Position numbers and translations under genes: made by a program
Shown here: positions 1 through 64,000 of the stretch, piece after piece
Layout: every line of letters starts with the position of its first letter
Position numbering within the stretch: position 1 is the first letter of the stretch
The notes under the pieces: generated by a model
Databases searched by the model: none
What the model saw: the letters and a program-made list of their open reading frames with translations, nothing else
What the model was told of the DNA's origin: nothing
From: Streptomyces capitiformicae
Lineage (GTDB): Bacteria; Actinomycetota; Actinomycetes; Streptomycetales; Streptomycetaceae
Direction of reading: 5' to 3'
DNA length: 64,000 nt
Assembly: GCF_002214185.1 (NCBI RefSeq)
Contig: NZ_CP022161.1
Location: 6,889,486-6,953,485, forward strand

Positions 1-999
1 CAGGCACGGGCCAAAGGGGTGGCCTGGCTGCGCGACCGCATTGCCGACGACGGCCGCCCCGAAGGCGCCGAGACCGCCAACTCGTGGTGGCGCGCCCCCT
101 GGGCCCTGTGCGTCGGCGGAGCCCCGGACGCCGCCGCCGCGATGATGGGTTGGGCCGAACGCGAGGCCCTCACCGACGAAGGCGACCTCCGCCCCGGCCC
201 CTTCGACGCCCCCGGCGGCACCAGCCCCGTCTACCACCTCTCCCCCCTCGCGATCGCCTCCTGGCTGCTCGGCCGTTACGACACCGCGACCGCGATCAAC
301 ACCACGCTCGCGCGCTTCCAAAACCCCGACACCGGCGGAGCCTACGACCTTCGCGACTTCGCGCAGGACCCCCTGGAGGACAACCTCAAGACCGCCCAAC
401 TGGGCTTCTCCGCGCTGGTCACCGGTGACCGTCACACCGCCGACGGCGTCCACCGGTGGCTGCATCGCAACCTCGCCGACCAGCCCGACCTGCCTCACCG
501 GCTGTTCACCAGCCGCCGCGGCGACACCCTGGTCACCCACTTCCCGGACGAGACGGCCTTCCTGCGCGTGGTCGACTTCCGGGCGCCCCGGCAGGCGTAC
601 TTCCACCCCGGCATCGCCGCCGCCTTCCTCGCCGGATACGCACAACAGACCGGCGACGCCTCCGCGCTCCGGCTGGGCCGTCAGTACCTCGCCCTCACCA
701 CAGGCGGCACCGAGGAGCAGTACGACGATTCGACGTCGGTGCAGATCTGCAAGTTCGGCTGGGGCGCCGCCGCCATGCTCACGGCCGACCCGGACGGCGG
801 CCACCTCCCCTGGACGGTCCGGATGGGCGAGTGGTTCGTACAGCGCCAGCGCCACGACGGCGCCTGGGCACCGTCGTCGTTCACGACGCCGCGCCCCGGA
901 ATGCTCGACCTGTACTGGAAGACGGCCGAGCACGTGATGGAACTGTCCTACATCGAACACGCCCTGCGCTCCACGAGCGCCGGCACCACCTCCGCCTGA
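1..999 (+). CDS. Alpha-barrel (six-hairpin type) protein, 5' end outside window
   Basis: The frame is open from base 1 to the TGA at 997-999, so the true start lies upstream; a GTG at 19 is only the first start codon visible. About 330 residues remain. They have the look of an alpha/alpha-barrel protein: repeated helix pairs with aromatic and Gly-rich turns (QNPDTGGAYDLRDF, RHDGAWAPSSF) and a conserved-looking EEQYDDSTSVQICKFGWGAAA stretch near residue 240. Such folds occur in glycoside-processing enzymes, terpene cyclases and many uncharacterised Streptomyces proteins. No catalytic pair can be assigned, so the function is unknown. It lies 53 bases before an alcohol dehydrogenase on the same strand and may share its transcript. 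Confidence 0.6.
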   Translation, partial: QARAKGVAWLRDRIADDGRPEGAETANSWWRAPWALCVGGAPDAAAAMMGWAEREALTDEGDLRPGPFDAPGGTSPVYHLSPLAIASWLLGRYDTATAINTTLARFQNPDTGGAYDLRDFAQDPLEDNLKTAQLGFSALVTGDRHTADGVHRWLHRNLADQPDLPHRLFTSRRGDTLVTHFPDETAFLRVVDFRAPRQAYFHPGIAAAFLAGYAQQTGDASALRLGRQYLALTTGGTEEQYDDSTSVQICKFGWGAAAMLTADPDGGHLPWTVRMGEWFVQRQRHDGAWAPSSFTTPRPGMLDLYWKTAEHVMELSYIEHALRSTSAGTTSA

Positions 1000-1052
1000 C
1001 GAATTGATGCGCACGGCCAAAGACGGACGTGCGTCCAGGAGAGGACCCAGGA

Positions 1053-2072
1053 ATGCTCGCTGTCGTCACCCAGGGCAATGGCACCGTCGAAGTGACAGAT
1101 GCTCCCAAGCCCACTGTCGTGGAACCCGATGACGTGATCGTCAAGGTGACCGCGGCCGCCGTGTGCGGGACGGATCTGCACTTCGTCCGGCACCCGTTCC
1201 TGCCGCCCACCCTCACGCTGGGGCACGAGTTCATGGGCACCGTCGTCGAGACGGGCACCCAGGTACACCATGTGACCGAGGGGCAGCGAGTGCTGTCGAA
1301 GATGTTCGTCGCCTGCGGACGGTGCAAACCCTGCCGCACCGCGAACCAGCCCCGGTGCGCCGAATACCGGCTCTTCGGCGGAGGCATCCTCGACGGAGGC
1401 CAGGCCGAATACGTCCGCGTCCCGCGCGCCGACTTCACACTCAGCGAACTCGACGCCTCCGTGTCCGACCAGGACGCGCTCGTCCTCACCGACATCCTCC
1501 CCACCGCCTGGGAGGCGCTCGTCAAGACCGGCTTCCAGAGCGGTGCGACCGTGGGCGTCGTCGGCTCCGGCCCGGTCGGCCTCCTCATCGCGCAACTGGC
1601 CCTCGCCCGCGGCGCGGCCGCCGTCTACCTCGTGGACCTGGACCAGCGTCGCCTGAAACAGGCGGAGAAGCTCGGCGCGGTGCCGGTGCCCGGCGGTGAG
1701 GGTGCCGCCGAGCGCGTTCTCGAACTGACCGGTGGGAACGGCGTCGACGTGGCCATCGACGCCGTCGGCGCCATCCCGGCGATCAGCACCGCCCTGGCGT
1801 GTGTGGCTCTCGGCGGCACCGTCGGTCTCGTCGGTGTCCTGCTCGACGGCGACCTGCCGGTCACCGCGCAGAACCTGTTCGGACGCCAGGTGACCATCGT
1901 GCCGGTCACCGGCAACCCGTACGCGGCCAACGACAACCTCACCACCATGATCACCGCGGGGAGGATCGAGCCGGGCATCGTCATCGACCAGGAAGCCCCC
2001 CTGTCCGCCGCCGCCGAGACCTACCAGTCGTTCATGGCACGCGACTTCGTCAAGACCATTCTGCGGCCCTGA
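1053..2072 (+). CDS. Zinc-dependent alcohol dehydrogenase (MDR family)
   Basis: Predicted NAD(P)-dependent oxidation of an alcohol to an aldehyde or ketone, 339 residues. The catalytic zinc region is visible as VCGTDLHF and GHEFMGTVVETG, the structural zinc loop as CGRCKPCRTANQPRC, and the Rossmann motif as GVVGSGPVGLL. An in-frame GTG exists at 1029, but the ATG at 1053 has a GGAGAGG ribosome site just upstream and starts with a typical family N-terminus, so it is preferred. A second ADH of a different subfamily follows. Substrate unknown; the context of oxidoreductases and a former aldehyde dehydrogenase suggests an alcohol-to-acid oxidation module. Confidence 0.85.
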   Translation: MLAVVTQGNGTVEVTDAPKPTVVEPDDVIVKVTAAAVCGTDLHFVRHPFLPPTLTLGHEFMGTVVETGTQVHHVTEGQRVLSKMFVACGRCKPCRTANQPRCAEYRLFGGGILDGGQAEYVRVPRADFTLSELDASVSDQDALVLTDILPTAWEALVKTGFQSGATVGVVGSGPVGLLIAQLALARGAAAVYLVDLDQRRLKQAEKLGAVPVPGGEGAAERVLELTGGNGVDVAIDAVGAIPAISTALACVALGGTVGLVGVLLDGDLPVTAQNLFGRQVTIVPVTGNPYAANDNLTTMITAGRIEPGIVIDQEAPLSAAAETYQSFMARDFVKTILRP

Positions 2073-2081
2073 ACGCACCCG

Positions 2082-2109
2082 CCGCGCTCCCGCGCTGCCG
2101 GGAGCGCGG
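2082..2109 (+). terminator. Perfect 11-bp GC hairpin between the two ADH genes
   Basis: Arms CCGCGCTCCCG (2082-2092) and its exact complement (2099-2109) enclose a 6-base loop. No T run follows, so it could be a terminator, an attenuating hairpin or an mRNA 3'-end protector. Confidence 0.55.
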
Positions 2110-2162
2110 CACCCCAGCCGACGAGATCACCAGCAACATCAGCAGCACGAAAGGAAACAGAC

Positions 2163-3269
2163 ATGACCAGGGCAGCCGTGCAGTTGAAGGCCGACGGCCC
2201 CATCGAGTTCATCGAGGTCGACGTCCGGCCGCCAGGCCCTGGAGAAGTCCGTGTCCGGATGGCCGCCGCCGGCCTGTGCCACACGGACGTGCAGGCCCTG
2301 TACGGCGGCGTCACCAGCATGACCATGCCGCCACCGGCGGTCGCCGGACACGAGGGCGCCGGCGTGGTGACCGAGGTCGGCCCGGGCGTCTGTGGCCCCT
2401 CCGTCGGCGACCACGTGATCCTCTCCGCCACGGGGCACGACGGCACGTGCGAGTTCTGTACGAACGGTCATCCCTCGTTGTGTCTGCGGAGCCTTCAGCT
2501 GGCGGACCCGCGCACGGGGAACGGCCCCGCCCTGTCGGTCGACGGCACCCCGGTGACCCCCTTCGGCCCCCTCGGCACGTTCACCGAGGAGACGATCGTG
2601 CCCGCGGAATGCGCCATCACCATCGACCAGGCCATGCCGCTGGACCTCGCGTGCCTCATCGGCTGCGCGGTCTCCACGGGAGTGGGTGCCGTCCGCAACC
2701 GGGTCACGGTACGGCCCGGCGACCACGTCGCGGTCCTCGGCTGCGGCGGAGTGGGCCTGAACATCGTCCAGGCGGCACGACGGGCGGGTGCCGGCAGCGT
2801 GATCGCGGTCGATGTCAGTGAGGAGAAGCTGGCGGCCGCGACCGCGTTCGGCGCGACCCACGTCATCGACGCCCGCCACGTCCAGGTACCCGACGCCGTC
2901 CGCGCCGTCACCGGCCCCTTCGGCGCCCACTTCACGTTCGAGAGCACCGGTCTGACGGACTGCATGGCGCAGGCCGTCTCCGCGACCCGCCCGGGCGGAA
3001 CCGCGGTCCTCCTGGGCATGGCACCCGGCTCCTCCGCACTCGCCCTCGACAACATCGCCGACATCATCCTCCAGGAGAAGGTGATCACCGGCTCGCTGAT
3101 GGGCAGCGGCTACTCGGCCCGCGACTTCCCCGTACTGGTGCGCGAGTACCTCGAGGGGACCCTCAAGCTCGACGAGCTCATCACCCGGCGTCGTCCCCTG
3201 GCCGAGATCAACGAGGCCATCGCCGACCTGAAGTCGGGCACCGGCCTGCGAACCGTCTTCACCTTCTGA
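2163..3269 (+). CDS. Zinc-dependent alcohol dehydrogenase, class III/NDMA-type
   Basis: A 368-residue medium-chain dehydrogenase. Visible are the catalytic zinc segment GLCHTDVQ with GHEGAGVVTEVG, structural-zinc cysteines in GHDGTCEFCTNGHPSLC, the long class III insertion around residues 100-135, the ALIGCAV-like segment LACLIGCAVSTGVGAV, and the Rossmann motif GCGGVGLN followed by an acidic residue (DVSEEK), suggesting NAD. Actinobacterial relatives include NDMA-dependent and mycothiol-linked alcohol dehydrogenases; these cannot be separated by eye. An AAGGAAA ribosome site lies 5 bases before the ATG. It follows the other ADH after a 90-base gap containing a hairpin. Confidence 0.85.
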   Translation: MTRAAVQLKADGPIEFIEVDVRPPGPGEVRVRMAAAGLCHTDVQALYGGVTSMTMPPPAVAGHEGAGVVTEVGPGVCGPSVGDHVILSATGHDGTCEFCTNGHPSLCLRSLQLADPRTGNGPALSVDGTPVTPFGPLGTFTEETIVPAECAITIDQAMPLDLACLIGCAVSTGVGAVRNRVTVRPGDHVAVLGCGGVGLNIVQAARRAGAGSVIAVDVSEEKLAAATAFGATHVIDARHVQVPDAVRAVTGPFGAHFTFESTGLTDCMAQAVSATRPGGTAVLLGMAPGSSALALDNIADIILQEKVITGSLMGSGYSARDFPVLVREYLEGTLKLDELITRRRPLAEINEAIADLKSGTGLRTVFTF

Positions 3270-3459
3270 GCCCCCTCATCCGGCTCCACCCCTCGTCGCG
3301 GGCACGGAGGTCCCGCAGCACTGCACCCGACAAAACCGCGACGACGTCACCGCGGGGCGACCTGCGAACCGATGAGGCCGTCGAAGGCTGTGCCGTCGCC
3401 GCTGCACCGCCGACAGCCGGCGCCCACGGTGCACGCCACACAACGCCGAGGAGGACCTT

Positions 3460-4287
3460 GTGGTCGTTACCAGCATCGATCCCGTACTCGATGCTCAGCA
3501 TCCCGTACCGCCGGGCGAATTCTTCGACCCGCCGCCCAGCGCGGGCCAGGATTGGCAGACCGCGCCACCGTGGTTCGACGGTGCGGGCTGGATCATGCCG
3601 ATGGGCGGTTTCCTGCTGCGTTCGGGAGACCGGACGATCCTGGTCGACGCGGGACTGGGACCGAACATCGATATCGTCGAAACGCGTGGAAAGCTGTTCG
3701 ACTCGCTCGCCGATCTTGGCGTCACACCCGAGCAGATCACCGATGTCGTGCTCACCCACCTGCACTTGGACCACGTCGGCTGGGTCGCTCCTGCGGGTGA
3801 ACCGATCTTCACTCACGCCCGGCACCACTGCCACCGCGCTGATTACGACTGGATGCGTGCTGATCCCGGCAGCAACCCTGCCACGGCCCGGGTGACCGAT
3901 ACCATCCGTGCCGTTTCCGACCTCCTCGACCTGGCCGAGGGGGAGCGAACGGAGATCGCGGATTCGGTCGCGCTGCGGCTGTTCGCCGGTCACACGCCCG
4001 GCAACTGCGTCGGCGAGATCGAGACCGGCGAAGCACGAGTATTGCTGCTGGGGGACACCGCGCATCACCCCGCACTCCTGGTCGAGGATGGGTGGACCGA
4101 CCGCCTGGACGAAGATCGCGCCGCGGCGGCCAGGGCCCGCGACCGGCTCGCGCAGGAGATGGAACGTACCGGAGCTATCGGTCTCGGCGCACACTTCCCG
4201 GGGACCCAGGGCGGTCGCATCATCCGTGACAAGCAGGGCGCACGGCAGTGGCAGCCGATCCCGAGCAACCGAATCCACACGAACTGA
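3460..4287 (+). CDS. Metallo-beta-lactamase-fold hydrolase (lactonase-like)
   Basis: A 275-residue cytoplasmic metallohydrolase. The metal-binding HxHxDH motif is present as LTHLHLDHVGW (near residue 105), with further ligands in FAGHTPGNCVGEI and the Asp of LLLGDTAHH. This pattern matches AHL lactonase/AttM-like and related lactone or thioester hydrolases. The start is a GTG at 3460 with a GAGGAGG ribosome site ending 7 bases upstream. It sits between an ADH and an aldo/keto reductase, so lactone or ester hydrolysis in a catabolic route is as likely as quorum quenching. Confidence 0.8.
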   Translation: MVVTSIDPVLDAQHPVPPGEFFDPPPSAGQDWQTAPPWFDGAGWIMPMGGFLLRSGDRTILVDAGLGPNIDIVETRGKLFDSLADLGVTPEQITDVVLTHLHLDHVGWVAPAGEPIFTHARHHCHRADYDWMRADPGSNPATARVTDTIRAVSDLLDLAEGERTEIADSVALRLFAGHTPGNCVGEIETGEARVLLLGDTAHHPALLVEDGWTDRLDEDRAAAARARDRLAQEMERTGAIGLGAHFPGTQGGRIIRDKQGARQWQPIPSNRIHTN

Positions 4288-4309
4288 ACGCACATGAAAG
4301 GAATCACAG

Positions 4310-5290
4310 GTGAAAACTGTCCGACTGGGCAAGAGCGGCCTGGAGATGAGCGGCCTCATCCTGGGCATGATGACCTACGGTGACCCCGAGCAGGGCTACC
4401 CGTCGTGGACCATCGGCCTCGATGAGGCCCGTCCGTTCGTCCGCCGCGCCTACGAGGCGGGTATCACGACCTTCGACACCTCCAACGTATATTCCAGCGG
4501 CACAAGTGAGGAAATCCTGGGCACGCTGACCAGAGAGTTGGGTCCACGCGAAGAGTTCCAGATCGCGACGAAGGTGTACGGGCATCAGCGCCCGTCTCGC
4601 AACGGCTCCGGCCTGAGCCGGGTCGCCATCATGCACGAGATCGACGCCTCGCTGCGCCGCCTCGGTACCGACTACGTCGACCTTTATCAGATCCATGCTT
4701 TCGATCCGAACACACCGATCGAAGAGACGATGGAAGCACTGCACGACGTGGTCAAGGCTGGCAAAGCCCGCTATATCGGCGCATGCAATCTCCTGATGTG
4801 GCAGCTCGCGCTCATGCAGAACGCGGCAGACCGACACGGGTGGACCCAGTTCGTGTCGAATCAGCTGCACTACAACTTGCTGGCGCGGGAGCTGGAACGC
4901 GAGGTCGCGCCCTATGCCGAAGCCACAGGCATGGGAATTCTGCCCTGGAGCCCGCTCGCACGCGGACGGCTCACCCGGCCGTGGGGCGCGGAAGGGTCCG
5001 GGCGTGAAGCCAACGACACACTGTCTCCACAGCTGTATACCCGTGACGAGGAATCGCACAAGCGGGTCGTGACCGCTGTACGGGAAGTCGCCGAGGCTCG
5101 CGGGGTGCCGATGGCGCAGATCGCGGTGTCCTGGGTGGCGAATAAATCCCCGGTGGCCGCGCCGATTGTGGGTGCCACCAAGGAACGCCATATCGACGAC
5201 GCCGTCGCCGGTCTCGAACTCGAACTCACCACCGAGGAGATCACCAAACTCGAAGCGGCGAACACCTTGGTCCGCAACGGAATCATCTGA
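4310..5290 (+). CDS. Aldo/keto reductase
   Basis: A 326-residue NADPH-dependent TIM-barrel oxidoreductase of the YhdN/YajO-like group. Visible are the catalytic Asp and Tyr segment (TTFDTSNVYSSGTSEEILG), the Lys region IATKVYG, and the C-terminal cofactor-binding segment SPVAAPIVGATKERHIDDAV. The GTG start at 4310 has a GAAAGGAA ribosome site. It is 22 bases after the metallohydrolase, so the two are probably one operon. It is the last intact gene before the disrupted aldehyde dehydrogenase. Confidence 0.85.
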   Translation: MKTVRLGKSGLEMSGLILGMMTYGDPEQGYPSWTIGLDEARPFVRRAYEAGITTFDTSNVYSSGTSEEILGTLTRELGPREEFQIATKVYGHQRPSRNGSGLSRVAIMHEIDASLRRLGTDYVDLYQIHAFDPNTPIEETMEALHDVVKAGKARYIGACNLLMWQLALMQNAADRHGWTQFVSNQLHYNLLARELEREVAPYAEATGMGILPWSPLARGRLTRPWGAEGSGREANDTLSPQLYTRDEESHKRVVTAVREVAEARGVPMAQIAVSWVANKSPVAAPIVGATKERHIDDAVAGLELELTTEEITKLEAANTLVRNGII

Positions 5291-5515
5291 GTCCTCCGCC
5301 GCTGCCCCGCCGGGCCGCGCACCACAACACCATCCATTCGGTGATCATCCGACTAGGAGAAGAAGATATGCCCGACAGGGACACAGTCATCGCATCGGCT
5401 CCGACCGGGCTGTAGGTCGGTGGTGAACAGGTGCCGGCCATCGACGGACGCACATTTCCGGTGTTCGATCCGGCCGATGGCCAGGTACTGAACGAGGCCG
5501 CCGTGGCCCCCTCTC

Positions 5516-6798
5516 AACCAGGGTTCCCGGACCGCCGGCGTGGACGGCCTGACGGTCGCCGATGTCGAGTCGGCTCCGGGAGCGCCCGGGTTCCTGGAGG
5601 CTTTGCGCGCGGATCTGAAGTCCGGATCGTTTCGGCCGCTTCCGGTGAGGGAACGCAAGATCCCCAAGCCAGGCGGGTCCGGGAAGGTCAGAAGCCTCGG
5701 GACTCCTTCCGTGGCTGACCGGACCGCTCAGGCCGCGCTGAAGCTGGTGCTGGAGCCCATATTCGAGGCCGACTTCCTGCCGGTCTCCTACGGGTTCCGG
5801 CCCAAGAGGCGGGCCCAGGACGCGATCGCCGAGATCCAGCGGTTCGGCACCAAGGGCTACCGATGGGTGCTGGACGCCGACATCGAGGCGGCGCCTTTGA
5901 CAACGTCTCACACTGCACCGTCATGGACGCGGTGCGGGCACGGGTCAAAGACAAGCGCGTCCTGGCGCTGGTAAAGGCGTTCTTGAAGTCGGGCATCCTC
6001 ACTGAGGACGGCCGACGAAGGGACACCCACACCGGCACCCCGCAAGGCGGCATCCTCTCCCCGCTGATCTTCAACATCGCGCTGTCGGCGCTCGACGAGC
6101 ACCTGCACCGCGACTGGAAGCCCGGCGGGCGGATGGATGGCCAGTACCCACGCAAGAAGCGTCGTCGCCACGGCCTGCCCAACTGGCGAACCGTCCGCTA
6201 CGCGGACGATTTCGCGATCTTGGTGCACGGCTCCGCCGACGACGCCCGCGCACTCCAGGACGAAGTGACCTCCGTGCTCGAACCCCTGGGGCTGCGGCTG
6301 GCGCCAGCCAAAACCCGGATCGTGCACATGGAGGACGGGTTCGACTTCCTCGGCTTCCTCGGCTTCCGCATCCAGTGGAAACGCAAGCGGGGAACCGACA
6401 AGTGGTACGTCTACTTCTTCGTCGCCGCGCGGCCCATCCGCTCGGCGAAGGACAAGATCCGTGCCCTGACCCGCAGGACATCACAGGCCAGTCCCGCAGA
6501 CGTGCTGATCCGGCTCAACCAGATCGTGCACGGCTGGACCAACTACTTCCGGCACGCCGTCGCGAAACACACGTTCCGGATGTTGGGGATCTTCCTCTGG
6601 CATCGAGTGATCATGTGGTTGAAGACGCTGCACCGCTGGTCGTGGAAGGACATCCGCAGATGGCTCCTCGGCCCCAACGGGTCCTGGCTGCCGATCGCGG
6701 TGGACGGGGTGGAACTGATCAACCCGGCGCGGACACCCGCGATCACGCGATACCGCTACCGGGGCGACACAATTCCCACCCCCTGGACGACCGCCTGA
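5516..6798 (+). pseudogene. ltrA: Group II intron reverse transcriptase/maturase, truncated and frameshifted
   Basis: An LtrA-like intron-encoded protein. The first segment (from 5516, NQGSRTAGVDGLTVADV, to about 5890) covers the RT N-terminal motifs, including SYGFRPKRRAQDAI. A frameshift near 5886-5895 (DADIE into GAFDNVSH) moves the reading to the frame that carries TPQGGILSPL, the catalytic YADD box (RYADDFAILVHG), the thumb and the maturase domain X up to the TGA at 6796-6798. About the first 60 residues are absent. No start codon with a ribosome site is present, so no functional protein is expected. Confidence 0.85.
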
Positions 6799-6825
6799 CG
6801 AACAGCCCACGGCAGGAACTGTGGA

Positions 6826-6859
6826 GAGCCCGGTACTCGGTAACGGGTACGCCGGGTTC
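6826..6859 (+). ncRNA. Group II intron domain V
   Basis: A 34-nt hairpin with the exact domain V plan. Outer stem GAGCCCGG/CCGGGTTC (6826-6833 with 6852-6859, one G-U pair and the catalytic AGC at positions 2-4), a two-base CG bulge (6850-6851), inner stem TACTCG/CGGGTA and a GTAA tetraloop (6840-6843). It lies 27 bases after the maturase stop, the usual place. Confidence 0.9.
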
Positions 6860-6862
6860 GGC

Positions 6863-6922
6863 GAGCGGCCTGGAGAAACGGGCCGGTGGCAACACTGGCA
6901 CCGCGCTCCAGGCCGACTCAAC
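6863..6922 (+). ncRNA. Group II intron domain VI with bulged branch-point A
   Basis: Stem GAG plus CGGCCTGGAG (6863-6875) pairs with CTCCAGGCCG (6906-6915) and CTC (6917-6919), leaving a single unpaired A at 6916. That A is 6-7 bases from the inferred 3' splice site at about 6922 (CTCAAC), as expected for the branch-point adenosine. The ALDH reading frame resumes just after it. Confidence 0.8.
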
Positions 6923-7082
6923 CGGCCGGCTCCGCCGATGGCGTCCGCACGCTGGATGCCGCAGCGAAGGCGCAGCCCGAGTGGGCCGCCACCCCGGCTC
7001 GCGAGCGTGCCGAGATTTACACCCGTGATCTGGAACGGGCGCTGCGCGTTGGTGCGGCACTCGAGTCGGGCATGGTGGGGAT

Positions 7083-7306
7083 CAGTTGTGGCGTGATATC
7101 CCGGCCCTGGCCAGCCTGGCCAAAGCCATCCGCGAGCACCAGCCGCAGTCGTGCAGGGCATCACCACCCGGTTCAACTCCGGCGTCGATGAAGGCCGCAT
7201 CACCGATCTGAAGCTCCAGAAGCGGATCATGGCCGGACGCGCGGGAGTCCCGCTGCTCCGCCACCGTGTCATCCTCATGGCCCTGCTCCGACGCCGCTAT
7301 GTGTGA
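7083..7306 (+). mobile_element. ISL3-type transposase C-terminal remnant
   Basis: Two adjoining frames read QLWRDIPALASLAKAIREHQP (from 7083) and VQGITTRFNSGVDEGRITDLKLQKRIMAGRAG...RRRYV (7151-7306, TGA at 7304). The FNSGVDEGRI...K...GRAG segment is the hallmark C-terminus of ISL3-like DDE transposases. A frameshift near 7150 and the missing catalytic N-terminal part make it inactive. The boundary with the ALDH pseudogene is blurred: bases 7083-7104 can be read plausibly in either protein. Confidence 0.7.
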
Positions 7307-7492
7307 CGGAGCGTCACCGGCGCACGGTGGCATGCGCCTGCTTCACGGAAATCTTGCCGGGCCACGTTCAGGTGTACGCCGACAACGGGAGTGTTCAGCG
7401 CAATCCGGGTGTCAGGGCGGACGCCGTGGTACTCGTCCTCGGCGTGCTCGGCCTCGTGCTGAGTGTGCTCGGTATTGCCACGCCGGCATAAG

Positions 7493-7526
7493 TGACGGGT
7501 CAGGGAGAAGCCTCCCCGACCCGTCA
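7493..7526. terminator. Hairpin terminator between IS remnant and FdR operon
   Basis: TGACGGGTC (7493-7501) pairs with GACCCGTCA at 7518-7526, with an inner GGGAG/CTCCC extension. It lies 50 bases beyond the stop of the leftward ferredoxin reductase gene and probably ends that operon. The 7307-7492 stretch before it holds no convincing gene. Confidence 0.65.
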
Positions 7527-7575
7527 GCCCTGGTCGGCATGAGAACTGGTCTCAACGGTCGGCTCGGCTGTACCC

Positions 7576-8829
7576 TCAGTCCGTGGTGCCGGCACTCGCC
7601 AGCGCAGCCTCGAGAAGGCGGCGGCCCGGATCCGCGGCGATGCCGGCGTCCACCGGGACGCGCTGCGCGATGAGTTTCCGCGCCGCCGCGTAGTCGGCAG
7701 GCGAGCCGATCGCGTCTACGGCTGTGACGACTCCATCGCACAGGTACAAAACCGAGAACCTGCGCTCGTCGGGGTTGCCCCGGATGACCAGCTCGTCGTC
7801 CGGGACGACGAGGCCGGCGGACTGAAGCTTGATATCGTACTGGTCGCTCCAGAACCAGGGCGGGTCGACGGCCGGCTGCTCCACACCTGAGAGGTAATCG
7901 GCGAGGACGCGGGCGTGCGAGACCGCGTTCGGCATCGATTCCAGTCTCCTCGGCGGTTCGCCGTCGAGATCGGTGACCTTCGCGACGTCGCCGACCGCGA
8001 ACACGTCGTTCGCGCTGGTCCGGCAGAAGCGGTCGACCAGGATGCCACCGTCCACGTCGATCCCGGCGCGCGCCGCCAACTCGTCGTTGGGAACTATTCC
8101 GATTCCCACGAGGAGCTGGTCCACGGCGATCCGCGAGCCGTCACTCAGGACGGCTCCGATCACGTTCCCGGCGTCGGAGTACTGGTACTCGACGACCGCC
8201 GTGCCGACGCGAACGTCGACGCCTCGGTCGCGATGGAGGCGCCGGAAGAATTCCGACACGACGGGCGATGTGACCCGGCCCAACAGTCGATCTGCAGCCT
8301 CGACAAGCGTCACCTGAGCGTCGAGGGAGCGGAGCACCGATGCGATCTCGAGTCCGACATAGCCCCCGCCGACGACCACGAAGGACGCGCCGTCCGTTCG
8401 CACCGCCTTCAGCCTGTCGACGTCGGCCAGCGTGCGGATGTAGTGAACGTTGGGCGCCGATCGCAGGATGGAGTCCGGCAGCCGTCGCGGTCGGCCGCCG
8501 GTCGCGAAGACCAGCTTCCGCCAGGTCCGGACACGTCCGTCGTCGAGGGTCACGGTCTGAGCCTCGAGGTCGACGTCGGCCACGGCGACACCGGCCGAGA
8601 CGGCGATACCGTGGCGATCGTAGAAATCGGGCCGGCGCAGGTAGAGGTCGGCCGCTTCGACCTCCCCTCGGAGGTATGCCTTCGACAGCGGCGGTCGGGT
8701 ATAGGGGACGTGGTCCTCCTCCCCGACGATGGCGATGCTGCCACCCCAATCGCGAGATCGCAGGGCGGCGGCCAACTCTCCGGCAGCCTGCCCCCCGCCG
8801 ATGATCAGGAGGTCGCTGTCGGCGGTCAT
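7576..8829 (-). CDS. NADH:ferredoxin reductase of a P450 system
   Basis: A 417-residue FAD/NAD flavoprotein of the putidaredoxin/rhodocoxin reductase type. It has the FAD Rossmann motif LLIIGGGQAAGELAAALR (residues 7-24), the PYTRPPLSKAYLRGE segment, the NAD motif VVVGGGYVGLEIASVLR and the second FAD motif DVFAVGDVAKV. It should pass electrons from NADH to the 2Fe-2S ferredoxin encoded just upstream. Its ATG overlaps the ferredoxin TGA (ATGA at 8826-8829), implying coupled translation. It is the last gene of the P450-SDR-ferredoxin-reductase operon. Confidence 0.92.
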   Translation of the reverse strand: MTADSDLLIIGGGQAAGELAAALRSRDWGGSIAIVGEEDHVPYTRPPLSKAYLRGEVEAADLYLRRPDFYDRHGIAVSAGVAVADVDLEAQTVTLDDGRVRTWRKLVFATGGRPRRLPDSILRSAPNVHYIRTLADVDRLKAVRTDGASFVVVGGGYVGLEIASVLRSLDAQVTLVEAADRLLGRVTSPVVSEFFRRLHRDRGVDVRVGTAVVEYQYSDAGNVIGAVLSDGSRIAVDQLLVGIGIVPNDELAARAGIDVDGGILVDRFCRTSANDVFAVGDVAKVTDLDGEPPRRLESMPNAVSHARVLADYLSGVEQPAVDPPWFWSDQYDIKLQSAGLVVPDDELVIRGNPDERRFSVLYLCDGVVTAVDAIGSPADYAAARKLIAQRVPVDAGIAADPGRRLLEAALASAGTTD

Positions 8830-9149
8830 CGCTGCGTCTCGGGGACGTGGAGCGACAAGCCGTCCAGGTCCTCCGTCAAGGTGATCTGGCAGCAGAGCCT
8901 GCTGGCGGCAGTCGGCTCCTCCGCGGTCACGTCGAGCATCTGTTCCTCTTCCGCCGTCATCGGGGGCAGCTTCGCCACCCACGGAACGTCGACGAAGACG
9001 TGACACGTAGCGCAGGACAGGTCTCCTCCGCACTCACCGACGATGCCAGGTACGAGATTCTCGACCGCCACTTTCATCAAGCTTCGGCCCACATCGGCTG
9101 AGACGGTGATGCGTTCCCCGCTGGGCTGCGTGAAGGTAACTTCGGGCAT
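8826..9149 (-). CDS. 2Fe-2S ferredoxin
   Basis: A 107-residue adrenodoxin/putidaredoxin-type ferredoxin. Cluster ligands are Cys40, Cys46 and Cys49 (GECGGDLSCATCH) with Cys86 (or Cys87) in SRLCCQI. It shuttles single electrons from the adjacent reductase to the P450 of the same operon. Located 32 bases after the SDR gene and overlapping the reductase start. Confidence 0.93.
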   Translation of the reverse strand: MPEVTFTQPSGERITVSADVGRSLMKVAVENLVPGIVGECGGDLSCATCHVFVDVPWVAKLPPMTAEEEQMLDVTAEEPTAASRLCCQITLTEDLDGLSLHVPETQR

Positions 9150-9181
9150 TTCGCTACTTCCCTATCGGTGCCGTCAGGACG

Positions 9182-10069
9182 TCACATGTGCCCGGCGACA
9201 GGACACTGCGCGGTATCACCGGTGCCGTCATGCACAGACGCATCGTCGGAAGGACCGACGACGGGCAACGTTTGGACCGACGCCATGACCTGACGCGCGT
9301 GCTCGAGAGCGAACTCCCGGGTCCCGGGGTTGGTGGCGGTGATGTAGTCGCCTTTCATCAGGCCGTCAACCGCTTGCCGGGCGACCTCGTCGGCGTTCTG
9401 AGCGTTCGGCTCGATGGCTTCGGCGAGTTCTCGCGATGAGCGGATCAGCTCGACCAGCTTCTCGGTCCTCACCCAGCTCGGGGCGAGCAGAGTCACTGAG
9501 ACCCCCGAGTCGGCGAAGTCGCGCCGGGCCGTATCCACCAGCCCGAGCGACGCATACTTCGCCGTCGTATAAACGCTGGCGGGGAAGACATGCGGCGGCA
9601 CGCCGAGTGAGTGCTCGGACCCCACGACCAGGAGGCGGGCCGGGGACCCGGAACGGGACGTGCCGATCAGAGCCGGCGCGAATGTGCGGATCACGTTGTA
9701 GACACCGAACACCATGATGTCGAACGTGCGTCGGGCGGTCTCCGGGTCCGTCTCCCAGATCGAGCCGGAAGCGCCTCCCCCCATGACGTTGGCCACCACG
9801 ATATTGAGGCCGTCCTGGGCTACTCCGGCCGCCTTCAGCACGCCCGCCAGGTCGGTGGTCGACGTCACGTCGGCGTGGACGTACGTTGCACGTCCACCGG
9901 ACCCGTTGATGTCCGCGGCCACCTTCCGTCCGCCGTCGTCATCGATGTCGCTCACGACCACGAGCGCTCCACGGCGCGCCAACTCTGTCGCAATGGCCTT
10001 GCCGACGCCGGTGGCGGCTCCGGTCACGAGAGCCGTCTGGCCGTCCAGGCTCGTCTCCACCGCGCTCAT
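9182..10069 (-). CDS. Short-chain dehydrogenase/reductase
   Basis: A 295-residue SDR with TGAATGVGKAIA (residues 15-26), the acidic DIDDD after beta-2 suggesting NAD, NVMGGGAS in place of the usual NNAG, and catalytic YTTAK near residue 170. It should oxidise an alcohol produced by the P450 to a ketone or aldehyde. Its ATG overlaps the P450 stop (ATGA at 10066-10069). The C-terminus extends about 40 residues beyond a minimal SDR. Confidence 0.88.
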   Translation of the reverse strand: MSAVETSLDGQTALVTGAATGVGKAIATELARRGALVVVSDIDDDGGRKVAADINGSGGRATYVHADVTSTTDLAGVLKAAGVAQDGLNIVVANVMGGGASGSIWETDPETARRTFDIMVFGVYNVIRTFAPALIGTSRSGSPARLLVVGSEHSLGVPPHVFPASVYTTAKYASLGLVDTARRDFADSGVSVTLLAPSWVRTEKLVELIRSSRELAEAIEPNAQNADEVARQAVDGLMKGDYITATNPGTREFALEHARQVMASVQTLPVVGPSDDASVHDGTGDTAQCPVAGHM

Positions 10070-11289
10070 GCCCAGGCCACCGGAAGGGAGCGGATCTGAT
10101 TGATGAAGACGGACCGGCCGCGTTGCGGCTCACCGTCCAGCCTGAGCGAGAACCCGCGTTTCGACATCTCCTCGAAAAGGATCCGCAACTCCAGCTTCGC
10201 GAGCGCGTTGCCGATACAGCGATGTGTTCCCGAACCGAACGTCAGCGATGCCGTCTCCGTGCGCCACGGGTCGAACTCATCGGGGCGATCGAACACCGTT
10301 TCATCACGGTTCGCCGCGATGAAGTACAGGTTGAGGAGGTCGTTCTTGCGCACCTCCTGGCCGCCGACCACGGTGTCCTCGCTCGCCGTCCGTGACATGA
10401 ACATGGCTGGCGTGATAATGCGCAGGAACTCGTCGACTACCTTGTCGGGGCCCAGTTCGTCGATGCCACGCACCGTCCTCTCCGCGACCTCCGGATCCTC
10501 GAGGAGCATCCGCATCGATTGACCGATCAACGTGTGCGTCGTCTCGAAGCCGGCGCCCTGCAGCAGGTTCAGAAAGCTGTGGCCCTCGCCGATCGTGACG
10601 TCGCCTCGCTCGATCGCGTGGGCGATCACGGTCGTCATGTCGTCCTGCGGCTCCCTGAGCTTCAGAGGGATGAGCTCCTCGCGGTAGTACGCCATCGTCT
10701 TCTCGATCGCTTCTGCCGTCTGGGCGAGGTCACCCGTCCCCTGTGCAGCGAACGCGTCGAGCGTGCGATCGACGATCCACTGCCGCTGCTCACGCGGCAC
10801 CCCCTGGATCTGCGCGATCACCAGGGCCGGAACGACTTGAGCGACCTCCGTGATGTAGTCGAAGGACGTGAGCGTGCCGATGCGATCCAGCGTCTCGACC
10901 ACGATCTCGCGGACCCACGGGTCGAAGTTCTTCACGACCCGGGGACCGAACGCCTTCGCCGCGACGCGACGCACCGAGCTGTGGCGGGGCGGGTCCATGT
11001 GCATCAACAGGTCGATGGTGGGGTTGAGCTGCGGATCGGCAGGCAGGTTGGTGCCCGGCCAAGCCGCGCCCGGGACGGAGCTGAAGAGGTCGGGCCGCGC
11101 TTCGATGTCGAGAATGTCCTGGAACCGCGTGACGGCCCAGAAGCCACCGTTCGCGACGCCGATCGATGCATCCTGCCAGTAGAAGCCAGGCTGGCTTCGC
11201 ATGTAGTCGAAGGCGCCGAACGGCACCGCATCCTGAAAACTTGCGGGGTCGGCCAGATCAGGCAGAAGGGCCTGAGCGGTCGTCGACAT
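10066..11289 (-). CDS. Cytochrome P450 (class I bacterial)
   Basis: A 407-residue haem monooxygenase. It shows the I-helix AGFETT (residues 246-251), the K-helix EFLR (287-290) and the haem loop FGSGTHRCIGNALA with Cys358. An upstream in-frame ATG at 11337 exists, but the ATG at 11289 follows AAGGAGG at normal spacing and is chosen. With the downstream ferredoxin and reductase it forms a complete electron chain, and the SDR between them suggests hydroxylation then oxidation of a lipophilic substrate. A TetR-type palindrome lies 55 bases upstream. The P450 family cannot be assigned by eye. Confidence 0.93.
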   Translation of the reverse strand: MSTTAQALLPDLADPASFQDAVPFGAFDYMRSQPGFYWQDASIGVANGGFWAVTRFQDILDIEARPDLFSSVPGAAWPGTNLPADPQLNPTIDLLMHMDPPRHSSVRRVAAKAFGPRVVKNFDPWVREIVVETLDRIGTLTSFDYITEVAQVVPALVIAQIQGVPREQRQWIVDRTLDAFAAQGTGDLAQTAEAIEKTMAYYREELIPLKLREPQDDMTTVIAHAIERGDVTIGEGHSFLNLLQGAGFETTHTLIGQSMRMLLEDPEVAERTVRGIDELGPDKVVDEFLRIITPAMFMSRTASEDTVVGGQEVRKNDLLNLYFIAANRDETVFDRPDEFDPWRTETASLTFGSGTHRCIGNALAKLELRILFEEMSKRGFSLRLDGEPQRGRSVFINQIRSLPVAWA

Positions 11290-11343
11290 CGCATCCTCCT
11301 TGAGGCGACGGGAGGTCGGTGTAGACCTCGTGCACACAGTAAA

Positions 11344-11359
11344 TCAACTAGTTGGTTAC
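11344..11359. promoter_or_regulatory. Putative TetR operator upstream of the P450 operon
   Basis: TCAACTAGTTGGTTAC matches the island consensus TCAACTAGATAGTTGA at 12 of 16 positions and contains the perfect 10-bp palindrome CAACTAGTTG. It lies 55-70 bases upstream of the P450 start. Confidence 0.6.
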
Positions 11360-11599
11360 CGCAATCGGGAACACCGAGCAGGTTGCGCAAGCGACTGATC
11401 GCGCCATGCGATCAGTCGAGCGCGAGGGATCCAGGGGCCCGGCCGGATTCCCGGACACGTGGCCTGAGGCGTCGATCGCTGCGGAGAGGAGTCCGGGACA
11501 GGTCCCGTGCCCACGCGGCCGGGTTTCAACCCTGCTCCCGCCATTGCGGGCACCGATCCTGCCTGGGCGGATTGGATCCAGCGCTGACACGACACCTCG

Positions 11600-12110
11600 A
11601 CGCTGACGCCCAAGGTCCGCTCGATCATCCGCACAGTCGTGGCCAAGGCAGGCCGCTAGCCGGCCGCCGAGCACCCAGAGATCCACGAACCGGCGCAGTG
11701 GACGTGGGCGACCTGCGCCGCCTGGGTCGCGGCGGTGGGCCGCATGAGCGTCGGTGACTACGTGCAGCGGCGCGACCACTTGCGCGGCCGTGCCGGCAAA
11801 CCGATCTCTCCGCGCACCAAGTCCCACAACCTGATGGCCGTCCGCGCAATCTTCCGCGATCTGCAGGAGTGGGAGTGGATTCCCCGCCGGTTCGACCCGG
11901 CCCGCGCGCTGGCAGTGCCGCGCCGCGTCGCCGCGCTGATCGGCGCCGACCCCAGGGGGATCGCCGACGAGGTGTGGGCCGAGCTGGGCTGGGCTGAACC
12001 TGCAAGCCGCTGACCTACCTGGTGACCCCGTCGGCAGCTACTGCCTTAATGGACTTGGTTCGGCGCTCACGCTGACCTGGCTGTTCTCCGGACTGCGCAG
12101 CGACGACTGC
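11600..12110 (+). pseudogene. Tyrosine recombinase (phage-integrase type) remnant
   Basis: Three frames of one integrase-like protein can be read in order: LTPKVRSIIRTVVAKAGR ending at a TAG at 11656, then EHPEIHEPAQWTWATCAAWV...SHNLMAVRAIFRDLQEWEWIPRRFDP (11669-12013), then NLQAADLPGDPV...LTLTWLFSGLRSDD (about 12000-12105). The SAM-like core-binding domain and the first part of the catalytic domain are there. The R-H-R-Y catalytic residues downstream are not, and frameshifts break it. It lies between two operons that appear to be controlled by the same TetR. The flanks 11360-11600 and 12110-12223 hold nothing recognisable. Confidence 0.65.
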
Positions 12111-12223
12111 CTTCCCACGGATCCCGTGCAGGACGTTCCTCAGCTTCGACTACTGCTCGAGAGGGCGCCGGACCGGTGATGACGTGATGCTCATGGCATC
12201 CCCTCCTGCATCGCGTGCCCGGT

Positions 12224-13699
12224 TCAGAAGGCCCAATTCGGTGTCGCGGAGCCCACGCGCTCGGCCGGGCGCTCCCAGAACAGGGGAGTCCCCTCGATCC
12301 GCACCGGGAACACGAGCCGCTTGACCGGGCCGAACGGACCCGCGTAGATGCGGTCCTCCCACGGCCCGTCGATGGGGATCTGGATGGCCGGGCCCGGATC
12401 CGCCGTCGACCGTGCGTCCTTGATGACCAGCGAGGCCGTTCGCGCCAGCGAGAACTTCCACGTCGATCCGGCGCCCGTGCGGGCGCGCGTGGTCAGGCCG
12501 CGAATCGCCGCAGCGGCCATCATGTGGCCCGTGGTGAAATCGAGCCCCTCGACCGTGGTGTGCCGGGGACGCGAGGCGTCGACCATCAGCCCGTTCACCG
12601 AGATCGGCACGCGCGTCTCGGGGTCTTCCAGCGCCCACCGCTGCGTCTCGTTCGCCAGCCCGACGCTGAACTGCACCACGGTGTCGAAGCCGCGGCGCAG
12701 GGCCCACGGGCCCGTCCAGCCGTAGGCACGCACGGCCACCTCGACGAGGTCGGGCTTGATCGCGCGCCGCACCTCCTCGCTGATGATCGCGTCGATCGCC
12801 CCGGGCCGGTAGCCGTGGACGAAGACGTCGGCTTCGGCGAGCAGACGCTTGAACTGCTCCAGGCCCTCGGGCGTCTTGATGTCGAGGAAGGCCCAGCGCT
12901 TGCCGAGCACCATCTCTGCGCCGCGGCCCCCGTGGCTGATGGCCTCGTCGGAGCCGGGCCGCTCGATGCGCAGCACCTCCGCGCCGAGCGCGGCAAGCCA
13001 CCGCGTTCCCACCGGGCCCGCGATCACACGGGTCATGTCGAGGACCTTGATCCCCGCCAGGGGCCGGCCCGGAGTGGGCCGCCACGTGGAACCCGACGCC
13101 GGGTGCTCGGTGTACGCCGCCAGCGGCTCGGCGTCGACCGCGCGCCCCGCCGGCGTCTCGAGCCACTCTTCGGGCGTCCGGCTCGCGGCGACGATGGCGT
13201 TGCCGTCGACGAGCCGCTGCTCGATCTCGTCGGCCGGGGCCGCCTTCACGACGGCCGCGACGGCGTCGATGTCGTCGGCGACACCGAGGGCCTTGACGAT
13301 CCGCGCGCGGGCCGAGGGGAAAATGCCGTGCAGACGCAGCCACCGGTCGTCGGCCGTGGGCAGTTCGGTGAAGAAGTCGAGGTTCGCCGGCATGGGGACG
13401 ATGAGCGGTTCGCCCAGCGGCTGCGAGGGCCCGAGGGGCAGGCGGAACCAGCCGCTGGCGATGTGGCGGTCGACCTCGATCGCGGGGTGCGGCTCACCCA
13501 CCTCGCCGAGGAGTTCGCCCACGGCGGTGGCGACAAGGGCGTTGGACGCGCCCGCGAGATCGGTCAACGCGAAGGGCGAGGGCATGGCCCCCTCGCCGGT
13601 GAAGGTGACGTTGCTCGTGAGCTCGGCGTCGCCGCCCAGAGCGCTCCACAAGTGGCTCAGCAGGCGGTGGGTTTCGGGGAAGGTACGGGACATGATCAT
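12224..13699 (-). CDS. CaiB/BaiF (family III) CoA-transferase
   Basis: A 491-residue family III CoA-transferase, longer than the usual 400, with an N-terminal extension of about 190 residues before the canonical LAGIKVLDMTRVIAGPVGTRWLAALGAEVLRIERPG. The catalytic Asp would lie in the segment around VFVHGYRPGAID. It is predicted to move CoA between acyl-CoA and a carboxylic acid, or to act as an acyl-CoA racemase. The start ATG at 13699 overlaps the hydrolase stop (ATGA); ATG 13693 is an alternative. It is the last of seven tightly coupled genes. Confidence 0.85.
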   Translation of the reverse strand: MIMSRTFPETHRLLSHLWSALGGDAELTSNVTFTGEGAMPSPFALTDLAGASNALVATAVGELLGEVGEPHPAIEVDRHIASGWFRLPLGPSQPLGEPLIVPMPANLDFFTELPTADDRWLRLHGIFPSARARIVKALGVADDIDAVAAVVKAAPADEIEQRLVDGNAIVAASRTPEEWLETPAGRAVDAEPLAAYTEHPASGSTWRPTPGRPLAGIKVLDMTRVIAGPVGTRWLAALGAEVLRIERPGSDEAISHGGRGAEMVLGKRWAFLDIKTPEGLEQFKRLLAEADVFVHGYRPGAIDAIISEEVRRAIKPDLVEVAVRAYGWTGPWALRRGFDTVVQFSVGLANETQRWALEDPETRVPISVNGLMVDASRPRHTTVEGLDFTTGHMMAAAAIRGLTTRARTGAGSTWKFSLARTASLVIKDARSTADPGPAIQIPIDGPWEDRIYAGPFGPVKRLVFPVRIEGTPLFWERPAERVGSATPNWAF

Positions 13700-14607
13700 C
13701 CGATTTCTCTGTGGGGACGGGAAGTGTTCTGCGGTTCCAGCTGCTCGATCGCGGGCAGCCAAGTGGTCATCAGGGCCTGCAGCACCGCGACGAAGGCCAC
13801 CGGCTGATCCAGGAACGGGTTGTGACCGGATACCGCGATGACGGCTTCCGCGGATGGAGCCGGGGTGAGGTCCCGCATCTCGGCCGCGGCATCCGCGTCG
13901 AGCACTCCCCCGTCGGTCCGGATGATGGCGAGGGGCACAACGAGCCGGCGGAGGAGGTCGCGCAGCGACGCGTTCTCGATCCACAGGCGATCGGAACGTT
14001 TCCACCGCCACCCGTCGCCCTCGCGCCGGAGGGACGTCTGCGCGAGATGGCGGCGCAGCACCTCGGGGAGGGGCGCGTCGGTGCGCGAATGGCCAGTCGA
14101 GAATCGGGCGATGCCCTCTTCTGCCGAATCGAAGCGCGGACTGGGCTTGTCGCGCCCCGGCCAACCGGCATCGTTGAAGCGGGTGTCGACCGTCACGACC
14201 ATCCGGAACAGCCGCGGATGGCGTATGGCCGCCGCGACGCCGACAACACCGCCCATGCTGTGCCCGACCAGCACGGTGCGGCGGAGCCCGGCGGCTCGCG
14301 CGACGGCCGCCACCTCGTCGGCCCACCCGTCGATCGCATAGGCGTCGCGGTGCGTGCTGTCGCCGTTGCCGGAGAGGTCGATGGCCACCACCCGGGAGCC
14401 GGTGAGAGTCGGCCCGATGTGGTCCCACCACCGCGCGTGTGCCAGCCCGCCGTGCACGAGCAGGATTCCGTCCGCATCATCTTGCGGACCCCATGCGCAG
14501 TAGGCGATCTGAGCGCCGCCCACAGCGACCCGGTGCTCGCGGGCCGGCACGGCGAGGTTCCGCTCGATCCAGTCGAGCGTGCCGCCAGGCGCTGTCATGA
14601 CGGACAT
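13696..14607 (-). CDS. Alpha/beta-fold hydrolase
   Basis: A 303-residue hydrolase. It has the oxyanion region LLVHGGLAHARWWDH, nucleophile elbow GHSMGG (Ser near residue 116), a likely catalytic Asp in TDGGVLDAD and a terminal His in SGHNPFLD. It could hydrolyse an ester, a C-C bond of a vinylogous ketone or a CoA thioester within the pathway. It starts one base after the DUF35 stop and overlaps the CoA-transferase start. Confidence 0.85.
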   Translation of the reverse strand: MSVMTAPGGTLDWIERNLAVPAREHRVAVGGAQIAYCAWGPQDDADGILLVHGGLAHARWWDHIGPTLTGSRVVAIDLSGNGDSTHRDAYAIDGWADEVAAVARAAGLRRTVLVGHSMGGVVGVAAAIRHPRLFRMVVTVDTRFNDAGWPGRDKPSPRFDSAEEGIARFSTGHSRTDAPLPEVLRRHLAQTSLRREGDGWRWKRSDRLWIENASLRDLLRRLVVPLAIIRTDGGVLDADAAAEMRDLTPAPSAEAVIAVSGHNPFLDQPVAFVAVLQALMTTWLPAIEQLEPQNTSRPHREIG

Positions 14608-14608
14608 G

Positions 14609-15034
14609 TCACGGTGCCGCGAATCGGAGGAGGGTCACGGCATCGGTGACGTCGTTCCACGACGCCACCAGTCGCATCCCCACTCGCGCCTCGTCGGGCT
14701 CGACGTCAAGACGGACCGTGAAGACCACGCCGTCATCGGTGAGCACGCGTCCGACGACGTAGGGGATCTCGTCCTTCATCGACGGGTCGAGCGCGCGGTG
14801 GTAGACGACGTAGCTGTAGAGCTCGCCGGTCGGCGCGATCGGCACCCACGACTGCGAGTCCGACCAGCACCGGGGGCAGATCTCGGTCGCCGGATAGCGC
14901 AGGTCGCCGCACGCGTCGCATTTCTGCGCCAGGAGCCGGTGCTCGCGTGCCGCCTCCCAGAAGGCGGCGGTGGCGGGGTCGGTGACGTCCGGAAGGTTCT
15001 GCGGCGTCGCGTTCGAGGTCGGTGCGTAGGTCAT
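14609..15034 (-). CDS. DUF35 OB-fold protein with zinc ribbon
   Basis: A 141-residue protein with a rubredoxin-like zinc ribbon (CDACGDLRYPATEICPRC, residues 39-56) followed by an OB-fold (TGELYSYVVYHRALDP...VVGRVLTDDG). DUF35 proteins pair with SCP2-type thiolases; in steroid side-chain catabolism the Ltp2-ChsH2(DUF35) complex is a retro-aldolase. The gene follows the thiolase-like gene with an ATGA overlap (15031-15034), so the two products are expected to form a complex. Confidence 0.85.
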   Translation of the reverse strand: MTYAPTSNATPQNLPDVTDPATAAFWEAAREHRLLAQKCDACGDLRYPATEICPRCWSDSQSWVPIAPTGELYSYVVYHRALDPSMKDEIPYVVGRVLTDDGVVFTVRLDVEPDEARVGMRLVASWNDVTDAVTLLRFAAP

Positions 15035-16158
15035 TGCGAAGTCCCGATGATCGAGGCGGCGCTCTTGAAGAACGCCATGGTGGAGCAGTAGAGGGCGAGT
15101 TCGGGGTGGGGCACCTGGCGGTCGGGGTCGACCGTCCCGCGCAGTTGGCGAACTGCTTCGACCATGTGGAGCCAGCCCCACATGTAGCTCTCGGAGAGCT
15201 GCCCGCCGTTGGTGTTGAGCGGCATGTCTCCCCCGGGCCGGGTGTGCCCCTCGGCCACCCAGCGCCCGCCCTCGCCGACCGGCGCGAATCCGTAGTACTC
15301 GACCATCTGCAGGTTCCACACGGCGGTGGGGTTCTGGATGTAGAGGATGTCGATGTCCGACGGAGTGAACCCGGTGTTCTGCCAGATGCGGGCGGCGGTG
15401 CCCCCGATGTTGGGCCGGGAGGGGAAGTCGGCGAAGCGATCACCGATGATTTCCGTCCCCTCGGCCATCCCGAGGATGTACACCGGCTTGTTCGGGTAGT
15501 CCTTTGCTCGCTCGGCGCTGGTGACGATCAGCGCGACCCCGCCGTCGGAGATCATCGTGACGTCTTCGCGCCGCAGCGGCTCGACGAGATACGGCTTGGC
15601 CAGGTAGTCCTCGATCGTGAGCGGATCGCGGAAGATCGCCAGGGGATTGCGCTGCGCCCACTCGCGTTCCGATACGGCGAACCAGCCGAACTCCTCGTCC
15701 GTCGTCCCGTAGAGCGCCTTGTGGCGCTGCAGCGCCATGCCTGCCTGCCCGGCGATGTGCACGAAGCCCGATGCCCCCTCGAGAGACGGCGTGGGGGCGG
15801 CGAAGTTGACCTTCGACGAGCGAGCGTTGGCGCCGTAGACCAGGACGATCGTCTCGGCCAGCCCGGTGAGGATCGCCTGTACCGCCAGGTGCAGCGAGAA
15901 GTTGCACGTGCCGTAGTCGAGCGTCTGGGCGTACTTCGGACTCATTCCGAACAGCGGCCCGACGGAAACGTCCGCGTTCCCGCCCTGGATGGACTTGCAC
16001 GTGATGAGGCCGTCGACCTGCTCCCGCGTGATGCCCGCGTCGGCCAGCGCGGCCGTGATGGCCTCGATCGACAGCCGTTCGGCGCTCTTTCCCGGGAATG
16101 TGCCCTGATCGGAGTGTCCCACTCCGACGATCGCGACCTTGCCGCGGATGTCTTCCAC
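15031..16158 (-). CDS. SCP2/lipid-transfer-type thiolase (likely aldolase subunit)
   Basis: A 375-residue thiolase-fold protein: VAIVGVGHSDQGTFPGKSAERLSIEAITAALADAGI at the N-terminus and NTNGGQLSESYMWGWLHMVEAVRQLRG near the C-terminus, as in Ltp/SCP-x-like proteins. The usual thiolase nucleophile motif is replaced by LDYGTCNFSLHLA, and the context is a DUF35 partner. A retro-aldol cleavage of a beta-hydroxyacyl-CoA is therefore more likely than classical thiolysis. The start is taken as the GTG at 16158 preceded by a purine-rich GAGACGAAGA. Confidence 0.8.
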   Translation of the reverse strand: MEDIRGKVAIVGVGHSDQGTFPGKSAERLSIEAITAALADAGITREQVDGLITCKSIQGGNADVSVGPLFGMSPKYAQTLDYGTCNFSLHLAVQAILTGLAETIVLVYGANARSSKVNFAAPTPSLEGASGFVHIAGQAGMALQRHKALYGTTDEEFGWFAVSEREWAQRNPLAIFRDPLTIEDYLAKPYLVEPLRREDVTMISDGGVALIVTSAERAKDYPNKPVYILGMAEGTEIIGDRFADFPSRPNIGGTAARIWQNTGFTPSDIDILYIQNPTAVWNLQMVEYYGFAPVGEGGRWVAEGHTRPGGDMPLNTNGGQLSESYMWGWLHMVEAVRQLRGTVDPDRQVPHPELALYCSTMAFFKSAASIIGTSQ

Positions 16159-16172
16159 CGTGTCTTCGTCTC

Positions 16173-17372
16173 TCAGTTCGGTGTTGTCGTCGTCTGCGGT
16201 GCCGACACGATGCCCCGCGCGAGCAGCGCATCGATCTCGTCCGCGGTGTACTCGAGCTCGGCGAGCACCTCGGCGGTGTGCTCGCCGACGTGGGGGGCAC
16301 GCCTCCGGATGAGCGGGTCGTTCGCGGCGAAGCGCACGACCGGTCCGCGTTGCCTCTCGGTTCCCCCCTCGGCGAGCTCGACTGTCTGCCACCAGCCCCG
16401 CTCGTGCAGGTCGGGATCCGCGAGCAGTTCGTGACCGCTGACGACCGCTGCGGCCGCCAGGCCCGCCGCCTGCAGTTCCGCGGCGGCCTCCTCCCGGGTG
16501 CGTCCGGCGGCCCACGCATCCGTGGCACGGCGCAGCGCCTCGTCGTCGCCCTCGTCGGCGTCACCGACGACCGCGTGCAGGCGCGAACGGTCCTCGCGGG
16601 TCTCCAGCGAGACCGCGACCCACTGGTCGTCGCCGAGGCAGCGCGAGAGCCATCCCGGTGCGCCCGGAGCATTGTTGGCGTCGGGCTGCGGGTTCGGGGC
16701 GCCGAGCGACGTGGCGAGGATGTGGTCTCCGAGCAGGCTGGTCACGGTCTCACGCTGCGACATGTCGACCCACCGGGCTCGACCGTCGGCCCGGGCGGCC
16801 ATCACGGCCGCCAGGATCACCGCGGGGGCGAGGGAGTTGGCCGTCTGGTCGGGATAGTTGATCCGGCCACTCGACCACGTCGGGGTGTTCGCGTCGTATC
16901 CGCTGAGCGATTGGATGCCACCGAGGGAGTCCAGGGTCGTGCCGAACGAGGTGAAGCCCCGATTGGGGCCGGTGGCGCCCTGGCTGGAGATCGAGACGAG
17001 AACGATGTCGGGGCGCAGAGCGACCAGGTCGGCGAATCCCAACCCGAGCCGCTCGATCGCTCCCCGGCGGAAGTTCTCGACCACGACATCACTGCGACTG
17101 ATGAGCCGGCGGGCGATCTCGTGCCCCTCCTCGGTCTTCAGGTCCACCGCAAGGCCCCGCTTGTTGCGGTTGGCGACGCGGAAAGGGGGGAAGGCGAGGT
17201 CGCTCGAGCCGCCCTTGTCGCGGGTGAAGCCCAGCCGGTAGAGATCCGGCCGGTTCCCGCTCTCGATCTTCACGACGTCCGCTCCGAAGTCGGCGAGCAC
17301 CTGCGTGGCCGCCGCTCCCGCGGTGACGATCGAGAGGTCGGCGACCTTCAGCCCCTGCAACAGCCCGCTCAT
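16173..17372 (-). CDS. CaiB/BaiF CoA-transferase
   Basis: A 399-residue family III CoA-transferase beginning MSGLLQGLKVADLSIVTAGAAATQVLADFGADVVKIESGNRPD. It has the characteristic NRNKRGLAVDLKTEEG segment and the FRRGAIERLGLG motif next to the expected catalytic Asp of SRSDVVVENF. The C-terminal domain (RRRAPHVGEHTAEVLAELEYTADEID) is typical. Its ATG overlaps the stop of the upstream CoA-transferase gene (ATGA at 17369-17372). Paired family III genes are often subunits or paralogues acting on different acids. Confidence 0.88.
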   Translation of the reverse strand: MSGLLQGLKVADLSIVTAGAAATQVLADFGADVVKIESGNRPDLYRLGFTRDKGGSSDLAFPPFRVANRNKRGLAVDLKTEEGHEIARRLISRSDVVVENFRRGAIERLGLGFADLVALRPDIVLVSISSQGATGPNRGFTSFGTTLDSLGGIQSLSGYDANTPTWSSGRINYPDQTANSLAPAVILAAVMAARADGRARWVDMSQRETVTSLLGDHILATSLGAPNPQPDANNAPGAPGWLSRCLGDDQWVAVSLETREDRSRLHAVVGDADEGDDEALRRATDAWAAGRTREEAAAELQAAGLAAAAVVSGHELLADPDLHERGWWQTVELAEGGTERQRGPVVRFAANDPLIRRRAPHVGEHTAEVLAELEYTADEIDALLARGIVSAPQTTTTPN

Positions 17373-18487
17373 ACGGCATCCTCCTCGTCGAGATCGTCGA
17401 TGGTCCGAACCACCCACGGGGCGTCCGGGATCTCCCCCGTTCCCACCCCGGGCACCTCGACCCACTGGAAGAAGTCGCGCGCGCGGTACTGGGGAGAATC
17501 CAGCAGATCCGACATCGTCGCGACGTACCCCGACGGGATGCTCCTCGCCTGTGCGCGGGCGTACAGCTCTTTCTTCGACATCGGAAGGGTGGTCTCCTCG
17601 ACGAGCTCTTTGAGCTCTCTCTCGTGGAGCGCTCGAGAACGGGGGGTCGCGAAACGGGGATCGCCGAGGCGCGGGTCGCCCAGCATCTCCTTCACGCCGT
17701 CCCAGTCGCGGGGGGTGAAGAACAAGCCGAAGTACCCGTCGCGCGTGCGCGCGACCAGCGGCCCCCCGCCTTCGTCGCCCCGCCGTTCGATGGGCCGGCC
17801 GGTCTGAAAGGTGCTGGCGATCTTCCACTCCAGGTGCGCCGCCGCTTCGAACTCCGACGTCTCGAACGACGTGGCCTGGCCGGTCGACTGACGGTGGAAG
17901 AGTCCGATCATCACGCCGTCCAGGACGAGCAGTCCCGCCGTGGCCTGCAGGGGGTGACTGCCCAGGCGCACCGGCTCGCGGCTCGCCGAGCCGACGAGGT
18001 TCATGAAGCCGCCCGCTGCCTGCAGGAGGAGTTCGTTCGAGCGCAGGTGCGTGCGCGGTCCGTCATCGCCCCACGCCGTCACATGGCCGATGACGGCCCT
18101 ACTGGCCCGGCGACGCACGTCGTCGAGGTCGATCCCTTTCTCGCTCCACCGCGAGGTAGTCCCGGCGATGAGCACGACGTCAGCGTCGTCCAGCAGGTCG
18201 TCGAGGCGAGCGCGCGCCTCGGGCGCGCGCGGATCAAGGTCGATGGTGTCCTTGTTCTGACGCAACCAGACTCCGGCCGCCGACGGGCCGTGCTCATCGT
18301 CGCCGAGCCGCGGCCCGAGAGTGTCGAGTTCGGCCTCCTCGCCGGTGGGCACCACGCGCGTCACGTGGGCGCCCAGTCGCTCGAGGAAGCGCCCGGCGAG
18401 AGCCGTCGAGAACGTCTCCCCCAGCTCGACGACACGCGTAGAGGCCGGGAGCAGCCCGGTGACACGCGTCGAGTCGGCGGTGCTCAC
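17369..18487 (-). CDS. CaiB/BaiF CoA-transferase, shorter and divergent
   Basis: A 372-residue family III relative. RVVELGETFSTALAGRFLERLGAHVTRVVPTG and LRQNKDTIDLDPRAPEAR match the family fold, but conservation is lower than in its neighbours and the canonical NRNKR segment is altered to LRQNKD, so it may be a non-catalytic or heteromeric partner. The GTG start at 18487 overlaps the enoyl-CoA hydratase stop (GTGA). The C-terminal ARSIPSGYVATMSDLLDSPQYRARDFF is typical of the family. Confidence 0.8.
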   Translation of the reverse strand: MSTADSTRVTGLLPASTRVVELGETFSTALAGRFLERLGAHVTRVVPTGEEAELDTLGPRLGDDEHGPSAAGVWLRQNKDTIDLDPRAPEARARLDDLLDDADVVLIAGTTSRWSEKGIDLDDVRRRASRAVIGHVTAWGDDGPRTHLRSNELLLQAAGGFMNLVGSASREPVRLGSHPLQATAGLLVLDGVMIGLFHRQSTGQATSFETSEFEAAAHLEWKIASTFQTGRPIERRGDEGGGPLVARTRDGYFGLFFTPRDWDGVKEMLGDPRLGDPRFATPRSRALHERELKELVEETTLPMSKKELYARAQARSIPSGYVATMSDLLDSPQYRARDFFQWVEVPGVGTGEIPDAPWVVRTIDDLDEEDAV

Positions 18488-19293
18488 GCTCCCTGCCCCA
18501 CTCCCCGGTGACCGCGCAGGAACGCTGCGATGCCGTCGTGGGTGGCCGGCGTCTGCCCGCTGACGATGCGACCCGTCATCTCGGTGTAGGCGATCGCGTC
18601 GTCCCACGAAAGGTTCTCCATCGCCTGGATGGTGCGCTTGCCCCAGTCCAGCGCCACCGGGTTGAACGTCGCGAGCTGCTTGGCCCAGTCCGTGGCCTCG
18701 GCCAGCAGCTGGTCGTCGGGCACGACCTTGTTGACGATCGCCATGCGAAGGGCCTCGTAGGCGTCGACCCGGCGCGCCAGCAGGATGATCTGTGCCGCGT
18801 GCTTGGGCGCGAGCCGCTTCACCGCCGCCGGGCCGGCGTGAGAGGGAAATCCTCCGAAGCCCATCTCTGGTGCGCCGATCTGCGCCGATTCCGCCGCGAT
18901 GGCGAGGTCGCAGCTGTGGATGAGCGTCGATCCTCCGCCGAGGGCGTAGCCGTTGACGGCGGCGATGAAGATCGCGGGATGCGAGCGGATGTCGGCTTGC
19001 ACCTCGGTCCAGTAGTGCGTCTGCTGGCTGGAGCGCGAGGAGAACCCGTCTCCCGTCTGCTCACTGAGGTCGACTCCGGCGCAGAAGGCCGGGCCGGCAC
19101 CCGTCAGGACGACGGCCTGCTTGTCCCGGACCACGGCCAGGGCTTCGCGCAGCTGTCGCACCGCCTCGCGGCTCATCGCGTTGCGCTTGGCCGGGCGGTT
19201 CAGGGTCAGCACGGCGTACCCGTCGTGGTCGTCGATGCGCACCAGCGGCTCGTCGGGATTCTGCGTCTGTGCAGACAAGGGAGCTTCAGTCAT
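18484..19293 (-). CDS. Enoyl-CoA hydratase/isomerase (crotonase family)
   Basis: A 269-residue crotonase. It has the CoA-binding and oxyanion segments AGPAFCAGVDLSE and NGYALGGGSTLIHSCDLAIA, and the acidic residue of the second motif in APEMGFGGFP. It should hydrate an enoyl-CoA to the beta-hydroxyacyl-CoA that the thiolase/DUF35 pair could cleave. It is the first gene of the CoA operon. The ATG at 19293 has AAGGA 8 bases upstream and is preferred to two earlier in-frame ATGs. A perfect TetR-type palindrome lies 17-33 bases upstream of the start. Confidence 0.88.
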   Translation of the reverse strand: MTEAPLSAQTQNPDEPLVRIDDHDGYAVLTLNRPAKRNAMSREAVRQLREALAVVRDKQAVVLTGAGPAFCAGVDLSEQTGDGFSSRSSQQTHYWTEVQADIRSHPAIFIAAVNGYALGGGSTLIHSCDLAIAAESAQIGAPEMGFGGFPSHAGPAAVKRLAPKHAAQIILLARRVDAYEALRMAIVNKVVPDDQLLAEATDWAKQLATFNPVALDWGKRTIQAMENLSWDDAIAYTEMTGRIVSGQTPATHDGIAAFLRGHRGVGQGA

Positions 19294-19310
19294 GATCATC
19301 CTTGATTCAA

Positions 19311-19326
19311 TCAACTAGATAGTTGA
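19311..19326. promoter_or_regulatory. TetR operator, CoA operon
   Basis: TCAACTAGATAGTTGA, a perfect 7-2-7 inverted repeat. It sits between the divergent CoA operon and tetR gene, immediately upstream of the enoyl-CoA hydratase. The same 16-mer recurs exactly at 24291-24306. Confidence 0.8.
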
Positions 19327-19384
19327 AACATACTGGACGAGCGAAAGTTCCGCAACGACGAGGCCGCTGGCGACGCGGACCCGT

Positions 19385-19400
19385 CCAACCCGATGGTTGA
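19385..19400. promoter_or_regulatory. TetR operator, autoregulatory
   Basis: CCAACCCGATGGTTGA matches the consensus at 12 of 16 positions, keeping CAAC...GTTG arms. It ends 8 bases before the ATG of the tetR gene, so binding would block tetR initiation. Confidence 0.6.
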
Positions 19401-19408
19401 ATGACCCC

Positions 19409-20056
19409 ATGTCTTCTTCTTCGACACGTGCGTCCACCGAATCGGAAAACGCCTCCGCGCGCGAGCGCATCCTGGACGTGGCCGTGGAGGAGTTCTCCTC
19501 GAAGGGGTTCGCGGCGGTACGCATCGACTCGATCGCTGCGCGCGCCAACGCGAACAAGCAGCTGATCTACTACTACTTCTCGTCGAAGTCGGGCCTGTAC
19601 GACGCCGTCCTCGATCGGCTCGTCGACACGTACCGCCCCGTTTGGGCGGCGATGCGCGAGGGCACCCTCGACGACATGATCCGCCTGCGCGCCGGGCAGG
19701 CGCGCGACGGCATCACCTGGCGGCGCCTCTTGGCCTGGGAAGGCCTGGAGTACTGGGAGAACCGCGACAGTCCGGTGCATCGCGAAGACATCCGCAAGGC
19801 CGCGTACGACAATCAGCGGGAAGTGCTGGAGCACGCGCAGCAGAGCGGCGCGTTCCCCGCCGACGTCGATGCGCGCTTCGCCTCGCTGCTGCTGATCTTC
19901 GCCTCGCTGGGCCCGGCCGCCTTCCCCCAGATCACCAAGCTCGTGACGGGGCTCGAGCCCGACGACCCCGCGGTCGCCGACGGGGTCGATCAGGTCATCG
20001 CCGCGCTGCTGGCGCGCACGTCAGAGGATCAGCGCCCCTCCGGTCCCAGCCAGTAG
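19409..20056 (+). CDS. TetR-family repressor of the degradation island
   Basis: A 215-residue regulator. The N-terminal helix-turn-helix is clear: ARERILDVAVEEFSSKGFAAVRIDSIAARANANKQLIYYYFSSKSGLYDAVLDRL (about residues 14-68). A ligand-binding domain follows. The ATG at 19409 is preferred to an upstream TTG at 19397 because the family N-terminus begins there. It is divergent from the CoA operon and convergent with the aldehyde dehydrogenase, whose 3' end it overlaps by 28 bases. Palindromes before the P450, CoA, ALDH and flavoprotein genes make it the probable common repressor, released by a pathway intermediate. Confidence 0.88.
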   Translation: MSSSSTRASTESENASARERILDVAVEEFSSKGFAAVRIDSIAARANANKQLIYYYFSSKSGLYDAVLDRLVDTYRPVWAAMREGTLDDMIRLRAGQARDGITWRRLLAWEGLEYWENRDSPVHREDIRKAAYDNQREVLEHAQQSGAFPADVDARFASLLLIFASLGPAAFPQITKLVTGLEPDDPAVADGVDQVIAALLARTSEDQRPSGPSQ

Positions 20057-21531
20057 GCCTTGATGTGGGTGTACTCGTCGAACAGGTCGAGGCCCATCTC
20101 ATGACCGACGCCGCTGTTCTTGCGGCCGCCGAAAGGCACGTTCCCGCTGAAGGCGCGCCAGGTGTTGATCCACACGACGCCGACGTCGAGTCGCTCCGAC
20201 ACGCGGCGCGCGCGGTCCACGTCCGTGGTCCACAGTCCGCCCACGAGGCCGTACTCGCTTTCGTTCGCGATGCGCACGGCCTCGTCATCGGTGGCGAAGG
20301 TGATGAGCGAACCGACGGGGCCGAAGATCTCCTCCCGCCGCAGGCGCGACTGCTCGTCGGGGGTCTCGTACAGCGTGGGTTCCACGAAGAGCCCCCGGGC
20401 GATACCGAACGGCTCCGCTCCGCGGCGCCCACCGGCGACGAGCCGCGTCGTGGACTCCGACTCGGCGACGTCAAGGTAGCCGCACACCTTCGCGTACTGA
20501 GGGCGCGACGCGATCGGCCCGATGGCTGTGCCGGGGTCGAGCGGGTCGCCGATGGGTAGCGCCGCGAGGGCCTTCGTGAGCCGCTCGAGCACCTCGTCCT
20601 TGACGTCTTCGTGGACGAGGACGCGCGAGCCCGCGTTGCAGGCCTGACCGGTCCCCGCGGTGAGGCCGACGACGATACCCTCGACGGCGCGATCCAGGTC
20701 GGCATCCGCGAAGACGATGTTGGCCCCCTTGCCGCCCAGCTCGAGGGTCGTGCGAACGAGACGGCCGGCGGCGGCCTGCGCGATCCGGCGACCGGTCGCG
20801 GTCGAGCCGGTGAAGGCGATCTTGTCGATCCCCTCGTGCTCGACGAGCGCCGCGCCCGCCGCGCCAGCGCCGGTGACGACACTGATGACGCCCGGGGGGA
20901 AGCCCGCCTCGACGGCGAGTTCGACGAGCCGGATCGTCGAGACCGGAGTGACCTCGCTCGGCTTCACGATCACCGCGTTGCCGACCGCCAGGGCCGGGAA
21001 CAGCTTCCACCCGAGCAGACCGATGGGGTTGTTCCACGGGGTGATCGCCGCGACGACGCCGACGGGCACCTTCGTCGTCCACGCCCGGTGCCCCGGCATC
21101 ATCGGGGTCACGGTGTCGCCGTGGAGCGTCGTGGCGTAGTGCGCGCAGAACTCGATCGCGTTGGCGATCGAGCCCATCGCCAGGGTCATCTCGGTCAGCG
21201 TCTTGCCGTTCTCGTGCACCTGGATGCGCGCGATCTCCGCCACATGCTCGCGCACGAGAGCCGCCCAGCGCTGGAACAGCGCGAGGCGCTGGAACGGGGA
21301 GGTCTCCGCCCACGCGGGTTGGGCGGCACGGGCAGCCGCGACGGCGCGGTCGACGTCGTGCGCCGACGCTTCCGGGACGTAGCCCCACTCGGTTTCCTCG
21401 TACGGGTCGAAGCAGCGGAAGACGGCGCCGTCGGCGGCCTGCATGCTGCGACCGTCGATGATCATTCCGTATCGCCGTTCCGGGTCCATCTCCGGGAAGC
21501 GGGTCGGGGCGGTGGCGGGTGAAGTCGTCAT
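20029..21531 (-). CDS. Aldehyde dehydrogenase (NAD(P)-dependent)
   Basis: A 500-residue ALDH with TPWNNPIGL and KPSEVTP in the cofactor domain, catalytic Glu264 (LELGGK) and nucleophile Cys298 (GQACNAGSR). It should oxidise an aldehyde made by the P450 and dehydrogenase steps to an acid, the substrate for the CoA-transferases. The ATG at 21531 follows AAAGG. A TetR-type palindrome lies 44 bases upstream. It is transcribed alone and convergently with tetR. Confidence 0.92.
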   Translation of the reverse strand: MTTSPATAPTRFPEMDPERRYGMIIDGRSMQAADGAVFRCFDPYEETEWGYVPEASAHDVDRAVAAARAAQPAWAETSPFQRLALFQRWAALVREHVAEIARIQVHENGKTLTEMTLAMGSIANAIEFCAHYATTLHGDTVTPMMPGHRAWTTKVPVGVVAAITPWNNPIGLLGWKLFPALAVGNAVIVKPSEVTPVSTIRLVELAVEAGFPPGVISVVTGAGAAGAALVEHEGIDKIAFTGSTATGRRIAQAAAGRLVRTTLELGGKGANIVFADADLDRAVEGIVVGLTAGTGQACNAGSRVLVHEDVKDEVLERLTKALAALPIGDPLDPGTAIGPIASRPQYAKVCGYLDVAESESTTRLVAGGRRGAEPFGIARGLFVEPTLYETPDEQSRLRREEIFGPVGSLITFATDDEAVRIANESEYGLVGGLWTTDVDRARRVSERLDVGVVWINTWRAFSGNVPFGGRKNSGVGHEMGLDLFDEYTHIKAYWLGPEGR

Positions 21532-21574
21532 CGACCGGCCTTTCTTCGGTGCGGCGAGGGCCACCACGGCCACT

Positions 21575-21590
21575 TCAACCGCTTAGTTGA
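21575..21590. promoter_or_regulatory. TetR operator, aldehyde dehydrogenase
   Basis: TCAACCGCTTAGTTGA matches the island palindrome at 12 of 16 positions with both TCAAC and AGTTGA arms kept. It is 44 bases upstream of the ALDH start. Confidence 0.6.
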
Positions 21591-21732
21591 TTTCTTCATA
21601 CTAGGGCCGTCATTCGACACCGTCGAGTCTCGCGGTGGTCGATCGTCGAGGACGCGCCCTCAAGGACCTGCTCGGCGGTCGCACCCGCCAAGCCGGGTCG
21701 CGCGCGGCCGACGCCGACAGAGAGGAGCCACC

Positions 21733-22669
21733 GTGGACGAGCCGTTCGATGCGCGCCGAGCGGATGACCATCACCCGCACCCGGGAAGGGTGGTCGCCGT
21801 GCTCGCCGTGGCGGGCCTCGGATCGTCGTTCGCCTTCACCGCGATCACCCCCATCCAGGCGCACCTGCTCGACCTCTTCGCGTCGGGACGCGAAGAGACC
21901 GCGTGGGCCGTCACGGCGACGCTCCTCGTCGCGGCGGTCCTCACCCCGATCTCGGGGCGGCTGGCCGACACGATCGGCAAACGCCGCGTCGAGCTCGCGC
22001 TCCTCGCGCTGCTGGCCCTCGGCTCGGTCGTGTTGGCGGGCGCGCAAGCGCTGTGGATGCTCGCCCTCGGCCGCGGACTGCAGGGGGCGGCGACCGGCAC
22101 ATCATCCCGGCGGGGATCTCCATCCTCCGCGACACCGTTCCCGCGCGCCGCCTCGACACCTCGATCGCTCTGATGAGCGCGACGCTCGGCGTCGGAGGCG
22201 TCCTCGGACTGCCGATCAGCGCGATCGTCAATCAGCTCGCCGGCTGGCGCTGGACGTTCGGGGCGACCGCGGTTTCGCGGCGCTCGTGGTGGCGGCCGTC
22301 CCCGAGAGCGCGCGGCGCAGCGGCGGACGGTTCGACGCCCTGGACGCGGCGGGGTTGGCCCTCGTCACCAGTGCGCTCCTGGTGCTGCTGTCCTACGGGG
22401 CCACGTGGGGCTGGACCTCGCCGGCCACCTTCCTCACATCCGCGGCGGCGCTGATGGTGCTGGCCGGGTGGGTCGTGACCGATCTGACCTCGTTCGCGGT
22501 CGGGTTCTCGCTCTTCGCCTCGAGCATCGTCCATCCGCAGCTGCTCGAGAGGCCCCAGAGCGTCGGAGGTTTCGGCCTGTCGCTCATCGGGGCCGGCGTG
22601 GTCACGATGCCGCCGGGAGTCATCCTTGACAGAGACCGGGCGGCGCGCAACGCGGCGACCCGGGGATAG
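21733..22669 (+). pseudogene. MFS transporter pseudogene (drug/solute exporter type)
   Basis: Begins as GTG 21733 after AGAGAGGAG with a normal 14-TM DHA2-like N-terminus (GSSFAFTAITPIQAHLLDLF, TPISGRLADTIGKRRV). A frameshift near 22095 leads to IIPAGISILRDTVPARRLDTSIALMSATLGVGGVLGLPISA, and a second near 22270 to PESARRSGGRFDALDAAGLALVTSALLVLLSYGATWGW. About 150 residues also seem deleted between VLAGWVV and FAVGFSLFASSIV. The rest ends at a TAG at 22667. The transporter is non-functional, so import or export for this pathway must come from elsewhere. Confidence 0.75.
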
Positions 22670-22694
22670 CGGTGCGGCGCGAGCCGCGGAAAGA

Positions 22695-22728
22695 CGAGGG
22701 GCCGGGCGCTTTCGCACCCGACCCCTCG
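22695..22728. terminator. Hairpin terminator at the flavoprotein 3' end
   Basis: CGAGGGG (22695-22701) and CCCCTCG (22722-22728) frame an inner GGGCGC/GCACCC stem. It lies between the MFS pseudogene and the leftward flavoprotein stop and could serve both strands. Confidence 0.6.
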
Positions 22729-22737
22729 CGCGACGGC

Positions 22738-24162
22738 TCAGACCGTCAGCGCGACGGCGGCGTCACTGACGACCGCTTTGCCCGCGAGGCGCCCGAAGGT
22801 CATCGACCGCAGGCCCGAGCTGCCCGCGGGGTACTCGTTGTAGAAGATGCCGGCGATCTCCCCCGCCGCGTACAGGCCGGGGACCGGCTTGCCCGCCGGG
22901 GTGAGCACGCGGCTCGAGCCGTCGACGCGGAGCCCCCCGTAGGTGAAGCAGATGCGCGGGGCGATCGGCCACGCCGAGTAGGGCCCCTCGGTGAGAGGCG
23001 CGGCGAAGTTGCTCTTGGCCGGCGACAGGCCGCGCGTGCCGATGCCGTCCAGGGGCATGAACGGGTTGATGATGTTCCCCTCGACCGCCGCGTTGAACTC
23101 CTCCACCGTCTGCGTGAGGGCGGCGGCGTCGATGCCCAGCTGCGTCGCGAGCTCCGCGATCGTCTCGGCCACGACGGGTTCCGCCGCGCCGTCGTTCATC
23201 GCGGTCGCCCAGGGCACGGTGCGCTGGGCGCCGACGTCGATGATGGCGTACGCGGTGCCGATCTGCTTGCGGAAGATCTCGTTGGCCACCCGGTCGAACT
23301 GCAGGTCGTACCCCTGGCAAGCCTCGTCCATGAACCGACGGCCGTCGCCGTCGACGAGGATGCCGTAGTACCACGCACCCACGAGCGGTTCCGGACCGGT
23401 GACCCGCGGGTCGCACGGCTCGATGTGCGCACCGTCGAACTGTCCGGCCGTGTCCGCTCCCGCCCCGACCGCCATCCGGATGCCGTCGCCGCGGTTGTTG
23501 TCGGTTCCCGGCGACACCGTCGTGAGCTGGTGTGCATTGGGAAGGTAGCGGGTCAGCATCTCCGGGTTGCCCTCGAATCCGCCGCACGCCAGCACGACGG
23601 CGCGGGACTCCATCGTGACGATGGCGCCGTTGAGGGCCGTCACGACGAGACCGGCGATCGAGCCGTCTTCGGCCACGACGAGCTCGCGCGCGGTCGTCTC
23701 GTAGAAGAACGAACCGCCCGCGGCGGTGATTCGGGGCACGTACGCCTCGATGACCGCCCGGCCGCCGCCCTCGATGTTCCAGCTGTGACCCGACGGCGAG
23801 AAGGGGCTCGGCGAGCTCGGGGTCTGCACCCCCGCCTCGCGCAGCCACCGCAGCGTGGTGGGCACGTTGCTGCCGAACGCCTCGATGTAGTCCTCGTTGG
23901 CGCGGGCACCGGCGTTCTCCCGCACGTTCCGCTGCCACGACGGGTCCAGCTCTCCGTCGCCGGTGAGTCGCAGGTACGCGTGCGTCCACGCCGTCGAGCC
24001 GCCGCGGTCCGCCGCGGCGGCACGCTCGAGCACGGCGACCCGGAGCGACCGCCCCTCGGCTGCCGCGTCCTCGAGGGCGGCGCGCGCGGCGGACAGACCG
24101 GCGAAACCGTGTCCCACCACGACCAGGTCCCACGGACCCTTCAGTTCATCGATGATCCCCAT
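22738..24162 (-). CDS. FAD-dependent oxidoreductase (fumarate reductase/KstD-like)
   Basis: A 474-residue FAD_binding_2 flavoprotein. It has the N-terminal ADP-binding motif LVVVGHGFAGLSAARAA (residues 13-29), VVLACGGFEGNPEM in mid-protein, and the C-terminal PGLYAAGEIAGIFYNEYPAGSSGLRSMTFGRLAG. Relatives include tricarballylate dehydrogenase and ketosteroid dehydrogenases, which introduce or reduce C=C bonds. In this cluster, which lacks an acyl-CoA dehydrogenase, it could supply the unsaturation step. The ATG at 24162 is preferred (family N-terminus, GAAAGAG upstream). Two TetR palindromes lie about 110-145 bases upstream. Confidence 0.85.
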   Translation of the reverse strand: MGIIDELKGPWDLVVVGHGFAGLSAARAALEDAAAEGRSLRVAVLERAAAADRGGSTAWTHAYLRLTGDGELDPSWQRNVRENAGARANEDYIEAFGSNVPTTLRWLREAGVQTPSSPSPFSPSGHSWNIEGGGRAVIEAYVPRITAAGGSFFYETTARELVVAEDGSIAGLVVTALNGAIVTMESRAVVLACGGFEGNPEMLTRYLPNAHQLTTVSPGTDNNRGDGIRMAVGAGADTAGQFDGAHIEPCDPRVTGPEPLVGAWYYGILVDGDGRRFMDEACQGYDLQFDRVANEIFRKQIGTAYAIIDVGAQRTVPWATAMNDGAAEPVVAETIAELATQLGIDAAALTQTVEEFNAAVEGNIINPFMPLDGIGTRGLSPAKSNFAAPLTEGPYSAWPIAPRICFTYGGLRVDGSSRVLTPAGKPVPGLYAAGEIAGIFYNEYPAGSSGLRSMTFGRLAGKAVVSDAAVALTV

Positions 24163-24268
24163 GATCACTCTTTCTTGTCGTCGCTGACAAAAGCACAGGT
24201 GACTTCGAGGTCGGGCACGTCGCACGATCGAGCCTGTGCGGCGACCATAAGGCCGCTCGAGCGCGACC

Positions 24269-24284
24269 ACAACTATCTAGTTGA
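24269..24284. promoter_or_regulatory. TetR operator, flavoprotein promoter (site 1)
   Basis: ACAACTATCTAGTTGA is the reverse complement of the consensus at 15 of 16 positions. With site 2 it forms a 15-bp mirror pair separated by 6-7 bases. Confidence 0.75.
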
Positions 24285-24290
24285 TTGAAA

Positions 24291-24306
24291 TCAACTAGAT
24301 AGTTGA
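24291..24306. promoter_or_regulatory. TetR operator, flavoprotein promoter (site 2)
   Basis: TCAACTAGATAGTTGA, identical to the site at 19311. It lies between the leftward flavoprotein gene and a truncated rightward gene start at 24363. Confidence 0.8.
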
Positions 24307-24362
24307 CCGCGTGTCGCTCGCGTGCGAGGCTCGACGCACTGCGCCGCCGACCCGAGGGATTC

Positions 24363-24488
24363 ATGAGCCAGCTCGACCACAGCATTGCCGAACGACACGC
24401 GCGCCTCCTGCGCGACGAGTTCGTCGCCGTTCGCGACGAGGCCGCCGCACTCGGTCTCCCCGCCCCCAGGTGCATCGGGAGTCGTTAA
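24363..24488 (+). pseudogene. 5' fragment of an unidentified gene, cut by an IS630 remnant
   Basis: An ATG at 24363 (after CCGAGGGATTC) opens MSQLDHSIAERHARLLRDEF, a plausible N-terminus that continues about 15 residues to LGLPAP before entering sequence that belongs to the IS630 remnant on the other strand. It sits divergently behind the paired TetR operators, so it was probably a further member of the regulon. The family is not recognised. Confidence 0.45.
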
Positions 24489-24800
24489 CACCAGTTCCAC
24501 GTCATGAGTTGCGGCCCAGTCCCGGACATCGGCCGAGAAGTTGTTGGCGATGACGTAGAGCTTGTCGTCGGGCCAGCGGACTCGCAGCGACTTCAACAAC
24601 CCGAGGAACTCCTGACGCCGCTTACGATCACGGATCCGGTAGTGGATCTTCCCGGTAGCCAGATCCAGCACACCGAGCAGGTGCCGAACACCGCGGGTGC
24701 GGTGGTAGGTCGCCCGCAACCGCCTTGGCTTGTGCCGCGGGAACCAGCCCCGACCAGGGAGGGGTTCCAGCCCTGACCAGCCCGGGGTTGCGAGGAAGCG
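24480..24800 (-). mobile_element. IS630-type transposase fragment
   Basis: Reading leftwards: YHRTRGVRHLLGVLDLATGKIHYRIRDRKRRQEFLGLLKSLRVRWPDDKLYVIANNFSADVRDWAATHDVEL. This is the central DDE region of an IS630-like transposase. The position usually occupied by the second catalytic Asp (VICDNFS) reads VIANNFS, and both ends are lost. It marks the right edge of the degradation island. Confidence 0.7.
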
Positions 24801-25217
24801 CTCTCCCTGCGGGGGAGGCGCCCGCGAGGTCGGCATTTCCGCACCCAGCGTCTACCGGCACTTCAAGAACAAGGCCGAACTGGTGACCACAGTGCTCGAC
24901 GTCACCTACCACGCACTGGCCGTCGTGATGAGCGAGGCCGGCGGGTCGGCCGCTACCGGCTGATGTTCAGTCTGGAGTACGAGCCCGACCGGCCACCGAC
25001 CACCGACCACGCCTACCTCGCCGAAGTGGTCCCCGGCCGTCGGGCCGAGGCGCAGGACCTGGGTGTCCACCTGTGGACCGCCCTGCACGGTCAGCTCGTT
25101 CTGTGGCGCACCCTGCCGAGTTCCGCCGCCGGCAATGAGGCCATCCTGATCGAACTGGAGGAGTCCTTGCTGCGACGCCTGCTCCCGGTACCGGAGGTTC
25201 CGAGCCCCGCGGAGTGA
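24800..25217 (+). pseudogene. TetR-family regulator remnant
   Basis: Two frames hold parts of one regulator. The first contains the end of a helix-turn-helix, AREVGISAPSVYRHFKNKAELVTTVLDV, and ends at 24963. The second (24963-25217) gives a ligand-domain tail, LGVHLWTALHGQLVLWRTLPSS...LEESLLRRLLP. Helix 1 is missing, apparently removed by the IS630 insertion, and the frame changes near 24955. Probably non-functional and unrelated to the intact TetR at 19.4 kb. Confidence 0.65.
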
Positions 25218-25400
25218 CAGGCCAGGTCGGCACCCTGCTCCCGGAAGGTGGACGAGGTCGCCCGATCATGCGCCGCTCGATAAGTCATCGCGGCACCTCA
25301 CGCGGCGTGCCTGTACTCGTTGATGACTCCGCCGCCATCTCGTCGCTCGCGATCCGATGGGCCGCATGAGCGAGCCGGTCGAGGTCCCGCGACGGCCCGT

Positions 25401-26399
25401 TCAGACTCCGGCGACGGCTGCGGTCCGGAGGGCGTCGGGGGTGGTTCCGGTCCAGGTGCGGAAGGCGCGGTAGAAGGAGTTGGTGTCGTCGTAGCCGAGT
25501 AGGTAGGCGATTTCGGCGATGCGCATGGTGCTGTTGCCGAGGTAGTGGCGGGCCAGGTTTTCGCGGGTCGTGGCGAGGATTTCCTGGAAGCTGGTTCCTT
25601 CGAGCTGCAGTTGTCGTTGCAGGGTGCGGTTGCTGACGGCGAGGTGACGGGTGACCGCGGTCATGGAGCTTCCGCCGGCAGGAAGTGTTTCGTGCAGCGC
25701 GGCCCGCACCCGCTCGGCGACGCTGGCCGTCGCCTGCAGGTCGGACAGGCGACGGCGGAGTTCCGGGGCGAAGAACCGCCAGAGTTGCTCGTTCTCGGTG
25801 AGGAACGGGCGGTTCGCGTCGGCGGGCGCGAAGGTGATCGCGTGCGTCTGTCCCTTGTGGACTTCTACGCCGAGGTAGTCGTCCAGGCCGGCGTGCTCGG
25901 CAGGCAGCCAGGGATCGACGGCCCGGACCGGCCGGACGTCGTGGCGGGTCGCGATCCGGGCCAGAGCGACCCAGAACACCATCTCGGCGGCGGCCAGCTG
26001 GGGCGGCGGGGGCGTGTCCGGCGGCCACCGGAAGCTGATCGTCAAGCCTTCGTCGCCGTTGTCGAGCCGCAGGTGCAGGGGCCCGATGAGGGGCTTGTAG
26101 AGGGCGATGCGCTCCGCTGCGGTCCGCAGGTCGGGGCTGCACAGGGCGGCGAAGATCGGCGGGTTGAACATCTCGACCGAGATCGACCGGCCGATCGCGA
26201 CAGCCAGGTCCGGATCGCCACTCTCGGCCTCGAGTGCCTCCCACAGCCGGAAGTACTCCTCGACGGGGAGGTCGACCGGGCCGCGGCCGAACAGGTCGGC
26301 AGGCAGCCGGGCGCGCCGGAGCACCCGGGTCGATGACACGCCGAGGTCCTTCAGCAGGGCTTTGATGCTGGGATCCAGGGTGAATCGTCCGGTGCTCAC
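25401..26399 (-). CDS. AraC-family transcriptional regulator
   Basis: A regulator of about 332 residues of the OruR/ArgR-like group. The N-terminal arabinose_bd-type domain (LKDLGVSSTRVLRRARLPADLF...) is followed by a C-terminal AraC helix-turn-helix pair: MTAVTRHLAVSNRTLQRQLQLEGTSFQEILATTRENLARHYL and IAEIAYLLGYDDTNSFYRAFRTWTGTTPDALR. The start is uncertain: GTG 26399 gives the usual N-terminus, while ATG 26450, preceded by GAGAGGA, would add 17 residues. It is divergent from an SDR gene that it probably controls. Confidence 0.88.
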   Translation of the reverse strand: MSTGRFTLDPSIKALLKDLGVSSTRVLRRARLPADLFGRGPVDLPVEEYFRLWEALEAESGDPDLAVAIGRSISVEMFNPPIFAALCSPDLRTAAERIALYKPLIGPLHLRLDNGDEGLTISFRWPPDTPPPPQLAAAEMVFWVALARIATRHDVRPVRAVDPWLPAEHAGLDDYLGVEVHKGQTHAITFAPADANRPFLTENEQLWRFFAPELRRRLSDLQATASVAERVRAALHETLPAGGSSMTAVTRHLAVSNRTLQRQLQLEGTSFQEILATTRENLARHYLGNSTMRIAEIAYLLGYDDTNSFYRAFRTWTGTTPDALRTAAVAGV

Positions 26400-26582
26400 G
26401 ACGGGAGAGTAACGGCCACCGGCATGCCTGTCACCAGCAGATGGCGCCATTCCTCTCGCCAAGCCCGCCACCGAAAGCTGGCGTCATACGCAAGTGAGTT
26501 GGCGCGCCACGCTAGTGCCAGGCCGCAGATCCACTTCTAGCGTTCACAGCGAAAGGTCACGTCCACCGAAAGGATCACCACC

Positions 26583-27434
26583 ATGACCCGCAAGGTCGCA
26601 CTCGTCACCGGAGCTTCGTCGGGGATCGGCGAGGCCACCGCACTCAGGCTGCGCGAGGCCGGCTACACCGTCTACGGCGCGGCGCGGCGTGTGCAGCGCA
26701 TGCAACACCTGGCCGAGCAGGGGATCCGGCTGCTGGCCATGGACGTCACCGACGACACTTCCATGCGGGAAGGCGTCGAGAAGCTCATCGCCGACACCGG
26801 CCGGCTCGACGTCCTCGTCAACAACGCCGGCTACGGTTCCTACGGCGCCGTCGAGGACGTCCCCCTGCAGGAGGCCAGGGAACAGTTCGAGGTCAACGTG
26901 TTCGGCGCGGCGCGCCTGACCCAGCTGGTCCTGCCGCACATGCGGGCGCAGCGCTCGGGGACCATCGTCAACATCACCTCGGTGGGTGGCCGCATGTGCA
27001 CCTCACTGGGAGCCTGGTACCACGCCACGAAGTACGCGCTGGAAGCGCTCAGCGACTGCCTGCGCATGGAGCTCAAGCCCTTCGGGATCGACGTCGTGGT
27101 GATCGAACCGGGCGGGGTCAAGTCCGAGTGGGGCGGCATCGCCGCGCAGAAGGCCCGCGCCGTCTCCGGCACCGGCCCGTACGCCCCGCAGGCCAACGCC
27201 GTGGCCGACTCGCTCAGTTCGGAGGCCAACGAACGCCGCATGTCGTCGCCGGACTTGATCGCCAAGGCCATCGTCAAGTCCGTCCGGGCACGCCGGCCCA
27301 AGACGCGTTACGCCGTCGGCTTCGGCGCCAAGCCCATGATCTTCCTGCACAACACGCTGCCCAATCGCACCTTCGACGCCTTCATGCGCCGCGCCACCGG
27401 CGTGCCCGGGAAGTACGTACCCTCGAACAACTGA
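26583..27434 (+). CDS. Short-chain dehydrogenase/reductase
   Basis: A 283-residue SDR: TGASSGIGEATALR (residues 9-22), AARR after beta-2 suggesting NADP, NNAGYGSYG, Ser of NITSVGG and catalytic YHATK. The length and C-terminus resemble the 17-beta-HSD/retinol dehydrogenase-like SDRs common in actinobacteria. An AAAGGATCACCACC ribosome region precedes the ATG. AraC/SDR divergent pairs of this kind are frequent, and the substrate is unknown. Confidence 0.9.
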   Translation: MTRKVALVTGASSGIGEATALRLREAGYTVYGAARRVQRMQHLAEQGIRLLAMDVTDDTSMREGVEKLIADTGRLDVLVNNAGYGSYGAVEDVPLQEAREQFEVNVFGAARLTQLVLPHMRAQRSGTIVNITSVGGRMCTSLGAWYHATKYALEALSDCLRMELKPFGIDVVVIEPGGVKSEWGGIAAQKARAVSGTGPYAPQANAVADSLSSEANERRMSSPDLIAKAIVKSVRARRPKTRYAVGFGAKPMIFLHNTLPNRTFDAFMRRATGVPGKYVPSNN

Positions 27435-27801
27435 CGTGTGCCACACCCGATCGATCCGGCACGGCACGCGCGGACCGCCCCCGGCACTTGATCCCTTTCC
27501 CCTACGCCTTGCCGAGCACGTGTACCTGTGCGGGCACAACTCGCCGCACACCGCCCTGGCAAAGCAGGACCGGCTGACGGCTTCCTGTTGACGTTGATCC
27601 CACCGCCTTGGTCGGCTCCCGGGCCTCCTTCCCGAGTTCGCATGGGACCCGGATACAGAATCCACCGGGCTTAGCACGGAAGGGGGCCCGGCCCTCATAT
27701 CTTCAGGTAGGAGCGGTTCTTGTCTTCTCGGCCCAGTCATCAGCGAGCTGGTCATAGTCCTCATCACTGAGGTAGTCGGAGGCCGCCCTAGGACCTCGCG
27801 A
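27435..27801. other. Gene-free stretch
   Basis: No gene could be supported. A leftward frame ends in SDEDYDQLADDWAEKTRTAPT (about 27783-27703), which looks like a real protein tail, but nothing upstream extends it; it may be debris of a small lost gene. Confidence 0.4.
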
Positions 27802-28556
27802 TTGCCGTCTTCGGTGATGCCGGTGGCGACGACGACGGCTCGGGAGACGAGGCTGAGCGATCGGTTCACCGTGATCGCCGCGCATCAGCGCTGTCATGGC
27901 GAATCCTCAGGCGAGTATGTGGACTTCAGCGTCGACCAGTCGGCGCGTGACATCGAGGACCTCATCGACACGCTCGACCTCAGAGATGTCGTTGTGGCCG
28001 GTCACAGCCTCGGTTCCCGCGTTGCGCTGCAGATAGCTGCAGACCGGCCGGATCGCACGCTCGGGGTCGTTCTCCTCGATGGGAGCAGGATGGCCGATCT
28101 CACTGACGTGTCTGATCTTACGGACGAGCAGTTCAAGGGCTTCCTGCGCAGCGCCTTCGCTGCCTTGCACACCGACCCGGACGCGAAGGGCCGCGCCAAG
28201 ATGCTCGCGGAAATGGACCGCACGCCCGCCCCGGAGTTCATGAGCTACGGTCAGGCCATCGAGCACTGGGACTCAACCAGTTCGACGCTGCCATCGACCG
28301 CATCGGGCCGACCGTTCCCGTACTCGCCCTGCAGGCGACCTACGTCGACGCCGCAACCCCGATGCGTCGTGTTCGCAGCGACGAGACCTCCACGCCATAC
28401 CTGGACGATCTTGCCGGTCGCATCGCGGACTTCCGAGCCGTTCTCATTCGCGATGCCGGGCACTTCATCATGGACGAGGCAGAGGCGGTCGTGAACGACT
28501 CGATCGCAAAGTTCGTCACCAACGTCGCGCTTCGCTCGGCGGGCGTAGAACGATGA
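27802..28556 (+). pseudogene. Alpha/beta-hydrolase pseudogene
   Basis: The first frame gives LSDRFTVIAAHQRCHGESSG, the nucleophile elbow VAGHSLGSRVALQIA and a cap region up to YGQAIEHWD. A one-base shift near 28270 moves the rest to another frame: NQFDAAIDRIGPTVPVLALQATYVD...AVLIRDAGHFIMDEAEAVVNDSIAKFV, which holds the catalytic His (AGHF). The N-terminal strand with the oxyanion HG motif is missing. Both truncation and frameshift argue against function, unless the frameshift is a sequencing error. Confidence 0.7.
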
Positions 28557-28702
28557 CGCCCACCTATCGGTAGCTCCTCGAGACCTTGCGGGTCCGCTTC
28601 GGCAATGCCAAGAAGGGAGGGCGCCACCGAAACGCCGCAGAGCGCTGACCGTCTGGCAGGGTTACTGGGGCGGGTGAGCCGGAGATGAGCCGTAGCAACC
28701 AG

Positions 28703-28732
28703 GCGGCGGGGACAGCGGACTGGCCCCGCCGC
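28703..28732. terminator. Hairpin terminator before the P450/SDR operon end
   Basis: GCGGCGGGG (28703-28711) pairs with CCCCGCCGC (28724-28732), followed on the + strand by GGTGGGCTTTT. It lies 10 bases beyond the stop of the leftward reductase gene, so it probably ends the 28.7-34.7 kb operon. Confidence 0.65.
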
Positions 28733-28741
28733 GGTGGGCTT

Positions 28742-29749
28742 TTAGACCTTCACCATGAGCTTTCCCTCATTGCTGCCGTCAAGCAGCAGAGAGATCGAGT
28801 CCGGTGCGTTCTCCAAGCCCTGGATCATGTGAGAGCGGGCGGTGAGGGAACCGTCGAGGTACAGAGTGCGCAGGACGGCGTCGAACTCCTCGTAGCGGTC
28901 GGCGTACGCGGCGGCCACGTAGCCCTCCATGCGGGCGCACTTGTACAGCAGGAGCGGGACGTTGGTGAGGCCGTACGCCGCTTCGGGGCCCGAGAGGTCG
29001 TACTGCGACATCGCGCCGCAGACGACGATCCGGCAGTTCCACGCCATGTTCGCCAGAACAGCGTCGAGGATCGGGCCGCCGACGTTGTCGAAGAAGAGAT
29101 CCACACCCTGCGGGCACTTCTCGGCGATAGCCGCTCGCACGTCCGCCGTCCGGTAGTCGATGGCGTCGTCGGCTCCGAACTCCTCCACGATCTGGCGGCA
29201 CTTGCGCTCCCCGCCGGCGATGCCGATGACCCGGCAGCCCCTCGCCTTGGCGATCTGCACTGCGAGCGACCCGGTCGCCCCCGCCGCCGCGGAGACGACG
29301 ACCGTGTCCGAGGGCTTGAGCCGGCCGATCTCGACGAGGCCGATCGCGGCCGCCCGGCCGACGTGGGAGAAGACGGACAGATACGCCTCTTCGGGGATGC
29401 GTTCGTCCCGGTCGTGGCGCTGGATGTACCGGGGGTCGGCGAGGGAGTACCGCGCCCAGCCCCACAGACCGCTGACCAGGTCACCCCGCTCGAACCCCGC
29501 GACGCGTGATGCGACCACCTCTCCCACGGCCGCGCCGATCATGACGTCGCCCACGCCGATCGGGATGAGCGTCGTTTCGGGGTCGAGCTTGAGCCAGTTG
29601 CGGGAGGTGGGGTCGATGGAGAGCAGGGTGGTTCTGACCAGGACTTGACCGTCGGCCAGCTCAGGCACTTCGCGTTCCTCCCAGCGCAGGCACTTGGGGT
29701 CGTACTTGCCCACGGAAGCTTCCGCGACAACCCAGGCATGAGTCTTCAT
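28742..29749 (-). CDS. NADP-dependent oxidoreductase (MDR, curcumin/LTB4 reductase-like)
   Basis: A 335-residue zinc-independent MDR enzyme: WLKLDPETTLIPIGVGDVMIG, the cofactor motif VSAAAGATGSLAVQIAKARGCRVIGIAGGERKC, and FFDNVGGPILDAVL. Relatives reduce alpha,beta-unsaturated carbonyls with NADPH. It is the last gene of the leftward operon. A paralogue with the same layout, disrupted by a stop codon, lies at 39.5-40.6 kb. Confidence 0.9.
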   Translation of the reverse strand: MKTHAWVVAEASVGKYDPKCLRWEEREVPELADGQVLVRTTLLSIDPTSRNWLKLDPETTLIPIGVGDVMIGAAVGEVVASRVAGFERGDLVSGLWGWARYSLADPRYIQRHDRDERIPEEAYLSVFSHVGRAAAIGLVEIGRLKPSDTVVVSAAAGATGSLAVQIAKARGCRVIGIAGGERKCRQIVEEFGADDAIDYRTADVRAAIAEKCPQGVDLFFDNVGGPILDAVLANMAWNCRIVVCGAMSQYDLSGPEAAYGLTNVPLLLYKCARMEGYVAAAYADRYEEFDAVLRTLYLDGSLTARSHMIQGLENAPDSISLLLDGSNEGKLMVKV

Positions 29750-29791
29750 GAGTATCTGCTTTCTTCGTGGGCGTCACCGTTGACGCCTGGC

Positions 29792-30538
29792 TCAGGTGAC
29801 GCTGAATCCGCCGTCCGCCGCCAGCACGTGCCCGGTGACGAAGTCGGCGTCGGGGGAGACGATGAACGCGATGGCGGCGGCGATGTCCTCGGGGCGGCCG
29901 AGGCGGCCCACCGGTGTGCGGGTCTTGCGGAGTTCGAACCCGGAGTCGTCGACCACGGCCCTGGCTCCCTCGGTGGGCACGGAGCCGGGCATGACGGCGT
30001 TGACCCGTATCCCGTCCCGGCCCAGTTCGCCCGCCGACTGCAGGGTCAGGCTGGTGACCGCGCCCTTGACCGCCGAGTACAGGGCGCCGCCGGGAACACT
30101 GCGTATGGCGGCTGGGGAGGACAGGTTGACGATCGCTCCGCCGCCCTGTGCCTTCATGACGGGGATGGCGGCCTGCATGGTCCAGATCGAGGACTTCACC
30201 CCGATGCCGAACATCGCGTCGACGGCGTCCTCGTCGAAGTCGACGAGGGGTGCGTACTTGATCCACATGGCGTTGTTGACCAGCGCGTCGATACGTCCCA
30301 GGCGCTGGTGGATGTCGGCGAACGCGGCCCGGACGGCGGTGCGGTCGGTGACGTCCAGGGCCAGGGCCTCGGCCTGTCCGCCCGAATCCCGTACCCTTTC
30401 GGCGCAGTCGTGCGCGCCCTGTGCGTCGAGGTCCGCCGCGACGACGTGGAAGCCGTCCTTGGACAGCCGAGCGGCGACGGCTCGGCCGATCCCGCGTCCG
30501 GCACCGGTCACCACGGCGACCTTGGAAGTGATGGTCAT
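29792..30538 (-). CDS. Short-chain dehydrogenase/reductase
   Basis: A 248-residue classical SDR: TGAGRGIGRAVA (residues 11-22), ADLDAQ after beta-2 suggesting NAD, NNAMWIKYAPL, Ser in NLSSPAA and catalytic YSAVK. The C-terminus DFVTGHVLAADGGFSVT is canonical. It lies between the P450 and the MDR reductase and probably oxidises the product of one of its neighbours. Confidence 0.92.
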   Translation of the reverse strand: MTITSKVAVVTGAGRGIGRAVAARLSKDGFHVVAADLDAQGAHDCAERVRDSGGQAEALALDVTDRTAVRAAFADIHQRLGRIDALVNNAMWIKYAPLVDFDEDAVDAMFGIGVKSSIWTMQAAIPVMKAQGGGAIVNLSSPAAIRSVPGGALYSAVKGAVTSLTLQSAGELGRDGIRVNAVMPGSVPTEGARAVVDDSGFELRKTRTPVGRLGRPEDIAAAIAFIVSPDADFVTGHVLAADGGFSVT

Positions 30539-30577
30539 TGATCGTTTCCTTGAGGAGATCTTTGACGGAGAGGGGAG

Positions 30578-31756
30578 TCAGACGAGCGAGACCTGGAGAC
30601 GTGTGACCTCCGTAACCGCGTTGTTCTCCCGGGTCGTGAAGTCCTCGGTGAGCCGTAGTCCCGGGAAGCGCTGGGCAACGGCCAGCACCGCTTCGTTGAT
30701 CTCCAGGCGCGCCAGGTGTTGGCCCAGGCAGTTGTAAGGGCCGGCGCCGAACATCATCTGCCGCACGGTCGGACGGTCCAGGCGCCAGGTCCCGGGGTCG
30801 TTGAACACCTCGGGGTCCCGTTGCGAGGCGCGGACCGACACGTACACCCAAGCGCCGGCTTCGATCGGGAACCCGTCGATCTCCACGTCCTCGGCGGCGA
30901 GCCGGAAGATCGTGTTGAAGCGCGGGCGCAGTCGGATGGCCTCTTCGGTGGCGGCGGGGATCTTCGCCGGATCGGCGACGACGTCCTGCCAGCGGGAGGG
31001 CTCTTCGAGGAGCTTGCCGAAGGTGATGCCGATCTGGTGGACCGTGTTGTCGATGCTGGCCGTCAGGATGGCCACCGCTTCTGCGTGGACCTCCTCCTCG
31101 GTCAGATCACCGGCCTCCTCCTGCCTGATCATCGCCGAGGTGAAGTCGTCCCCGAGGTCCTGGCGCCGGGCCCCGATGTGGTCACGGGCGAGAGCGATCG
31201 CCTCCCAGGTGGCGTCGATGAACTCCTGCCTGCGGTCGAGTTCGTTGTTGAGTAGCGGGCCGAGCACGCTGTCCGAGAGCCGGGCCACCGTCGGGGCCAG
31301 CTCGACGGGGGCCGAGACCAGGTGGCAGTAGAGGCGGGAGGGGATCTTCCACGCGAGCGCGTCGAGCAGAGCGACGTCGGTGGGGTCGTCGACCTCGTCG
31401 AGGATGTCGTGGACGGTCTGCCGGACGGTGTCCTTGAGCTTCGAGATCTGCATCGGCCGCAGGAGTTTCGCCAGCGGCACCCGCATCCGCTTGCGCTGAT
31501 CGCCCTCGGTGGTGGTGACGACCTGGTTCCAGAACCTGCGGAGCTCACCGTCGACGATGCCCAGGTCGTCGAGCCGCTTCAGGAACGAGGGGCCCTTGAG
31601 GAGGGACGGGTGCTCCAGGACGCCCAGGCCGGGGCCGTACCTGAGCACCTCGTAACCCCGGTCGCTGCGCGCGATCCAACTCTTGACGCGGGCCTTTTCC
31701 AGTTCGCGCAGATCGGTGGTGCCCGCGGTGATCCAGGGCACGTCGGTGAGGGTCAT
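30578..31756 (-). CDS. Cytochrome P450
   Basis: A 392-residue P450 with I-helix TASIDNTV (residues 232-239, an Asp-Asn-Thr variant of the acid-alcohol pair), K-helix EAIR (272-275) and haem loop FGAGPYNCLGQHLARLE with Cys343. The start ATG at 31756 is where homology begins. The operon carries no separate ferredoxin; electrons probably come from the FMN/2Fe-2S reductase two genes upstream, an arrangement known for O-demethylating P450s such as GcoA/GcoB although the reductase layout differs. O-demethylation or ring hydroxylation fits the locus. Confidence 0.92.
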   Translation of the reverse strand: MTLTDVPWITAGTTDLRELEKARVKSWIARSDRGYEVLRYGPGLGVLEHPSLLKGPSFLKRLDDLGIVDGELRRFWNQVVTTTEGDQRKRMRVPLAKLLRPMQISKLKDTVRQTVHDILDEVDDPTDVALLDALAWKIPSRLYCHLVSAPVELAPTVARLSDSVLGPLLNNELDRRQEFIDATWEAIALARDHIGARRQDLGDDFTSAMIRQEEAGDLTEEEVHAEAVAILTASIDNTVHQIGITFGKLLEEPSRWQDVVADPAKIPAATEEAIRLRPRFNTIFRLAAEDVEIDGFPIEAGAWVYVSVRASQRDPEVFNDPGTWRLDRPTVRQMMFGAGPYNCLGQHLARLEINEAVLAVAQRFPGLRLTEDFTTRENNAVTEVTRLQVSLV

Positions 31757-31770
31757 CGGTGGCTCCCGGG

Positions 31771-32922
31771 TCACAGGGCGGCGCCGACGACGATGTCGGC
31801 GAGTCGTTCGAAGCGTTCGATGTTGCGGGCCTGGGGCAGCAGACCGGCGGTCAGGCCGACGAACGTGATGTCCAGCTCGGGATCGATCCAGAAGACCATG
31901 CTGCCCGCACCGTAGTTGCCGAAGGTCTCCGGCGAAGTGAGCGTGCCGAGCTGGTGGTTGACGAGCTCGGAGCCGCGGACGTTGAAGCCCAGGCCCATGT
32001 TGGCCGGGGGCGGCGGGTAGCCCGCGCGCAGGGCGACCGCCTTGTACAGCTCGTTGGGCAGGTCCCCGGTCCACACCCGACGGGCCATGCGCACGGTCCG
32101 GGGGGAGAGGATGCGCGCCTCCCCGAGGGCGCCCTCGCCCCGCAGCATCTCGGCGAGACGGAACAGGTCGCCCGAGGTGGAAGAGGCGCCCGCCCAGGTG
32201 CACTCGTTGCGCTCCGCGGTGAAGAGCCCGAACTCGTCGTCGTTCTCGTGGGACAGCACCTTGATCGGGACGGTGCCGCGCGTGTCGGGGACGAGGTGCC
32301 GGGCCCGGGACTCGGGGCGGATGCCCAGAGTCGTGTCGCGCATGTCCAGCGGCTCGAAGAGGTCCTGGTGCAGGATCTCGGTGATGGAGCGTTGCTGCGG
32401 GTCGGTGCGGACCAGGGCCGTGGCGAGCAGGGCGTGGTTGGCCATGGGCGCGTAGTCGCACCGGGTGCCGGGCTCGCTGGTGCCGTGGATCAGCTCGCAC
32501 ACGGCGGCGAACGTCTCGTCCAGACGGTCCCAGGGCTGCCCGGCCTTCGGCTCCCAGACACCCGGCATGCCGGTGGTGTGAGTGAGGAAGTGCAGGATCG
32601 TGGCCCGGTCCCGGGGCGGGCCGGCGAACTCGGGCACCAGGTCGACCATCTTGGTGGTCAGCCCGAACTGGCCCCGCTCGACGGCCCGTAGCACGAGGAC
32701 ATTGATGAACGCCTTCGTCACCGAGAACACTGAGAAGACGGAGTCCGTGCGGACCGGGACGGTGCCGTCGGCATCGCCGTGGCCGATCGCGACGTCCAGG
32801 GCGGTCTCCCCGCCCCGCGCGATGCGGAAGGCGCCGCCGTAGTAGAGCCCTGACCGCACATCACGTTCGACGACCTCGCAGAAGTGGTCTAGGCGGTCCT
32901 GGGCGAAACCTGTCTGGCCCAT
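31771..32922 (-). CDS. Beta-lactamase-fold serine hydrolase (esterase-like)
   Basis: A 383-residue class C/EstB-like protein. The Ser-x-x-Lys motif is SVTK (near residue 68), the second motif is the Tyr of CDYAPMANHAL, and the third is FGNYGAGSMVFW. No signal peptide is visible, so it is cytoplasmic, which argues against antibiotic resistance and for an esterase acting on a pathway ester. Its stop is 14 bases before the P450 start. Confidence 0.85.
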   Translation of the reverse strand: MGQTGFAQDRLDHFCEVVERDVRSGLYYGGAFRIARGGETALDVAIGHGDADGTVPVRTDSVFSVFSVTKAFINVLVLRAVERGQFGLTTKMVDLVPEFAGPPRDRATILHFLTHTTGMPGVWEPKAGQPWDRLDETFAAVCELIHGTSEPGTRCDYAPMANHALLATALVRTDPQQRSITEILHQDLFEPLDMRDTTLGIRPESRARHLVPDTRGTVPIKVLSHENDDEFGLFTAERNECTWAGASSTSGDLFRLAEMLRGEGALGEARILSPRTVRMARRVWTGDLPNELYKAVALRAGYPPPPANMGLGFNVRGSELVNHQLGTLTSPETFGNYGAGSMVFWIDPELDITFVGLTAGLLPQARNIERFERLADIVVGAAL

Positions 32923-32952
32923 CGGTGGGTGTTCTCCTCACAAGTTCCGGAA

Positions 32953-33897
32953 CTAGAGATCGAGTGCGATCTCGGCGGTCAGGGCCCTGGAGACGCAGAT
33001 CAGCATCGTCTCGCCGATTCCCTTCTCCTCAGCCGACAGCACCGAATCCCGGTGGTCCGCCCGACCGCGGAGGATCGCCGTCTCGCAGGTGCCGCACGTG
33101 CCCTCGCGGCACGAGTAGTCGACGGGCAGCCCGTGCCGCTCGGCCACGTCGAGGATCGACGCGTCGGCGGGCACCTCCGCCGTGATCCCGGAGCTCGCGA
33201 AGGTCACGGTGAAGGGCCGGTCGACGGAGGGGCCGGGCTCCCGGGGCGCGAACCGTTCGACGCGCAGGCTCCCCGCCGGCCGAGAGGTCATGGCGGCCTC
33301 CACGGCCCGCAGCAGGCCTTCCGGCCCACAGGCGTACATGAGACAGTCCTCGTCGACGCCGTCGAGGAGCTTTTCGATGTCGGCGACGCCGGACTCCTCG
33401 TCGACGTGCACACGCACATGCCCGTCGAACAGGCCCAACTCGTCGAGGAACGCCATCGATTCACGGGACCGGCCCAGATAGGTGAGCCGCCAGTCCGTTC
33501 CGCGCTCCACGCACTCCCGCACCATCGGCAGGATCGGTGTGATCCCGACGCCGCCCGCCATGAAGTGGTGGCGGGCGGCCGGGACCAGCTCGAAGTTGTT
33601 GCGCGGCCCGCTGACGGTGATGTGCTCACCGAGGTGCAGGTGCTCGTGCACCCAGGCCGACCCGCCGCGCCCGGCCGGTTCGAGGAGCACGCCGAGGCGG
33701 TACGTGGTGGGGTCGGACGGGTCTCCGCACAGCGAGTACTGGCGTTCCAGACCGGTCGGCAGATGCAGCGTCAGGTGAGCGCCGGGAGCCCAGGCCGGCA
33801 ACGCGGCGTCCTCCGGGTGCTCCAGCACGATCCCGGCCACCGTCGACGAGGCGGCGAAGCGGTCCCGTACCCGCAGGCGCAGTTTGTCGATGGTCAC
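32953..33897 (-). CDS. FMN/2Fe-2S oxidoreductase (phthalate dioxygenase reductase type)
   Basis: A 314-residue electron-transfer protein. The N-terminal flavin domain (LERQYSLCGDP, RGGSAWVHEHLHLGEHITVSGPRNNFEL) and NAD domain (HHFMAGGVGITPILPMV, YACGPEGLL) are followed by a C-terminal plant-type ferredoxin with Cys263, Cys268, Cys271 and Cys301 (SCREGTCGTC...ICVSR). This is the VanB/PDR layout. The GTG at 33897 overlaps the upstream SDR stop (GTGA). It is the likely electron donor of the P450 in the operon; no Rieske oxygenase is present in the window. Confidence 0.9.
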   Translation of the reverse strand: MTIDKLRLRVRDRFAASSTVAGIVLEHPEDAALPAWAPGAHLTLHLPTGLERQYSLCGDPSDPTTYRLGVLLEPAGRGGSAWVHEHLHLGEHITVSGPRNNFELVPAARHHFMAGGVGITPILPMVRECVERGTDWRLTYLGRSRESMAFLDELGLFDGHVRVHVDEESGVADIEKLLDGVDEDCLMYACGPEGLLRAVEAAMTSRPAGSLRVERFAPREPGPSVDRPFTVTFASSGITAEVPADASILDVAERHGLPVDYSCREGTCGTCETAILRGRADHRDSVLSAEEKGIGETMLICVSRALTAEIALDL

Positions 33898-34733
33898 GGC
33901 CTGGCCTGCTCGGGTGCCGGGCCGCCCTTCAGCCATGCGATGCGCTGCTCCAGCGCTGCTACGGAGTCCTCAGGGCGTACGACGACGAAGAACCGGTTCT
34001 CGTGAAGAGCGTCCACGACCAGCTCGGCGAACTCCGCGGGCTCCAGCCCGATCTGGGCGGTGACCGCGCGAATCGTGTCCAGCACCTTGCCGCGCAGCGC
34101 GTCTCCCTCGCTGGAGGGAACGTTCTCGGGCCGGTTGCGCTCCGCCTCCGGCATCCGGGTCTTGGCGATCGGCGCGAGGAACGACACCCGCACGGATTCG
34201 TTGTTGGCCCGCAGCTCCATGTCGAGGCTCTCGCTCAGACCGAGGACGGCGAACTTCGACGTGATGTACGGGGCGAAGGTCGGCAGCTGGGCCGAGAAGG
34301 AGGCACCGGAACCGGTGTTGACGATGTGCGCCTCCTCCTGCTGCCGCAGCAGGGGCAGGAAGACCCGGCAGCCGTGGATGACGCCCCAGAGGTTGACGTC
34401 CAGGACCCACTTCCAGCTCTCCGCCGCGATGGCGGAGAACTCGGCGCCGGTCTCGACGCCCGCGTTGTTGCACAGGACGTGCACGCCGCCGAACGCCTCC
34501 ACGGCCGCGTCGGCCAGCCGCTGGACCTCCTCCTCAAAGCGCACGTCCGTACGGACCGCGATCGCCTCGCTGCCCCGGGCACGGATCCGCTCGACGGCCT
34601 CCTGCAGGGGCGTGTCCTCGACATCGGCGAGGACGACCTTCATCCCCTCCTTCGCGAACCTCTCGGCCAGGCCCAGGCCCACACCGCTCGCGGCTCCTGT
34701 CACGACGGCGACCTTGCCCCGCAACGACTTCAT
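33894..34733 (-). CDS. Short-chain dehydrogenase/reductase
   Basis: A 279-residue SDR: TGAASGVGLGLAERF (residues 12-26), ADVEDT after beta-2 suggesting NAD, NNAGVETGAEF, NTGSGASF and catalytic YITSK. Longer than a minimal SDR, like the divergent SDRs that act on hydrophobic alcohols. It follows the demethylase gene by 72 bases on the same strand. Confidence 0.9.
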   Translation of the reverse strand: MKSLRGKVAVVTGAASGVGLGLAERFAKEGMKVVLADVEDTPLQEAVERIRARGSEAIAVRTDVRFEEEVQRLADAAVEAFGGVHVLCNNAGVETGAEFSAIAAESWKWVLDVNLWGVIHGCRVFLPLLRQQEEAHIVNTGSGASFSAQLPTFAPYITSKFAVLGLSESLDMELRANNESVRVSFLAPIAKTRMPEAERNRPENVPSSEGDALRGKVLDTIRAVTAQIGLEPAEFAELVVDALHENRFFVVVRPEDSVAALEQRIAWLKGGPAPEQARP

Positions 34734-34795
34734 CGTCTTCCTTCCGTCATTACCCGGTGGTGAGGTGATCCTCGAATTCCTGCCGCATGGCGCCG

Positions 34796-34822
34796 TAGCG
34801 CAGAACTACGCGTTGGCAGTAC
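34796..34822. repeat. 27-bp direct repeat, copy 1 (demethylase 3' end)
   Basis: Begins TAGCGCAGAACTACGCGTT and spans the stop codon and last codons (TANA*) of the demethylase gene. Copy 2 at 36355-36381 differs at 3 positions and has the same orientation. Confidence 0.7.
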
Positions 34823-36230
34823 GCGTTTCGCCCGCGGCGGCCGCCGCCGGCTCGTACTTGCTCGGGATCGTCGACACGTCGAACTTCTCGTTGCGGACCG
34901 GATCGACGAGGTACGGGAAGCGGGCGACGGTGGCCCGGATTTCCTTCTGGCGGGTGCCGGGATCGCCCCACAGCACGACGACCTCGGTGCCCTCGTCGGC
35001 GACGGCGGTCTCCACCGTGGCGAGCGAGAGCATCTCGCCGGAGTGCACGCTGAAGCACCGGCCGGACGACGTGCCGACGTCCCGCCCGCCCACCAGGACG
35101 CGGTCCGCCCACAGGCTCTGCTGGTGCTCGCGGTCGCCGACCTCGTACATGAAGTGATTGGGCATGTTCATGTACGGGTGCTCCGCGCCCTTGCGGAACT
35201 GCGACTGGTACACATCGGCGATGTCCTCGGGGTTCCAGACCAGGGTGACCATGGTCCTGGCCGCCGCCGCGGCCTCCCGCGCCAGCGCCTCGCACCCGAT
35301 GAAGTCGTGGTCGAACTTGACCATGTGCCCCCAGCCCAGCTCGTACGGGGTCCGGTACCGGCGGTCCAGGTCCTTACCCGCGCTGCCGTGCAGCCGCAGG
35401 TCCTTGCCGATCGGCGGGAAGCCGAGGCCTGCGAAGAACGCCTGGAGGTTCTCGTCCTCGCCCCAGGGCAGCGGGAAGTGGTAGTACATCTGCCCGAAGC
35501 CGCCTTGGGTGTGCTGGCACATGTAGGCCTGCACGCCCATCTTGCGGATCCCGTACTCCTCGCCGGCCGCCATCAGCGCCTCGTACACGGGGATGGCGTG
35601 TTCCACCGGACCGTGCACCTCGTAGGCGAGGGTGCCCGACATGCCAATCCGGATGACCCGGACCTCCGCGTCGGCGATCGTCGCCAGGCGGTGCCGGAGG
35701 AACTTGATGTCGTGCAGGTTCTCCTCGGCGGCGCCCTCCAGCACCTCCAGCGAACGCGGGCCGCTGAGCTGGAAGAGGAAGACCCGGCCCGTGAGGTCCT
35801 CGGCGGTCACATCGAGGTCGGGGCGCTGCGCCAGCCGGTAGCCCAGGTAGGGCGAGAGCCAGTACGTGACGAAGTCGTCCTCGGCCAGCCGCAGCAGCAT
35901 CCCGTGCGCGGCGACCCGGCCCTGCTCGTCCGTCATGATCGCGTGCCGGGACGCGCCCACCCGGAAGGTGGCGAGGCTGTTGACGCACACACTGGACAGG
36001 AAGGCCAGCGCGTCCGGTCCGGTCAGCCGCAGCGTCGGCGAGGGGTTCAGGTGGCCGTGCAGCGACACGGTCGTCGTCGCGGCCAGCACCTCGTCCCGCC
36101 AGCCCGTGTACTCCCACGCCTCCGCGTCGCCGCCGAAGCACCAGGCCGCCGTCTCGTGGAACTGGACGATGGGGTCGTACGGCACGAACGGGGTGTGGGG
36201 AAAGGTCTTGCTCTGCGGCATCTCGGCCAT
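34806..36230 (-). CDS. Folate-dependent O-demethylase, LigM/DesA-like (GcvT fold), copy 1
   Basis: A 474-residue member of the aminomethyltransferase (GcvT) fold. Known relatives LigM and DesA move the methyl of vanillate, syringate or 3-O-methylgallate onto tetrahydrofolate. Visible are the N-terminal folate-binding half (TLRLTGPDALAFLSSVCVNSL), HGMLLRLAEDDF, the IGMSGTLAYEVHGP segment, MVKFDHDFIGCEALARE, and the C-terminal domain GEMLSLATVETAVADEGTEVVVLWGDPG. It is the most divergent of three copies here. The ATG at 36230 (GAGAGG upstream) is preferred to 36275. It diverges from folD, with a GntR-type motif between them. Confidence 0.82.
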   Translation of the reverse strand: MAEMPQSKTFPHTPFVPYDPIVQFHETAAWCFGGDAEAWEYTGWRDEVLAATTTVSLHGHLNPSPTLRLTGPDALAFLSSVCVNSLATFRVGASRHAIMTDEQGRVAAHGMLLRLAEDDFVTYWLSPYLGYRLAQRPDLDVTAEDLTGRVFLFQLSGPRSLEVLEGAAEENLHDIKFLRHRLATIADAEVRVIRIGMSGTLAYEVHGPVEHAIPVYEALMAAGEEYGIRKMGVQAYMCQHTQGGFGQMYYHFPLPWGEDENLQAFFAGLGFPPIGKDLRLHGSAGKDLDRRYRTPYELGWGHMVKFDHDFIGCEALAREAAAAARTMVTLVWNPEDIADVYQSQFRKGAEHPYMNMPNHFMYEVGDREHQQSLWADRVLVGGRDVGTSSGRCFSVHSGEMLSLATVETAVADEGTEVVVLWGDPGTRQKEIRATVARFPYLVDPVRNEKFDVSTIPSKYEPAAAAAGETRTANA

Positions 36231-36354
36231 GTCGAACCTCTCTGGCTCGGTGCGGTACGACGCTGTGGTCGGCACCGGTGAACGGCTCCCTCTCCCTGGA
36301 TGAAGTCCTGCGGAGAAGTCCTGTGGATGCTGCGCCCGGCCCAGGACCGCCAGA

Positions 36355-36381
36355 TAGGGCAGAACTACGCGTTAGCGGTAC
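36355..36381. repeat. 27-bp direct repeat, copy 2 (upstream of the demethylase)
   Basis: Begins TAGGGCAGAACTACGCGTT and matches 34796-34822 at 24 of 27 positions. On the - strand it reads as a gene end (AGTANA*), as does copy 1, so it may be a leftover 3' tip of a duplicated demethylase gene. Confidence 0.6.
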
Positions 36382-36455
36382 CTGCTCCAGGTACGAGGCC
36401 CGCCGCGGGACGCAGGCGTCGGTTAGCGTGCGACGGCAGACAATCGTCGGCTGTC

Positions 36456-36467
36456 AGCTGTCAGACA
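36456..36467. promoter_or_regulatory. GntR-type operator between folD and demethylase 1
   Basis: AGCTGTCAGACA, the core of the 17-mer found at 52313-52329 and 53107-53123 around the gntR gene. It lies 54 bases before the folD start and about 226 bases before the divergent demethylase start. GCAGACAATC just upstream may be a second, weaker half. Confidence 0.65.
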
Positions 36468-36520
36468 TCTTTTGCGGGCCGCTGGGCAGACCGACGCGGG
36501 GCCACTTCGAAGGACGACGC

Positions 36521-37378
36521 ATGACTGCAGGAAGACTCGACGGCACCGCCCTGGCCCGCCAGGTGAGCGAAGAGGTCGCGAAGGGAGTGGCGGCGTTCCG
36601 GGCCGCGGGCGGTACGACGCCCGGACTCGCCACCGTGCTCGTGGGCGACGACCCGGCATCGGAGGTGTACGTCCGCAACAAGCGTCGGCTGTGCGTCGAG
36701 GCGGGCATGCTCGACCTGCACCGCCGTCTTCCCGCCACTGCCGAGCAGGCCGAAGTCACAGCGCTCATCGACGAGTTGGCGGCGGACCCGGCCGTCTCCG
36801 GCATCCTGCTCCAGCTGCCGCTCCCGGCGCACCTGGACGCACCGACACTGGTCGAGCGCATCCCGGCGGCCAAGGACGTCGACGGCCTGACCACGACGAG
36901 CGCCGGCCTTCTGGCCCAGGGGCGCCCAGGCCTGCGCCCCTGCACCCCGGCCGGCGTGATGCGGATCCTCGACGCGTACGACGTTCCCCTGGAGGGAACC
37001 CACGCCGTGGTCGTGGGCCGGTCGGTGCTCGTGGGGCAGCCCATGGCACAGCTGCTCCAGCAGCGGAACGCCACGGTCACCGTGTGTCACTCGCGCACCC
37101 GCGATCTTGTGGGGATGTGCCGGTCGGCCGACGTCCTCGTGGTGGCCGCCGGCAAGCCGGGGATCATCGGCGCCGATGCGGTCGCCCCGGGCACCACCGT
37201 GATCGACGTCGGCATCCACCGCGCCCCCGACGGTCTGATCGGCGACGTGGACGCACCGGCCGTCGCCGAGGTCGCTGGCCTGCTGACCCCCGTGCCCGGC
37301 GGAGTCGGCCCGATGACCATCGCCATGCTGCTGTCCAACACCCTGGCGGCCGCGACCGCCGCACACCCGAGGGACTGA
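36521..37378 (+). CDS. folD: Methylenetetrahydrofolate dehydrogenase/cyclohydrolase
   Basis: A 285-residue bifunctional enzyme converting 5,10-methylene-THF to 10-formyl-THF with NADP reduction. Hallmarks are ATVLVGDDPASEVYVRNKRR (Tyr and Lys of the active site), LQLPLPAHLD, KDVDGLTT, PCTPAGVMRIL, VVGRSVLVGQPMAQLL and PGGVGPMTIAMLLSNT. ATG 36521 has GAAGGA upstream. It is unlikely to be the housekeeping copy: it heads an operon with a ring-cleavage dioxygenase and maleylacetate reductase and diverges from a folate-dependent demethylase, so it should process demethylation-derived C1 units. Confidence 0.95.
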   Translation: MTAGRLDGTALARQVSEEVAKGVAAFRAAGGTTPGLATVLVGDDPASEVYVRNKRRLCVEAGMLDLHRRLPATAEQAEVTALIDELAADPAVSGILLQLPLPAHLDAPTLVERIPAAKDVDGLTTTSAGLLAQGRPGLRPCTPAGVMRILDAYDVPLEGTHAVVVGRSVLVGQPMAQLLQQRNATVTVCHSRTRDLVGMCRSADVLVVAAGKPGIIGADAVAPGTTVIDVGIHRAPDGLIGDVDAPAVAEVAGLLTPVPGGVGPMTIAMLLSNTLAAATAAHPRD

Positions 37379-37382
37379 CATC

Positions 37383-38276
37383 GTGCCCCCAGCGCCCCGT
37401 AGCCGCCCGCTGTTCTCCGCAGAGCGATCCGCCGAGGTCGTGACCCAGGCCTTCAGCGACACGCCGGATGCACGACTGCGTACGGTGATCACCGCACTGG
37501 TCGAGCACCTGCATGCCTTCGCGAAGGAAGTCGACCTCACTCAGGCGGAACTGGACACCGCGATCGACTTCCTGACCCGGACCGGCCACGCCTGCACCGA
37601 CGTACGGCAGGAGTTCCAGCTGCTCTCCGACGTCCTCGGCATGTCGATGCTCGTCGACTCCCTCGACCACGCAGGCCCCGGCCCGACGACGACCGAGTCG
37701 ACGGTGCTCGGCCCGTTCCACATGGTCGACTCCCCGCCGCGCGCCCTCGGCGACTCCATCTCCCTCGCCGAGGGCGGCGAACCCACCCTGGTCACCGGCC
37801 AGGTCCTCGGCCCCGACGGCCGCCCGCTCGGAGGGGCGCTCATCGACGTGTGGCAGGCGGATGAGAAGGGGTTCTACGACGTCCAGCGTCCCGGCGAGGT
37901 CCCGGAGCGCAATCTGCGCGGCCTGTTCACCTGCGACGAGCAGGGCAGGTTCCACTTCCGGACGATCCTGCCCGCGGCTTACCCGATCCCCGACGACGGC
38001 CCGGTCGGGCAGCTGCTCGAAGCCACTGCCCGGCATCCCTACCGGCCGGCGCACATCCACTTCATCGTCGGCGCCGAGGGCCACCAGCCGCTGACCACCC
38101 ATGTGTTCGTCGCGGGCTCCGACTACCTGGACTCCGACGCGGTGTTCGGGGTCAAAGAGAGTCTGGTGCTGGACTTCGAGGAGGTGAGCGGAGGCGAGTT
38201 GGCCGCCGCGCACGACCTCCCCGTGCCGTTCCGGCACGCGCATGTCGAGATCGCCCTGCGACCCGAGGAGGGATGA
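37383..38276 (+). CDS. Intradiol ring-cleavage dioxygenase (hydroxyquinol 1,2-dioxygenase type)
   Basis: A 297-residue non-haem Fe(III) enzyme cleaving a catechol-type ring between the hydroxyls. Iron ligands are Tyr165 (KGFYDVQ), Tyr200 (PAAYPIP), His224 and His226 (YRPAHIHFIV). The N-terminal linker domain GHACTDVRQEFQLLSDVLGMSMLVDSL matches hydroxyquinol and chlorocatechol dioxygenases. The maleylacetate reductase that follows supports hydroxyquinol (1,2,4-trihydroxybenzene) as substrate. GTG start at 37383 after GAGGG; 4 bases from folD. Confidence 0.9.
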   Translation: MPPAPRSRPLFSAERSAEVVTQAFSDTPDARLRTVITALVEHLHAFAKEVDLTQAELDTAIDFLTRTGHACTDVRQEFQLLSDVLGMSMLVDSLDHAGPGPTTTESTVLGPFHMVDSPPRALGDSISLAEGGEPTLVTGQVLGPDGRPLGGALIDVWQADEKGFYDVQRPGEVPERNLRGLFTCDEQGRFHFRTILPAAYPIPDDGPVGQLLEATARHPYRPAHIHFIVGAEGHQPLTTHVFVAGSDYLDSDAVFGVKESLVLDFEEVSGGELAAAHDLPVPFRHAHVEIALRPEEG

Positions 38277-39343
38277 GGGTGCCTGACCTCCCGAAGGACG
38301 GGTTCGTCCACGAGCAGCGAGCGGGCCGGGTGGTCTTCCGTGACGGCGCGCTCGACGAGCTCGCGGCCGAGACGGACCGGCTCGGACTGACCAGGGTGGC
38401 GGCAATCGCCGGCCCCCGCTATGCCGGGCGCACGGCGGACGTTCTCAGTTCCCGGCTGGTGACCGCCGTCGAGGACGCGCGTATGCACGTTCCCGTGGAG
38501 CAGGCCGAGGCGGTGCGGGCCCAGTGTGCCGACGCGGAGGCCGACGGACTCGTGGCCGTGGGCGGCGGCTCGGCGGTCGGCCTGGCCAAGGCCGTCGCGC
38601 TCACCCTGGGCATCCCGATCGTGGCCGTTCCGACGACGTACTCGGGCTCTGAGATGACCCGGGTGTGGGGCATATCCCGGGACGGCGTCAAGCGCACCGG
38701 CCGCGACCCCGTGGTCGCGCCGCGCACCGTCCTGTACGACCCGGCCCTGTTCGCCACGTTCCCGGCCGTACTGGCGGTCCCCTCGGCCTTCAATGCCCTC
38801 GCGCACGCGGTGGAAGCGCTCTACGCCCCGGACCGCACGCCCATGACCGACCTGGTTGCGGGGGAGGCGGTACGGCGGATCATCGGTGCCCTGCCACGAC
38901 TCGCGACCGATCCAGAGGCCCGGTCGGAGGCCCTTCGCGGAGCGTGGCTGTCCGGGGCCGCCCTGGACTCGACCACGATGTCCCTGCACCACAAGCTGTG
39001 TCATGTACTCGGTGGGCTCGGCCTGTCGCACGCCTCGGCGCACACAGTCGTGCTGCCGCACGTGCTCGCCTACAACGCCGGCGCCGCCCCGCAGGCCGCG
39101 GACGTGGTCGCAACGGCCCTGGGCAGGCCGGGCGCGGAGGCAGGTCTCGCGCTGCACGAGCTCGCCGTGACCATGGCGGCACCGACCCGGCTGCGCGATC
39201 TCGGACTGCGCCACGACGCCCTCGACGACGTGGCCCGCGGCGTGCTGGCCTCCCCCTACGCCAATCCGGCCCCCGTGGAGGAGACGGCGGTGCGCGCCCT
39301 TCTCGAACGCGCGTGGCGCGGTTCCGTTCCCGGCAGTCTGTGA
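38273..39343 (+). CDS. Maleylacetate reductase (iron-containing ADH family)
   Basis: A 356-residue NAD(P)H enzyme that reduces maleylacetate to 3-oxoadipate. The cofactor loop is VAVGGGSAVGLAKAVALTLGIPIVAVPTTYSGSEMT, and the family His residues appear in FNALAHAVEALYAP and SHASAHTVVLPHVLAYN. Its ATG overlaps the dioxygenase stop (ATGA at 38273-38276). Together with the dioxygenase it forms the classic hydroxyquinol lower pathway. Confidence 0.92.
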   Translation: MRVPDLPKDGFVHEQRAGRVVFRDGALDELAAETDRLGLTRVAAIAGPRYAGRTADVLSSRLVTAVEDARMHVPVEQAEAVRAQCADAEADGLVAVGGGSAVGLAKAVALTLGIPIVAVPTTYSGSEMTRVWGISRDGVKRTGRDPVVAPRTVLYDPALFATFPAVLAVPSAFNALAHAVEALYAPDRTPMTDLVAGEAVRRIIGALPRLATDPEARSEALRGAWLSGAALDSTTMSLHHKLCHVLGGLGLSHASAHTVVLPHVLAYNAGAAPQAADVVATALGRPGAEAGLALHELAVTMAAPTRLRDLGLRHDALDDVARGVLASPYANPAPVEETAVRALLERAWRGSVPGSL

Positions 39344-39393
39344 CCGCGGCCGCCGAACCCGTGTGCCGGACACACCCGTGTGACGGACAGGTA

Positions 39394-39443
39394 GAGGCGC
39401 CGCTGACCACCCGGGTCATCTCTCCGTTGGTCAGCGGCGCCTC
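39394..39443. terminator. Perfect 16-bp bidirectional terminator hairpin
   Basis: GAGGCGCCGCTGACCA (39394-39409) and its exact complement (39428-39443) with an 18-base loop. It separates the convergent maleylacetate reductase and broken MDR genes. Confidence 0.75.
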
Positions 39444-39469
39444 AGTGCGCAACTTGTGTTCGCGCCAAG

Positions 39470-40558
39470 TCAGCCGGAGACGCCATCCCACGGGTCGTCC
39501 GACACCTGAACCATGAGCTTGCCCTGGTTGCCGCCGGTGAGGAGCAGCTGCAGCGCGGACGCCACCTGCTCCATGCCGGCCACGACGTGCGGACGGTGCC
39601 GGACGGCCCCGGTCATGAACAGCCGACCCAGCTCACCGAAGATCGCCTCGTAGCGGTCGACGTGGTCCGGCGGGATGAAGCCCTCCATCCGGGCACTGGC
39701 CAGCACGAGGCGGAACGTGTTCTTCAGCCCGTAGTGCTGGGACGGATCGGGAAGGTCGTACTGCGACATCTCCCCGCACAGCAGCACGCGCGCCCGCTTC
39801 GCGAGGTGGAGTAGGACGGTGTCGAGCATCTCGCCCCCGACGTTGTCGAAGTACACGTCGACACCCTCGGGGCACAGTCAGCCCAGTGCCTCGTCCACAC
39901 TCTCCGAGCGGTAGTCGATGGCACCGTCGAGCCCGAGGTCGTCGAGCAGGAACCGGCACTTCTCCTCGCCGCCGGCGATCCCGATCACCCGGCAGCCGTA
40001 GGCCTGGGCGATCTGTGCCGCGATCGTCCCCACCGCCCCGGCGGCAGCCGAGACCAGGACCGTCTCGCCCGCCTCCGGCTTGGCGATCTCACCCATCCCG
40101 ATCATCGCCACCAGGCCGATGTGGGAGAAGACGGTCAGGTGGGCACTCAGCGGCACCCCGGGCTGCCGCTCGATCCTGGTCGGCGGAATCGGCCCTCCGG
40201 CACCGGTCGTGAGGACCGGATGCGTCGACCAGTCCGCCAGCGCGGAGACGACGTCGCCGGGCGCGAAGTCCGGTGCGCGCGTCTCCTCGACGACACCCAG
40301 GACGACGCCCTTCATCACGTCGCCGACGTCGAGGGGCACGACGTACGCCGCGTCACCCAGGCGCAACTGCGTGAGGTACGAGGGATCGAGCGAGAGGTAC
40401 ACGGTGCCCACCCGGATCTCGCCCTCTTCCAGGGGGCGCTGCGGCCGCTCCTCCAGGCGCAGGCAGTCCGGCGTGTAGTGGCCCACCGAGGGTTTCTGGA
40501 TGACCCAAGCCTGTTCGCGGGGCAGCTGTTCGGCGCTGCTCGCCGATGCGGTGGCCAT
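39470..40558 (-). pseudogene. MDR NADP-dependent oxidoreductase split by an in-frame TGA
   Basis: A paralogue of the 28.7 kb reductase. The N-terminal part (ATG 40558 to 39878) ends at a TGA at 39878-39880 in DEALG*LCPEGVDVYFDNVGG, and the same frame continues without a shift to 39470 (MSQYDLPDPSQHYGLKNTF...GNQGKLMVQV). The intact paralogue has AIAEKCPQGVDLFFDNVGG there, so one point mutation (for example CGA to TGA) explains it. It is either a recent pseudogene, a sequencing error or a read-through site. It is the distal gene of the 48.3-39.5 kb operon. Confidence 0.8.
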
Positions 40559-40559
40559 C

Positions 40560-41042
40560 TCAGTCCATCATCTCTGCGGCGGCGCGGAAGACGCGCAGCT
40601 CGTCGCCGAACCAGCCGCTGACCCACTCAGTGGTCCACCGCCGCTTTTGGAAACGCCAGCCCTTCCCGGTCTTCACCAGGACGTCGGTGTGCCAGCCCTG
40701 GACCTGGAAGGCCCGGACCTCGCCCTGGTCGTTGCGACGTGCCCACGGGTTGATCGTCTTGGCCTTGACGTGCGAGATCGTCCGCTCGTCGTCCTCGAAG
40801 TCGATGACCTGGTTGACCGAGATGTGGAAGACGTGGTCGAAGCCTTCGCCGGTCAGGAACCCACCGTCCCTGCCCTGCTCCCAGGTGAAGGGGGCGGGCA
40901 GACCGGCGTCGGTGTAGTCGATCACGCAGTCCGGCAGGAACACCTCGTCGAGCAGGTCGGCCCGCTTGGCGTCCGCGGCGTGCACGTAGCGGCCGTAGAG
41001 CTCGATGATCTCGAGACGGTCGGCCAGTTCCTCGAGTTTCAT
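40560..41042 (-). CDS. SnoaL/NTF2-like protein (nuclear transport factor 2 fold)
   Basis: A 160-residue SnoaL_4-type protein: MKLEELADRLEIIELYGRYVHAADAKRADLLDEVFLPDCVIDYTDAG, then FHISVNQVIDFEDDERTISHVKAKTINPW and GWHTDVLVKTGKGWRFQKRRW. Relatives include scytalone dehydratase-like enzymes, hydratases and ring-hydroxylating oxygenase beta subunits; no alpha subunit is present, so a small dehydratase or isomerase is more likely. The ATG overlaps the upstream stop (ATGA at 41039-41042). Confidence 0.82.
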   Translation of the reverse strand: MKLEELADRLEIIELYGRYVHAADAKRADLLDEVFLPDCVIDYTDAGLPAPFTWEQGRDGGFLTGEGFDHVFHISVNQVIDFEDDERTISHVKAKTINPWARRNDQGEVRAFQVQGWHTDVLVKTGKGWRFQKRRWTTEWVSGWFGDELRVFRAAAEMMD

Positions 41043-41935
41043 GACGCCACCGCCTCGGGTTGCTCGGCGCCGACCTCCGCCATGACCGTCTCGGCGTAGC
41101 GGACCAGCCCGTCGCGCACCTCTTCCTGGGAGGAGCCGTTCGGAACCACGAACACGCGCGAGACGCCGAGTTCCTCGTATCCGCGTACGACGTCGGCGGT
41201 GAGGTTCTGGGTGGCGCCGGCGCTGATCTCGATCTCGTCGTAGTCGCGTCCGAGCTTGTCGCACTCGGCCCGCATCGTCTCCAGCAGGGGCGCCATGGCC
41301 TCCGGTCCGGGGACGGCGGGGAAGAACCCGTTGCCGTAGCGGGCGGCGCGCTTGGCGGCCAGTTCGGTGTGGCCGCCCACGTGGATCGGGACCCCGCCCT
41401 TCTGCACCGGCTTCGGGGAGGAGTAGATCGGCGGCCAGTCGAAGAACCGGCCGTGGAACTCGCTGGGTGACTCGCTCCACAGCGAGCGCATCGCCGCCAC
41501 GGACTCCCGCGCCCGTGCCGCGCGGTTGTCGAAGTCACGGTCGAGGGCCTGGTACTCCTCACGCAGCCACCCGACCCCGACGCCGAGCATCAGGCGTCCC
41601 TGGGAGAGCGTGTCGAGTGTGCCGCAGATCTTGGCGAGTTGGATCGGGTGGTGCTGCGGAAGGATGCAGACCCCGGTGGCCAGCCGCAGCCGCGTGGTGA
41701 CCGCTGCCGCGTACGCGAGCGGGGTGAAGGGGTCGGGGAGAGGAGCCTCCGACGGTGCCTCGATCCGGCCCGTCGGGCTGTAGGGGTAGACGGAGGTGTA
41801 GTTCTCCGGGATGGCTGGATGTTCCACGGACCAGATCGACTCGTAGCCGAGTTCCTCCGCGGTCCGTGCGAGGCTTGCCAGCCCGCCCGGCTCCATCGAC
41901 GCTCCGATGGTCGCGAATCCGATGGCGAATTTCAT
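41039..41935 (-). CDS. LLM-class F420- or flavin-dependent oxidoreductase
   Basis: A 298-residue luciferase-like TIM barrel: KFAIGFATIGASMEPGGLASLARTAEELGYESIWSVEHPAIP, TTRLRLATGVCILPQHHPIQLAKICGTLDTLSQGRLMLGVGVGWLREEY, and VPIHVGGHTELAAKRAARYGNGFFP. The SDTLSxGR-like segment and length resemble the actinobacterial F420-dependent group. Strong GGAGG ribosome site before the ATG at 41935. It could reduce an enone or oxidise an alcohol within the operon. Confidence 0.87.
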   Translation of the reverse strand: MKFAIGFATIGASMEPGGLASLARTAEELGYESIWSVEHPAIPENYTSVYPYSPTGRIEAPSEAPLPDPFTPLAYAAAVTTRLRLATGVCILPQHHPIQLAKICGTLDTLSQGRLMLGVGVGWLREEYQALDRDFDNRAARARESVAAMRSLWSESPSEFHGRFFDWPPIYSSPKPVQKGGVPIHVGGHTELAAKRAARYGNGFFPAVPGPEAMAPLLETMRAECDKLGRDYDEIEISAGATQNLTADVVRGYEELGVSRVFVVPNGSSQEEVRDGLVRYAETVMAEVGAEQPEAVAS

Positions 41936-41973
41936 TCGTCCTCCTGCCGTGCTGGGTTCCGAAGGGGGATCGG

Positions 41974-42735
41974 TCAGAAGGCGACGACGCCGCCGTCCAC
42001 CGCGAGGGCCGCGCCCGCCAAGTACGAGGCGGCGTTGCTGCACAGCCACACCACCGACTCGGCGATCTCCTCGGGCTGCGCGAACCGGCGGATCGGCGTC
42101 AGGGACAGGAGCTGGTCCTTGATCTCCTGGGGCAGGTCCTCGGTGAACGGTGTGGCGATCGGGCCCGGGAGGACCGCGTTGACACGGATGCCGTCGGCGG
42201 CGTAGTCCACCGCCGCGGCCTTGGTCAGGCCGACGACACCGTGCTTGCTGGCAACGTAGGTCGACAGGCCGCCCGGACGCGCCACCAGCCCGGACGCGGA
42301 GGCCGTGTTGACGATCGCGCCGCCCTTGCCGCTCATGGCCTTGATCTCGGCGCGCAAGCACAGCCAGACGCCGGTCAGGTTGATGCCGATGACACGGTTC
42401 CAGTCGGCTTCGGTGACGTCGGCGAGGCGGGTCACCTCGCCTTCCACACCGGCGTTGTTGTGCGCGAAGTCCAGTCGGCCGAAGCGGTCGACCACGGCGC
42501 CCACGGCGCTCTCGACGGACTCCGCGTCGGACACGTCGACGATGAACACCTCGGCGGAACCGCCGATCGCCTTGATCTCCTTGAGTGTCTGCGCGACCAG
42601 GTCGCCGTTGATGTCGAGCACGGCCACCCGTGCCCCGCGGCGGGCGAAGGCGTGGGCGGTGGCGCGGCCGATGCCGCCGCCTCCCCCGGTGACCAGGGCG
42701 ACCCGTCCGGCCATGTCCTGCTGTGCGGTCTGCAT
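41974..42735 (-). CDS. Short-chain dehydrogenase/reductase
   Basis: A 253-residue SDR: TGGGGGIGRATAHAF, LDIN after beta-2 suggesting NAD, NNAGVEGEVTRL, NTASASG and catalytic YVASK; C-terminus YLAGAALAVDGGVVAF. Start choice: ATG 42735 has AAAGG at good spacing, while ATG 42750 overlaps the hydrolase stop (ATGA) but lacks a ribosome site. It is likely a dehydrogenase of a hydroxylated intermediate. Confidence 0.9.
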   Translation of the reverse strand: MQTAQQDMAGRVALVTGGGGGIGRATAHAFARRGARVAVLDINGDLVAQTLKEIKAIGGSAEVFIVDVSDAESVESAVGAVVDRFGRLDFAHNNAGVEGEVTRLADVTEADWNRVIGINLTGVWLCLRAEIKAMSGKGGAIVNTASASGLVARPGGLSTYVASKHGVVGLTKAAAVDYAADGIRVNAVLPGPIATPFTEDLPQEIKDQLLSLTPIRRFAQPEEIAESVVWLCSNAASYLAGAALAVDGGVVAF

Positions 42736-42746
42736 GGGAGCGCCTT

Positions 42747-43703
42747 TCATGAGGAAAGACCGACGGAGTCCAGCCACCGCAGGACGACGTCGAGGATGTC
42801 GTGGTTGTTGAGTTCGAGGACCATGCCGTGGCCGTTGCCGCGCACGTCGTGGTCGGCGAGCCGGATGTGGTCGGCGCGCGCTCCCACCTGGCGCAGGTAG
42901 TCCGCGACGGCCCCCGCGCCCCCTCCCAGCGGCGAGGCCTCGGCCTCGACGACGGCCACCGGCAGCCCCCGCAGCCCCGGAACGGTCCATGTCGACCCCT
43001 CGCGCAACTCCTGCGGAGCGCTCACGGCCGGTTCGTAGGGGAGGGGAGCGGAGGTGAGTCCCCAGTCCAGGGACAGGCCCATCTGCGGCGCGTTCAGGAA
43101 GGGCGGTCCCGGCGGTTCGAGGGCCACCACGGCCTCGACCAGGTCCGGGCGGGCGGCGGCGGCCAGCCAGCCGGCCGGTGCCCCCAGGGAGTGGGTGATC
43201 AGCACGGCGGGGCCGATGCTCTCCAGCAGTTCGATCAACCGGTCGCCGTCCCGCTGCTGGGCGGCTGCCTGGTCCAGCGGGACGCTCGCAGAACTCGCCG
43301 CGAGATTGACGACCGCGGGGTCGTCGGGCCCGCCCGGCCCCGGCCACTGGGTGTGCCGGGGGTCGGCGCCGGCGGCGAAGATCCCCGCCGTCATCTCCAG
43401 CGTCGGCGCGGGTCCGCATTTCTCGCCTTCCGGGGCGGTGCCTGCCGCGCGCCCGTATCCGGGCCGGTCGACGACGTACACCGACCGGCCCCGCTCGACC
43501 AGCAGCGGGGCCCATCCGGGGCGACTGTCCGGGGTGCCGAGCCAGTCGGTGCCCTGACCGCCACCGCCGTGGACGAGCACGACCGGGGTGGAGCTGCCGG
43601 GCCCCTCCGGCTTCTCCCACTCGACGTACATCGCGCCGCTGAGTCCTCTGCCCATGGGGGTGTCGGTGCGGCTGCCTCCCACCCAGCGAAAGCCCCGGCT
43701 CAT
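42747..43703 (-). CDS. Alpha/beta-fold hydrolase
   Basis: A 318-residue hydrolase: oxyanion region VVLVHGGGGQGTDWLG, nucleophile segment LITHSLGAPAGW (Ser near residue 170), and a terminal His in GNGHGMVLELNNHDI. The variant THSLG elbow and large cap resemble the esterase/C-C hydrolase group often found with aromatic monooxygenases. Its ATG overlaps the FAD hydroxylase stop. Confidence 0.85.
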   Translation of the reverse strand: MSRGFRWVGGSRTDTPMGRGLSGAMYVEWEKPEGPGSSTPVVLVHGGGGQGTDWLGTPDSRPGWAPLLVERGRSVYVVDRPGYGRAAGTAPEGEKCGPAPTLEMTAGIFAAGADPRHTQWPGPGGPDDPAVVNLAASSASVPLDQAAAQQRDGDRLIELLESIGPAVLITHSLGAPAGWLAAAARPDLVEAVVALEPPGPPFLNAPQMGLSLDWGLTSAPLPYEPAVSAPQELREGSTWTVPGLRGLPVAVVEAEASPLGGGAGAVADYLRQVGARADHIRLADHDVRGNGHGMVLELNNHDILDVVLRWLDSVGLSS

Positions 43704-44908
43704 GACGCCTCCACCGGAACGAGCTGCGGGGAGCGCAGCTGTGCCATGCCGAGCTGGGCGGCGCGGACCTTCTCCGGATCACCCGCGACGGAGCGCGGCC
43801 CGGCCAGGTCCGAGTCGAGTTTCGCCGGATCCGTCGAGTGGTAGACGAGCCGCTTGAACTGGCTGGCCATGGGCGAGGCGATGTCCAGGAACTTCTGCCG
43901 CCGGTCCTCGGCGTAGCGGTCGAGCACGTCGGCAGGAGCTTCCCCGCGGACGACGGCAGCCAGCGCCGGGTACAACACGTACAGGTCGAGCAGGCCGCAG
44001 GTCAGGCCCAGGCCGCCGGTCGGGTTGGTGGCGTGCGCGGCGTCCCCGGCCAGCAGCACCCGGCCGACCCGGTACCGCTCGGCGGACCGCTGGTGCAGCC
44101 GGTAGGGCGAGTGATGCACCAGCTCGAAATCCTTGGAGCCGGGCAGGAAGGCATCGAACCAGGCGGTCATCCGCTCCAGGACCTGCTCGGCAGGCAGGTC
44201 GGCGTCCTCGGCGTACGTCACCCGCCACAGGCCCTCGTCGTCGATCTTCGCGACAACCGCGCCGTACCGCGGATCGACGACCATGTTGGCGTCGTTGAAC
44301 CCGTACGCGTCGAACGGGTAGCGGACGTTGGTCGCCACGAACCGCTCCGGCCACGTGATGCCGTCGAAGCCAAGGCCCAGGGACTTGCGGACGGTGCTGC
44401 TCGCGCCGTCGGTGCCGACCACCCAGGAGGCGGTGTACTCGACGGGCCCGTCCGGGCCGTCGGCGGTGACGCGGACCCCGTCGTCGTTCTGGGTGAGTCC
44501 GGTGACGGCGGTGTTCCAGTGGACCGAGACACCGGGCTGTTTCTCAAGGTGGCGCAGGGTGATCTCGCCGAGCCGGTCCTGGCCCAGGTGGATGTTGTTG
44601 TACGGGCGCCCGGTGGTCTCCTCCAGCGAGACCTTGCCCCACTCGATGACTTCGCCGGTGCGCAGCACTCGCAGGGTCAGCCCGTCGAGGGAGCGCACGC
44701 CTTCGCGCTCCATGTCGGGAAGGACTCCGAGTTCGGCCAGTCCGTCGAGGACGAACCACAGATAGGTCATGGCCCGCGGCGAGTCGCCGATGGCGGAGTC
44801 GCGTTCGAGCACGGTCACGTTCAGTCCCGCCTGGGCGAGCCCGAGTGCGGTGAGTAGGCCCACCGGACCCGCGCCGACGACCAGAACGTCGGTGGACGGC
44901 TTTGTCAC
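43700..44908 (-). CDS. FAD-dependent aromatic hydroxylase
   Basis: A 402-residue class A flavoprotein monooxygenase: FAD motif VLVVGAGPVGLLTALGLAQAGLNVTVLERD (residues 9-38), the DG motif VVGTDGASSTVRKSLG and the GD motif RVLLAGDAAHATNPTGGLGL. It lacks the thioredoxin-like C-terminal domain of phenol and resorcinol hydroxylases. It should add a hydroxyl ortho or para to an existing phenol, possibly making a trihydroxybenzene for the intradiol dioxygenase. It sits 21 bases downstream of purU. Confidence 0.87.
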   Translation of the reverse strand: MTKPSTDVLVVGAGPVGLLTALGLAQAGLNVTVLERDSAIGDSPRAMTYLWFVLDGLAELGVLPDMEREGVRSLDGLTLRVLRTGEVIEWGKVSLEETTGRPYNNIHLGQDRLGEITLRHLEKQPGVSVHWNTAVTGLTQNDDGVRVTADGPDGPVEYTASWVVGTDGASSTVRKSLGLGFDGITWPERFVATNVRYPFDAYGFNDANMVVDPRYGAVVAKIDDEGLWRVTYAEDADLPAEQVLERMTAWFDAFLPGSKDFELVHHSPYRLHQRSAERYRVGRVLLAGDAAHATNPTGGLGLTCGLLDLYVLYPALAAVVRGEAPADVLDRYAEDRRQKFLDIASPMASQFKRLVYHSTDPAKLDSDLAGPRSVAGDPEKVRAAQLGMAQLRSPQLVPVEAS

Positions 44909-44929
44909 TGTCGTATCTCCCAGCGGGCT

Positions 44930-45865
44930 TCAGAAGACGATGGTCTGGTTCTCGTGCCGGACGATGCGGTCATCGCAGTGCCAGCGCACCGCGCGCGACA
45001 GCACCGCCCGCTCCACGTCGGCACCCAGGCGCACGAGGTCGGCGGTGGTGTGCTGATGGCTGACCCGTACGACGTCCTGGTCGATGATCGGGCCCTCGTC
45101 GAGGTCCTCGGTCACATAGTGCGCGGTTGCCCCGACGAGCTTCACGCCCCGCTCCTTAGCCCGCCTGTAGGGGGCCGCGCCGATGAAGGCGGGCAGGAAG
45201 GAGTGGTGGATGTTGATCAGGGGCGCTCCGACCTCCGAGAGGAAGGTCGGGGTGATGATCTGCATGTAGCGGGCGAGGACGACCAGGTCGACGTTGCCCT
45301 TGAGGAGTTCGAGCTGGCGCTGCTCGGCCTCAGCGCGGTTGTCGCGGGTGGCCGGGGTGTGGATGAACGGCACACCGAACGGGCGGATCTCGTCGGCGAG
45401 GTCGGGATGGTTGCTGATCACCATCGCCACGGTCATGTCGAGCTCGCCGCGCCGGTTGCGCCACAGCAGGTCCAGGACGCAGTGATCGGTCTTCGACACC
45501 ATGATCGCGACCCGCTTCGGCTTCGACGCCTCCGTCAGCCGGAAGTCCATCCCGAAATCGGCCGCCACCGTCTCGCCGAACTCCCGCTCGAACTCGGCGC
45601 AGGCGGCGCTCAACCCGGGCAGACGAAAGGCGGTGCGCTGCAGGAACATGCCGCCGACCGGCTCCGTGGAGTACTGGTCCAGCGACACGATGTTCGCGCC
45701 CGCCCCCGTGAGGAAGGTGCTGACGGCGGACACCACCCCGGGCCGGTCCGGGCAGCGGATGAGCAGTCGCCCCAGGTCCTGGGTCGGCGAAGCGGACTGC
45801 GGGAAGCCGGCGTCCGGCGCCGGCCGGGTGACCTTGGCGTCGGTTTCGGTTACGTCGACGGACAT
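44930..45865 (-). CDS. purU: Formyltetrahydrofolate deformylase, copy 1
   Basis: A 311-residue enzyme that hydrolyses 10-formyl-THF to formate and THF. An N-terminal ACT-like domain (LLIRCPDRPGVVSAVSTFLTGAGANIVSLDQYS) precedes the formyltransferase-fold catalytic domain with [38 protein letters not shown] and [17 protein letters not shown] (active-site His and Asp). ATG 45865 has AAGGAGG. In this operon it regenerates free THF from demethylation C1 units. Confidence 0.94.
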   Translation of the reverse strand: MSVDVTETDAKVTRPAPDAGFPQSASPTQDLGRLLIRCPDRPGVVSAVSTFLTGAGANIVSLDQYSTEPVGGMFLQRTAFRLPGLSAACAEFEREFGETVAADFGMDFRLTEASKPKRVAIMVSKTDHCVLDLLWRNRRGELDMTVAMVISNHPDLADEIRPFGVPFIHTPATRDNRAEAEQRQLELLKGNVDLVVLARYMQIITPTFLSEVGAPLINIHHSFLPAFIGAAPYRRAKERGVKLVGATAHYVTEDLDEGPIIDQDVVRVSHQHTTADLVRLGADVERAVLSRAVRWHCDDRIVRHENQTIVF

Positions 45866-45921
45866 GACGGTCCTCCTTGACTGTCGATGAGGGTGGTTCG
45901 GGCGCGGTCGCGCGCGGTGAT

Positions 45922-47439
45922 TCAGGCGCGGTCGCGCAGCCGACTCGGCCAGATCCCGGACTTGCCGGGCGCGAGGATCCCGTTCGGGTCCATGGCGTCC
46001 TTGATCGTCTCGGCCAGCCTGCGCTGGGCGTGGTCGCCGAACGCGAACTGCTCCGCCACAAGATCCATGTGCTGGAGGTTGGTGCGGTACGGCGCGTAGC
46101 CGATCGCGGCCAGCTCCTTGACCAGGTCGGTGTACCCCTCGTAGACGCCGCGGGTCTGCTCCTCGTCGCGGGGGTCGAAGAAGGTGGTGCTGATGTGCAG
46201 CGCGCTGCGGGGGGTGAGGTACAGGCCGTTGACGTAGGTGTGGCCGTGCCGGGCGTAGAGGGAGCGGATGAGCTTCTCCGCGCGGACCACCGCGTCGCCC
46301 TGGCACGGGCCGACCGGCGAGAAGTCGAGGTGGCCCGTCACCTCGCCGTAGGGCAGCATCTTCGGGTCGAGCAGGTCCATGTCCGGGATGCCGCGCTGGA
46401 CTCCCTCGTCGTGGTTCGCGGGCCCGGCAAGGTCCGTGGCGTCGAAGGTGCGGCGGACGACCTCCACCCCCGGTATCGCACGCAGCGTCTCCTCGATCAC
46501 CGCGAACTGGGCGTCGACCATCGCCGTCCGGCCGTACAGGGCGAAGCGCGCCGACCAGCCGTCGCTGTCGGGGTCGAGGAAGAAGTTGCCGCTCTCGTCG
46601 ATCTCCACACCGCGGTTGAGCATCGGCAGGTTCTCGATCGTGCGGTCGAGCATGAGCCCGCGCAGCGCGTCGACGACCTTGCCGAGGGTCTCGTAGCCGT
46701 GGAAGCGGGCCCAGCAGGCCGCGTAGGTCTCGGGGCGGCGCATGAGCGACCAGCCCGCGCTGGTGACGATGCCGAGGTTGGACTGCTGGAACAACCCGCC
46801 GAAGGAGGGGCCGTAGCTGTGCGGGTAGGTGTACCGGGCCGGGTTGCCCTCCATCGCGCCCATGCCGGTGCGCAGCAGGGACCCGTCGGGCAGGACCACC
46901 TCGAGGCCGCAGAGGTTGCGCGCGTGGTCGCCGAACGGCGTGTAACCGATGCCGTACTCTAGGGAGTTGCCGATGACGCTACCCCATCCCAGGTCCGGGA
47001 TGGAGGTCCACAGGTCGCCGCCGTCCTTCTGCAGACCGTCGAACAGGTCCTGCCAGCGCACGCCCGGCTGGACGACCGCGTAGGCGAGATCGTGGTTGAT
47101 CTCTAGGATCTTGTTCATCTGCCGCAGGTTCACCAGCACGCTGCCGCGCAGCCGCGGGGCCGGGCCGCCGTAGGTGTTGTTACGGCCCTGGCTGAACGTC
47201 GACAGCGGCACCCCGTGCTCATTGGCGATCCGGACGACGGCCTGCACCTGCTCGGTACTGGTGGGCAGCAGCGCGGCCGAGGCGTCGAACTCGTCGGACT
47301 CCCGGTAGGTGTAGGGGTCGCGAAACTCGCGCAGAGCCGAGGGTTCACTGATCACGGCGGCGTCGCCGAGTTCGGCGGTGAAGGCGGCGAGCGCCTTGTC
47401 GAGCGCGGCCAGGGTCGTACCGTCGGGAACCGTCGTCAT
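45922..47439 (-). CDS. VAO-type FAD oxidase/dehydrogenase (4-cresol dehydrogenase/vanillyl-alcohol oxidase-like)
   Basis: A 505-residue flavoprotein. The PCMH FAD domain is evident: STFSQGRNNTYGGPAPRLRGSVLVNLRQMNKILEINHDLAYAVVQPGVRWQDLFDGLQ and IPDLGWGSVIGNSLEYGIGYTPFGDHARNLCGLEVVLPDGSLLRTGMGAM, as in 4-cresol dehydrogenase, vanillyl-alcohol oxidase and eugenol oxidase. These oxidise the para side chain of 4-alkyl- or 4-hydroxymethylphenols. It could open the pathway by oxidising a methoxyphenol side chain. Its ATG overlaps the folP stop (ATGA at 47436-47439). Confidence 0.9.
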   Translation of the reverse strand: MTTVPDGTTLAALDKALAAFTAELGDAAVISEPSALREFRDPYTYRESDEFDASAALLPTSTEQVQAVVRIANEHGVPLSTFSQGRNNTYGGPAPRLRGSVLVNLRQMNKILEINHDLAYAVVQPGVRWQDLFDGLQKDGGDLWTSIPDLGWGSVIGNSLEYGIGYTPFGDHARNLCGLEVVLPDGSLLRTGMGAMEGNPARYTYPHSYGPSFGGLFQQSNLGIVTSAGWSLMRRPETYAACWARFHGYETLGKVVDALRGLMLDRTIENLPMLNRGVEIDESGNFFLDPDSDGWSARFALYGRTAMVDAQFAVIEETLRAIPGVEVVRRTFDATDLAGPANHDEGVQRGIPDMDLLDPKMLPYGEVTGHLDFSPVGPCQGDAVVRAEKLIRSLYARHGHTYVNGLYLTPRSALHISTTFFDPRDEEQTRGVYEGYTDLVKELAAIGYAPYRTNLQHMDLVAEQFAFGDHAQRRLAETIKDAMDPNGILAPGKSGIWPSRLRDRA

Positions 47440-48323
47440 GTCAGTGCCTTTCTCAGGGATGTGCTGTGGGTATGTGCGGAGGGGAAATGTGTGAACTGTC
47501 GCGCCACCCGGACCGCGTCCGCTGTCGAGGCGACGTCGTGCACCCGGACGCACCAGACGCCGGACGCCGCGGCCTGGGTGGACACCGCGGCCGTGGCCCG
47601 GTCGCGTTCGACAGGCGGCGGCGGTGTGCCGTCGCGCGCGAGCAGTGCGCCGAGAAAGGACTTCCGAGACGCGCCGACCAGCAGTGGACGTCCCAGCGTC
47701 CGCACCTCGTCCAGGCGGCGGAGGATCTCCCAGTTGTGCTCGGCGGTCTTGGCGAAGCCGAGGCCCGGGTCGAGCACCACGCGGTCGGGGTGGACCCCCG
47801 CGTCGACGAGGACGGCGAGGCGTCCGCCGAGTTCAGCCATCACCTCCGCCACGACGTCGTCGTAGTGCGCTTGCTTCTGCATATGTGTGCTGTGTCCGCG
47901 CCAGCGCGTCGCGACATACGGCACGTCCGCCTCGGCGACGACGGGTGCCATGTCAGGGTCCGCGAGCCCACCGCTCACGTCGTTGACGAGCGAGGCGCCC
48001 GCCTCGACCGCTGCGGCCGCGACCCGCGCGGGCATGGCGTCGACGCTGACCACGGCGCCGGACGCGGCGAGGCCGCGCACGACCGGCAGGACGCGCTCCA
48101 GCTCCACCGACTCGGGGACGCGCCGTGCGGCCGGTCTGGTCGACTCACCGCCCACGTCGACGATGTCCGCGCCCGCGGCGACGAGCGCGAGTCCCCTCTC
48201 GACGGCTCGCGCCGGGTCGAGACAGTCGCCTCCGTCGGAAAAGGAATCCGGCGTGGTGTTGACGATTCCCATCACCAGACATCGATCGGTGATCGGCAAA
48301 CCCTTCGGGCCACGGAAATTCAT
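47436..48323 (-). CDS. folP: Dihydropteroate synthase
   Basis: A 295-residue TIM-barrel enzyme of folate synthesis. Motifs: VMGIVNTTPDSFSDGG, VGGESTRPAA, LVNDVSGGLADP, VLDPGLGFAKTAEHN and LLVGASRKSFLG. ATG 48323 begins the conserved region. It is the first gene of the leftward operon with the VAO-type oxidase and purU, so it looks like an extra copy serving the folate demand of the demethylases rather than the housekeeping folP, which normally sits with folE/folB/folK. Confidence 0.92.
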   Translation of the reverse strand: MNFRGPKGLPITDRCLVMGIVNTTPDSFSDGGDCLDPARAVERGLALVAAGADIVDVGGESTRPAARRVPESVELERVLPVVRGLAASGAVVSVDAMPARVAAAAVEAGASLVNDVSGGLADPDMAPVVAEADVPYVATRWRGHSTHMQKQAHYDDVVAEVMAELGGRLAVLVDAGVHPDRVVLDPGLGFAKTAEHNWEILRRLDEVRTLGRPLLVGASRKSFLGALLARDGTPPPPVERDRATAAVSTQAAASGVWCVRVHDVASTADAVRVARQFTHFPSAHTHSTSLRKALT

Positions 48324-48433
48324 GGCGTCCGCCGGCCTTTCCTGTGAACCGGGTAACCGAGGTTGCCGCGGAGAGGCGGATTCTTTTGTCTGCGGCTCTT
48401 CATCTGTCCGCAACAATTCGTTAGGGTGCGGCT

Positions 48434-50773
48434 GTGGCACGACTGCAACGAGGCAATCTGCCCGCCGAGGTGACGAGTTTCGTCGGCCGCCGGGCGGAGC
48501 TGCCCACTCTGAAAAAAACGCTGGAACGCTTTCGCGCGGTCACGGTGACCGGCACCGGGGGTGTCGGAAAGACGCGGCTGGCCCGTCGGGTCGCCGCAGA
48601 GGTGTCCGGCTCCTTCGCCGACGGGGCATGGCTCATCGAGCTCGACGATCTCGCCGACGGTGCCCTCCTGCCGTCCACCGTGCTGCTCGGCCTCGGGCTG
48701 CGTGACGACGGCGGCGCCCCCCTGGAGGCCCGGCTGGCCGACCACTTCCGTGCCAAGCAGGCGTTGCTGCTGCTCGACGGGTGCGACGGCGTGGTCGACG
48801 CGTGCGCGAGGCTCGTCGCCGGCTTGTTGCGTGCCGCGCCCGGCCTCAAGGTGCTCAGCACCAGCCGCCGGCCGTTCCACGTCGAGGGTGAGGCCGTGGT
48901 GGCCGTCGGCCCGCTGCCGGTCCCGCCCGCGGACGAGCCGGAAGCCGAGGCCACCGCACTCATGGGATACGACGCGGTGGCGCTCTTCGTGGAACGCGCT
49001 GCCGCCGTGCGGGCCGACGTCGTCGACTCGGACGCCCGGCTGGCTACAATCGCACGCATCTGCCGACGCCTTGACGGATTGCCCATGGCGATCGAGTTCG
49101 CCGCAGATCGCCTCGACGTCCTGGCGCTCGACGAACTCGACGGCCGTCTCCACGACGCCTACCGCGTGCTGGTCTCCGCCAAGCGGGGCGCTCCGCAGCG
49201 GCAGCGGACGCTGCAGGCGCTGGTCGAGTCGAGCTATGCGCTGTGCTCGTCCGAGGAACAGCTGCTGTGGGAACGACTCACGGTCTTCACCGGCCGGTTC
49301 GGCCTCCCCGCGGTCGAGCACGTGTGCACCGACGAGGTCATCTCCGACGAGCGGGTGCTCGACCTCGTGGCCGGCCTGATCGACAAGTCGGTGCTCGTCC
49401 GTGAGGAGCGGACCGGCGGGTCGTGGTATCGGCTCCCCCGTCTGCTGCGCGAGTACGCGCTGCAACGGGTGACCGGGGCGGGAGAGCCGGGAGAGTGGGA
49501 CCGGCTGCGCGGACGCCATGTGCAGTGGTGCCTCTGGCTCGCGAGCCAGGCCTCCGACGGTCTGCTGACCGAGCGCTCTCAGGACTGGATCGGCCAGGTC
49601 CGCGGCAACCACGCCAATATCCGCGCGGCGCTCGACTACTGCTTCGAGGACAAGCAGCGGGCGCAGGACGGGTTCCGGCTGGCCGCGGCCCTCTGGTACC
49701 ACTGGGTGATGACCGGCCTGGTCGCCGAGGGGCGCGCATGGCTGGAACGAGGTCTGGGCATCGCACCGTCCGAGCCGACGCCCGGCCGCGCGCTGGCCCT
49801 CACGGTCGCCGCGTATCTCGCCGTCATGAGTGGCGACAGCGCCGACGATCTGCTGGCAGCGTCGAACGCGACGGCGGCCGAGCTCGCGGACCCCTCCGTC
49901 ACAGGAAATCTGCGGTTCGTCGAAGGGCTCCTGGCTATCCACCAGCGCGACCTCGCCACCGCCTGCGCAAAGCTCGACCTCGCGCTCGACGCGTTCCGGG
50001 TGTCCGGAAGCAGGATGAGCACCGGCAAGACGCTGTGCCTGCTCGGCATGGCCTGGACGCTGAACGGCGACTGGGAGCGTGGCCGAGGGTACTGCGAGGA
50101 GTTCCTCGCCATGCCCGCAGCCTCGAGCGAGAACTGGGGTTTCGGCTACATCCAGTGGACGACGGCACTGGCCGAGTGGCAGCACGGCAGCTTCCTCAGC
50201 GCGCGTCTCGCCCAGAAGCACAGTGCACGGCTGGCCTGCCGGTTCGACGACCGTTTCGGCATGGGCTCCTGTGTGCAGAGTGCCGCGCTGTACTTCGCCT
50301 CGACGGGACGCCACAAGGAAGCCGCGCTCCTCATGGGTGCCGCCGAGACCCACCGCTTCCCCGCGTTCACGGTCCTCGACGAACTGCGGCGCGGCTGCGT
50401 CGACGACGTCCGCGACGCGCTGGGCGGGGCCGCTTTCGTCGAACTGATCGAGGAGGGAAGGGCGCTGACGCTGGTTCAGGCGGCCGAGGTCGTCGCCGGC
50501 GGACGCCGTATGCCCGCAGGCGCCCCTGTCTCCGCCCCGGACGTTCCGGAGGCGCTGTCGAAGCGGGAGTGGGAAGTGGCGCAACTGGTGGCCGACGGCC
50601 AGGGCAACAAGCACATCGCGGCCGCGCTGGTCATCTCGACCCGGACCGCCGAAGGCCACGTCCAGCGCATCCTGGGCAAGCTGGGTTTCACCTCGCGTGC
50701 CCAGATCGCCGCCTGGGTGACCGAACAGCGCGCGCTCGCACGAGCGGAAGCGCGGGTCGGCCACGGCGGCTGA
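48434..50773 (+). CDS. LuxR-family regulator with AAA/NB-ARC ATPase domain
   Basis: A 779-residue STAND-type activator. N-terminal ATPase: Walker A VTGTGGVGKTRLARR (residues 37-51), Walker B ALLLLDGCD, SRR sensor LSTSRRPF and GLPMAIEFAADRL. TPR-like helical repeats follow (about residues 350-680), then a C-terminal LuxR helix-turn-helix: LSKREWEVAQLVADGQGNKHIAAALVISTRTAEGHVQRILGKLGFTSRAQIAAW. GTG start at 48434. It diverges from folP by 110 bases and is the likely activator of the folP-VAO-purU operon in response to a ligand. Confidence 0.9.
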   Translation: MARLQRGNLPAEVTSFVGRRAELPTLKKTLERFRAVTVTGTGGVGKTRLARRVAAEVSGSFADGAWLIELDDLADGALLPSTVLLGLGLRDDGGAPLEARLADHFRAKQALLLLDGCDGVVDACARLVAGLLRAAPGLKVLSTSRRPFHVEGEAVVAVGPLPVPPADEPEAEATALMGYDAVALFVERAAAVRADVVDSDARLATIARICRRLDGLPMAIEFAADRLDVLALDELDGRLHDAYRVLVSAKRGAPQRQRTLQALVESSYALCSSEEQLLWERLTVFTGRFGLPAVEHVCTDEVISDERVLDLVAGLIDKSVLVREERTGGSWYRLPRLLREYALQRVTGAGEPGEWDRLRGRHVQWCLWLASQASDGLLTERSQDWIGQVRGNHANIRAALDYCFEDKQRAQDGFRLAAALWYHWVMTGLVAEGRAWLERGLGIAPSEPTPGRALALTVAAYLAVMSGDSADDLLAASNATAAELADPSVTGNLRFVEGLLAIHQRDLATACAKLDLALDAFRVSGSRMSTGKTLCLLGMAWTLNGDWERGRGYCEEFLAMPAASSENWGFGYIQWTTALAEWQHGSFLSARLAQKHSARLACRFDDRFGMGSCVQSAALYFASTGRHKEAALLMGAAETHRFPAFTVLDELRRGCVDDVRDALGGAAFVELIEEGRALTLVQAAEVVAGGRRMPAGAPVSAPDVPEALSKREWEVAQLVADGQGNKHIAAALVISTRTAEGHVQRILGKLGFTSRAQIAAWVTEQRALARAEARVGHGG

Positions 50774-50927
50774 GCCGGTGAGTCCAGGCATGAGCACCTC
50801 TTTCCGAAGTGGTCGCAGCCTGCCGCGCGGGGTCCGGTGGGTAAACGCGGGGAACTACCTGATCCGGCTACCTGTTTCCGCCGCGTTTCCGCGGCGCGGA
50901 CGGGTACGGCGGACGGACGCAACGACG

Positions 50928-50955
50928 AAGGCCCACCCGGGGCAGGGTGGGCCTT
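50928..50955. terminator. Bidirectional hairpin terminator
   Basis: AAGGCCCACC (50928-50937) pairs with GGTGGGCCTT (50946-50955). It lies between the convergent luxR-type gene and demethylase 2. The remaining bases 50774-50978 show no gene. Confidence 0.75.
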
Positions 50956-50978
50956 GGCGGCGCAATGGCTGTCTGGGC

Positions 50979-52262
50979 TCAGGCGGAATGCAGATCGATC
51001 CGGCTCCGGTCCTGCTTGTAGGGAGCCGGTGCGACGGTGGCGCGGATGGGCTTCTGAGGTCCCTCCGGATTGCCCCAGTGCACGGTGAGCGAGGTGCCGA
51101 TGTCCGCGTGCGCCACCTCGATCGTGGCCAGCGAGAGCATCTTGCGGAAGTAGTAGCTGTAACCGCGTGAGGTGGCCACGCCGACGAGGTCGCCGTCTGC
51201 TGTCACTTTGTCCGCCCACATGAACCCGCGCTGGTCCCGGGGCATGTCCATGAACGGGTAGTTGGCGCCGGGCCGGAACAGTGACGCATAGACGTCCTCG
51301 ATGTCCTCCGCGTCCCATTCGAGCGTGCGTATGACCCGTCTCGGCTGCGCCTTCTCCGGTTCGAGCGCGGCCCGCCCCAGGAAGTCGTGGTCGAACTTGA
51401 TGTTCCTGCCCCAGCCGAGCTCTACAGGACTGCGGTAGTACTCCGAAATGTCTCTGCCGTCGAAACTCCCCGCGATATATGCCGGCTGCGCGTAAGCGGG
51501 CATCGAACTCCGGAAGATTTCCAGGTACTCGGCCATGTCCTCGTCGAAGATCGCCGGAATGTAATCCGTGGCGATCGTGGGAAAACAGGCCTCCAGGTGA
51601 TTGATCATCGTGACGCGGGCGCCCAGCCGCCGAATACCGAATTCCTGCCCCGCCTCCATTACCGCGGCATGCACCTTGTCGCCGAATTCGCGGGGCCCCT
51701 GGAGCTCGAAACCGATTTCCCCGGCCATGCCCTGGCGCAGGGCCCAAATGTCGTGTCCCGCGATCCTGAGCGGGGTGACATGCATGTACTTGGTGTCCCG
51801 GAGTTGGTTCTCCCCGGCCAGCCGGTCGAGCACCCGTACCGCGTTGGGACCCGACACTTGGAAGATGAACCAGTCCTCCTGGGTGATCTTCGCGTCGTAC
51901 CCACCCTTGGACAGCTGGTAATTCACCCAGAAGCCACCGCGGCCGTGCATGACGTAGTCGTCGTCGCCGAACTTGGTGACGATCCCCTCGTGGATGACCT
52001 TGCCGTCGCGGTTCGTGTGGATGGCGTGCTTCGACTGCCCCTGATGGAACACGGAGAAACTGTTCACCGAGGTGTCCGCCAGCAGCCTGATCGCGTCCGG
52101 TCCGCTGATCCGGTGCTGCCACAGGAACGACCAGTCGCCGATGTAGCAGGTCTCCTTCCACGACATCGACTCGTCGAGCCAGTCGGTGTACTCGGGGGCG
52201 CCGAAGCGGCTCCATGCGTAGGTCGTCGGCGGAGTGCGCATTCCCGCCACTGTGAAAGTCAT
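50979..52262 (-). CDS. Folate-dependent O-demethylase, LigM/DesA-like (GcvT fold), copy 2
   Basis: A 427-residue GcvT-fold protein, closely similar along its length to copy 3 at 57.3 kb. Shared with LigM-type demethylases are GQSKHAIHTNRDGKVIHEGI, LRQGMAGEIGFELQGP, INHLEACFPTIATDYIPAIF, YRSPVELGWGRNIKFDHDFLGR, RVIRTLEWDAEDIEDVYASLF and GYSYYFRKMLSLATIEV. Methyl transfer from an aryl methyl ether to THF is the predicted reaction. ATG 52262 gives the same length as copy 3. A GntR-type 17-mer lies about 50 bases upstream, suggesting induction when GntR is released. Confidence 0.85.
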   Translation of the reverse strand: MTFTVAGMRTPPTTYAWSRFGAPEYTDWLDESMSWKETCYIGDWSFLWQHRISGPDAIRLLADTSVNSFSVFHQGQSKHAIHTNRDGKVIHEGIVTKFGDDDYVMHGRGGFWVNYQLSKGGYDAKITQEDWFIFQVSGPNAVRVLDRLAGENQLRDTKYMHVTPLRIAGHDIWALRQGMAGEIGFELQGPREFGDKVHAAVMEAGQEFGIRRLGARVTMINHLEACFPTIATDYIPAIFDEDMAEYLEIFRSSMPAYAQPAYIAGSFDGRDISEYYRSPVELGWGRNIKFDHDFLGRAALEPEKAQPRRVIRTLEWDAEDIEDVYASLFRPGANYPFMDMPRDQRGFMWADKVTADGDLVGVATSRGYSYYFRKMLSLATIEVAHADIGTSLTVHWGNPEGPQKPIRATVAPAPYKQDRSRIDLHSA

Positions 52263-52312
52263 GTGGTGCACCCTTCTTCACGATTCATGCGTTCGGCTAT
52301 GTATAGAACAGC

Positions 52313-52329
52313 TAGCAGCTGTCAGACAA
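52313..52329. promoter_or_regulatory. GntR-type operator, demethylase 2
   Basis: TAGCAGCTGTCAGACAA, identical (reverse complement) to 53107-53123 near the gntR start. It lies 51 bases upstream of the demethylase start and 42 bases after the gntR stop. Confidence 0.75.
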
Positions 52330-52370
52330 TGGGTGGGTGCAAGGGGCCACGACAGGGCCCCGCTCCGGAC

Positions 52371-53045
52371 TCAGTGCGAAGGCGGGCCCTCGGCGGCCGC
52401 GAGCATGACGCGCGCGGCCTCCTCGACATGAGTCATGGCGGCGGCCTGGGCCGCCTCTCCGTCGCGTGCGTCGACGGCGTCCGCGATCGCGGTCACCTCG
52501 TCCGCGCTGCGCTCCGCCCGGCCTTCCTGGGCGAGAGTCAGCGCCCTCAGCCGGGTCACGCGATGCTGGAGCGTCTGCACGGTCTGGTGCAGGACGGGAT
52601 TGCCGCAACCCCGGAACAACACGTCGTACGCCCTGGACTTGGCCTTCAGGAGAGCGGCGGCGTCCGCACCCTTCGCGGTCTCCTCGGCCAGCTCGGTGAC
52701 GGCCGCCCGGAAGGCGGCCCGGTCCTGGTCGCTCGCGTGCTCGGCGAAGAGCCGGGCGGCCAGTCCCTCGAGGGATGACCGCACCTGATAGACGTGCCGG
52801 GCGGTCGCGGTGGAGATGACCGTGACGCTGGTACCGCGGCCGTTGTGCGACTCGACCAGCCCTTCGGCCTGCAACTGCCGTAGAGCCTCGCGCACCGAGG
52901 CGCGGCTGGCCGAGGTCATCTCGCACAGCTCGCGTTCGACGAGCAGCTGCCCGGGTGTCAGCCGCTGATCGACGATGGCGTCCCGCAGGATGTTCGCGAC
53001 CTGCTCGCGGATGGGGGCATGTCGTTGCACCTGCATGTCGGTCAT
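52371..53045 (-). CDS. GntR-family (FadR/FCD-type) regulator
   Basis: A 224-residue regulator. Winged helix: IREQVANILRDAIVDQRLTPGQLLVERELCEMTSASRASVREALRQLQAEGLVESHNGRGTSVTVI (about residues 8-75), followed by an all-helical FCD ligand domain. ATG 53045 chosen over an in-frame GTG at 53096. It diverges from the carboxymuconolactone decarboxylase-like gene, with two candidate operators between, and its motif also precedes demethylase 2 and folD. It probably represses these genes until an aromatic acid binds. Confidence 0.87.
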   Translation of the reverse strand: MTDMQVQRHAPIREQVANILRDAIVDQRLTPGQLLVERELCEMTSASRASVREALRQLQAEGLVESHNGRGTSVTVISTATARHVYQVRSSLEGLAARLFAEHASDQDRAAFRAAVTELAEETAKGADAAALLKAKSRAYDVLFRGCGNPVLHQTVQTLQHRVTRLRALTLAQEGRAERSADEVTAIADAVDARDGEAAQAAAMTHVEEAARVMLAAAEGPPSH

Positions 53046-53070
53046 GCGCCGAGGATACGTGAGGTCCACA

Positions 53071-53083
53071 GCTGTCCGACAGC
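53071..53083. promoter_or_regulatory. GntR-type operator, gntR promoter
   Basis: GCTGTCCGACAGC, perfect 6-bp arms around one central C. It lies 26 bases upstream of the gntR ATG and resembles the TGTCAGACA/TGTCTGACA core of the other sites. Confidence 0.6.
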
Positions 53084-53106
53084 CGCTAGGTGACATCTTT
53101 CGCGCT

Positions 53107-53123
53107 TTGTCTGACAGCTGCTA
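53107..53123. promoter_or_regulatory. GntR-type operator, decarboxylase operon promoter
   Basis: TTGTCTGACAGCTGCTA, the exact reverse complement of the site at 52313-52329. It lies 65 bases upstream of the GTG start at 53188. Confidence 0.75.
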
Positions 53124-53187
53124 TCTGCTTTCAGTCCAGATCTCGGTTATCGTGCTGCCATCGAACCGCTGACCGGAAGGCACTGGC

Positions 53188-53583
53188 GTGACTGCTCACA
53201 TGGATACGACCGATCGGCTGGCCGCGGGTGACGCCATGCGGCGTCAAGTGCTCGGCGACGAGCACGTCAACCGCTCGCGCGCCAACGCGAGCCCCTTCAG
53301 CCGGCCGCTCCAGGACCTCGTCACCGAGTACTGCTGGGGAGCGGTCTGGACTCGTCCCGGCCTCGAACCGGCCACCCGGAGCCTGCTCAACATCGGGATG
53401 CTGACGGCGCTGGGCAAGCCCGACGAACTGCGGCTGCACGTACGCGGAGCGCTCAACAACGGCTGCGCCGTGGAGCAGATCCAGGAAGTGCTGCTCCAGG
53501 CGGCCATCTACTGCGGGGTCCCGGCCGCGCTGGAGGCCTCGCGCGCCGCGCAGCAGGTCATCGCGGAGCTGGGAGATGAGTGA
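53188..53583 (+). CDS. Carboxymuconolactone decarboxylase-like protein
   Basis: A 131-residue CMD/AhpD-fold protein close in length and sequence to 4-carboxymuconolactone decarboxylase: RPLQDLVTEYCWGAVWTRPGLEPATRSLLNIGMLTALGKPDELRLHVRGALNNGCAVEQIQEVLLQAAIYCGVPAAL. The Cys-x-x-Cys of AhpD peroxidases is absent; a single Cys follows the NNG segment and another is in IYCGVP. In the protocatechuate branch it would decarboxylate gamma-carboxymuconolactone, but no protocatechuate dioxygenase is in the window. GTG start with AAGG upstream. Confidence 0.88.
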   Translation: MTAHMDTTDRLAAGDAMRRQVLGDEHVNRSRANASPFSRPLQDLVTEYCWGAVWTRPGLEPATRSLLNIGMLTALGKPDELRLHVRGALNNGCAVEQIQEVLLQAAIYCGVPAALEASRAAQQVIAELGDE

Positions 53584-54505
53584 GTTGCCCGAGAAGACGC
53601 GGGCCGCCGCCCTTGCCGGACTCGGCAAGATGGGCGCCCCGATGGCCCGACGCCTGGTCTCGGCCGGCTACGCCGTCCACGGCTACGACGTCGACGAACG
53701 GCTCCGGGTCGCTCTCGCGGCGGACGGACTGACCCCGGTGGCGTCGGTCGACGAACTGGCGGACGCGGCCGAGGACATCATCCTGATGCTGCCCAACAGC
53801 GACATCGTGGACCAGGTCGCTGAGCGCATCGCCGCCGCCGTGCGGTCCGGCGCCCGCTGCAGGCGGATCATCGACATGAGCTCCTCCGAGCCGGGCCGCA
53901 CACGCCGACTCGCCCCGCGTCTGGCCGAGTCGGGCATCGAACTCGTCGACGCGCCGGTCTCCGGCGGCGTCGGCGGTGCCGTGGCCGGCACGCTGACCCT
54001 CATGGTGGGTGGGACGGCGGAGCAGTACGAGCGGGTCCGGCCGCTCCTCGAACCGCTCGGTTCGTCGATCGTGCACGTCGGCCCAGTCGGTGCCGGACAC
54101 GCCATCAAGGCGCTGAACAACCTGATGTCGGCGTGCAGCATGCTCATCACCGCAGAGGCCATGACCGTCGCGACACGCTTCGGCATGGACCCGGCCACCG
54201 CACTCGCCGTAGTCAACTCGGCGAGTGGTCGCAGCGGCTCCACCGAGGCCAAGTTTCCCAAGTTCGTGCTGACCGGGACCTTCGACTCCGGCTTCACCGC
54301 GGCGCTCATGGCGAAGGACGTCGGAATCGCCACTCTGCTCGGCAAGGACCTGGCCGTCGAGCTGCCGCTCGCCGAGGCGGTGCAGGCACGCTGGCGCGAA
54401 CTGGCTGCCGAACTGGCGCCCGATGCCGACCACACAGAGATCGTCCGCCCGCTGGAGGCACGTCACGGTGTCAGCATCCGCGCCGCCTCGCACGTCGGTG
54501 ACTGA
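53576..54505 (+). CDS. NAD(P)-dependent beta-hydroxyacid dehydrogenase family protein
   Basis: A 309-residue enzyme of the 3-hydroxyisobutyrate/tartronate-semialdehyde dehydrogenase family: AALAGLGKMGAPMARRLVSAGYAVHGYDVD (residues 13-42), LVDAPVSGGVGGAVAGTLTLMVGG, and the catalytic Lys in GHAIKALNNLM. The first Rossmann glycine motif is LGKMG rather than GxGxMG. Its ATG lies inside the 3' end of the preceding gene (8-base overlap), so co-translation is expected. Substrate unknown; a hydroxy acid from ring cleavage is plausible. Confidence 0.88.
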   Translation: MSELPEKTRAAALAGLGKMGAPMARRLVSAGYAVHGYDVDERLRVALAADGLTPVASVDELADAAEDIILMLPNSDIVDQVAERIAAAVRSGARCRRIIDMSSSEPGRTRRLAPRLAESGIELVDAPVSGGVGGAVAGTLTLMVGGTAEQYERVRPLLEPLGSSIVHVGPVGAGHAIKALNNLMSACSMLITAEAMTVATRFGMDPATALAVVNSASGRSGSTEAKFPKFVLTGTFDSGFTAALMAKDVGIATLLGKDLAVELPLAEAVQARWRELAAELAPDADHTEIVRPLEARHGVSIRAASHVGD

Positions 54506-55277
54506 CTCCTGGGAGGCCTTCGCCGTCCGCTTCGGCCGTCACAGGCTGCGGCGGAGCGCCTTCTACCTGAACTACGCCGGATACGGCGAGCCCGACGACG
54601 ACGTCACGATGGACTACTACTTCTGGGTAATCCGTGGCCCCGCCGGAACCATCGTGGTCGACACCGGCTTCGCCCCCGAGGTAGGCAGGCGTCGGGGACG
54701 CGAGGTCCTGGCCGATCCGATGGAACTGCTGGGCCGACTCGGCGTGGACGCGTCGACGGTGCGCACGGTGGTCGTGACGCATGCCCACTACGACCACATC
54801 GGCAACCTCGCCCGCTTCCCCTCCGCCGAGGTGGTGATGAGCCGCCGCGAACACGAGTTCTGGCAGGGGCCGTTCGCGGTCCGGGGGCACTTCGCGATCC
54901 CCACGGAGACCGCGGAACTCCGCCATCTCTCGAGTCTGCGCACGACGGGCAGGCTGACCCTCGTCGAGGAGACGTATCAACTGGCTCCGGGCGTCGAGCT
55001 TTTGGAGGTCGGCGGACACACTCCCGGTCAGCTCGTCGTCCTGGTGCGCGGGGCGGGCGGCACCGTGGCGCTGGCTTCCGACGCGATCCACACGTACGAG
55101 GAGTACGAACGGGACCGTCCCTTCGGGATCGTGGCCGACGTGCCCGCGATGTACCGGGCCTACGACCGCATCCGGGAGCTGGAACAGCAGGGCGTCAGGG
55201 TCGTGGCCGGCCACGACCCTGACGTCATGACCCGCTTCACTCCCTACTTCACGGACACCGTCTGCCGCCTGCTCTAG
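54468..55277 (+). CDS. Metallo-beta-lactamase-fold hydrolase (lactonase-like)
   Basis: A hydrolase of about 269 residues with HxHxDH in VVTHAHYDHIGNLARF, a further His in LEVGGHTPGQLVVL, Asp in ALASDAIHTYEEYE and His in VVAGHDP. This matches the AiiA/AttM-like lactonase group. GTG 54468 is preferred because GGAGG ends 9 bases upstream, inside the preceding gene; GTG 54498 is an alternative. In an operon with a muconolactone-decarboxylase-like protein, lactone hydrolysis (such as an enol-lactone) is a reasonable role. Similar in type to the hydrolase at 3.5 kb. Confidence 0.83.
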   Translation: MSASAPPRTSVTDSWEAFAVRFGRHRLRRSAFYLNYAGYGEPDDDVTMDYYFWVIRGPAGTIVVDTGFAPEVGRRRGREVLADPMELLGRLGVDASTVRTVVVTHAHYDHIGNLARFPSAEVVMSRREHEFWQGPFAVRGHFAIPTETAELRHLSSLRTTGRLTLVEETYQLAPGVELLEVGGHTPGQLVVLVRGAGGTVALASDAIHTYEEYERDRPFGIVADVPAMYRAYDRIRELEQQGVRVVAGHDPDVMTRFTPYFTDTVCRLL

Positions 55278-55311
55278 AGGACCGGGATATCGCGGATGAC
55301 TTGCACCGTGA

Positions 55312-55941
55312 GTGTGCTCGCCGAGTTCGCCAAGGCCTCGGTGTCCCGACTGTCCGAACCGGTTGATAGGCGACTGCCCGAGCGCCAAGCGGGGCGGCGA
55401 GGTTGTCCTGATTGACGGCACCCTGGTGGCCACCGTGCGCGGCAGCGGACGCGACAACCGGCCCAACTACTCGGGAAAACACCGACGTCACGGCCTGCAC
55501 TTCCTCGCGCTGACCGACGAGCAGGGCCGCCTGAACTGGATCTTCGCGGCCCGCCCCGGACACACCCACGACATCACCGCCGCTCGCCTCGACCCCATCC
55601 TCAAACACCTGCGGGCCGCTGGCCTCGGCGCCCTGCCCGACCTCGGCTTCCTCGACCTGGACGACAACACCGACGCCCCGGTCGTCGTCACCGCCTACAA
55701 GGCCACCCGCGCGCGCAAGCTCACCGACGGTCAGAAGGACGCCAACCGGCTCCTGGCCGCCGGTCGCGCTCCCGTCGAGCACAGCTTCGCCGACGTCAAG
55801 GCGAGTCACACGCTCACCAAGCTCGGCACCGACCCCGCCCGCGCCACCGACCTCCTGCGCGCGCTCCTCGTACTGACGCACCTCGAGATCAACTTACGAC
55901 CGATGATCGAGAGCGTCGGCAGCCGCCCGCGATCTGCGTGA
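55312..55941 (+). mobile_element. IS5-type transposase, N-terminally truncated
   Basis: The readable part begins in CPSAKRGGEVVLIDGTLVATVRG, where the first catalytic Asp lies, and continues GKHRRHGLHFLALTDEQGRLNWIFAARPGHTHDITAARL, a second Asp in ALPDLGFLDLDDN, and the catalytic Glu in RAPVEHSFADVKA. The N-terminal helix-turn-helix is missing and the first codons (55312-55370) look unrelated. Inverted repeats were not found. It separates the decarboxylase operon from the purU/demethylase operon. Confidence 0.7.
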
Positions 55942-56378
55942 ATACGCCACCCGCCTCACCTGCAACGTCACGATGGCGGAGCCCCGGAGTTCTCGACGCG
56001 TCGGGCTCGGCGCCTCCTGGGGTGCCGCCTTTGATGGTGATGCACGTCGTCGTCACCGTCGCAGCAGTCGTCAGTTTCGCTCGGATGCTCCCGGTGTCCC
56101 GCACTACGATGCGAGCTGGCAGGCGGTCGCATCACGGGCGTCGGCCACGACGGCCGGGTCCGCGGGGAACTCCCACGTCGCGACGTTCTCCGGCGGCACC
56201 GCGCCCGTGCGGGCCAGCAGCAAGGCGATGTCGTCCCGAGGCGGATGGTCGCCGACGTCGCACGGAGGAGACCTTCCACCGCCTCTGCCAGGAGCACGGC
56301 TGCACCGCGTTGCCGTTGCTCGGAGGCCAGGACGGACTGTTGCGGGCGCTGCTCCAGGCGGCGCCCGCAACGGAACCG
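55942..56378 (-). pseudogene. Remnant of a SpoIIE-phosphatase/HATPase protein in otherwise gene-free DNA
   Basis: On the - strand, about 56275-56104, the frame reads VGDHPPRDDIALLLARTGAVPPENVATWEFPADPAVVADARDATACQLAS. This matches the junction between PP2C/SpoIIE phosphatase and anti-sigma-factor-type ATPase domains in Streptomyces signalling proteins. Neither domain is complete and no start is present. The rest of the stretch shows nothing recognisable. Confidence 0.55.
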
Positions 56379-57236
56379 TCAGTCCGGAAAGACCACGGTC
56401 GTACGTCCGTTGAGGAGCACTCGGCTCTCCAGATGATGGCGGACAGCCCTGGCCAGCACGCGCCGCTCGATGTCCCGCCCCTTGCGGACCAGTTGCTCGG
56501 GCGTGTCCCGGTGGGTGACGGGCTCGACGTCCTGGGCGATGATCGGGCCCTCATCTAGGTCGCCGGTGACGTAGTGCGCTGTCGCCCCGATCAGCTTCAC
56601 CCCGCGCTCGTACGCCTGGTGGTAGGGCTTGGCGCCCTTGAAGCCCGGCAGGAACGAGTGGTGGATGTTGATGCAGCGGCCTGCCAGGCTGGCGGACAGC
56701 TCGTCCGACAGGATCTGCATGTAGCGGGCGAGGACCACGAGGTCGACCTCATACTCGTCGACGATCGCGAGCAGTTTGGCTTCCTGCTCCGGCTTGTTCT
56801 CCTTGGTCACCGGCAGGTGATGGAACGGGACGTCGGACAGGTCGATGTGCTGGTAGACCTCGCGGGGATGGTTGGACACCACGCCGACCACATCCATCGG
56901 CAACTCGCCGATACGCCACCGGTAGAGCAGGTCCGCGAGGCAGTGATCGAGCTTCGAGGCCATGATGAGGACCCGCATACGGGACCGGTCCCCGGTCACC
57001 GACCAAGTGGCTGCCAGCTGGGTGAGACCGTCGGAGACGTTCTCCCGGACGGTGGTTTCGGTCACTCCGGCCGGGACGGTGAAGGCGAGTCGGCAGAAGA
57101 ACCGGCCGGTGAGCTGATCGTTGAAGTGGCTGGCCTCCTGGATGTTGCAGCCGATCGCGGCGAGGCCCGTGGTGACCCGGCTGACGATGCCGGGCCGGTC
57201 GTCGCAGGCGAACTTTAGAGTGAAAGCGGTGGACAT
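56379..57236 (-). CDS. purU: Formyltetrahydrofolate deformylase, copy 2
   Basis: A 285-residue paralogue of the 45 kb enzyme with an N-terminal ACT domain ([34 protein letters not shown]) and catalytic segments [73 protein letters not shown] precedes the ATG. It directly follows demethylase 3 by 24 bases, so demethylation and formate release are transcribed together. It is the last gene of the operon that starts at 63.4 kb. Confidence 0.94.
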
Positions 57237-57260
57237 GACGGTCGCCGTTCCTTTCCGGGG

Positions 57261-58544
57261 TCACGCTTGATGCAGGTCGGCGCGGCGCCGGTCGGGCTTG
57301 TAGGGCGCGGCGGCGACGGTCGCCCGGATCGCCTTCTGCGGTCCGCCGGGCTCTCCCCAGTGGACGGTGACCTGGGTGCCCGGCTCGCTGTGCGCGACGT
57401 CGACAGTGCATAGCGAGAGCATTTGCCGGTAGTAGTAGCTGTAGCCGCGGGAGGTGGCGATCCCAACGAGGTCGTCGCCGGCGGTGACCTTGTCCGCCCA
57501 CATGAAGCCGCGCTGGTCACGGGGCATGTCCATGAACGGGTAGTGCTCGCCCGGTCGGAACATCGACGCGAAGACGTCCGCCACGTCGTTGCCGTTCCAC
57601 ACCAGGGTCCGCATGACGCGCCGGGGCGCGGCCTTCTCCGCCTCCAGCGCCTCGCGGCCCAGGAAGTCGTGGTCGAAGTTGATGTTGCGGGCCCAGCCCA
57701 GCTCCACCGGGCTGCGGTAGTAGTCGCTGATCTCGGCGCCGTCGTAGGAACCGGCGATGTAGGCCGGCTGCGCGAAGGACGGCATGGAGGAGGTGAAGAA
57801 CTCGCGGTAGCTCTTCATGTCCTCGTCGAAGATGGCAGGGATGTAGTCGGTGGCGATGGTCGGGAAGCACGCCTCCAGGTGGTTGATCATGGTGGCGCGG
57901 GCACCGAGCTTGCGGATCCCGAACTCCTGGCCGGCCTCGAGGATGGCGTCGTAGACGTCCTGCTTGGCGGCCATGGGGCCCTGGAGCTCGAAGCCGATTT
58001 CCCCGGCCATGCCTTGCCGCAGCGCGTACAACTCGTGGTCGGCGATCTTCAGGGAGTTGACCCACATGAACTTGGTCTCGCGCAGGTTCGATGAGCCCGA
58101 GACCTTTTCGAGGAGCTTCACCGAATTGGGGCCGGAGACCTGGAGGATGAACCAGTCGTCCCGCTCCACCTTGACGTCGTAGTCGGTCGTGCCCAGGTAG
58201 TTGCGGACCCAGAAGCCACCGCGGCCGTGCAGCATGAACTCCTCGTCGCCGAAGCGGGTGAGGATGCCCTCGTGGATGACCTTGCCGTCCTGGTTGGTGT
58301 GGATGGCGTGCTTGGACTGGCCGAGGGCGAAGTTCGCGAGGGTGTTGACGGTGATGTCGCCGAGCATGGTGAGCGCGTCGGGGCCGGTGATCCGGTGCTG
58401 CCACAGGAACGACCAGTCCCCGATGTAGCAGGCGTCCTTCCAGGACATGCTCTCGTCGAGCCAGTCGGTGTACTCGGGCTGTCCGAACCGGCTCCAGGCG
58501 TAGCCCTCCGGTGGAGTGCGCATGCTGCTGACGGTGTATTTCAT
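57261..58544 (-). CDS. Folate-dependent O-demethylase, LigM/DesA-like (GcvT fold), copy 3
   Basis: A 427-residue protein of the same size and layout as copy 2, with MRTPPEGYAWSRFGQPEYTDWLDESMSWKDACYIGDWSFLWQHRITGPDAL, LRQGMAGEIGFELQGP, INHLEACFPTIATDYIPAIF, NINFDHDFLGREAL and GYSYYYRQMLSLCTVDV. The differences from copy 2 are spread throughout, so the two are distinct enzymes rather than a recent duplication, perhaps acting at different methoxy positions. It lies between a LigW-like decarboxylase and purU in one operon. Confidence 0.86.
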   Translation of the reverse strand: MKYTVSSMRTPPEGYAWSRFGQPEYTDWLDESMSWKDACYIGDWSFLWQHRITGPDALTMLGDITVNTLANFALGQSKHAIHTNQDGKVIHEGILTRFGDEEFMLHGRGGFWVRNYLGTTDYDVKVERDDWFILQVSGPNSVKLLEKVSGSSNLRETKFMWVNSLKIADHELYALRQGMAGEIGFELQGPMAAKQDVYDAILEAGQEFGIRKLGARATMINHLEACFPTIATDYIPAIFDEDMKSYREFFTSSMPSFAQPAYIAGSYDGAEISDYYRSPVELGWARNINFDHDFLGREALEAEKAAPRRVMRTLVWNGNDVADVFASMFRPGEHYPFMDMPRDQRGFMWADKVTAGDDLVGIATSRGYSYYYRQMLSLCTVDVAHSEPGTQVTVHWGEPGGPQKAIRATVAAAPYKPDRRRADLHQA

Positions 58545-58585
58545 GTCGTCCCTTGGGATTGGTGCGGGCTCTGGGCGTTCTGGGC

Positions 58586-59617
58586 TCAGCGGAGCTGGAA
58601 GAGATTCTCGGCGGTGGTCTGGAAGAAGGCCTTCAGCCCGGCGGTGCCGAGCGGGAGGTCGTCCTGGGCGGTGACCTCGTCCGGGGCGTACTGGTACGGG
58701 TAGTCCATGGCGTACAGCACCCGGCCGGCTCCGAGGACTTCGCGGCAGAACATGATCGCGGGGGCCCAGGGCATGCCGCTGGTGGTGACCCAGACGTTCT
58801 CCCGCAGGTAGTCGCTGACCTTGCGCTGGAGGGGCTTGATGACGGGGTAGCGCTTGGCGCGGACGGTGGCCTCGTGCATGTAGTCCAGGCGGTAGAGCCA
58901 GAACGGAAGGGCTTCGCCGAGGTGTCCGACGACGATCTTGAGGCGTGGGAAGCGGTCGAAGACGCCGGAAGTGATGATGCGCAGCAGGTGCATGCCGGTC
59001 TCGACGGCGAAGCCGTAGATCGCGCCGTCCAGACCCGCTTCCAGCAGTGGCCCGATCATCGCGGGGGAAGGCGTGTTGGGGTGGAGGTAGATCGGGGTGT
59101 CGTGGGCCTCGGCCGCCTCGAAGATGGGCCAGAACTTGGGGTCGTCCAAGTACTCGCCTCGGGTGTGCGAGTTGATGATGACGCCCTTCAGCCCCAGGTC
59201 ACGATGGCCGCGTTCGATCTCGCGGGCGGCGTGCTCCGGGTCCTGTGGGGCGACGGCGGTGAGGCCGCTGAAGCGGTCGGGGTGGCTGCGGATCGCCTCG
59301 GCGAGCCGGTTGTTGGCGAGTTCGGCGATGGCGACCGCCTCGGACCGCGGCAGGATCTGCGTGCCGGGGGAGGTGAGCGAGATGACCTGGCGGTCGACGC
59401 CCGCGGCGTCCATGTCGGCCAGCCGTCGCTCGCCGAGGTCGGGGAGGCGTTCGAGGATGAAGTCGGTGCGTGCGCTTCGGTGGTTGACGTAGAAGCCCAT
59501 CAGGCTGTCGAATCCCGGGTCGCCGTGATCGTTCCGCTTGATCATGTCCCGCCACAGATCGAGGAGTTCCGGCGGAGCGAACGCCTCCTCGGTGGCGATG
59601 CGTGCGTAGTCAGGCAT
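58586..59617 (-). CDS. Amidohydrolase-family decarboxylase (LigW/gamma-resorcylate decarboxylase-like)
   Basis: A 343-residue ACMSD-type TIM barrel. The N-terminal IATEEAF (residues 7-13, replacing the usual HxH) is typical of 5-carboxyvanillate and gamma-resorcylate decarboxylases. Further metal and active-site segments are IYLHPNTPSP, VVGHLGEALPFWLYRLDYM and YAMDYPYQY. It should remove a ring carboxyl ortho to a hydroxyl. Its ATG lies 8 bases inside the aldehyde dehydrogenase gene end. Downstream demethylase and purU suggest a vanillate- or resorcylate-like substrate. Confidence 0.88.
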   Translation of the reverse strand: MPDYARIATEEAFAPPELLDLWRDMIKRNDHGDPGFDSLMGFYVNHRSARTDFILERLPDLGERRLADMDAAGVDRQVISLTSPGTQILPRSEAVAIAELANNRLAEAIRSHPDRFSGLTAVAPQDPEHAAREIERGHRDLGLKGVIINSHTRGEYLDDPKFWPIFEAAEAHDTPIYLHPNTPSPAMIGPLLEAGLDGAIYGFAVETGMHLLRIITSGVFDRFPRLKIVVGHLGEALPFWLYRLDYMHEATVRAKRYPVIKPLQRKVSDYLRENVWVTTSGMPWAPAIMFCREVLGAGRVLYAMDYPYQYAPDEVTAQDDLPLGTAGLKAFFQTTAENLFQLR

Positions 59618-61133
59618 GGTCGTCGGCTCCTTCCGCGGCGCGCAGCAGGGTGTTCCAGTGGTCGGTGCCGGGCAGCAGCGACGGGTCGTCGTAGGTGACC
59701 ACGGCCTGCTGTTCCATGCACTCCAGGACGGAGGTCAGGCCGTGGGTGCGGCCGATGCCGCTGTGCTTGATGCCGCCGAACGGCACGGACATCGGCGAGG
59801 CGCCTACGCGGTGGACGTTGACGAAGGCGGTCCCGGCCTCCAGGCGGCGGGCCAGTGCCCAGGCGCGGTCGGTGTCGGCGGACCAGACGGACGCGGCCAG
59901 GCCGTAGTCGGTCGAGTTGGCCAGCCGGACGGCTTCCTCCTCGTCGTCGAAGGGCAGGATCGGCACGATGGGCCCGAACTGCTCCTCGGTGACCAGCGGC
60001 GCGTCGGGAGCGATGTCCGTGACGACGCTCGGGAGGATGAAGTAGCCCTCGTTCCAGCCGAAGGGGTCCAACTGCTCGCCGACGACGGTGACCTTGGCGC
60101 CGGCGGCCGCGGTGGCGTCGCGCAGGGCGAGCACGCGGTGGTACTGGGCACGGGTGGTGACCGGCCCGATGGTGGCCCGGGGGTCGCTGCCCTCGCCCAC
60201 CCGGATCCGCGAGACCAACTCCGTGAACCCGTCGGTGAATTCGGCGAGGCGGCTGCGGTGGACGTAGATCCGCTTAACGTTGTAGCAGATCTGCCCGCTG
60301 AGGCCGAACACGCCGGCGACCAGCTCGCGGAGCATCGTCTCGTCGATGACCGCGTCATGCAGAACCAACGCCGGGTCGTTTCCGCCGAGTTCGAGCGTGA
60401 CGTTCTTGATGGTCGGCGCGGCGGACGCCAGCACTCGGGACCCGGTCGCGACCGAGCCGGTGAACATCAGCCGCCGCACGGCGGGATGTTCGGACAGCGC
60501 GGCACCCGCGTCCGGGCCGAGCCCGGGTACGCGGCCGACGACTCCGGACGGGAGGGCGTCGGCGAGTACCGCGACGGCCCGGCTCAGGGCCAGCGGAGCC
60601 TCCTCCGGCGGCTTGACGATCACCGGGTTGCCCGCCATCAGGGCCGGGCCGATCGACATGAACGCCAGGAACACCGGGGTGTTCCACGGCGCGATGACCC
60701 CGACCGGGCCCATCGGCACATGCCGGGTCACCGCGCGGCCCGGCCAAGGGAGTTCGGCCGGTTCCTCGGCGGCGGCGATGTCCTCGGCCAGCCCCGCGAA
60801 GTACCGCAGCAGCCGGGGCGCGCCGCCCGCGTCGCCGTACGACTCGTGCAGCACCTTGCCCACCTCGCGGGTGAGCAGCGCGGCCAGCTCGGGAACCTCG
60901 GCCTCCAGCGCGTCGGCGGCCTTCACCAGGTACGCGGCACGCTCGGCCGGGCTCAGCGCGGCCCAGCCGGGGAAGGCGGACGCCGCCGCGCGGGCCGCGA
61001 GGTCGATCTCCCCGGCCCCGCCCAGGGCGAACTCGCCGACGACCTCGCTGATCCGCGCCGGATTGAGCACCGGCGCGAACCCGGTGGTGACCTCCTCGCC
61101 GCCGACCAGGACGGATGCGCGGGTCGCGCTCAT
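59610..61133 (-). CDS. Aldehyde dehydrogenase (aryl-aldehyde type)
   Basis: A 507-residue ALDH with VIAPWNTPVFL, catalytic Glu248 (LELGGNDP) and nucleophile Cys283 (GQICYNVKRIY). The LELGGNDP form and compact N-terminus are seen in benzaldehyde/vanillin-type dehydrogenases as well as other ALDHs. It should convert an aryl aldehyde released by the upstream oxygenase to the acid. Its ATG overlaps the hydrolase stop (ATGA at 61130-61133). Confidence 0.9.
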   Translation of the reverse strand: MSATRASVLVGGEEVTTGFAPVLNPARISEVVGEFALGGAGEIDLAARAAASAFPGWAALSPAERAAYLVKAADALEAEVPELAALLTREVGKVLHESYGDAGGAPRLLRYFAGLAEDIAAAEEPAELPWPGRAVTRHVPMGPVGVIAPWNTPVFLAFMSIGPALMAGNPVIVKPPEEAPLALSRAVAVLADALPSGVVGRVPGLGPDAGAALSEHPAVRRLMFTGSVATGSRVLASAAPTIKNVTLELGGNDPALVLHDAVIDETMLRELVAGVFGLSGQICYNVKRIYVHRSRLAEFTDGFTELVSRIRVGEGSDPRATIGPVTTRAQYHRVLALRDATAAAGAKVTVVGEQLDPFGWNEGYFILPSVVTDIAPDAPLVTEEQFGPIVPILPFDDEEEAVRLANSTDYGLAASVWSADTDRAWALARRLEAGTAFVNVHRVGASPMSVPFGGIKHSGIGRTHGLTSVLECMEQQAVVTYDDPSLLPGTDHWNTLLRAAEGADDHA

Positions 61134-61990
61134 GCGGTGCTCCTCACGGCGTATTCCTCGATGAACCGCAGCAGCGGCTCGCCGAGCGGGGCGTCGTCGA
61201 CGCCGAGGGCGACGATCTCGGAGATGTGGTTGTGGCCCGTGACGTGCACGAAGGAGGAGACGAAGTCCCGTACCGCCTCGGCCTGGGCATGGAAGTCCGG
61301 GGGGTCGAGCTCGGCCACACAGGCCAGCAGCGGGATGGCGCAGTCACGCAGCCCGGGCAGCGCCTCGCGGGCGGGGAGTTCCGCGGGATCGGAGCCGTAG
61401 TAGGAGCGCAGCAGTTCGTTCTGCCGGAGCTCACGCAGGTCGTAGATGCCCGACAGCAGGCCGGCCGCGGCCACCCGGGGTCGCGTACCGCCGTGGCAGG
61501 CCAGGTATCCGGCCACGTGGGCGGCTCCCGCAGAGTGCCCGACGAGCACGATCCGCTCCGGATCGCCCCCGTGCTCCGCGATGTTCGCCCGCACCCAGGC
61601 CACCGCGTCGGCGACGTCCTGCGCCCCGGCGGGCCATCGGTGCTCCGGGGCGAGCCGGTAGTTCATGGTCACGGCGACGAGCCCGCGGTCCGCCGCCCAG
61701 CGGCCGATATGGCGGTAGAACGGGAAACCGGCGGTGTCCTTGTCCCCGGCGACGAAGCCGCCGCCGGGCGCGAACAGCAGCACCGGCGCGCCGGCCGGCG
61801 GCTCGAACGCCCGATGGACGTCGAGCCGCTGCCTCGGATGAGTGCCGTACGACTCGTCGGTGACGACCACCGGTGCCTCGTAGCCGCGTTCCCGGTGGTC
61901 TCGCGCGAACAATGCCCACATGCCCTGGATCAGCTCCGGGGTCACCTCGGCGGGCGTGCTCCGGATGACCGCCTCATGACGGGTGGTCAC
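61130..61990 (-). CDS. Alpha/beta hydrolase of the hormone-sensitive-lipase/kynurenine-formamidase type
   Basis: A 286-residue esterase: oxyanion hole PGGGFVAGDKDTAGFPFYRHIG (GGG form), nucleophile VGHSAGAAHVAGY (Ser near residue 143), a likely acid in AELDPPDF and His in TGHNHISEIV. It could cleave an aryl ester or formyl ester. It overlaps both neighbours by ATGA junctions, so it is firmly part of the operon. Confidence 0.86.
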   Translation of the reverse strand: MTTRHEAVIRSTPAEVTPELIQGMWALFARDHRERGYEAPVVVTDESYGTHPRQRLDVHRAFEPPAGAPVLLFAPGGGFVAGDKDTAGFPFYRHIGRWAADRGLVAVTMNYRLAPEHRWPAGAQDVADAVAWVRANIAEHGGDPERIVLVGHSAGAAHVAGYLACHGGTRPRVAAAGLLSGIYDLRELRQNELLRSYYGSDPAELPAREALPGLRDCAIPLLACVAELDPPDFHAQAEAVRDFVSSFVHVTGHNHISEIVALGVDDAPLGEPLLRFIEEYAVRSTA

Positions 61991-63402
61991 TTGCCCTCCA
62001 GGTCCTCGTCGGGCACCCAGTTGCCGTGGAAGCCCAGCGGTACGCGCTGCGGGATGTGGATGCGGGCGACCGGGCCGCCCGACAGGTCCTGGGAGTGCAG
62101 GATCAGGACCTCGGCGTTGCCGTTGGCGAGGTCGGAGACGTAGGTCATCAGCCAGCCGTCGTCCTCCGCCGAGTCGGCGGTCCGCGGCACGAAGACGGCC
62201 TCCATGCCGAAGCGGCCGGGTCCGTAGGTGTACGACTCGGAGGTGCCGCGCAGCAGGTCCTGTTTGAGCAGGGCACTGTCGGCGTTTTTGGCGCGCGAGG
62301 AGAAGTAGCCGTAGCGGTGTTCACCCACACCGATGAGCCGCTCGTCCAGGCGGGGCATCTCCTGCGGGGTGTCGTCGAGCCGCCTGACCGTGCAGCGACC
62401 GGTGGCCGGGTCGAGGAAGTAGCGGTCCAGTCGGGACGGTGTGTCTGTGGGACCGGTGGGGTCGGTGTGGAAGAGACGCTCGTTGCTGCACACGTCGACC
62501 GCGACCCGTCCGTCCGGCAGGTCGAAGGCGCCGAGGATGTGGAAGACGGCGGCCGGTTCCGTCTCGCACCACACGACCTGGTCGGCGCTGCCCTCCCGGG
62601 GCAGCAGGGCCCAGGCCGGACGGTGGTCGAAGTCCCACGCGTAGGGGAAGTCGTAGCCCTTCTCCAGCATGCCCGGATGGGCCTGGACGGGGCCGTTGTA
62701 GAAGACGCAGTAGCGCGAGCTGAGCGCCATGTCGTGGATGATCGGACGGCCTTCGAGCGGCACGTCCACCGTCCTGCGGACCCGGCCGGCGATGTCCAGC
62801 ACCACGTACTGGGCGAAGTTCCAGTCCCAGCGGTAGGCCACACCGTGCAGTTCGCCGGTGGTGGCGTCGCGGTGCGGGTGACCGGTCCAGGCGCCGTTCC
62901 ACGTGTTCTCGAAGTTGGAGCGGGCGATCGTCTCCAGCTCGTACGTCAGCTCATAGGGGAGCTGTCCGCCCTCCATGAACGCGAACGTGTGGCCGCCCTG
63001 GGAGAGGACGTTGGTGTTGGCCGTCTGCCGCACCACATAGGCCGGGCCCGGGGCGGGGGCCTCCGGGCCGGGGGTCTTCGGCCAGCCGCGGCTGGCGGTG
63101 ACCTGGTCGTCGCGTACAAAGCGATTGCGGTACCACTCGGCACGACCGTCCCGGAGCCGGACCCCGTGCACCATGCCGTTGCCGGAGAACCAGTTGTACG
63201 TCACCGGGTCCTCGGGGTCGATCGGATTGGGGCCGACCCTCAGCAGGCGGCCGTTCAGCTCGGCCGGGATCGTGCCCGTCACCTTCAGGTCATGAACGGT
63301 GATCTCCTGGTCAACCGGGGCGAACGGCCCCTTCAGGAACTGGTTGCCTGGCTGCTGGGAGCCGGCCCCGGCGGTGGGGCGCTGCGGTTCGGTGCTCGTC
63401 AT
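61987..63402 (-). CDS. Carotenoid-cleavage/lignostilbene dioxygenase family protein
   Basis: A 471-residue seven-bladed propeller Fe(II) oxygenase. The four iron His ligands are visible: His175 (TGHPH), His223 (IIHDMAL), His288 (VFHILGAF) and His459 (FHGNW). The family splits a C=C bond of apocarotenoids, stilbenes or propenylphenols into two carbonyls. In an operon with an ALDH, a LigW-like decarboxylase, a demethylase and purU, cleavage of a lignostilbene or isoeugenol-type compound to a methoxybenzaldehyde is the best guess; sequence alone does not separate it from apocarotenoid oxygenases. First gene of the operon. Confidence 0.9.
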   Translation of the reverse strand: MTSTEPQRPTAGAGSQQPGNQFLKGPFAPVDQEITVHDLKVTGTIPAELNGRLLRVGPNPIDPEDPVTYNWFSGNGMVHGVRLRDGRAEWYRNRFVRDDQVTASRGWPKTPGPEAPAPGPAYVVRQTANTNVLSQGGHTFAFMEGGQLPYELTYELETIARSNFENTWNGAWTGHPHRDATTGELHGVAYRWDWNFAQYVVLDIAGRVRRTVDVPLEGRPIIHDMALSSRYCVFYNGPVQAHPGMLEKGYDFPYAWDFDHRPAWALLPREGSADQVVWCETEPAAVFHILGAFDLPDGRVAVDVCSNERLFHTDPTGPTDTPSRLDRYFLDPATGRCTVRRLDDTPQEMPRLDERLIGVGEHRYGYFSSRAKNADSALLKQDLLRGTSESYTYGPGRFGMEAVFVPRTADSAEDDGWLMTYVSDLANGNAEVLILHSQDLSGGPVARIHIPQRVPLGFHGNWVPDEDLEGK

Positions 63403-63503
63403 CAGGGGGATGCCTTCCGTACGTCTGCGGTGCGCTCCCGATCGTCGAGCCGGGTACCGGCCCGGTCACTGGGCCGGGAATCCAAAAACGCGAAGGCCCG
63501 TGT

Positions 63504-64000
63504 ATGTTTCGTACAATCACGACTGTGTTGGTGGCCAAAGCGCAATTCCTGTCGGGGCTCGTCCTCGGGTTGTCCGCACCACCGGGCGACGAGCCTGCCT
63601 GCGACGCGGCGGTGACCGAGCCGGTGGTGGCGGAGCTCGGACCCGCACCGGTCCGGTGGGCGGTGGCACTGGCCCGCCAGGCGATGGGCGAGGTGCTCCC
63701 GAACATTCCCGAGGAGCGGCGCATGCCGCTCGCCTCCCGGCTGGCGCCCGCGATCGAGAACATGGTGCTGGAACTCCTGCTGACCCTCGGCGGCCGGGCC
63801 AGGACCTTCTCGCTCAACGCGGGCGAGGTGGCCATCACCGCCTACCTGGCGGGAGAGGGGATCTCCTACGAGAGGATCGTCGAAGGGCTGCGGATCGTAC
63901 GGCGGGTGTGCACGGGGGCCCTGCTGGACGAGGCCGAGGCCCTGCTGCCGGCCTCGCGTCGCGCGCCGGTGACACGGGAACTGACCGAAGTGGTCAATGC
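63504..64000 (+). CDS. PucR-like transcriptional regulator, 3' end outside window
   Basis: The frame is open from ATG 63504 to the window end (165 residues seen); GTG 63525 is an alternative start. The visible part is all-helical: LGPAPVRWAVALARQAMGEVLPNIPEERRMPLASRLAPAIENMVLELLLTLGG, then ITAYLAGEGISYERIVEGLRIVRRVCTGALLDEAEALLP. This resembles the N-terminal domain of actinobacterial PucR/CdaR-type regulators, whose helix-turn-helix is C-terminal and so out of view. It diverges from the oxygenase operon by about 100 bases and probably regulates it. Confidence 0.6.
   Translation, partial: MFRTITTVLVAKAQFLSGLVLGLSAPPGDEPACDAAVTEPVVAELGPAPVRWAVALARQAMGEVLPNIPEERRMPLASRLAPAIENMVLELLLTLGGRARTFSLNAGEVAITAYLAGEGISYERIVEGLRIVRRVCTGALLDEAEALLPASRRAPVTRELTEVVN

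Follow-up and report, generated by a model that had tools for sequence, protein, structure and literature searches.

The DNA analysed here, a window of 64,000 nt from Streptomyces capitiformicae (GCF_002214185.1, NZ_CP022161.1, positions 6,889,486 to 6,953,485 of the forward strand), carries a locus that is more likely to encode a pathway that opens the methylenedioxy rings in sesamin and similar plant lignans, with the carbon passed to folate and with its own enzymes for disposing of the folate-bound carbon and for making extra folate, than a lignin demethylase set. Taken as a whole, the combination of SesA/BrdA-type demethylenation, disposal by FolD and PurU, and a hydroxyquinol route for a methylenedioxy lignan is the explanation that we favour and consider probable. 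The substrate would be a plant compound with methylenedioxyphenyl rings, most likely a furofuran (sesamin-like) lignan.

Profile searches of the window found three GcvT-fold proteins, folD, two purU genes and an extra folP, interleaved with genes for the catabolism of aromatic compounds (Table 1). This clustering had been proposed in a sequence-only reading of the same DNA and is borne out by family matches, those of PurU and FolP being above their cut-offs. The ring-cleavage genes of that reading are also present and can be named more precisely as a hydroxyquinol 1,2-dioxygenase and a maleylacetate-reductase-like Fe-ADH. The three GcvT-fold proteins (GCVT1, GCVT2 and GCVT3) are intact GCV_T proteins, all encoded on the minus strand. 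GCVT1 lies just to the left of 36230..63402, the stretch that had originally been assigned to the system.

Table 1. Features of the S. capitiformicae locus (positions within the 64,000-nt window, 1 being its first letter).
Feature	Position	Strand	Basis or remark
Six-gene run in line with GCVT1	28742..34733	-	Pfam
ADH (same run)	28742-29749	-	
SDR (same run)	29792-30538	-	
P450 (same run)	30578-31774	-	
Beta-lactamase-fold esterase (same run)	31771-32922	-	
VanB-like reductase (same run)	32953-33936	-	
SDR (same run)	33894-34733	-	
GCVT1, predicted SesA-like THF-dependent methylene transferase	34806..36275	-	GCV_T; start may be ATG at 36230
FolD (methylene-THF dehydrogenase/cyclohydrolase)	36521..37378	+	PF00763+PF02882, NCBIfam
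Hydroxyquinol 1,2-dioxygenase	37383..38276	+	Best PDB match 8r2x (6-chlorohydroxyquinol-1,2-dioxygenase), 287 bits
Maleylacetate reductase, Fe-ADH type	38273..39343	+	PF00465/PF25137; name rests on place beside dioxygenase
Zinc-type oxidoreductase	39470..40558	-	Split into two ORFs, probably decayed
SnoaL_4-like protein	40560..41040	-	Approximate start
Luciferase-like monooxygenase	41039..41970	-	Approximate start
Short-chain dehydrogenase	41974..42732	-	Approximate start
Alpha/beta hydrolase	42747..43703	-	PF00561; kept in Amycolatopsis deserti run, 58%
FAD monooxygenase, HspB/PnpA group	43700..44908	-	PDB 7da9 HspB 319 bits, 6ain PnpA 294 bits
PurU1, 10-formyl-THF deformylase	44930..45925	-	TIGR00655 394 bits, cut-off 286; true start may be ~45865
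VAO/eugenol-oxidase-type 4-phenol oxidase	45922..47439	-	PDB 8s7n 361 bits, eugenol oxidase 5fxd 349 bits
FolP, dihydropteroate synthase	47436..48440	-	TIGR01496 269 bits, cut-off 162.6 (scanned as 47550-48440)
LuxR-family regulator	48434..50773	+	GerE and AAA_16 matches
GCVT2, predicted SesA/BrdA-clade methylene transferase	50979..52271	-	Signature KHEKRETH; tree
GntR/FCD regulator	52371..53096	-	
Carboxymuconolactone-decarboxylase-like protein (CMD)	53188..53583	+	
3-Hydroxyisobutyrate-dehydrogenase-like protein (HIBADH)	53576..54505	+	
Metallo-beta-lactamase-fold hydrolase (MBL)	54423..55277	+	
PurU2, 10-formyl-THF deformylase	56379..57236	-	TIGR00655 328 bits, cut-off 286
GCVT3, predicted SesA/BrdA-clade methylene transferase	57261..58544	-	Signature KHERRETH; tree
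LigW-like 5-carboxyvanillate-type decarboxylase	58586..59617	-	PDB 4inf 430 bits over 340 aa
Aldehyde dehydrogenase	59610..61133	-	PF00171 449 bits
Alpha/beta hydrolase, esterase-like	61130..61990	-	PF07859
Carotenoid-cleavage/lignostilbene-dioxygenase-type (RPE65-type) oxygenase	61987..63402	-	PF03055 331 bits; NF052295 477 bits, under cut-off 675

The PF01571 scores of the three GCVT proteins (116-123 bits) show that the GcvT-family folate-binding fold is present. Over 426 aa, GCVT1 shares 46.9% identity with SesA (P0254, UniRef name 'Sesamin methylene transferase'); its identity to LigM is 29%. For GCVT2 and GCVT3, identity to SesA (34-35%) is nearly the same as that to LigM (35%). The eight SesA residues given in the available part of PMC5547118 (R81, H82, D95, R100, R179, E189, Y221 and H225) were all found at the same numbers in P0254, and these positions served as a signature in SesA numbering. 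GCVT1 (RHHRREYH) retains seven of them, with H for D95; GCVT3 retains five and GCVT2 four, and BrdA, as described in the same text, likewise departs from the SesA set. H82, R179, E189 and H225 are common to the three proteins. In the alignment, LigM has Q82 and T225, and the tyrosine of its AYPSN motif is kept only in GCVT1, being T in GCVT2 and GCVT3. Thus, the LigM-type active site (Q82, AYPSN tyrosine, no H225) was not matched by any of the three, all of which have H82 and H225.

Phylogeny gives the same picture. In a tree that took in LigM, 48 rows with H225, together with a single row lacking it, are set apart by a branch that has SH-aLRT support of 100; this side contains GCVT1, GCVT2 and GCVT3, and LigM sits in a separate group of 58 rows (support 99). 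When SesA was added in a second version, it fell inside the H225 branch, again with SH-aLRT 100 and on a side of 49 rows, and shared a six-row group with GCVT1 (support 86). No characterised enzyme could be placed in the GCVT2/GCVT3 sub-branch. Since the three proteins group with SesA and outside the LigM clade, the label 'LigM/DesA-type demethylase' used in the sequence-only reading is probably wrong, the tree comparison being with LigM and not with DesA. In the NCBIfam scans, which covered GCVT1 and GCVT3, neither the DesA cut-off of 800 bits (203 and 281 bits, respectively) nor the LigM cut-off of 580 bits (190 and 265 bits) was reached. Phylogeny, active-site residues and neighbouring genes together indicate methylenedioxy-ring opening of the SesA/BrdA type, so that GCVT1, and also GCVT2 and GCVT3, are probably THF-dependent demethylenases, the assignment being firmest for GCVT1.

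With respect to the one-carbon genes, purU2 lies 24 bp after GCVT3, and folP and the VAO gene overlap at the probable start of the latter. The VAO-type ORF is open to 47553, and that of FolD is open from 36278 (36278-37378, plus strand), with family matches starting at about residue 82. The FolD, PurU and FolP of the window are extra copies: the genome has six FolD-domain matches among those listed, four of them of at least 180 bits, seven formyl-transferase-domain matches, and five Pterin_bind matches, three spanning the whole model. In contrast, a profile search for MTHFR/metF found no match within the window. Three full MetF copies occur in the genome, at 0.59, 0.78 and 6.80 Mb, together with a weak match at 9.72 Mb; one full copy is about 90 kb from the locus, and a distant MetF could oxidise methyl-THF in trans. 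LigM transfers the methoxy group to give 5-methyl-THF, which an MTHFR homologue then oxidises to methylene-THF (PMC12585457, a meeting abstract). The earlier route from Ar-OCH3 through a C1-folate to FolD skips this oxidation. What survives of it is the folate-dependent removal of one carbon from an aromatic compound, the coupling to FolD and PurU, and the extra folate synthesis; the O-CH3 chemistry does not.

The absence of metF recurs around relatives of these enzymes. Among 112 homologues (<90% identity) from genomes sampled for carrying them rather than at random, metF was found within 3 kb in 1/48 with H225, that metF abutting a LigM-type gene, versus 30/64 of the others. Where the 3-kb surroundings of the homologue also include purU or folD, the figures are 0/23 for the SesA type and 17/19 for the LigM type (0/21 versus 7/9 in the first set, 0/2 versus 10/10 in the second); these counts are not independent, the association being essentially one split of the tree, with two label changes. 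In the second set alone, which has few His-type rows, none of six of these had its own metF, versus 13/33 others (p 0.08). Neither purU nor folD was found within 8 kb of 23 of the 48 His-type rows. No metF would be needed beside a demethylenase because methylene-THF goes straight to FolD, whereas the methyl-THF made by LigM requires MetF. Genes for folate synthesis are also recurrent in such clusters, folP or pabB being found next to some of these enzymes.

The remaining genes suggest how the substrate could be processed. The dioxygenase is much closer to the hydroxyquinol enzyme than to catechol 1,2-dioxygenases, which reach at most 137 bits in the PDB search, and Fe-ADH relatives adjoin hydroxyquinol dioxygenase genes in six other loci (L011, L022, L039, L053, L066 and L124), the L039 copy being annotated as maleylacetate reductase; a hydroxyquinol-pathway gene pair is thus present by homology. 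The next-best PDB match of the FAD monooxygenase falls to 105 bits. Enzymes of the HspB/PnpA group remove a para substituent. In the pathway that we propose, GCVT1-3 would move the carbon of the -OCH2O- bridge to THF, giving 5,10-methylene-THF and leaving a catechol. FolD would convert methylene-THF into 10-formyl-THF and PurU would release formate and THF, MetF not being required, and the extra FolP may raise the folate supply. The unmasked para-hydroxyl would open the benzylic carbon to the VAO-type oxidase, the HspB/PnpA-type flavoprotein would then hydroxylate the ring carbon bearing the side chain to yield 1,2,4-trihydroxybenzene (hydroxyquinol), and the dioxygenase and the maleylacetate reductase would lead from hydroxyquinol to 3-oxoadipate.

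Similar gene company is found, in part, around relatives in Amycolatopsis, Pseudonocardia, Arthrobacter, Rhodococcus and Sphingobium loci. For instance, Arthrobacter sp. CAU 1506 has a SesA orthologue (68%) and a GCVT2-like gene on a contig that, like the window, carries relatives of the hydroxyquinol dioxygenase, maleylacetate reductase, PurU and FolD, besides those of the LuxR, MBL, HIBADH, CMD and GntR proteins; no relative of the FAD monooxygenase (FAD3) or of VAO was found on it. In Amycolatopsis deserti, relatives of VAO, PurU1, FAD3, the hydrolase, FolD and the hydroxyquinol pair lie on the same strand in a single run of ORFs that overlap. A. deserti (L009) has five of the six genes in 28742..34733 as a group, and P. 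pini (L084) has a group of four.

Among characterised systems, SesA of Sinomonas sp. No. 22 (described in part of PMC5547118) shares with GCVT1-3 the THF-dependent GcvT fold, the clade and the active-site histidines. However, GCVT1 is only 47% identical to it and has H instead of D95, GCVT2 and GCVT3 are about 34% identical, and the window has three paralogues plus folP, VAO and the HspB-like flavoprotein. As far as the berberine demethylenases BrdA are described there, GCVT2 and GCVT3 (427-430 aa) are near the GBD-1 enzyme (432 aa) in length and, like BrdA, keep H82, R179, E189 and H225 (and R100 in GCVT3) and lack R81; the BrdA substrate is an alkaloid. One homologue, L027_9860 (457 aa, with D95 but no Y221, 64% to L125_8669), agrees with what is described for the BD7100 BrdA and is a candidate for it. 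LigM/DesA with MetF of Sphingobium SYK-6 are alike in fold, THF dependence and coupling to C1-folate enzymes, but differ in the active site (Q82/T225 in LigM), the 5-methyl-THF product and the MetF partner; a metF locus tag adjoins ligM in a table of PMC12997858, in the part available. The same source proposes for pinoresinol catabolism in Pseudomonas sp. SG-MS2 a VAO-family enzyme first and a putative ipso-hydroxylase next, as here, although that route starts on a free guaiacyl phenol and is cytochrome-coupled, and the available text does not mention a demethylenase. That a catabolic element should itself carry folate C1 genes already has a printed precedent in the chloromethane plasmid pCMU01 of Methylobacterium, which carries folC2, folD, metF2 and purU and so brings both C1 and folate-synthesis genes; it differs in its corrinoid methyltransferases, MetF2 and lack of an aromatic substrate, and folP and pabB are not duplicated, according to the accessible part of PMC3621897.

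Three other explanations have to be weighed. A mixed system, in which GCVT1 and GCVT2 are lignan demethylenases and GCVT3 serves a second substrate with LigW, the aldehyde dehydrogenase and the RPE65-type oxygenase, perhaps O-demethylating a vanillate-type acid, is rather unlikely. In its favour, the operon of GCVT3 is distinct and includes a PurU, LigW is matched very strongly, and, among the loci compared, S. stelliscabiei alone has LigW and RPE65 relatives above 120 bits. On the other hand, GCVT3 is similar to GCVT2 (71% identity, key residues alike except for R/K100) and has the histidines of the demethylenase clade, and A. deserti has a GCVT3-like gene (65%) outside such an operon. This explanation overlaps the favoured one, and both GCVT1 and GCVT2 lie in the block shared with Amycolatopsis.

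It is improbable that GCVT1-3 are methoxyaromatic O-demethylases forming 5-methyl-THF, to be oxidised by MetF from elsewhere before FolD and PurU finish the route. The LigM fold with 29-35% identity, the three full MetF genes, the LigW, aldehyde dehydrogenase and lignostilbene-type oxygenase that accompany GCVT3, and the LigM/DesA-like proteins reported in other Actinobacteria (available part of PMC9296663) speak for it. Against it stand the position of GCVT1-3 outside the LigM clade, the low LigM and DesA scores of GCVT1 and GCVT3, the T that replaces the AYPSN tyrosine in GCVT2 and GCVT3, the H that replaces the T of LigM in all three, and a window without metF when 17/19 LigM-type genes with purU or folD nearby have it. 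A role in glycine, sarcosine, dimethylglycine, TMAO or DMSP metabolism, a placement that the sequence-only reading had named as contrary to its own, is scarcely credible: the GCV_T fold is common to those enzymes and further GCV_T genes occur in the genome, including two that lie in long ORFs (9.73 and 9.78 Mb), but GCVT1 and GCVT3, the two scanned, reach none of the GcvT, sarcosine, TMAO demethylase or DmdA cut-offs (35-110 bits versus 236-1164), the corresponding PDB matches of the GCVT proteins do not exceed 70 bits versus 139-217 bits for LigM, and the neighbours are aromatic-degradation genes.

Returning to the demethylenation pathway, several points count against it: the presence of LigW hints at vanillate chemistry in the GCVT3 operon, GCVT2 and GCVT3 are no closer to SesA than to LigM, full MetF genes exist elsewhere in the genome, the link between H225 and metF goes back to essentially one split of the tree, many His-type rows have neither purU nor folD nearby, and the Arthrobacter contig has no relative of FAD3 or VAO. 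More tentatively, and with somewhat less confidence than doubt, the locus may encode the entire aerobic degradation of methylenedioxy lignans, a route so far undescribed as a whole, in which several SesA/BrdA-type transferases strip both dioxole rings, benzylic oxidation and ipso-hydroxylation sever the catechol rings from the aliphatic core and lead directly to hydroxyquinol, and folate is self-provisioned. For GcvT-type catabolic enzymes in general, residue 225 (SesA numbering), together with whether metF is present, may then tell methylene-THF from methyl-THF delivery. As a guess, the GCVT3-LigW-RPE65 operon might extend this route to benzofuran neolignans with methylenedioxy and 5-substituted guaiacyl rings.

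Methoxyarenes, probably wrong as the substrate class of this locus, would be replaced by methylenedioxyphenyl compounds such as sesamin, which can be tested. The combination of sequence and neighbouring genes offers a way to tell folate enzymes that deliver methyl from those that deliver methylene; many of them bear database names like 'vanillate/3-O-methylgallate O-demethylase' or 'glycine cleavage system aminomethyltransferase T'. The locus also suggests how clusters using THF as a stoichiometric acceptor cope: purU and folD would provide its turnover and, in some of these clusters, folP, pabB, folC and folE may be the supply side.

The label LigM/DesA-type O-demethylase, given to the GCV_T-fold proteins GCVT1, GCVT2 and GCVT3 by the sequence-only reading, stems from the fact that LigM is the best PDB match of all three (139-217 bits); demethylenases are absent from those lists, and Pfam PF01571 by itself does not tell the GCV_T types apart. 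BrdA and SesA are described as GcvT-like, THF-dependent enzymes that open methylenedioxy rings, with eight SesA residues being named, and a table of the same paper lists BrdA homologues annotated as vanillate/3-O-methylgallate O-demethylase (PMC5547118). All eight residues were confirmed at their published numbers in SesA of Sinomonas sp. No. 22 (P0254, UniRef 'Sesamin methylene transferase'). Seven of them are kept in GCVT1, five in GCVT3 and four in GCVT2, H82, R179, E189 and H225 being common to the three proteins; LigM carries K, Q, D, Y, R, E, Y and T at these positions. Two proteins from other genomes, L027_9860 and L125_8669 (64% identical to each other), agree with what is published for BrdA in their length, in having D95 and in lacking Y221. 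A glycine/sarcosine-type function of the window proteins was rejected on the NCBIfam model scores of GCVT1 and GCVT3.

Homologues came from two sources, window-related loci and 40 stretches selected from a search around Arthrobacter sp. Y81 (loci L071-L080 were superseded by their longer versions L083-L092). Seven of the 145 matches to the GCVT profile were removed (≤250 bits or ≤350 aa), as were 26 of the resulting 138 ORFs that were at least 90% identical to a kept row. A quick maximum-likelihood tree was built from the remaining 112 rows, LigM and the host GcvT, DesA and proven BrdA being outside the sampling. A branch with SH-aLRT 100 sets apart all 48 rows with histidine at SesA position 225 (His rows), together with one haloarchaeal row without it, and the three window proteins are among them. 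LigM belongs to a separate group of 58 rows (SH-aLRT 99), outside which the window proteins lie. Six more non-His rows, all haloarchaeal, are found outside both groups. In a second tree, to which SesA was added and from which L030_5489 and the host GcvT were omitted, SesA sits inside the His branch (SH-aLRT 100, unrooted tree), in a six-row group with GCVT1 (86). GCVT2 and GCVT3 are placed in another sub-branch of the His branch, which contains no proven enzyme. The haloarchaeon Halobellus clavatus has eight matches of the GCV_T demethylase family, one of them close to metF (L070); its protein L067_9691 lies in the His branch yet has Q at position 225, and was counted as non-His.

The folate product of a demethylenase is 5,10-methylene-THF. 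In SYK-6, LigM gives 5-methyl-THF, which is then oxidised by an MTHFR homologue (PMC12585457), while the demethylenase is described as handing the methylene group to THF (PMC5547118). Since only the methyl form needs MTHFR, metF is expected beside genes of the LigM kind only. Among the 112 homologues (<90% identity), metF is present within 3 kb of 30 of the 64 non-His genes and of one of the 48 His genes, and this single His-side metF abuts a LigM-type gene (170 bp vs 1425 bp). When each metF is credited to the nearest GCVT gene only, the counts are 23/64 and 0/48. For genes with purU or folD within 3 kb, metF accompanies 17 of 19 non-His and none of 23 His genes (7/9 vs 0/21 in a first set of loci, 10/10 vs 0/2 in a second), and in the second set as a whole an own metF occurs in 13/33 and 0/6, respectively (p 0.08). 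The first set was reached via the window's own proteins and the second comprises 40 hand-picked stretches, neither being random. Moreover, the tree shows just two switches between His and non-His; therefore, two clades are compared and not 112 independent events, and Fisher values should be read accordingly. Neither purU nor folD lies within 8 kb of 23 of the 48 His genes and 35 of the 64 others, some loci ending at contig ends, and this counts against the metF-based reading. The SesA residues, the tree placement outside the LigM group and the metF counts speak against the LigM/DesA-type label; on the same grounds, a route from vanillate through methoxyhydroquinone to hydroxyquinol by LigM-like demethylation was dropped.

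The C1 genes of the window are extra copies. The whole genome contains six listed FolD-domain matches (four at ≥180 bits), seven formyl-transferase-domain matches and five Pterin_bind matches. Its four MTHFR matches (three full, one weak) are all elsewhere, the nearest about 90 kb upstream of the window; no metF was detected in the window by the whole-genome MTHFR search, BLAST or a custom profile, and a MetF hidden there was rejected on these searches. A pterin-binding methyltransferase in place of FolP was likewise discarded, given a TIGR01496 match over the cut-off.

FolP is found within 3 kb of 5/48 His genes and 1/64 others, and PabB of 2/48 and 6/64. The Rhodococcus opacus DSM 44186 plasmid pRop44186_a (L042, 12477-35033) carries a LigM-type gene with metF, purU, folD, pabB, a Mur-ligase-family (folC-like) gene, folP, folE, an FdhF-like oxidoreductase and fdhD; much of a folate-synthesis and C1-oxidation set is thereby united in one region of a catabolic plasmid. 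These counts and this set support the idea that such clusters top up the folate pool, at the level of genes that recur together in a minority of loci. Amycolatopsis deserti (L051) has a comparable core (folC-like, pabB, metF, purU, folD), and folC2 on pCMU01 is reported as a folate-supply gene on a catabolic element (PMC3621897). A second cluster of the window's own genome, at 9340000-9355000 (L050), combines PurU, FolD and an aldehyde dehydrogenase with an FdhF-like oxidoreductase (65% identical to that of R. opacus) and a GCV_T protein of 394 aa that is remote from the demethylase family (22%).

Gene blocks and single features of the window, with positions and strand
Feature	Position	Strand
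P450, ferredoxin-reductase-like, CoA-transferase, thiolase-like, enoyl-CoA hydratase, aldehyde dehydrogenase and FAD_binding_2 genes	7576-24270	
GCVT1, then SDR, VanB-like reductase, esterase, P450, SDR, ADH behind	34806-36275 (GCVT1)	-
FolD-hydroxyquinol dioxygenase-maleylacetate reductase	36.5-39.3 kb	+
Zinc-type oxidoreductase gene (two ORFs)	39470-40558	
FolP-VAO-PurU1-FAD3-hydrolase-SDR-luciferase-like-SnoaL	40.6-48.4 kb	-
GCVT2, GntR	51.0-53.1 kb	-
DDE transposase ORF	55312-55941	
RPE65-hydrolase-ALDH-LigW-GCVT3-PurU2	56.4-63.4 kb	-
LuxR-family regulator; CMD-HIBADH-MBL		+

The genome is a single contig of 10.99 Mb, with the window at 6.889-6.953 Mb. Across the RPE65-to-FolP block, the proteins share 93-100% identity with their counterparts in Streptomyces stelliscabiei DSM 41803 (L015). 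GCVT2 is intact in the window, and its counterpart in that strain (L015 11591-13387) consists of two overlapping ORFs. The zinc-type oxidoreductase gene, which closes the FolP-VAO run, is probably decayed. The transposase ORF separates the MBL gene from PurU2 and is also present, in two pieces, in S. stelliscabiei; it may be a remnant of the event that brought in the GCVT3 operon. The P450-to-FAD_binding_2 genes could serve aliphatic side-chain degradation.

GCVT1-like genes (E ≤1e-60) occur in 3 of 394 genomes of the class and GCVT3-like genes (E ≤1e-90) in 2 of 394, the window's own genome being among the 394. At a looser 1e-40, 80 of the 295 genomes searched around Arthrobacter sp. Y81 contain a GCVT1 match, and non-His rows make up 33 of the 39 that were kept from the stretches selected there. 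GCVT1-like genes (43-44%) are also present on Psychrobacter (7.5 kb) and Deinococcus plasmids (L038, L045), where they adjoin a TetR regulator and a small multidrug-resistance-type transporter and where no folate gene is annotated nearby.

Methylenedioxy opening by SesA/BrdA and its folate coupling are already known. A putative dmt-metF-purU cluster for dicamba was not confirmed by open-access searches. Such searches, judged mostly by their listings, also gave no description of the window locus, of a hydroxyquinol route in which an ipso-hydroxylase follows a SesA-type enzyme, or of the rule linking H225 to metF; by open-access titles and abstracts, searches for THF-dependent demethylases or LigW with Streptomyces gave no comparable locus, and those on demethylenation nothing on bacterial genes. 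The nearest report concerns LigM/DesA-like proteins in thermophilic Actinobacteria (PMC9296663), and that on methoxyhydroquinone a fungal pathway (PMC8336404).

Relatives of the hydroxyquinol 1,2-dioxygenase and maleylacetate reductase occur together within 8 kb of 7/48 His genes vs 1/64 others (p 0.02, with the non-independence of clades applying here too). A LigB-type dioxygenase is near 1/48 and 7/64, respectively (p 0.13); no clear difference was seen for the 4-phenol oxidase VAO (2/48 vs 1/64) or the FAD monooxygenase FAD3 (2/48 vs 0/64). The best parallel to the window is the SesA locus of Arthrobacter sp. CAU 1506. Its 60.8-kb contig carries a SesA orthologue (68%), a GCVT2-like gene (48%) and relatives of hydroxyquinol dioxygenase (two), maleylacetate reductase (two), PurU (two), FolD (one), LuxR (27%), MBL, HIBADH-like, CMD and GntR. 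In A. deserti, VAO-PurU1-FAD3-hydrolase-FolD-HQDO-MAR form a single same-strand run (58-81% identity) that adjoins a GCVT2/GntR/P450/GCVT1 block, with five GCVT paralogues within about 85 kb. On plasmid pLRE138 of Rhodococcus erythropolis R138, two GCVT genes are accompanied by purU, folP and folD as well as by genes for a hydroxyquinol-type dioxygenase and a maleylacetate reductase.

By PDB comparison, FAD3 is nearest to HspB and PnpA, which displace a ring substituent as they hydroxylate the carbon bearing it. Among the compared loci, those of A. deserti, Rhodococcus koreensis and S. stelliscabiei alone gave FAD3 relatives above 120 bits; the ipso-hydroxylation step is therefore not common to all SesA-type loci. 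Demethylenation would give a free phenol of the kind that VAO-type enzymes accept, these being described as taking para-substituted phenols (PMC11148156). For pinoresinol in Pseudomonas SG-MS2, a VAO-family enzyme followed by a putative ipso-hydroxylase has been proposed (PMC12997858), and the VAO and FAD3 steps of the window would follow the same two-step logic. Acting on a 3,4-dihydroxyphenyl ring, VAO and the ipso-hydroxylase would yield hydroxyquinol, a product that fits the ring-cleavage genes of the window.
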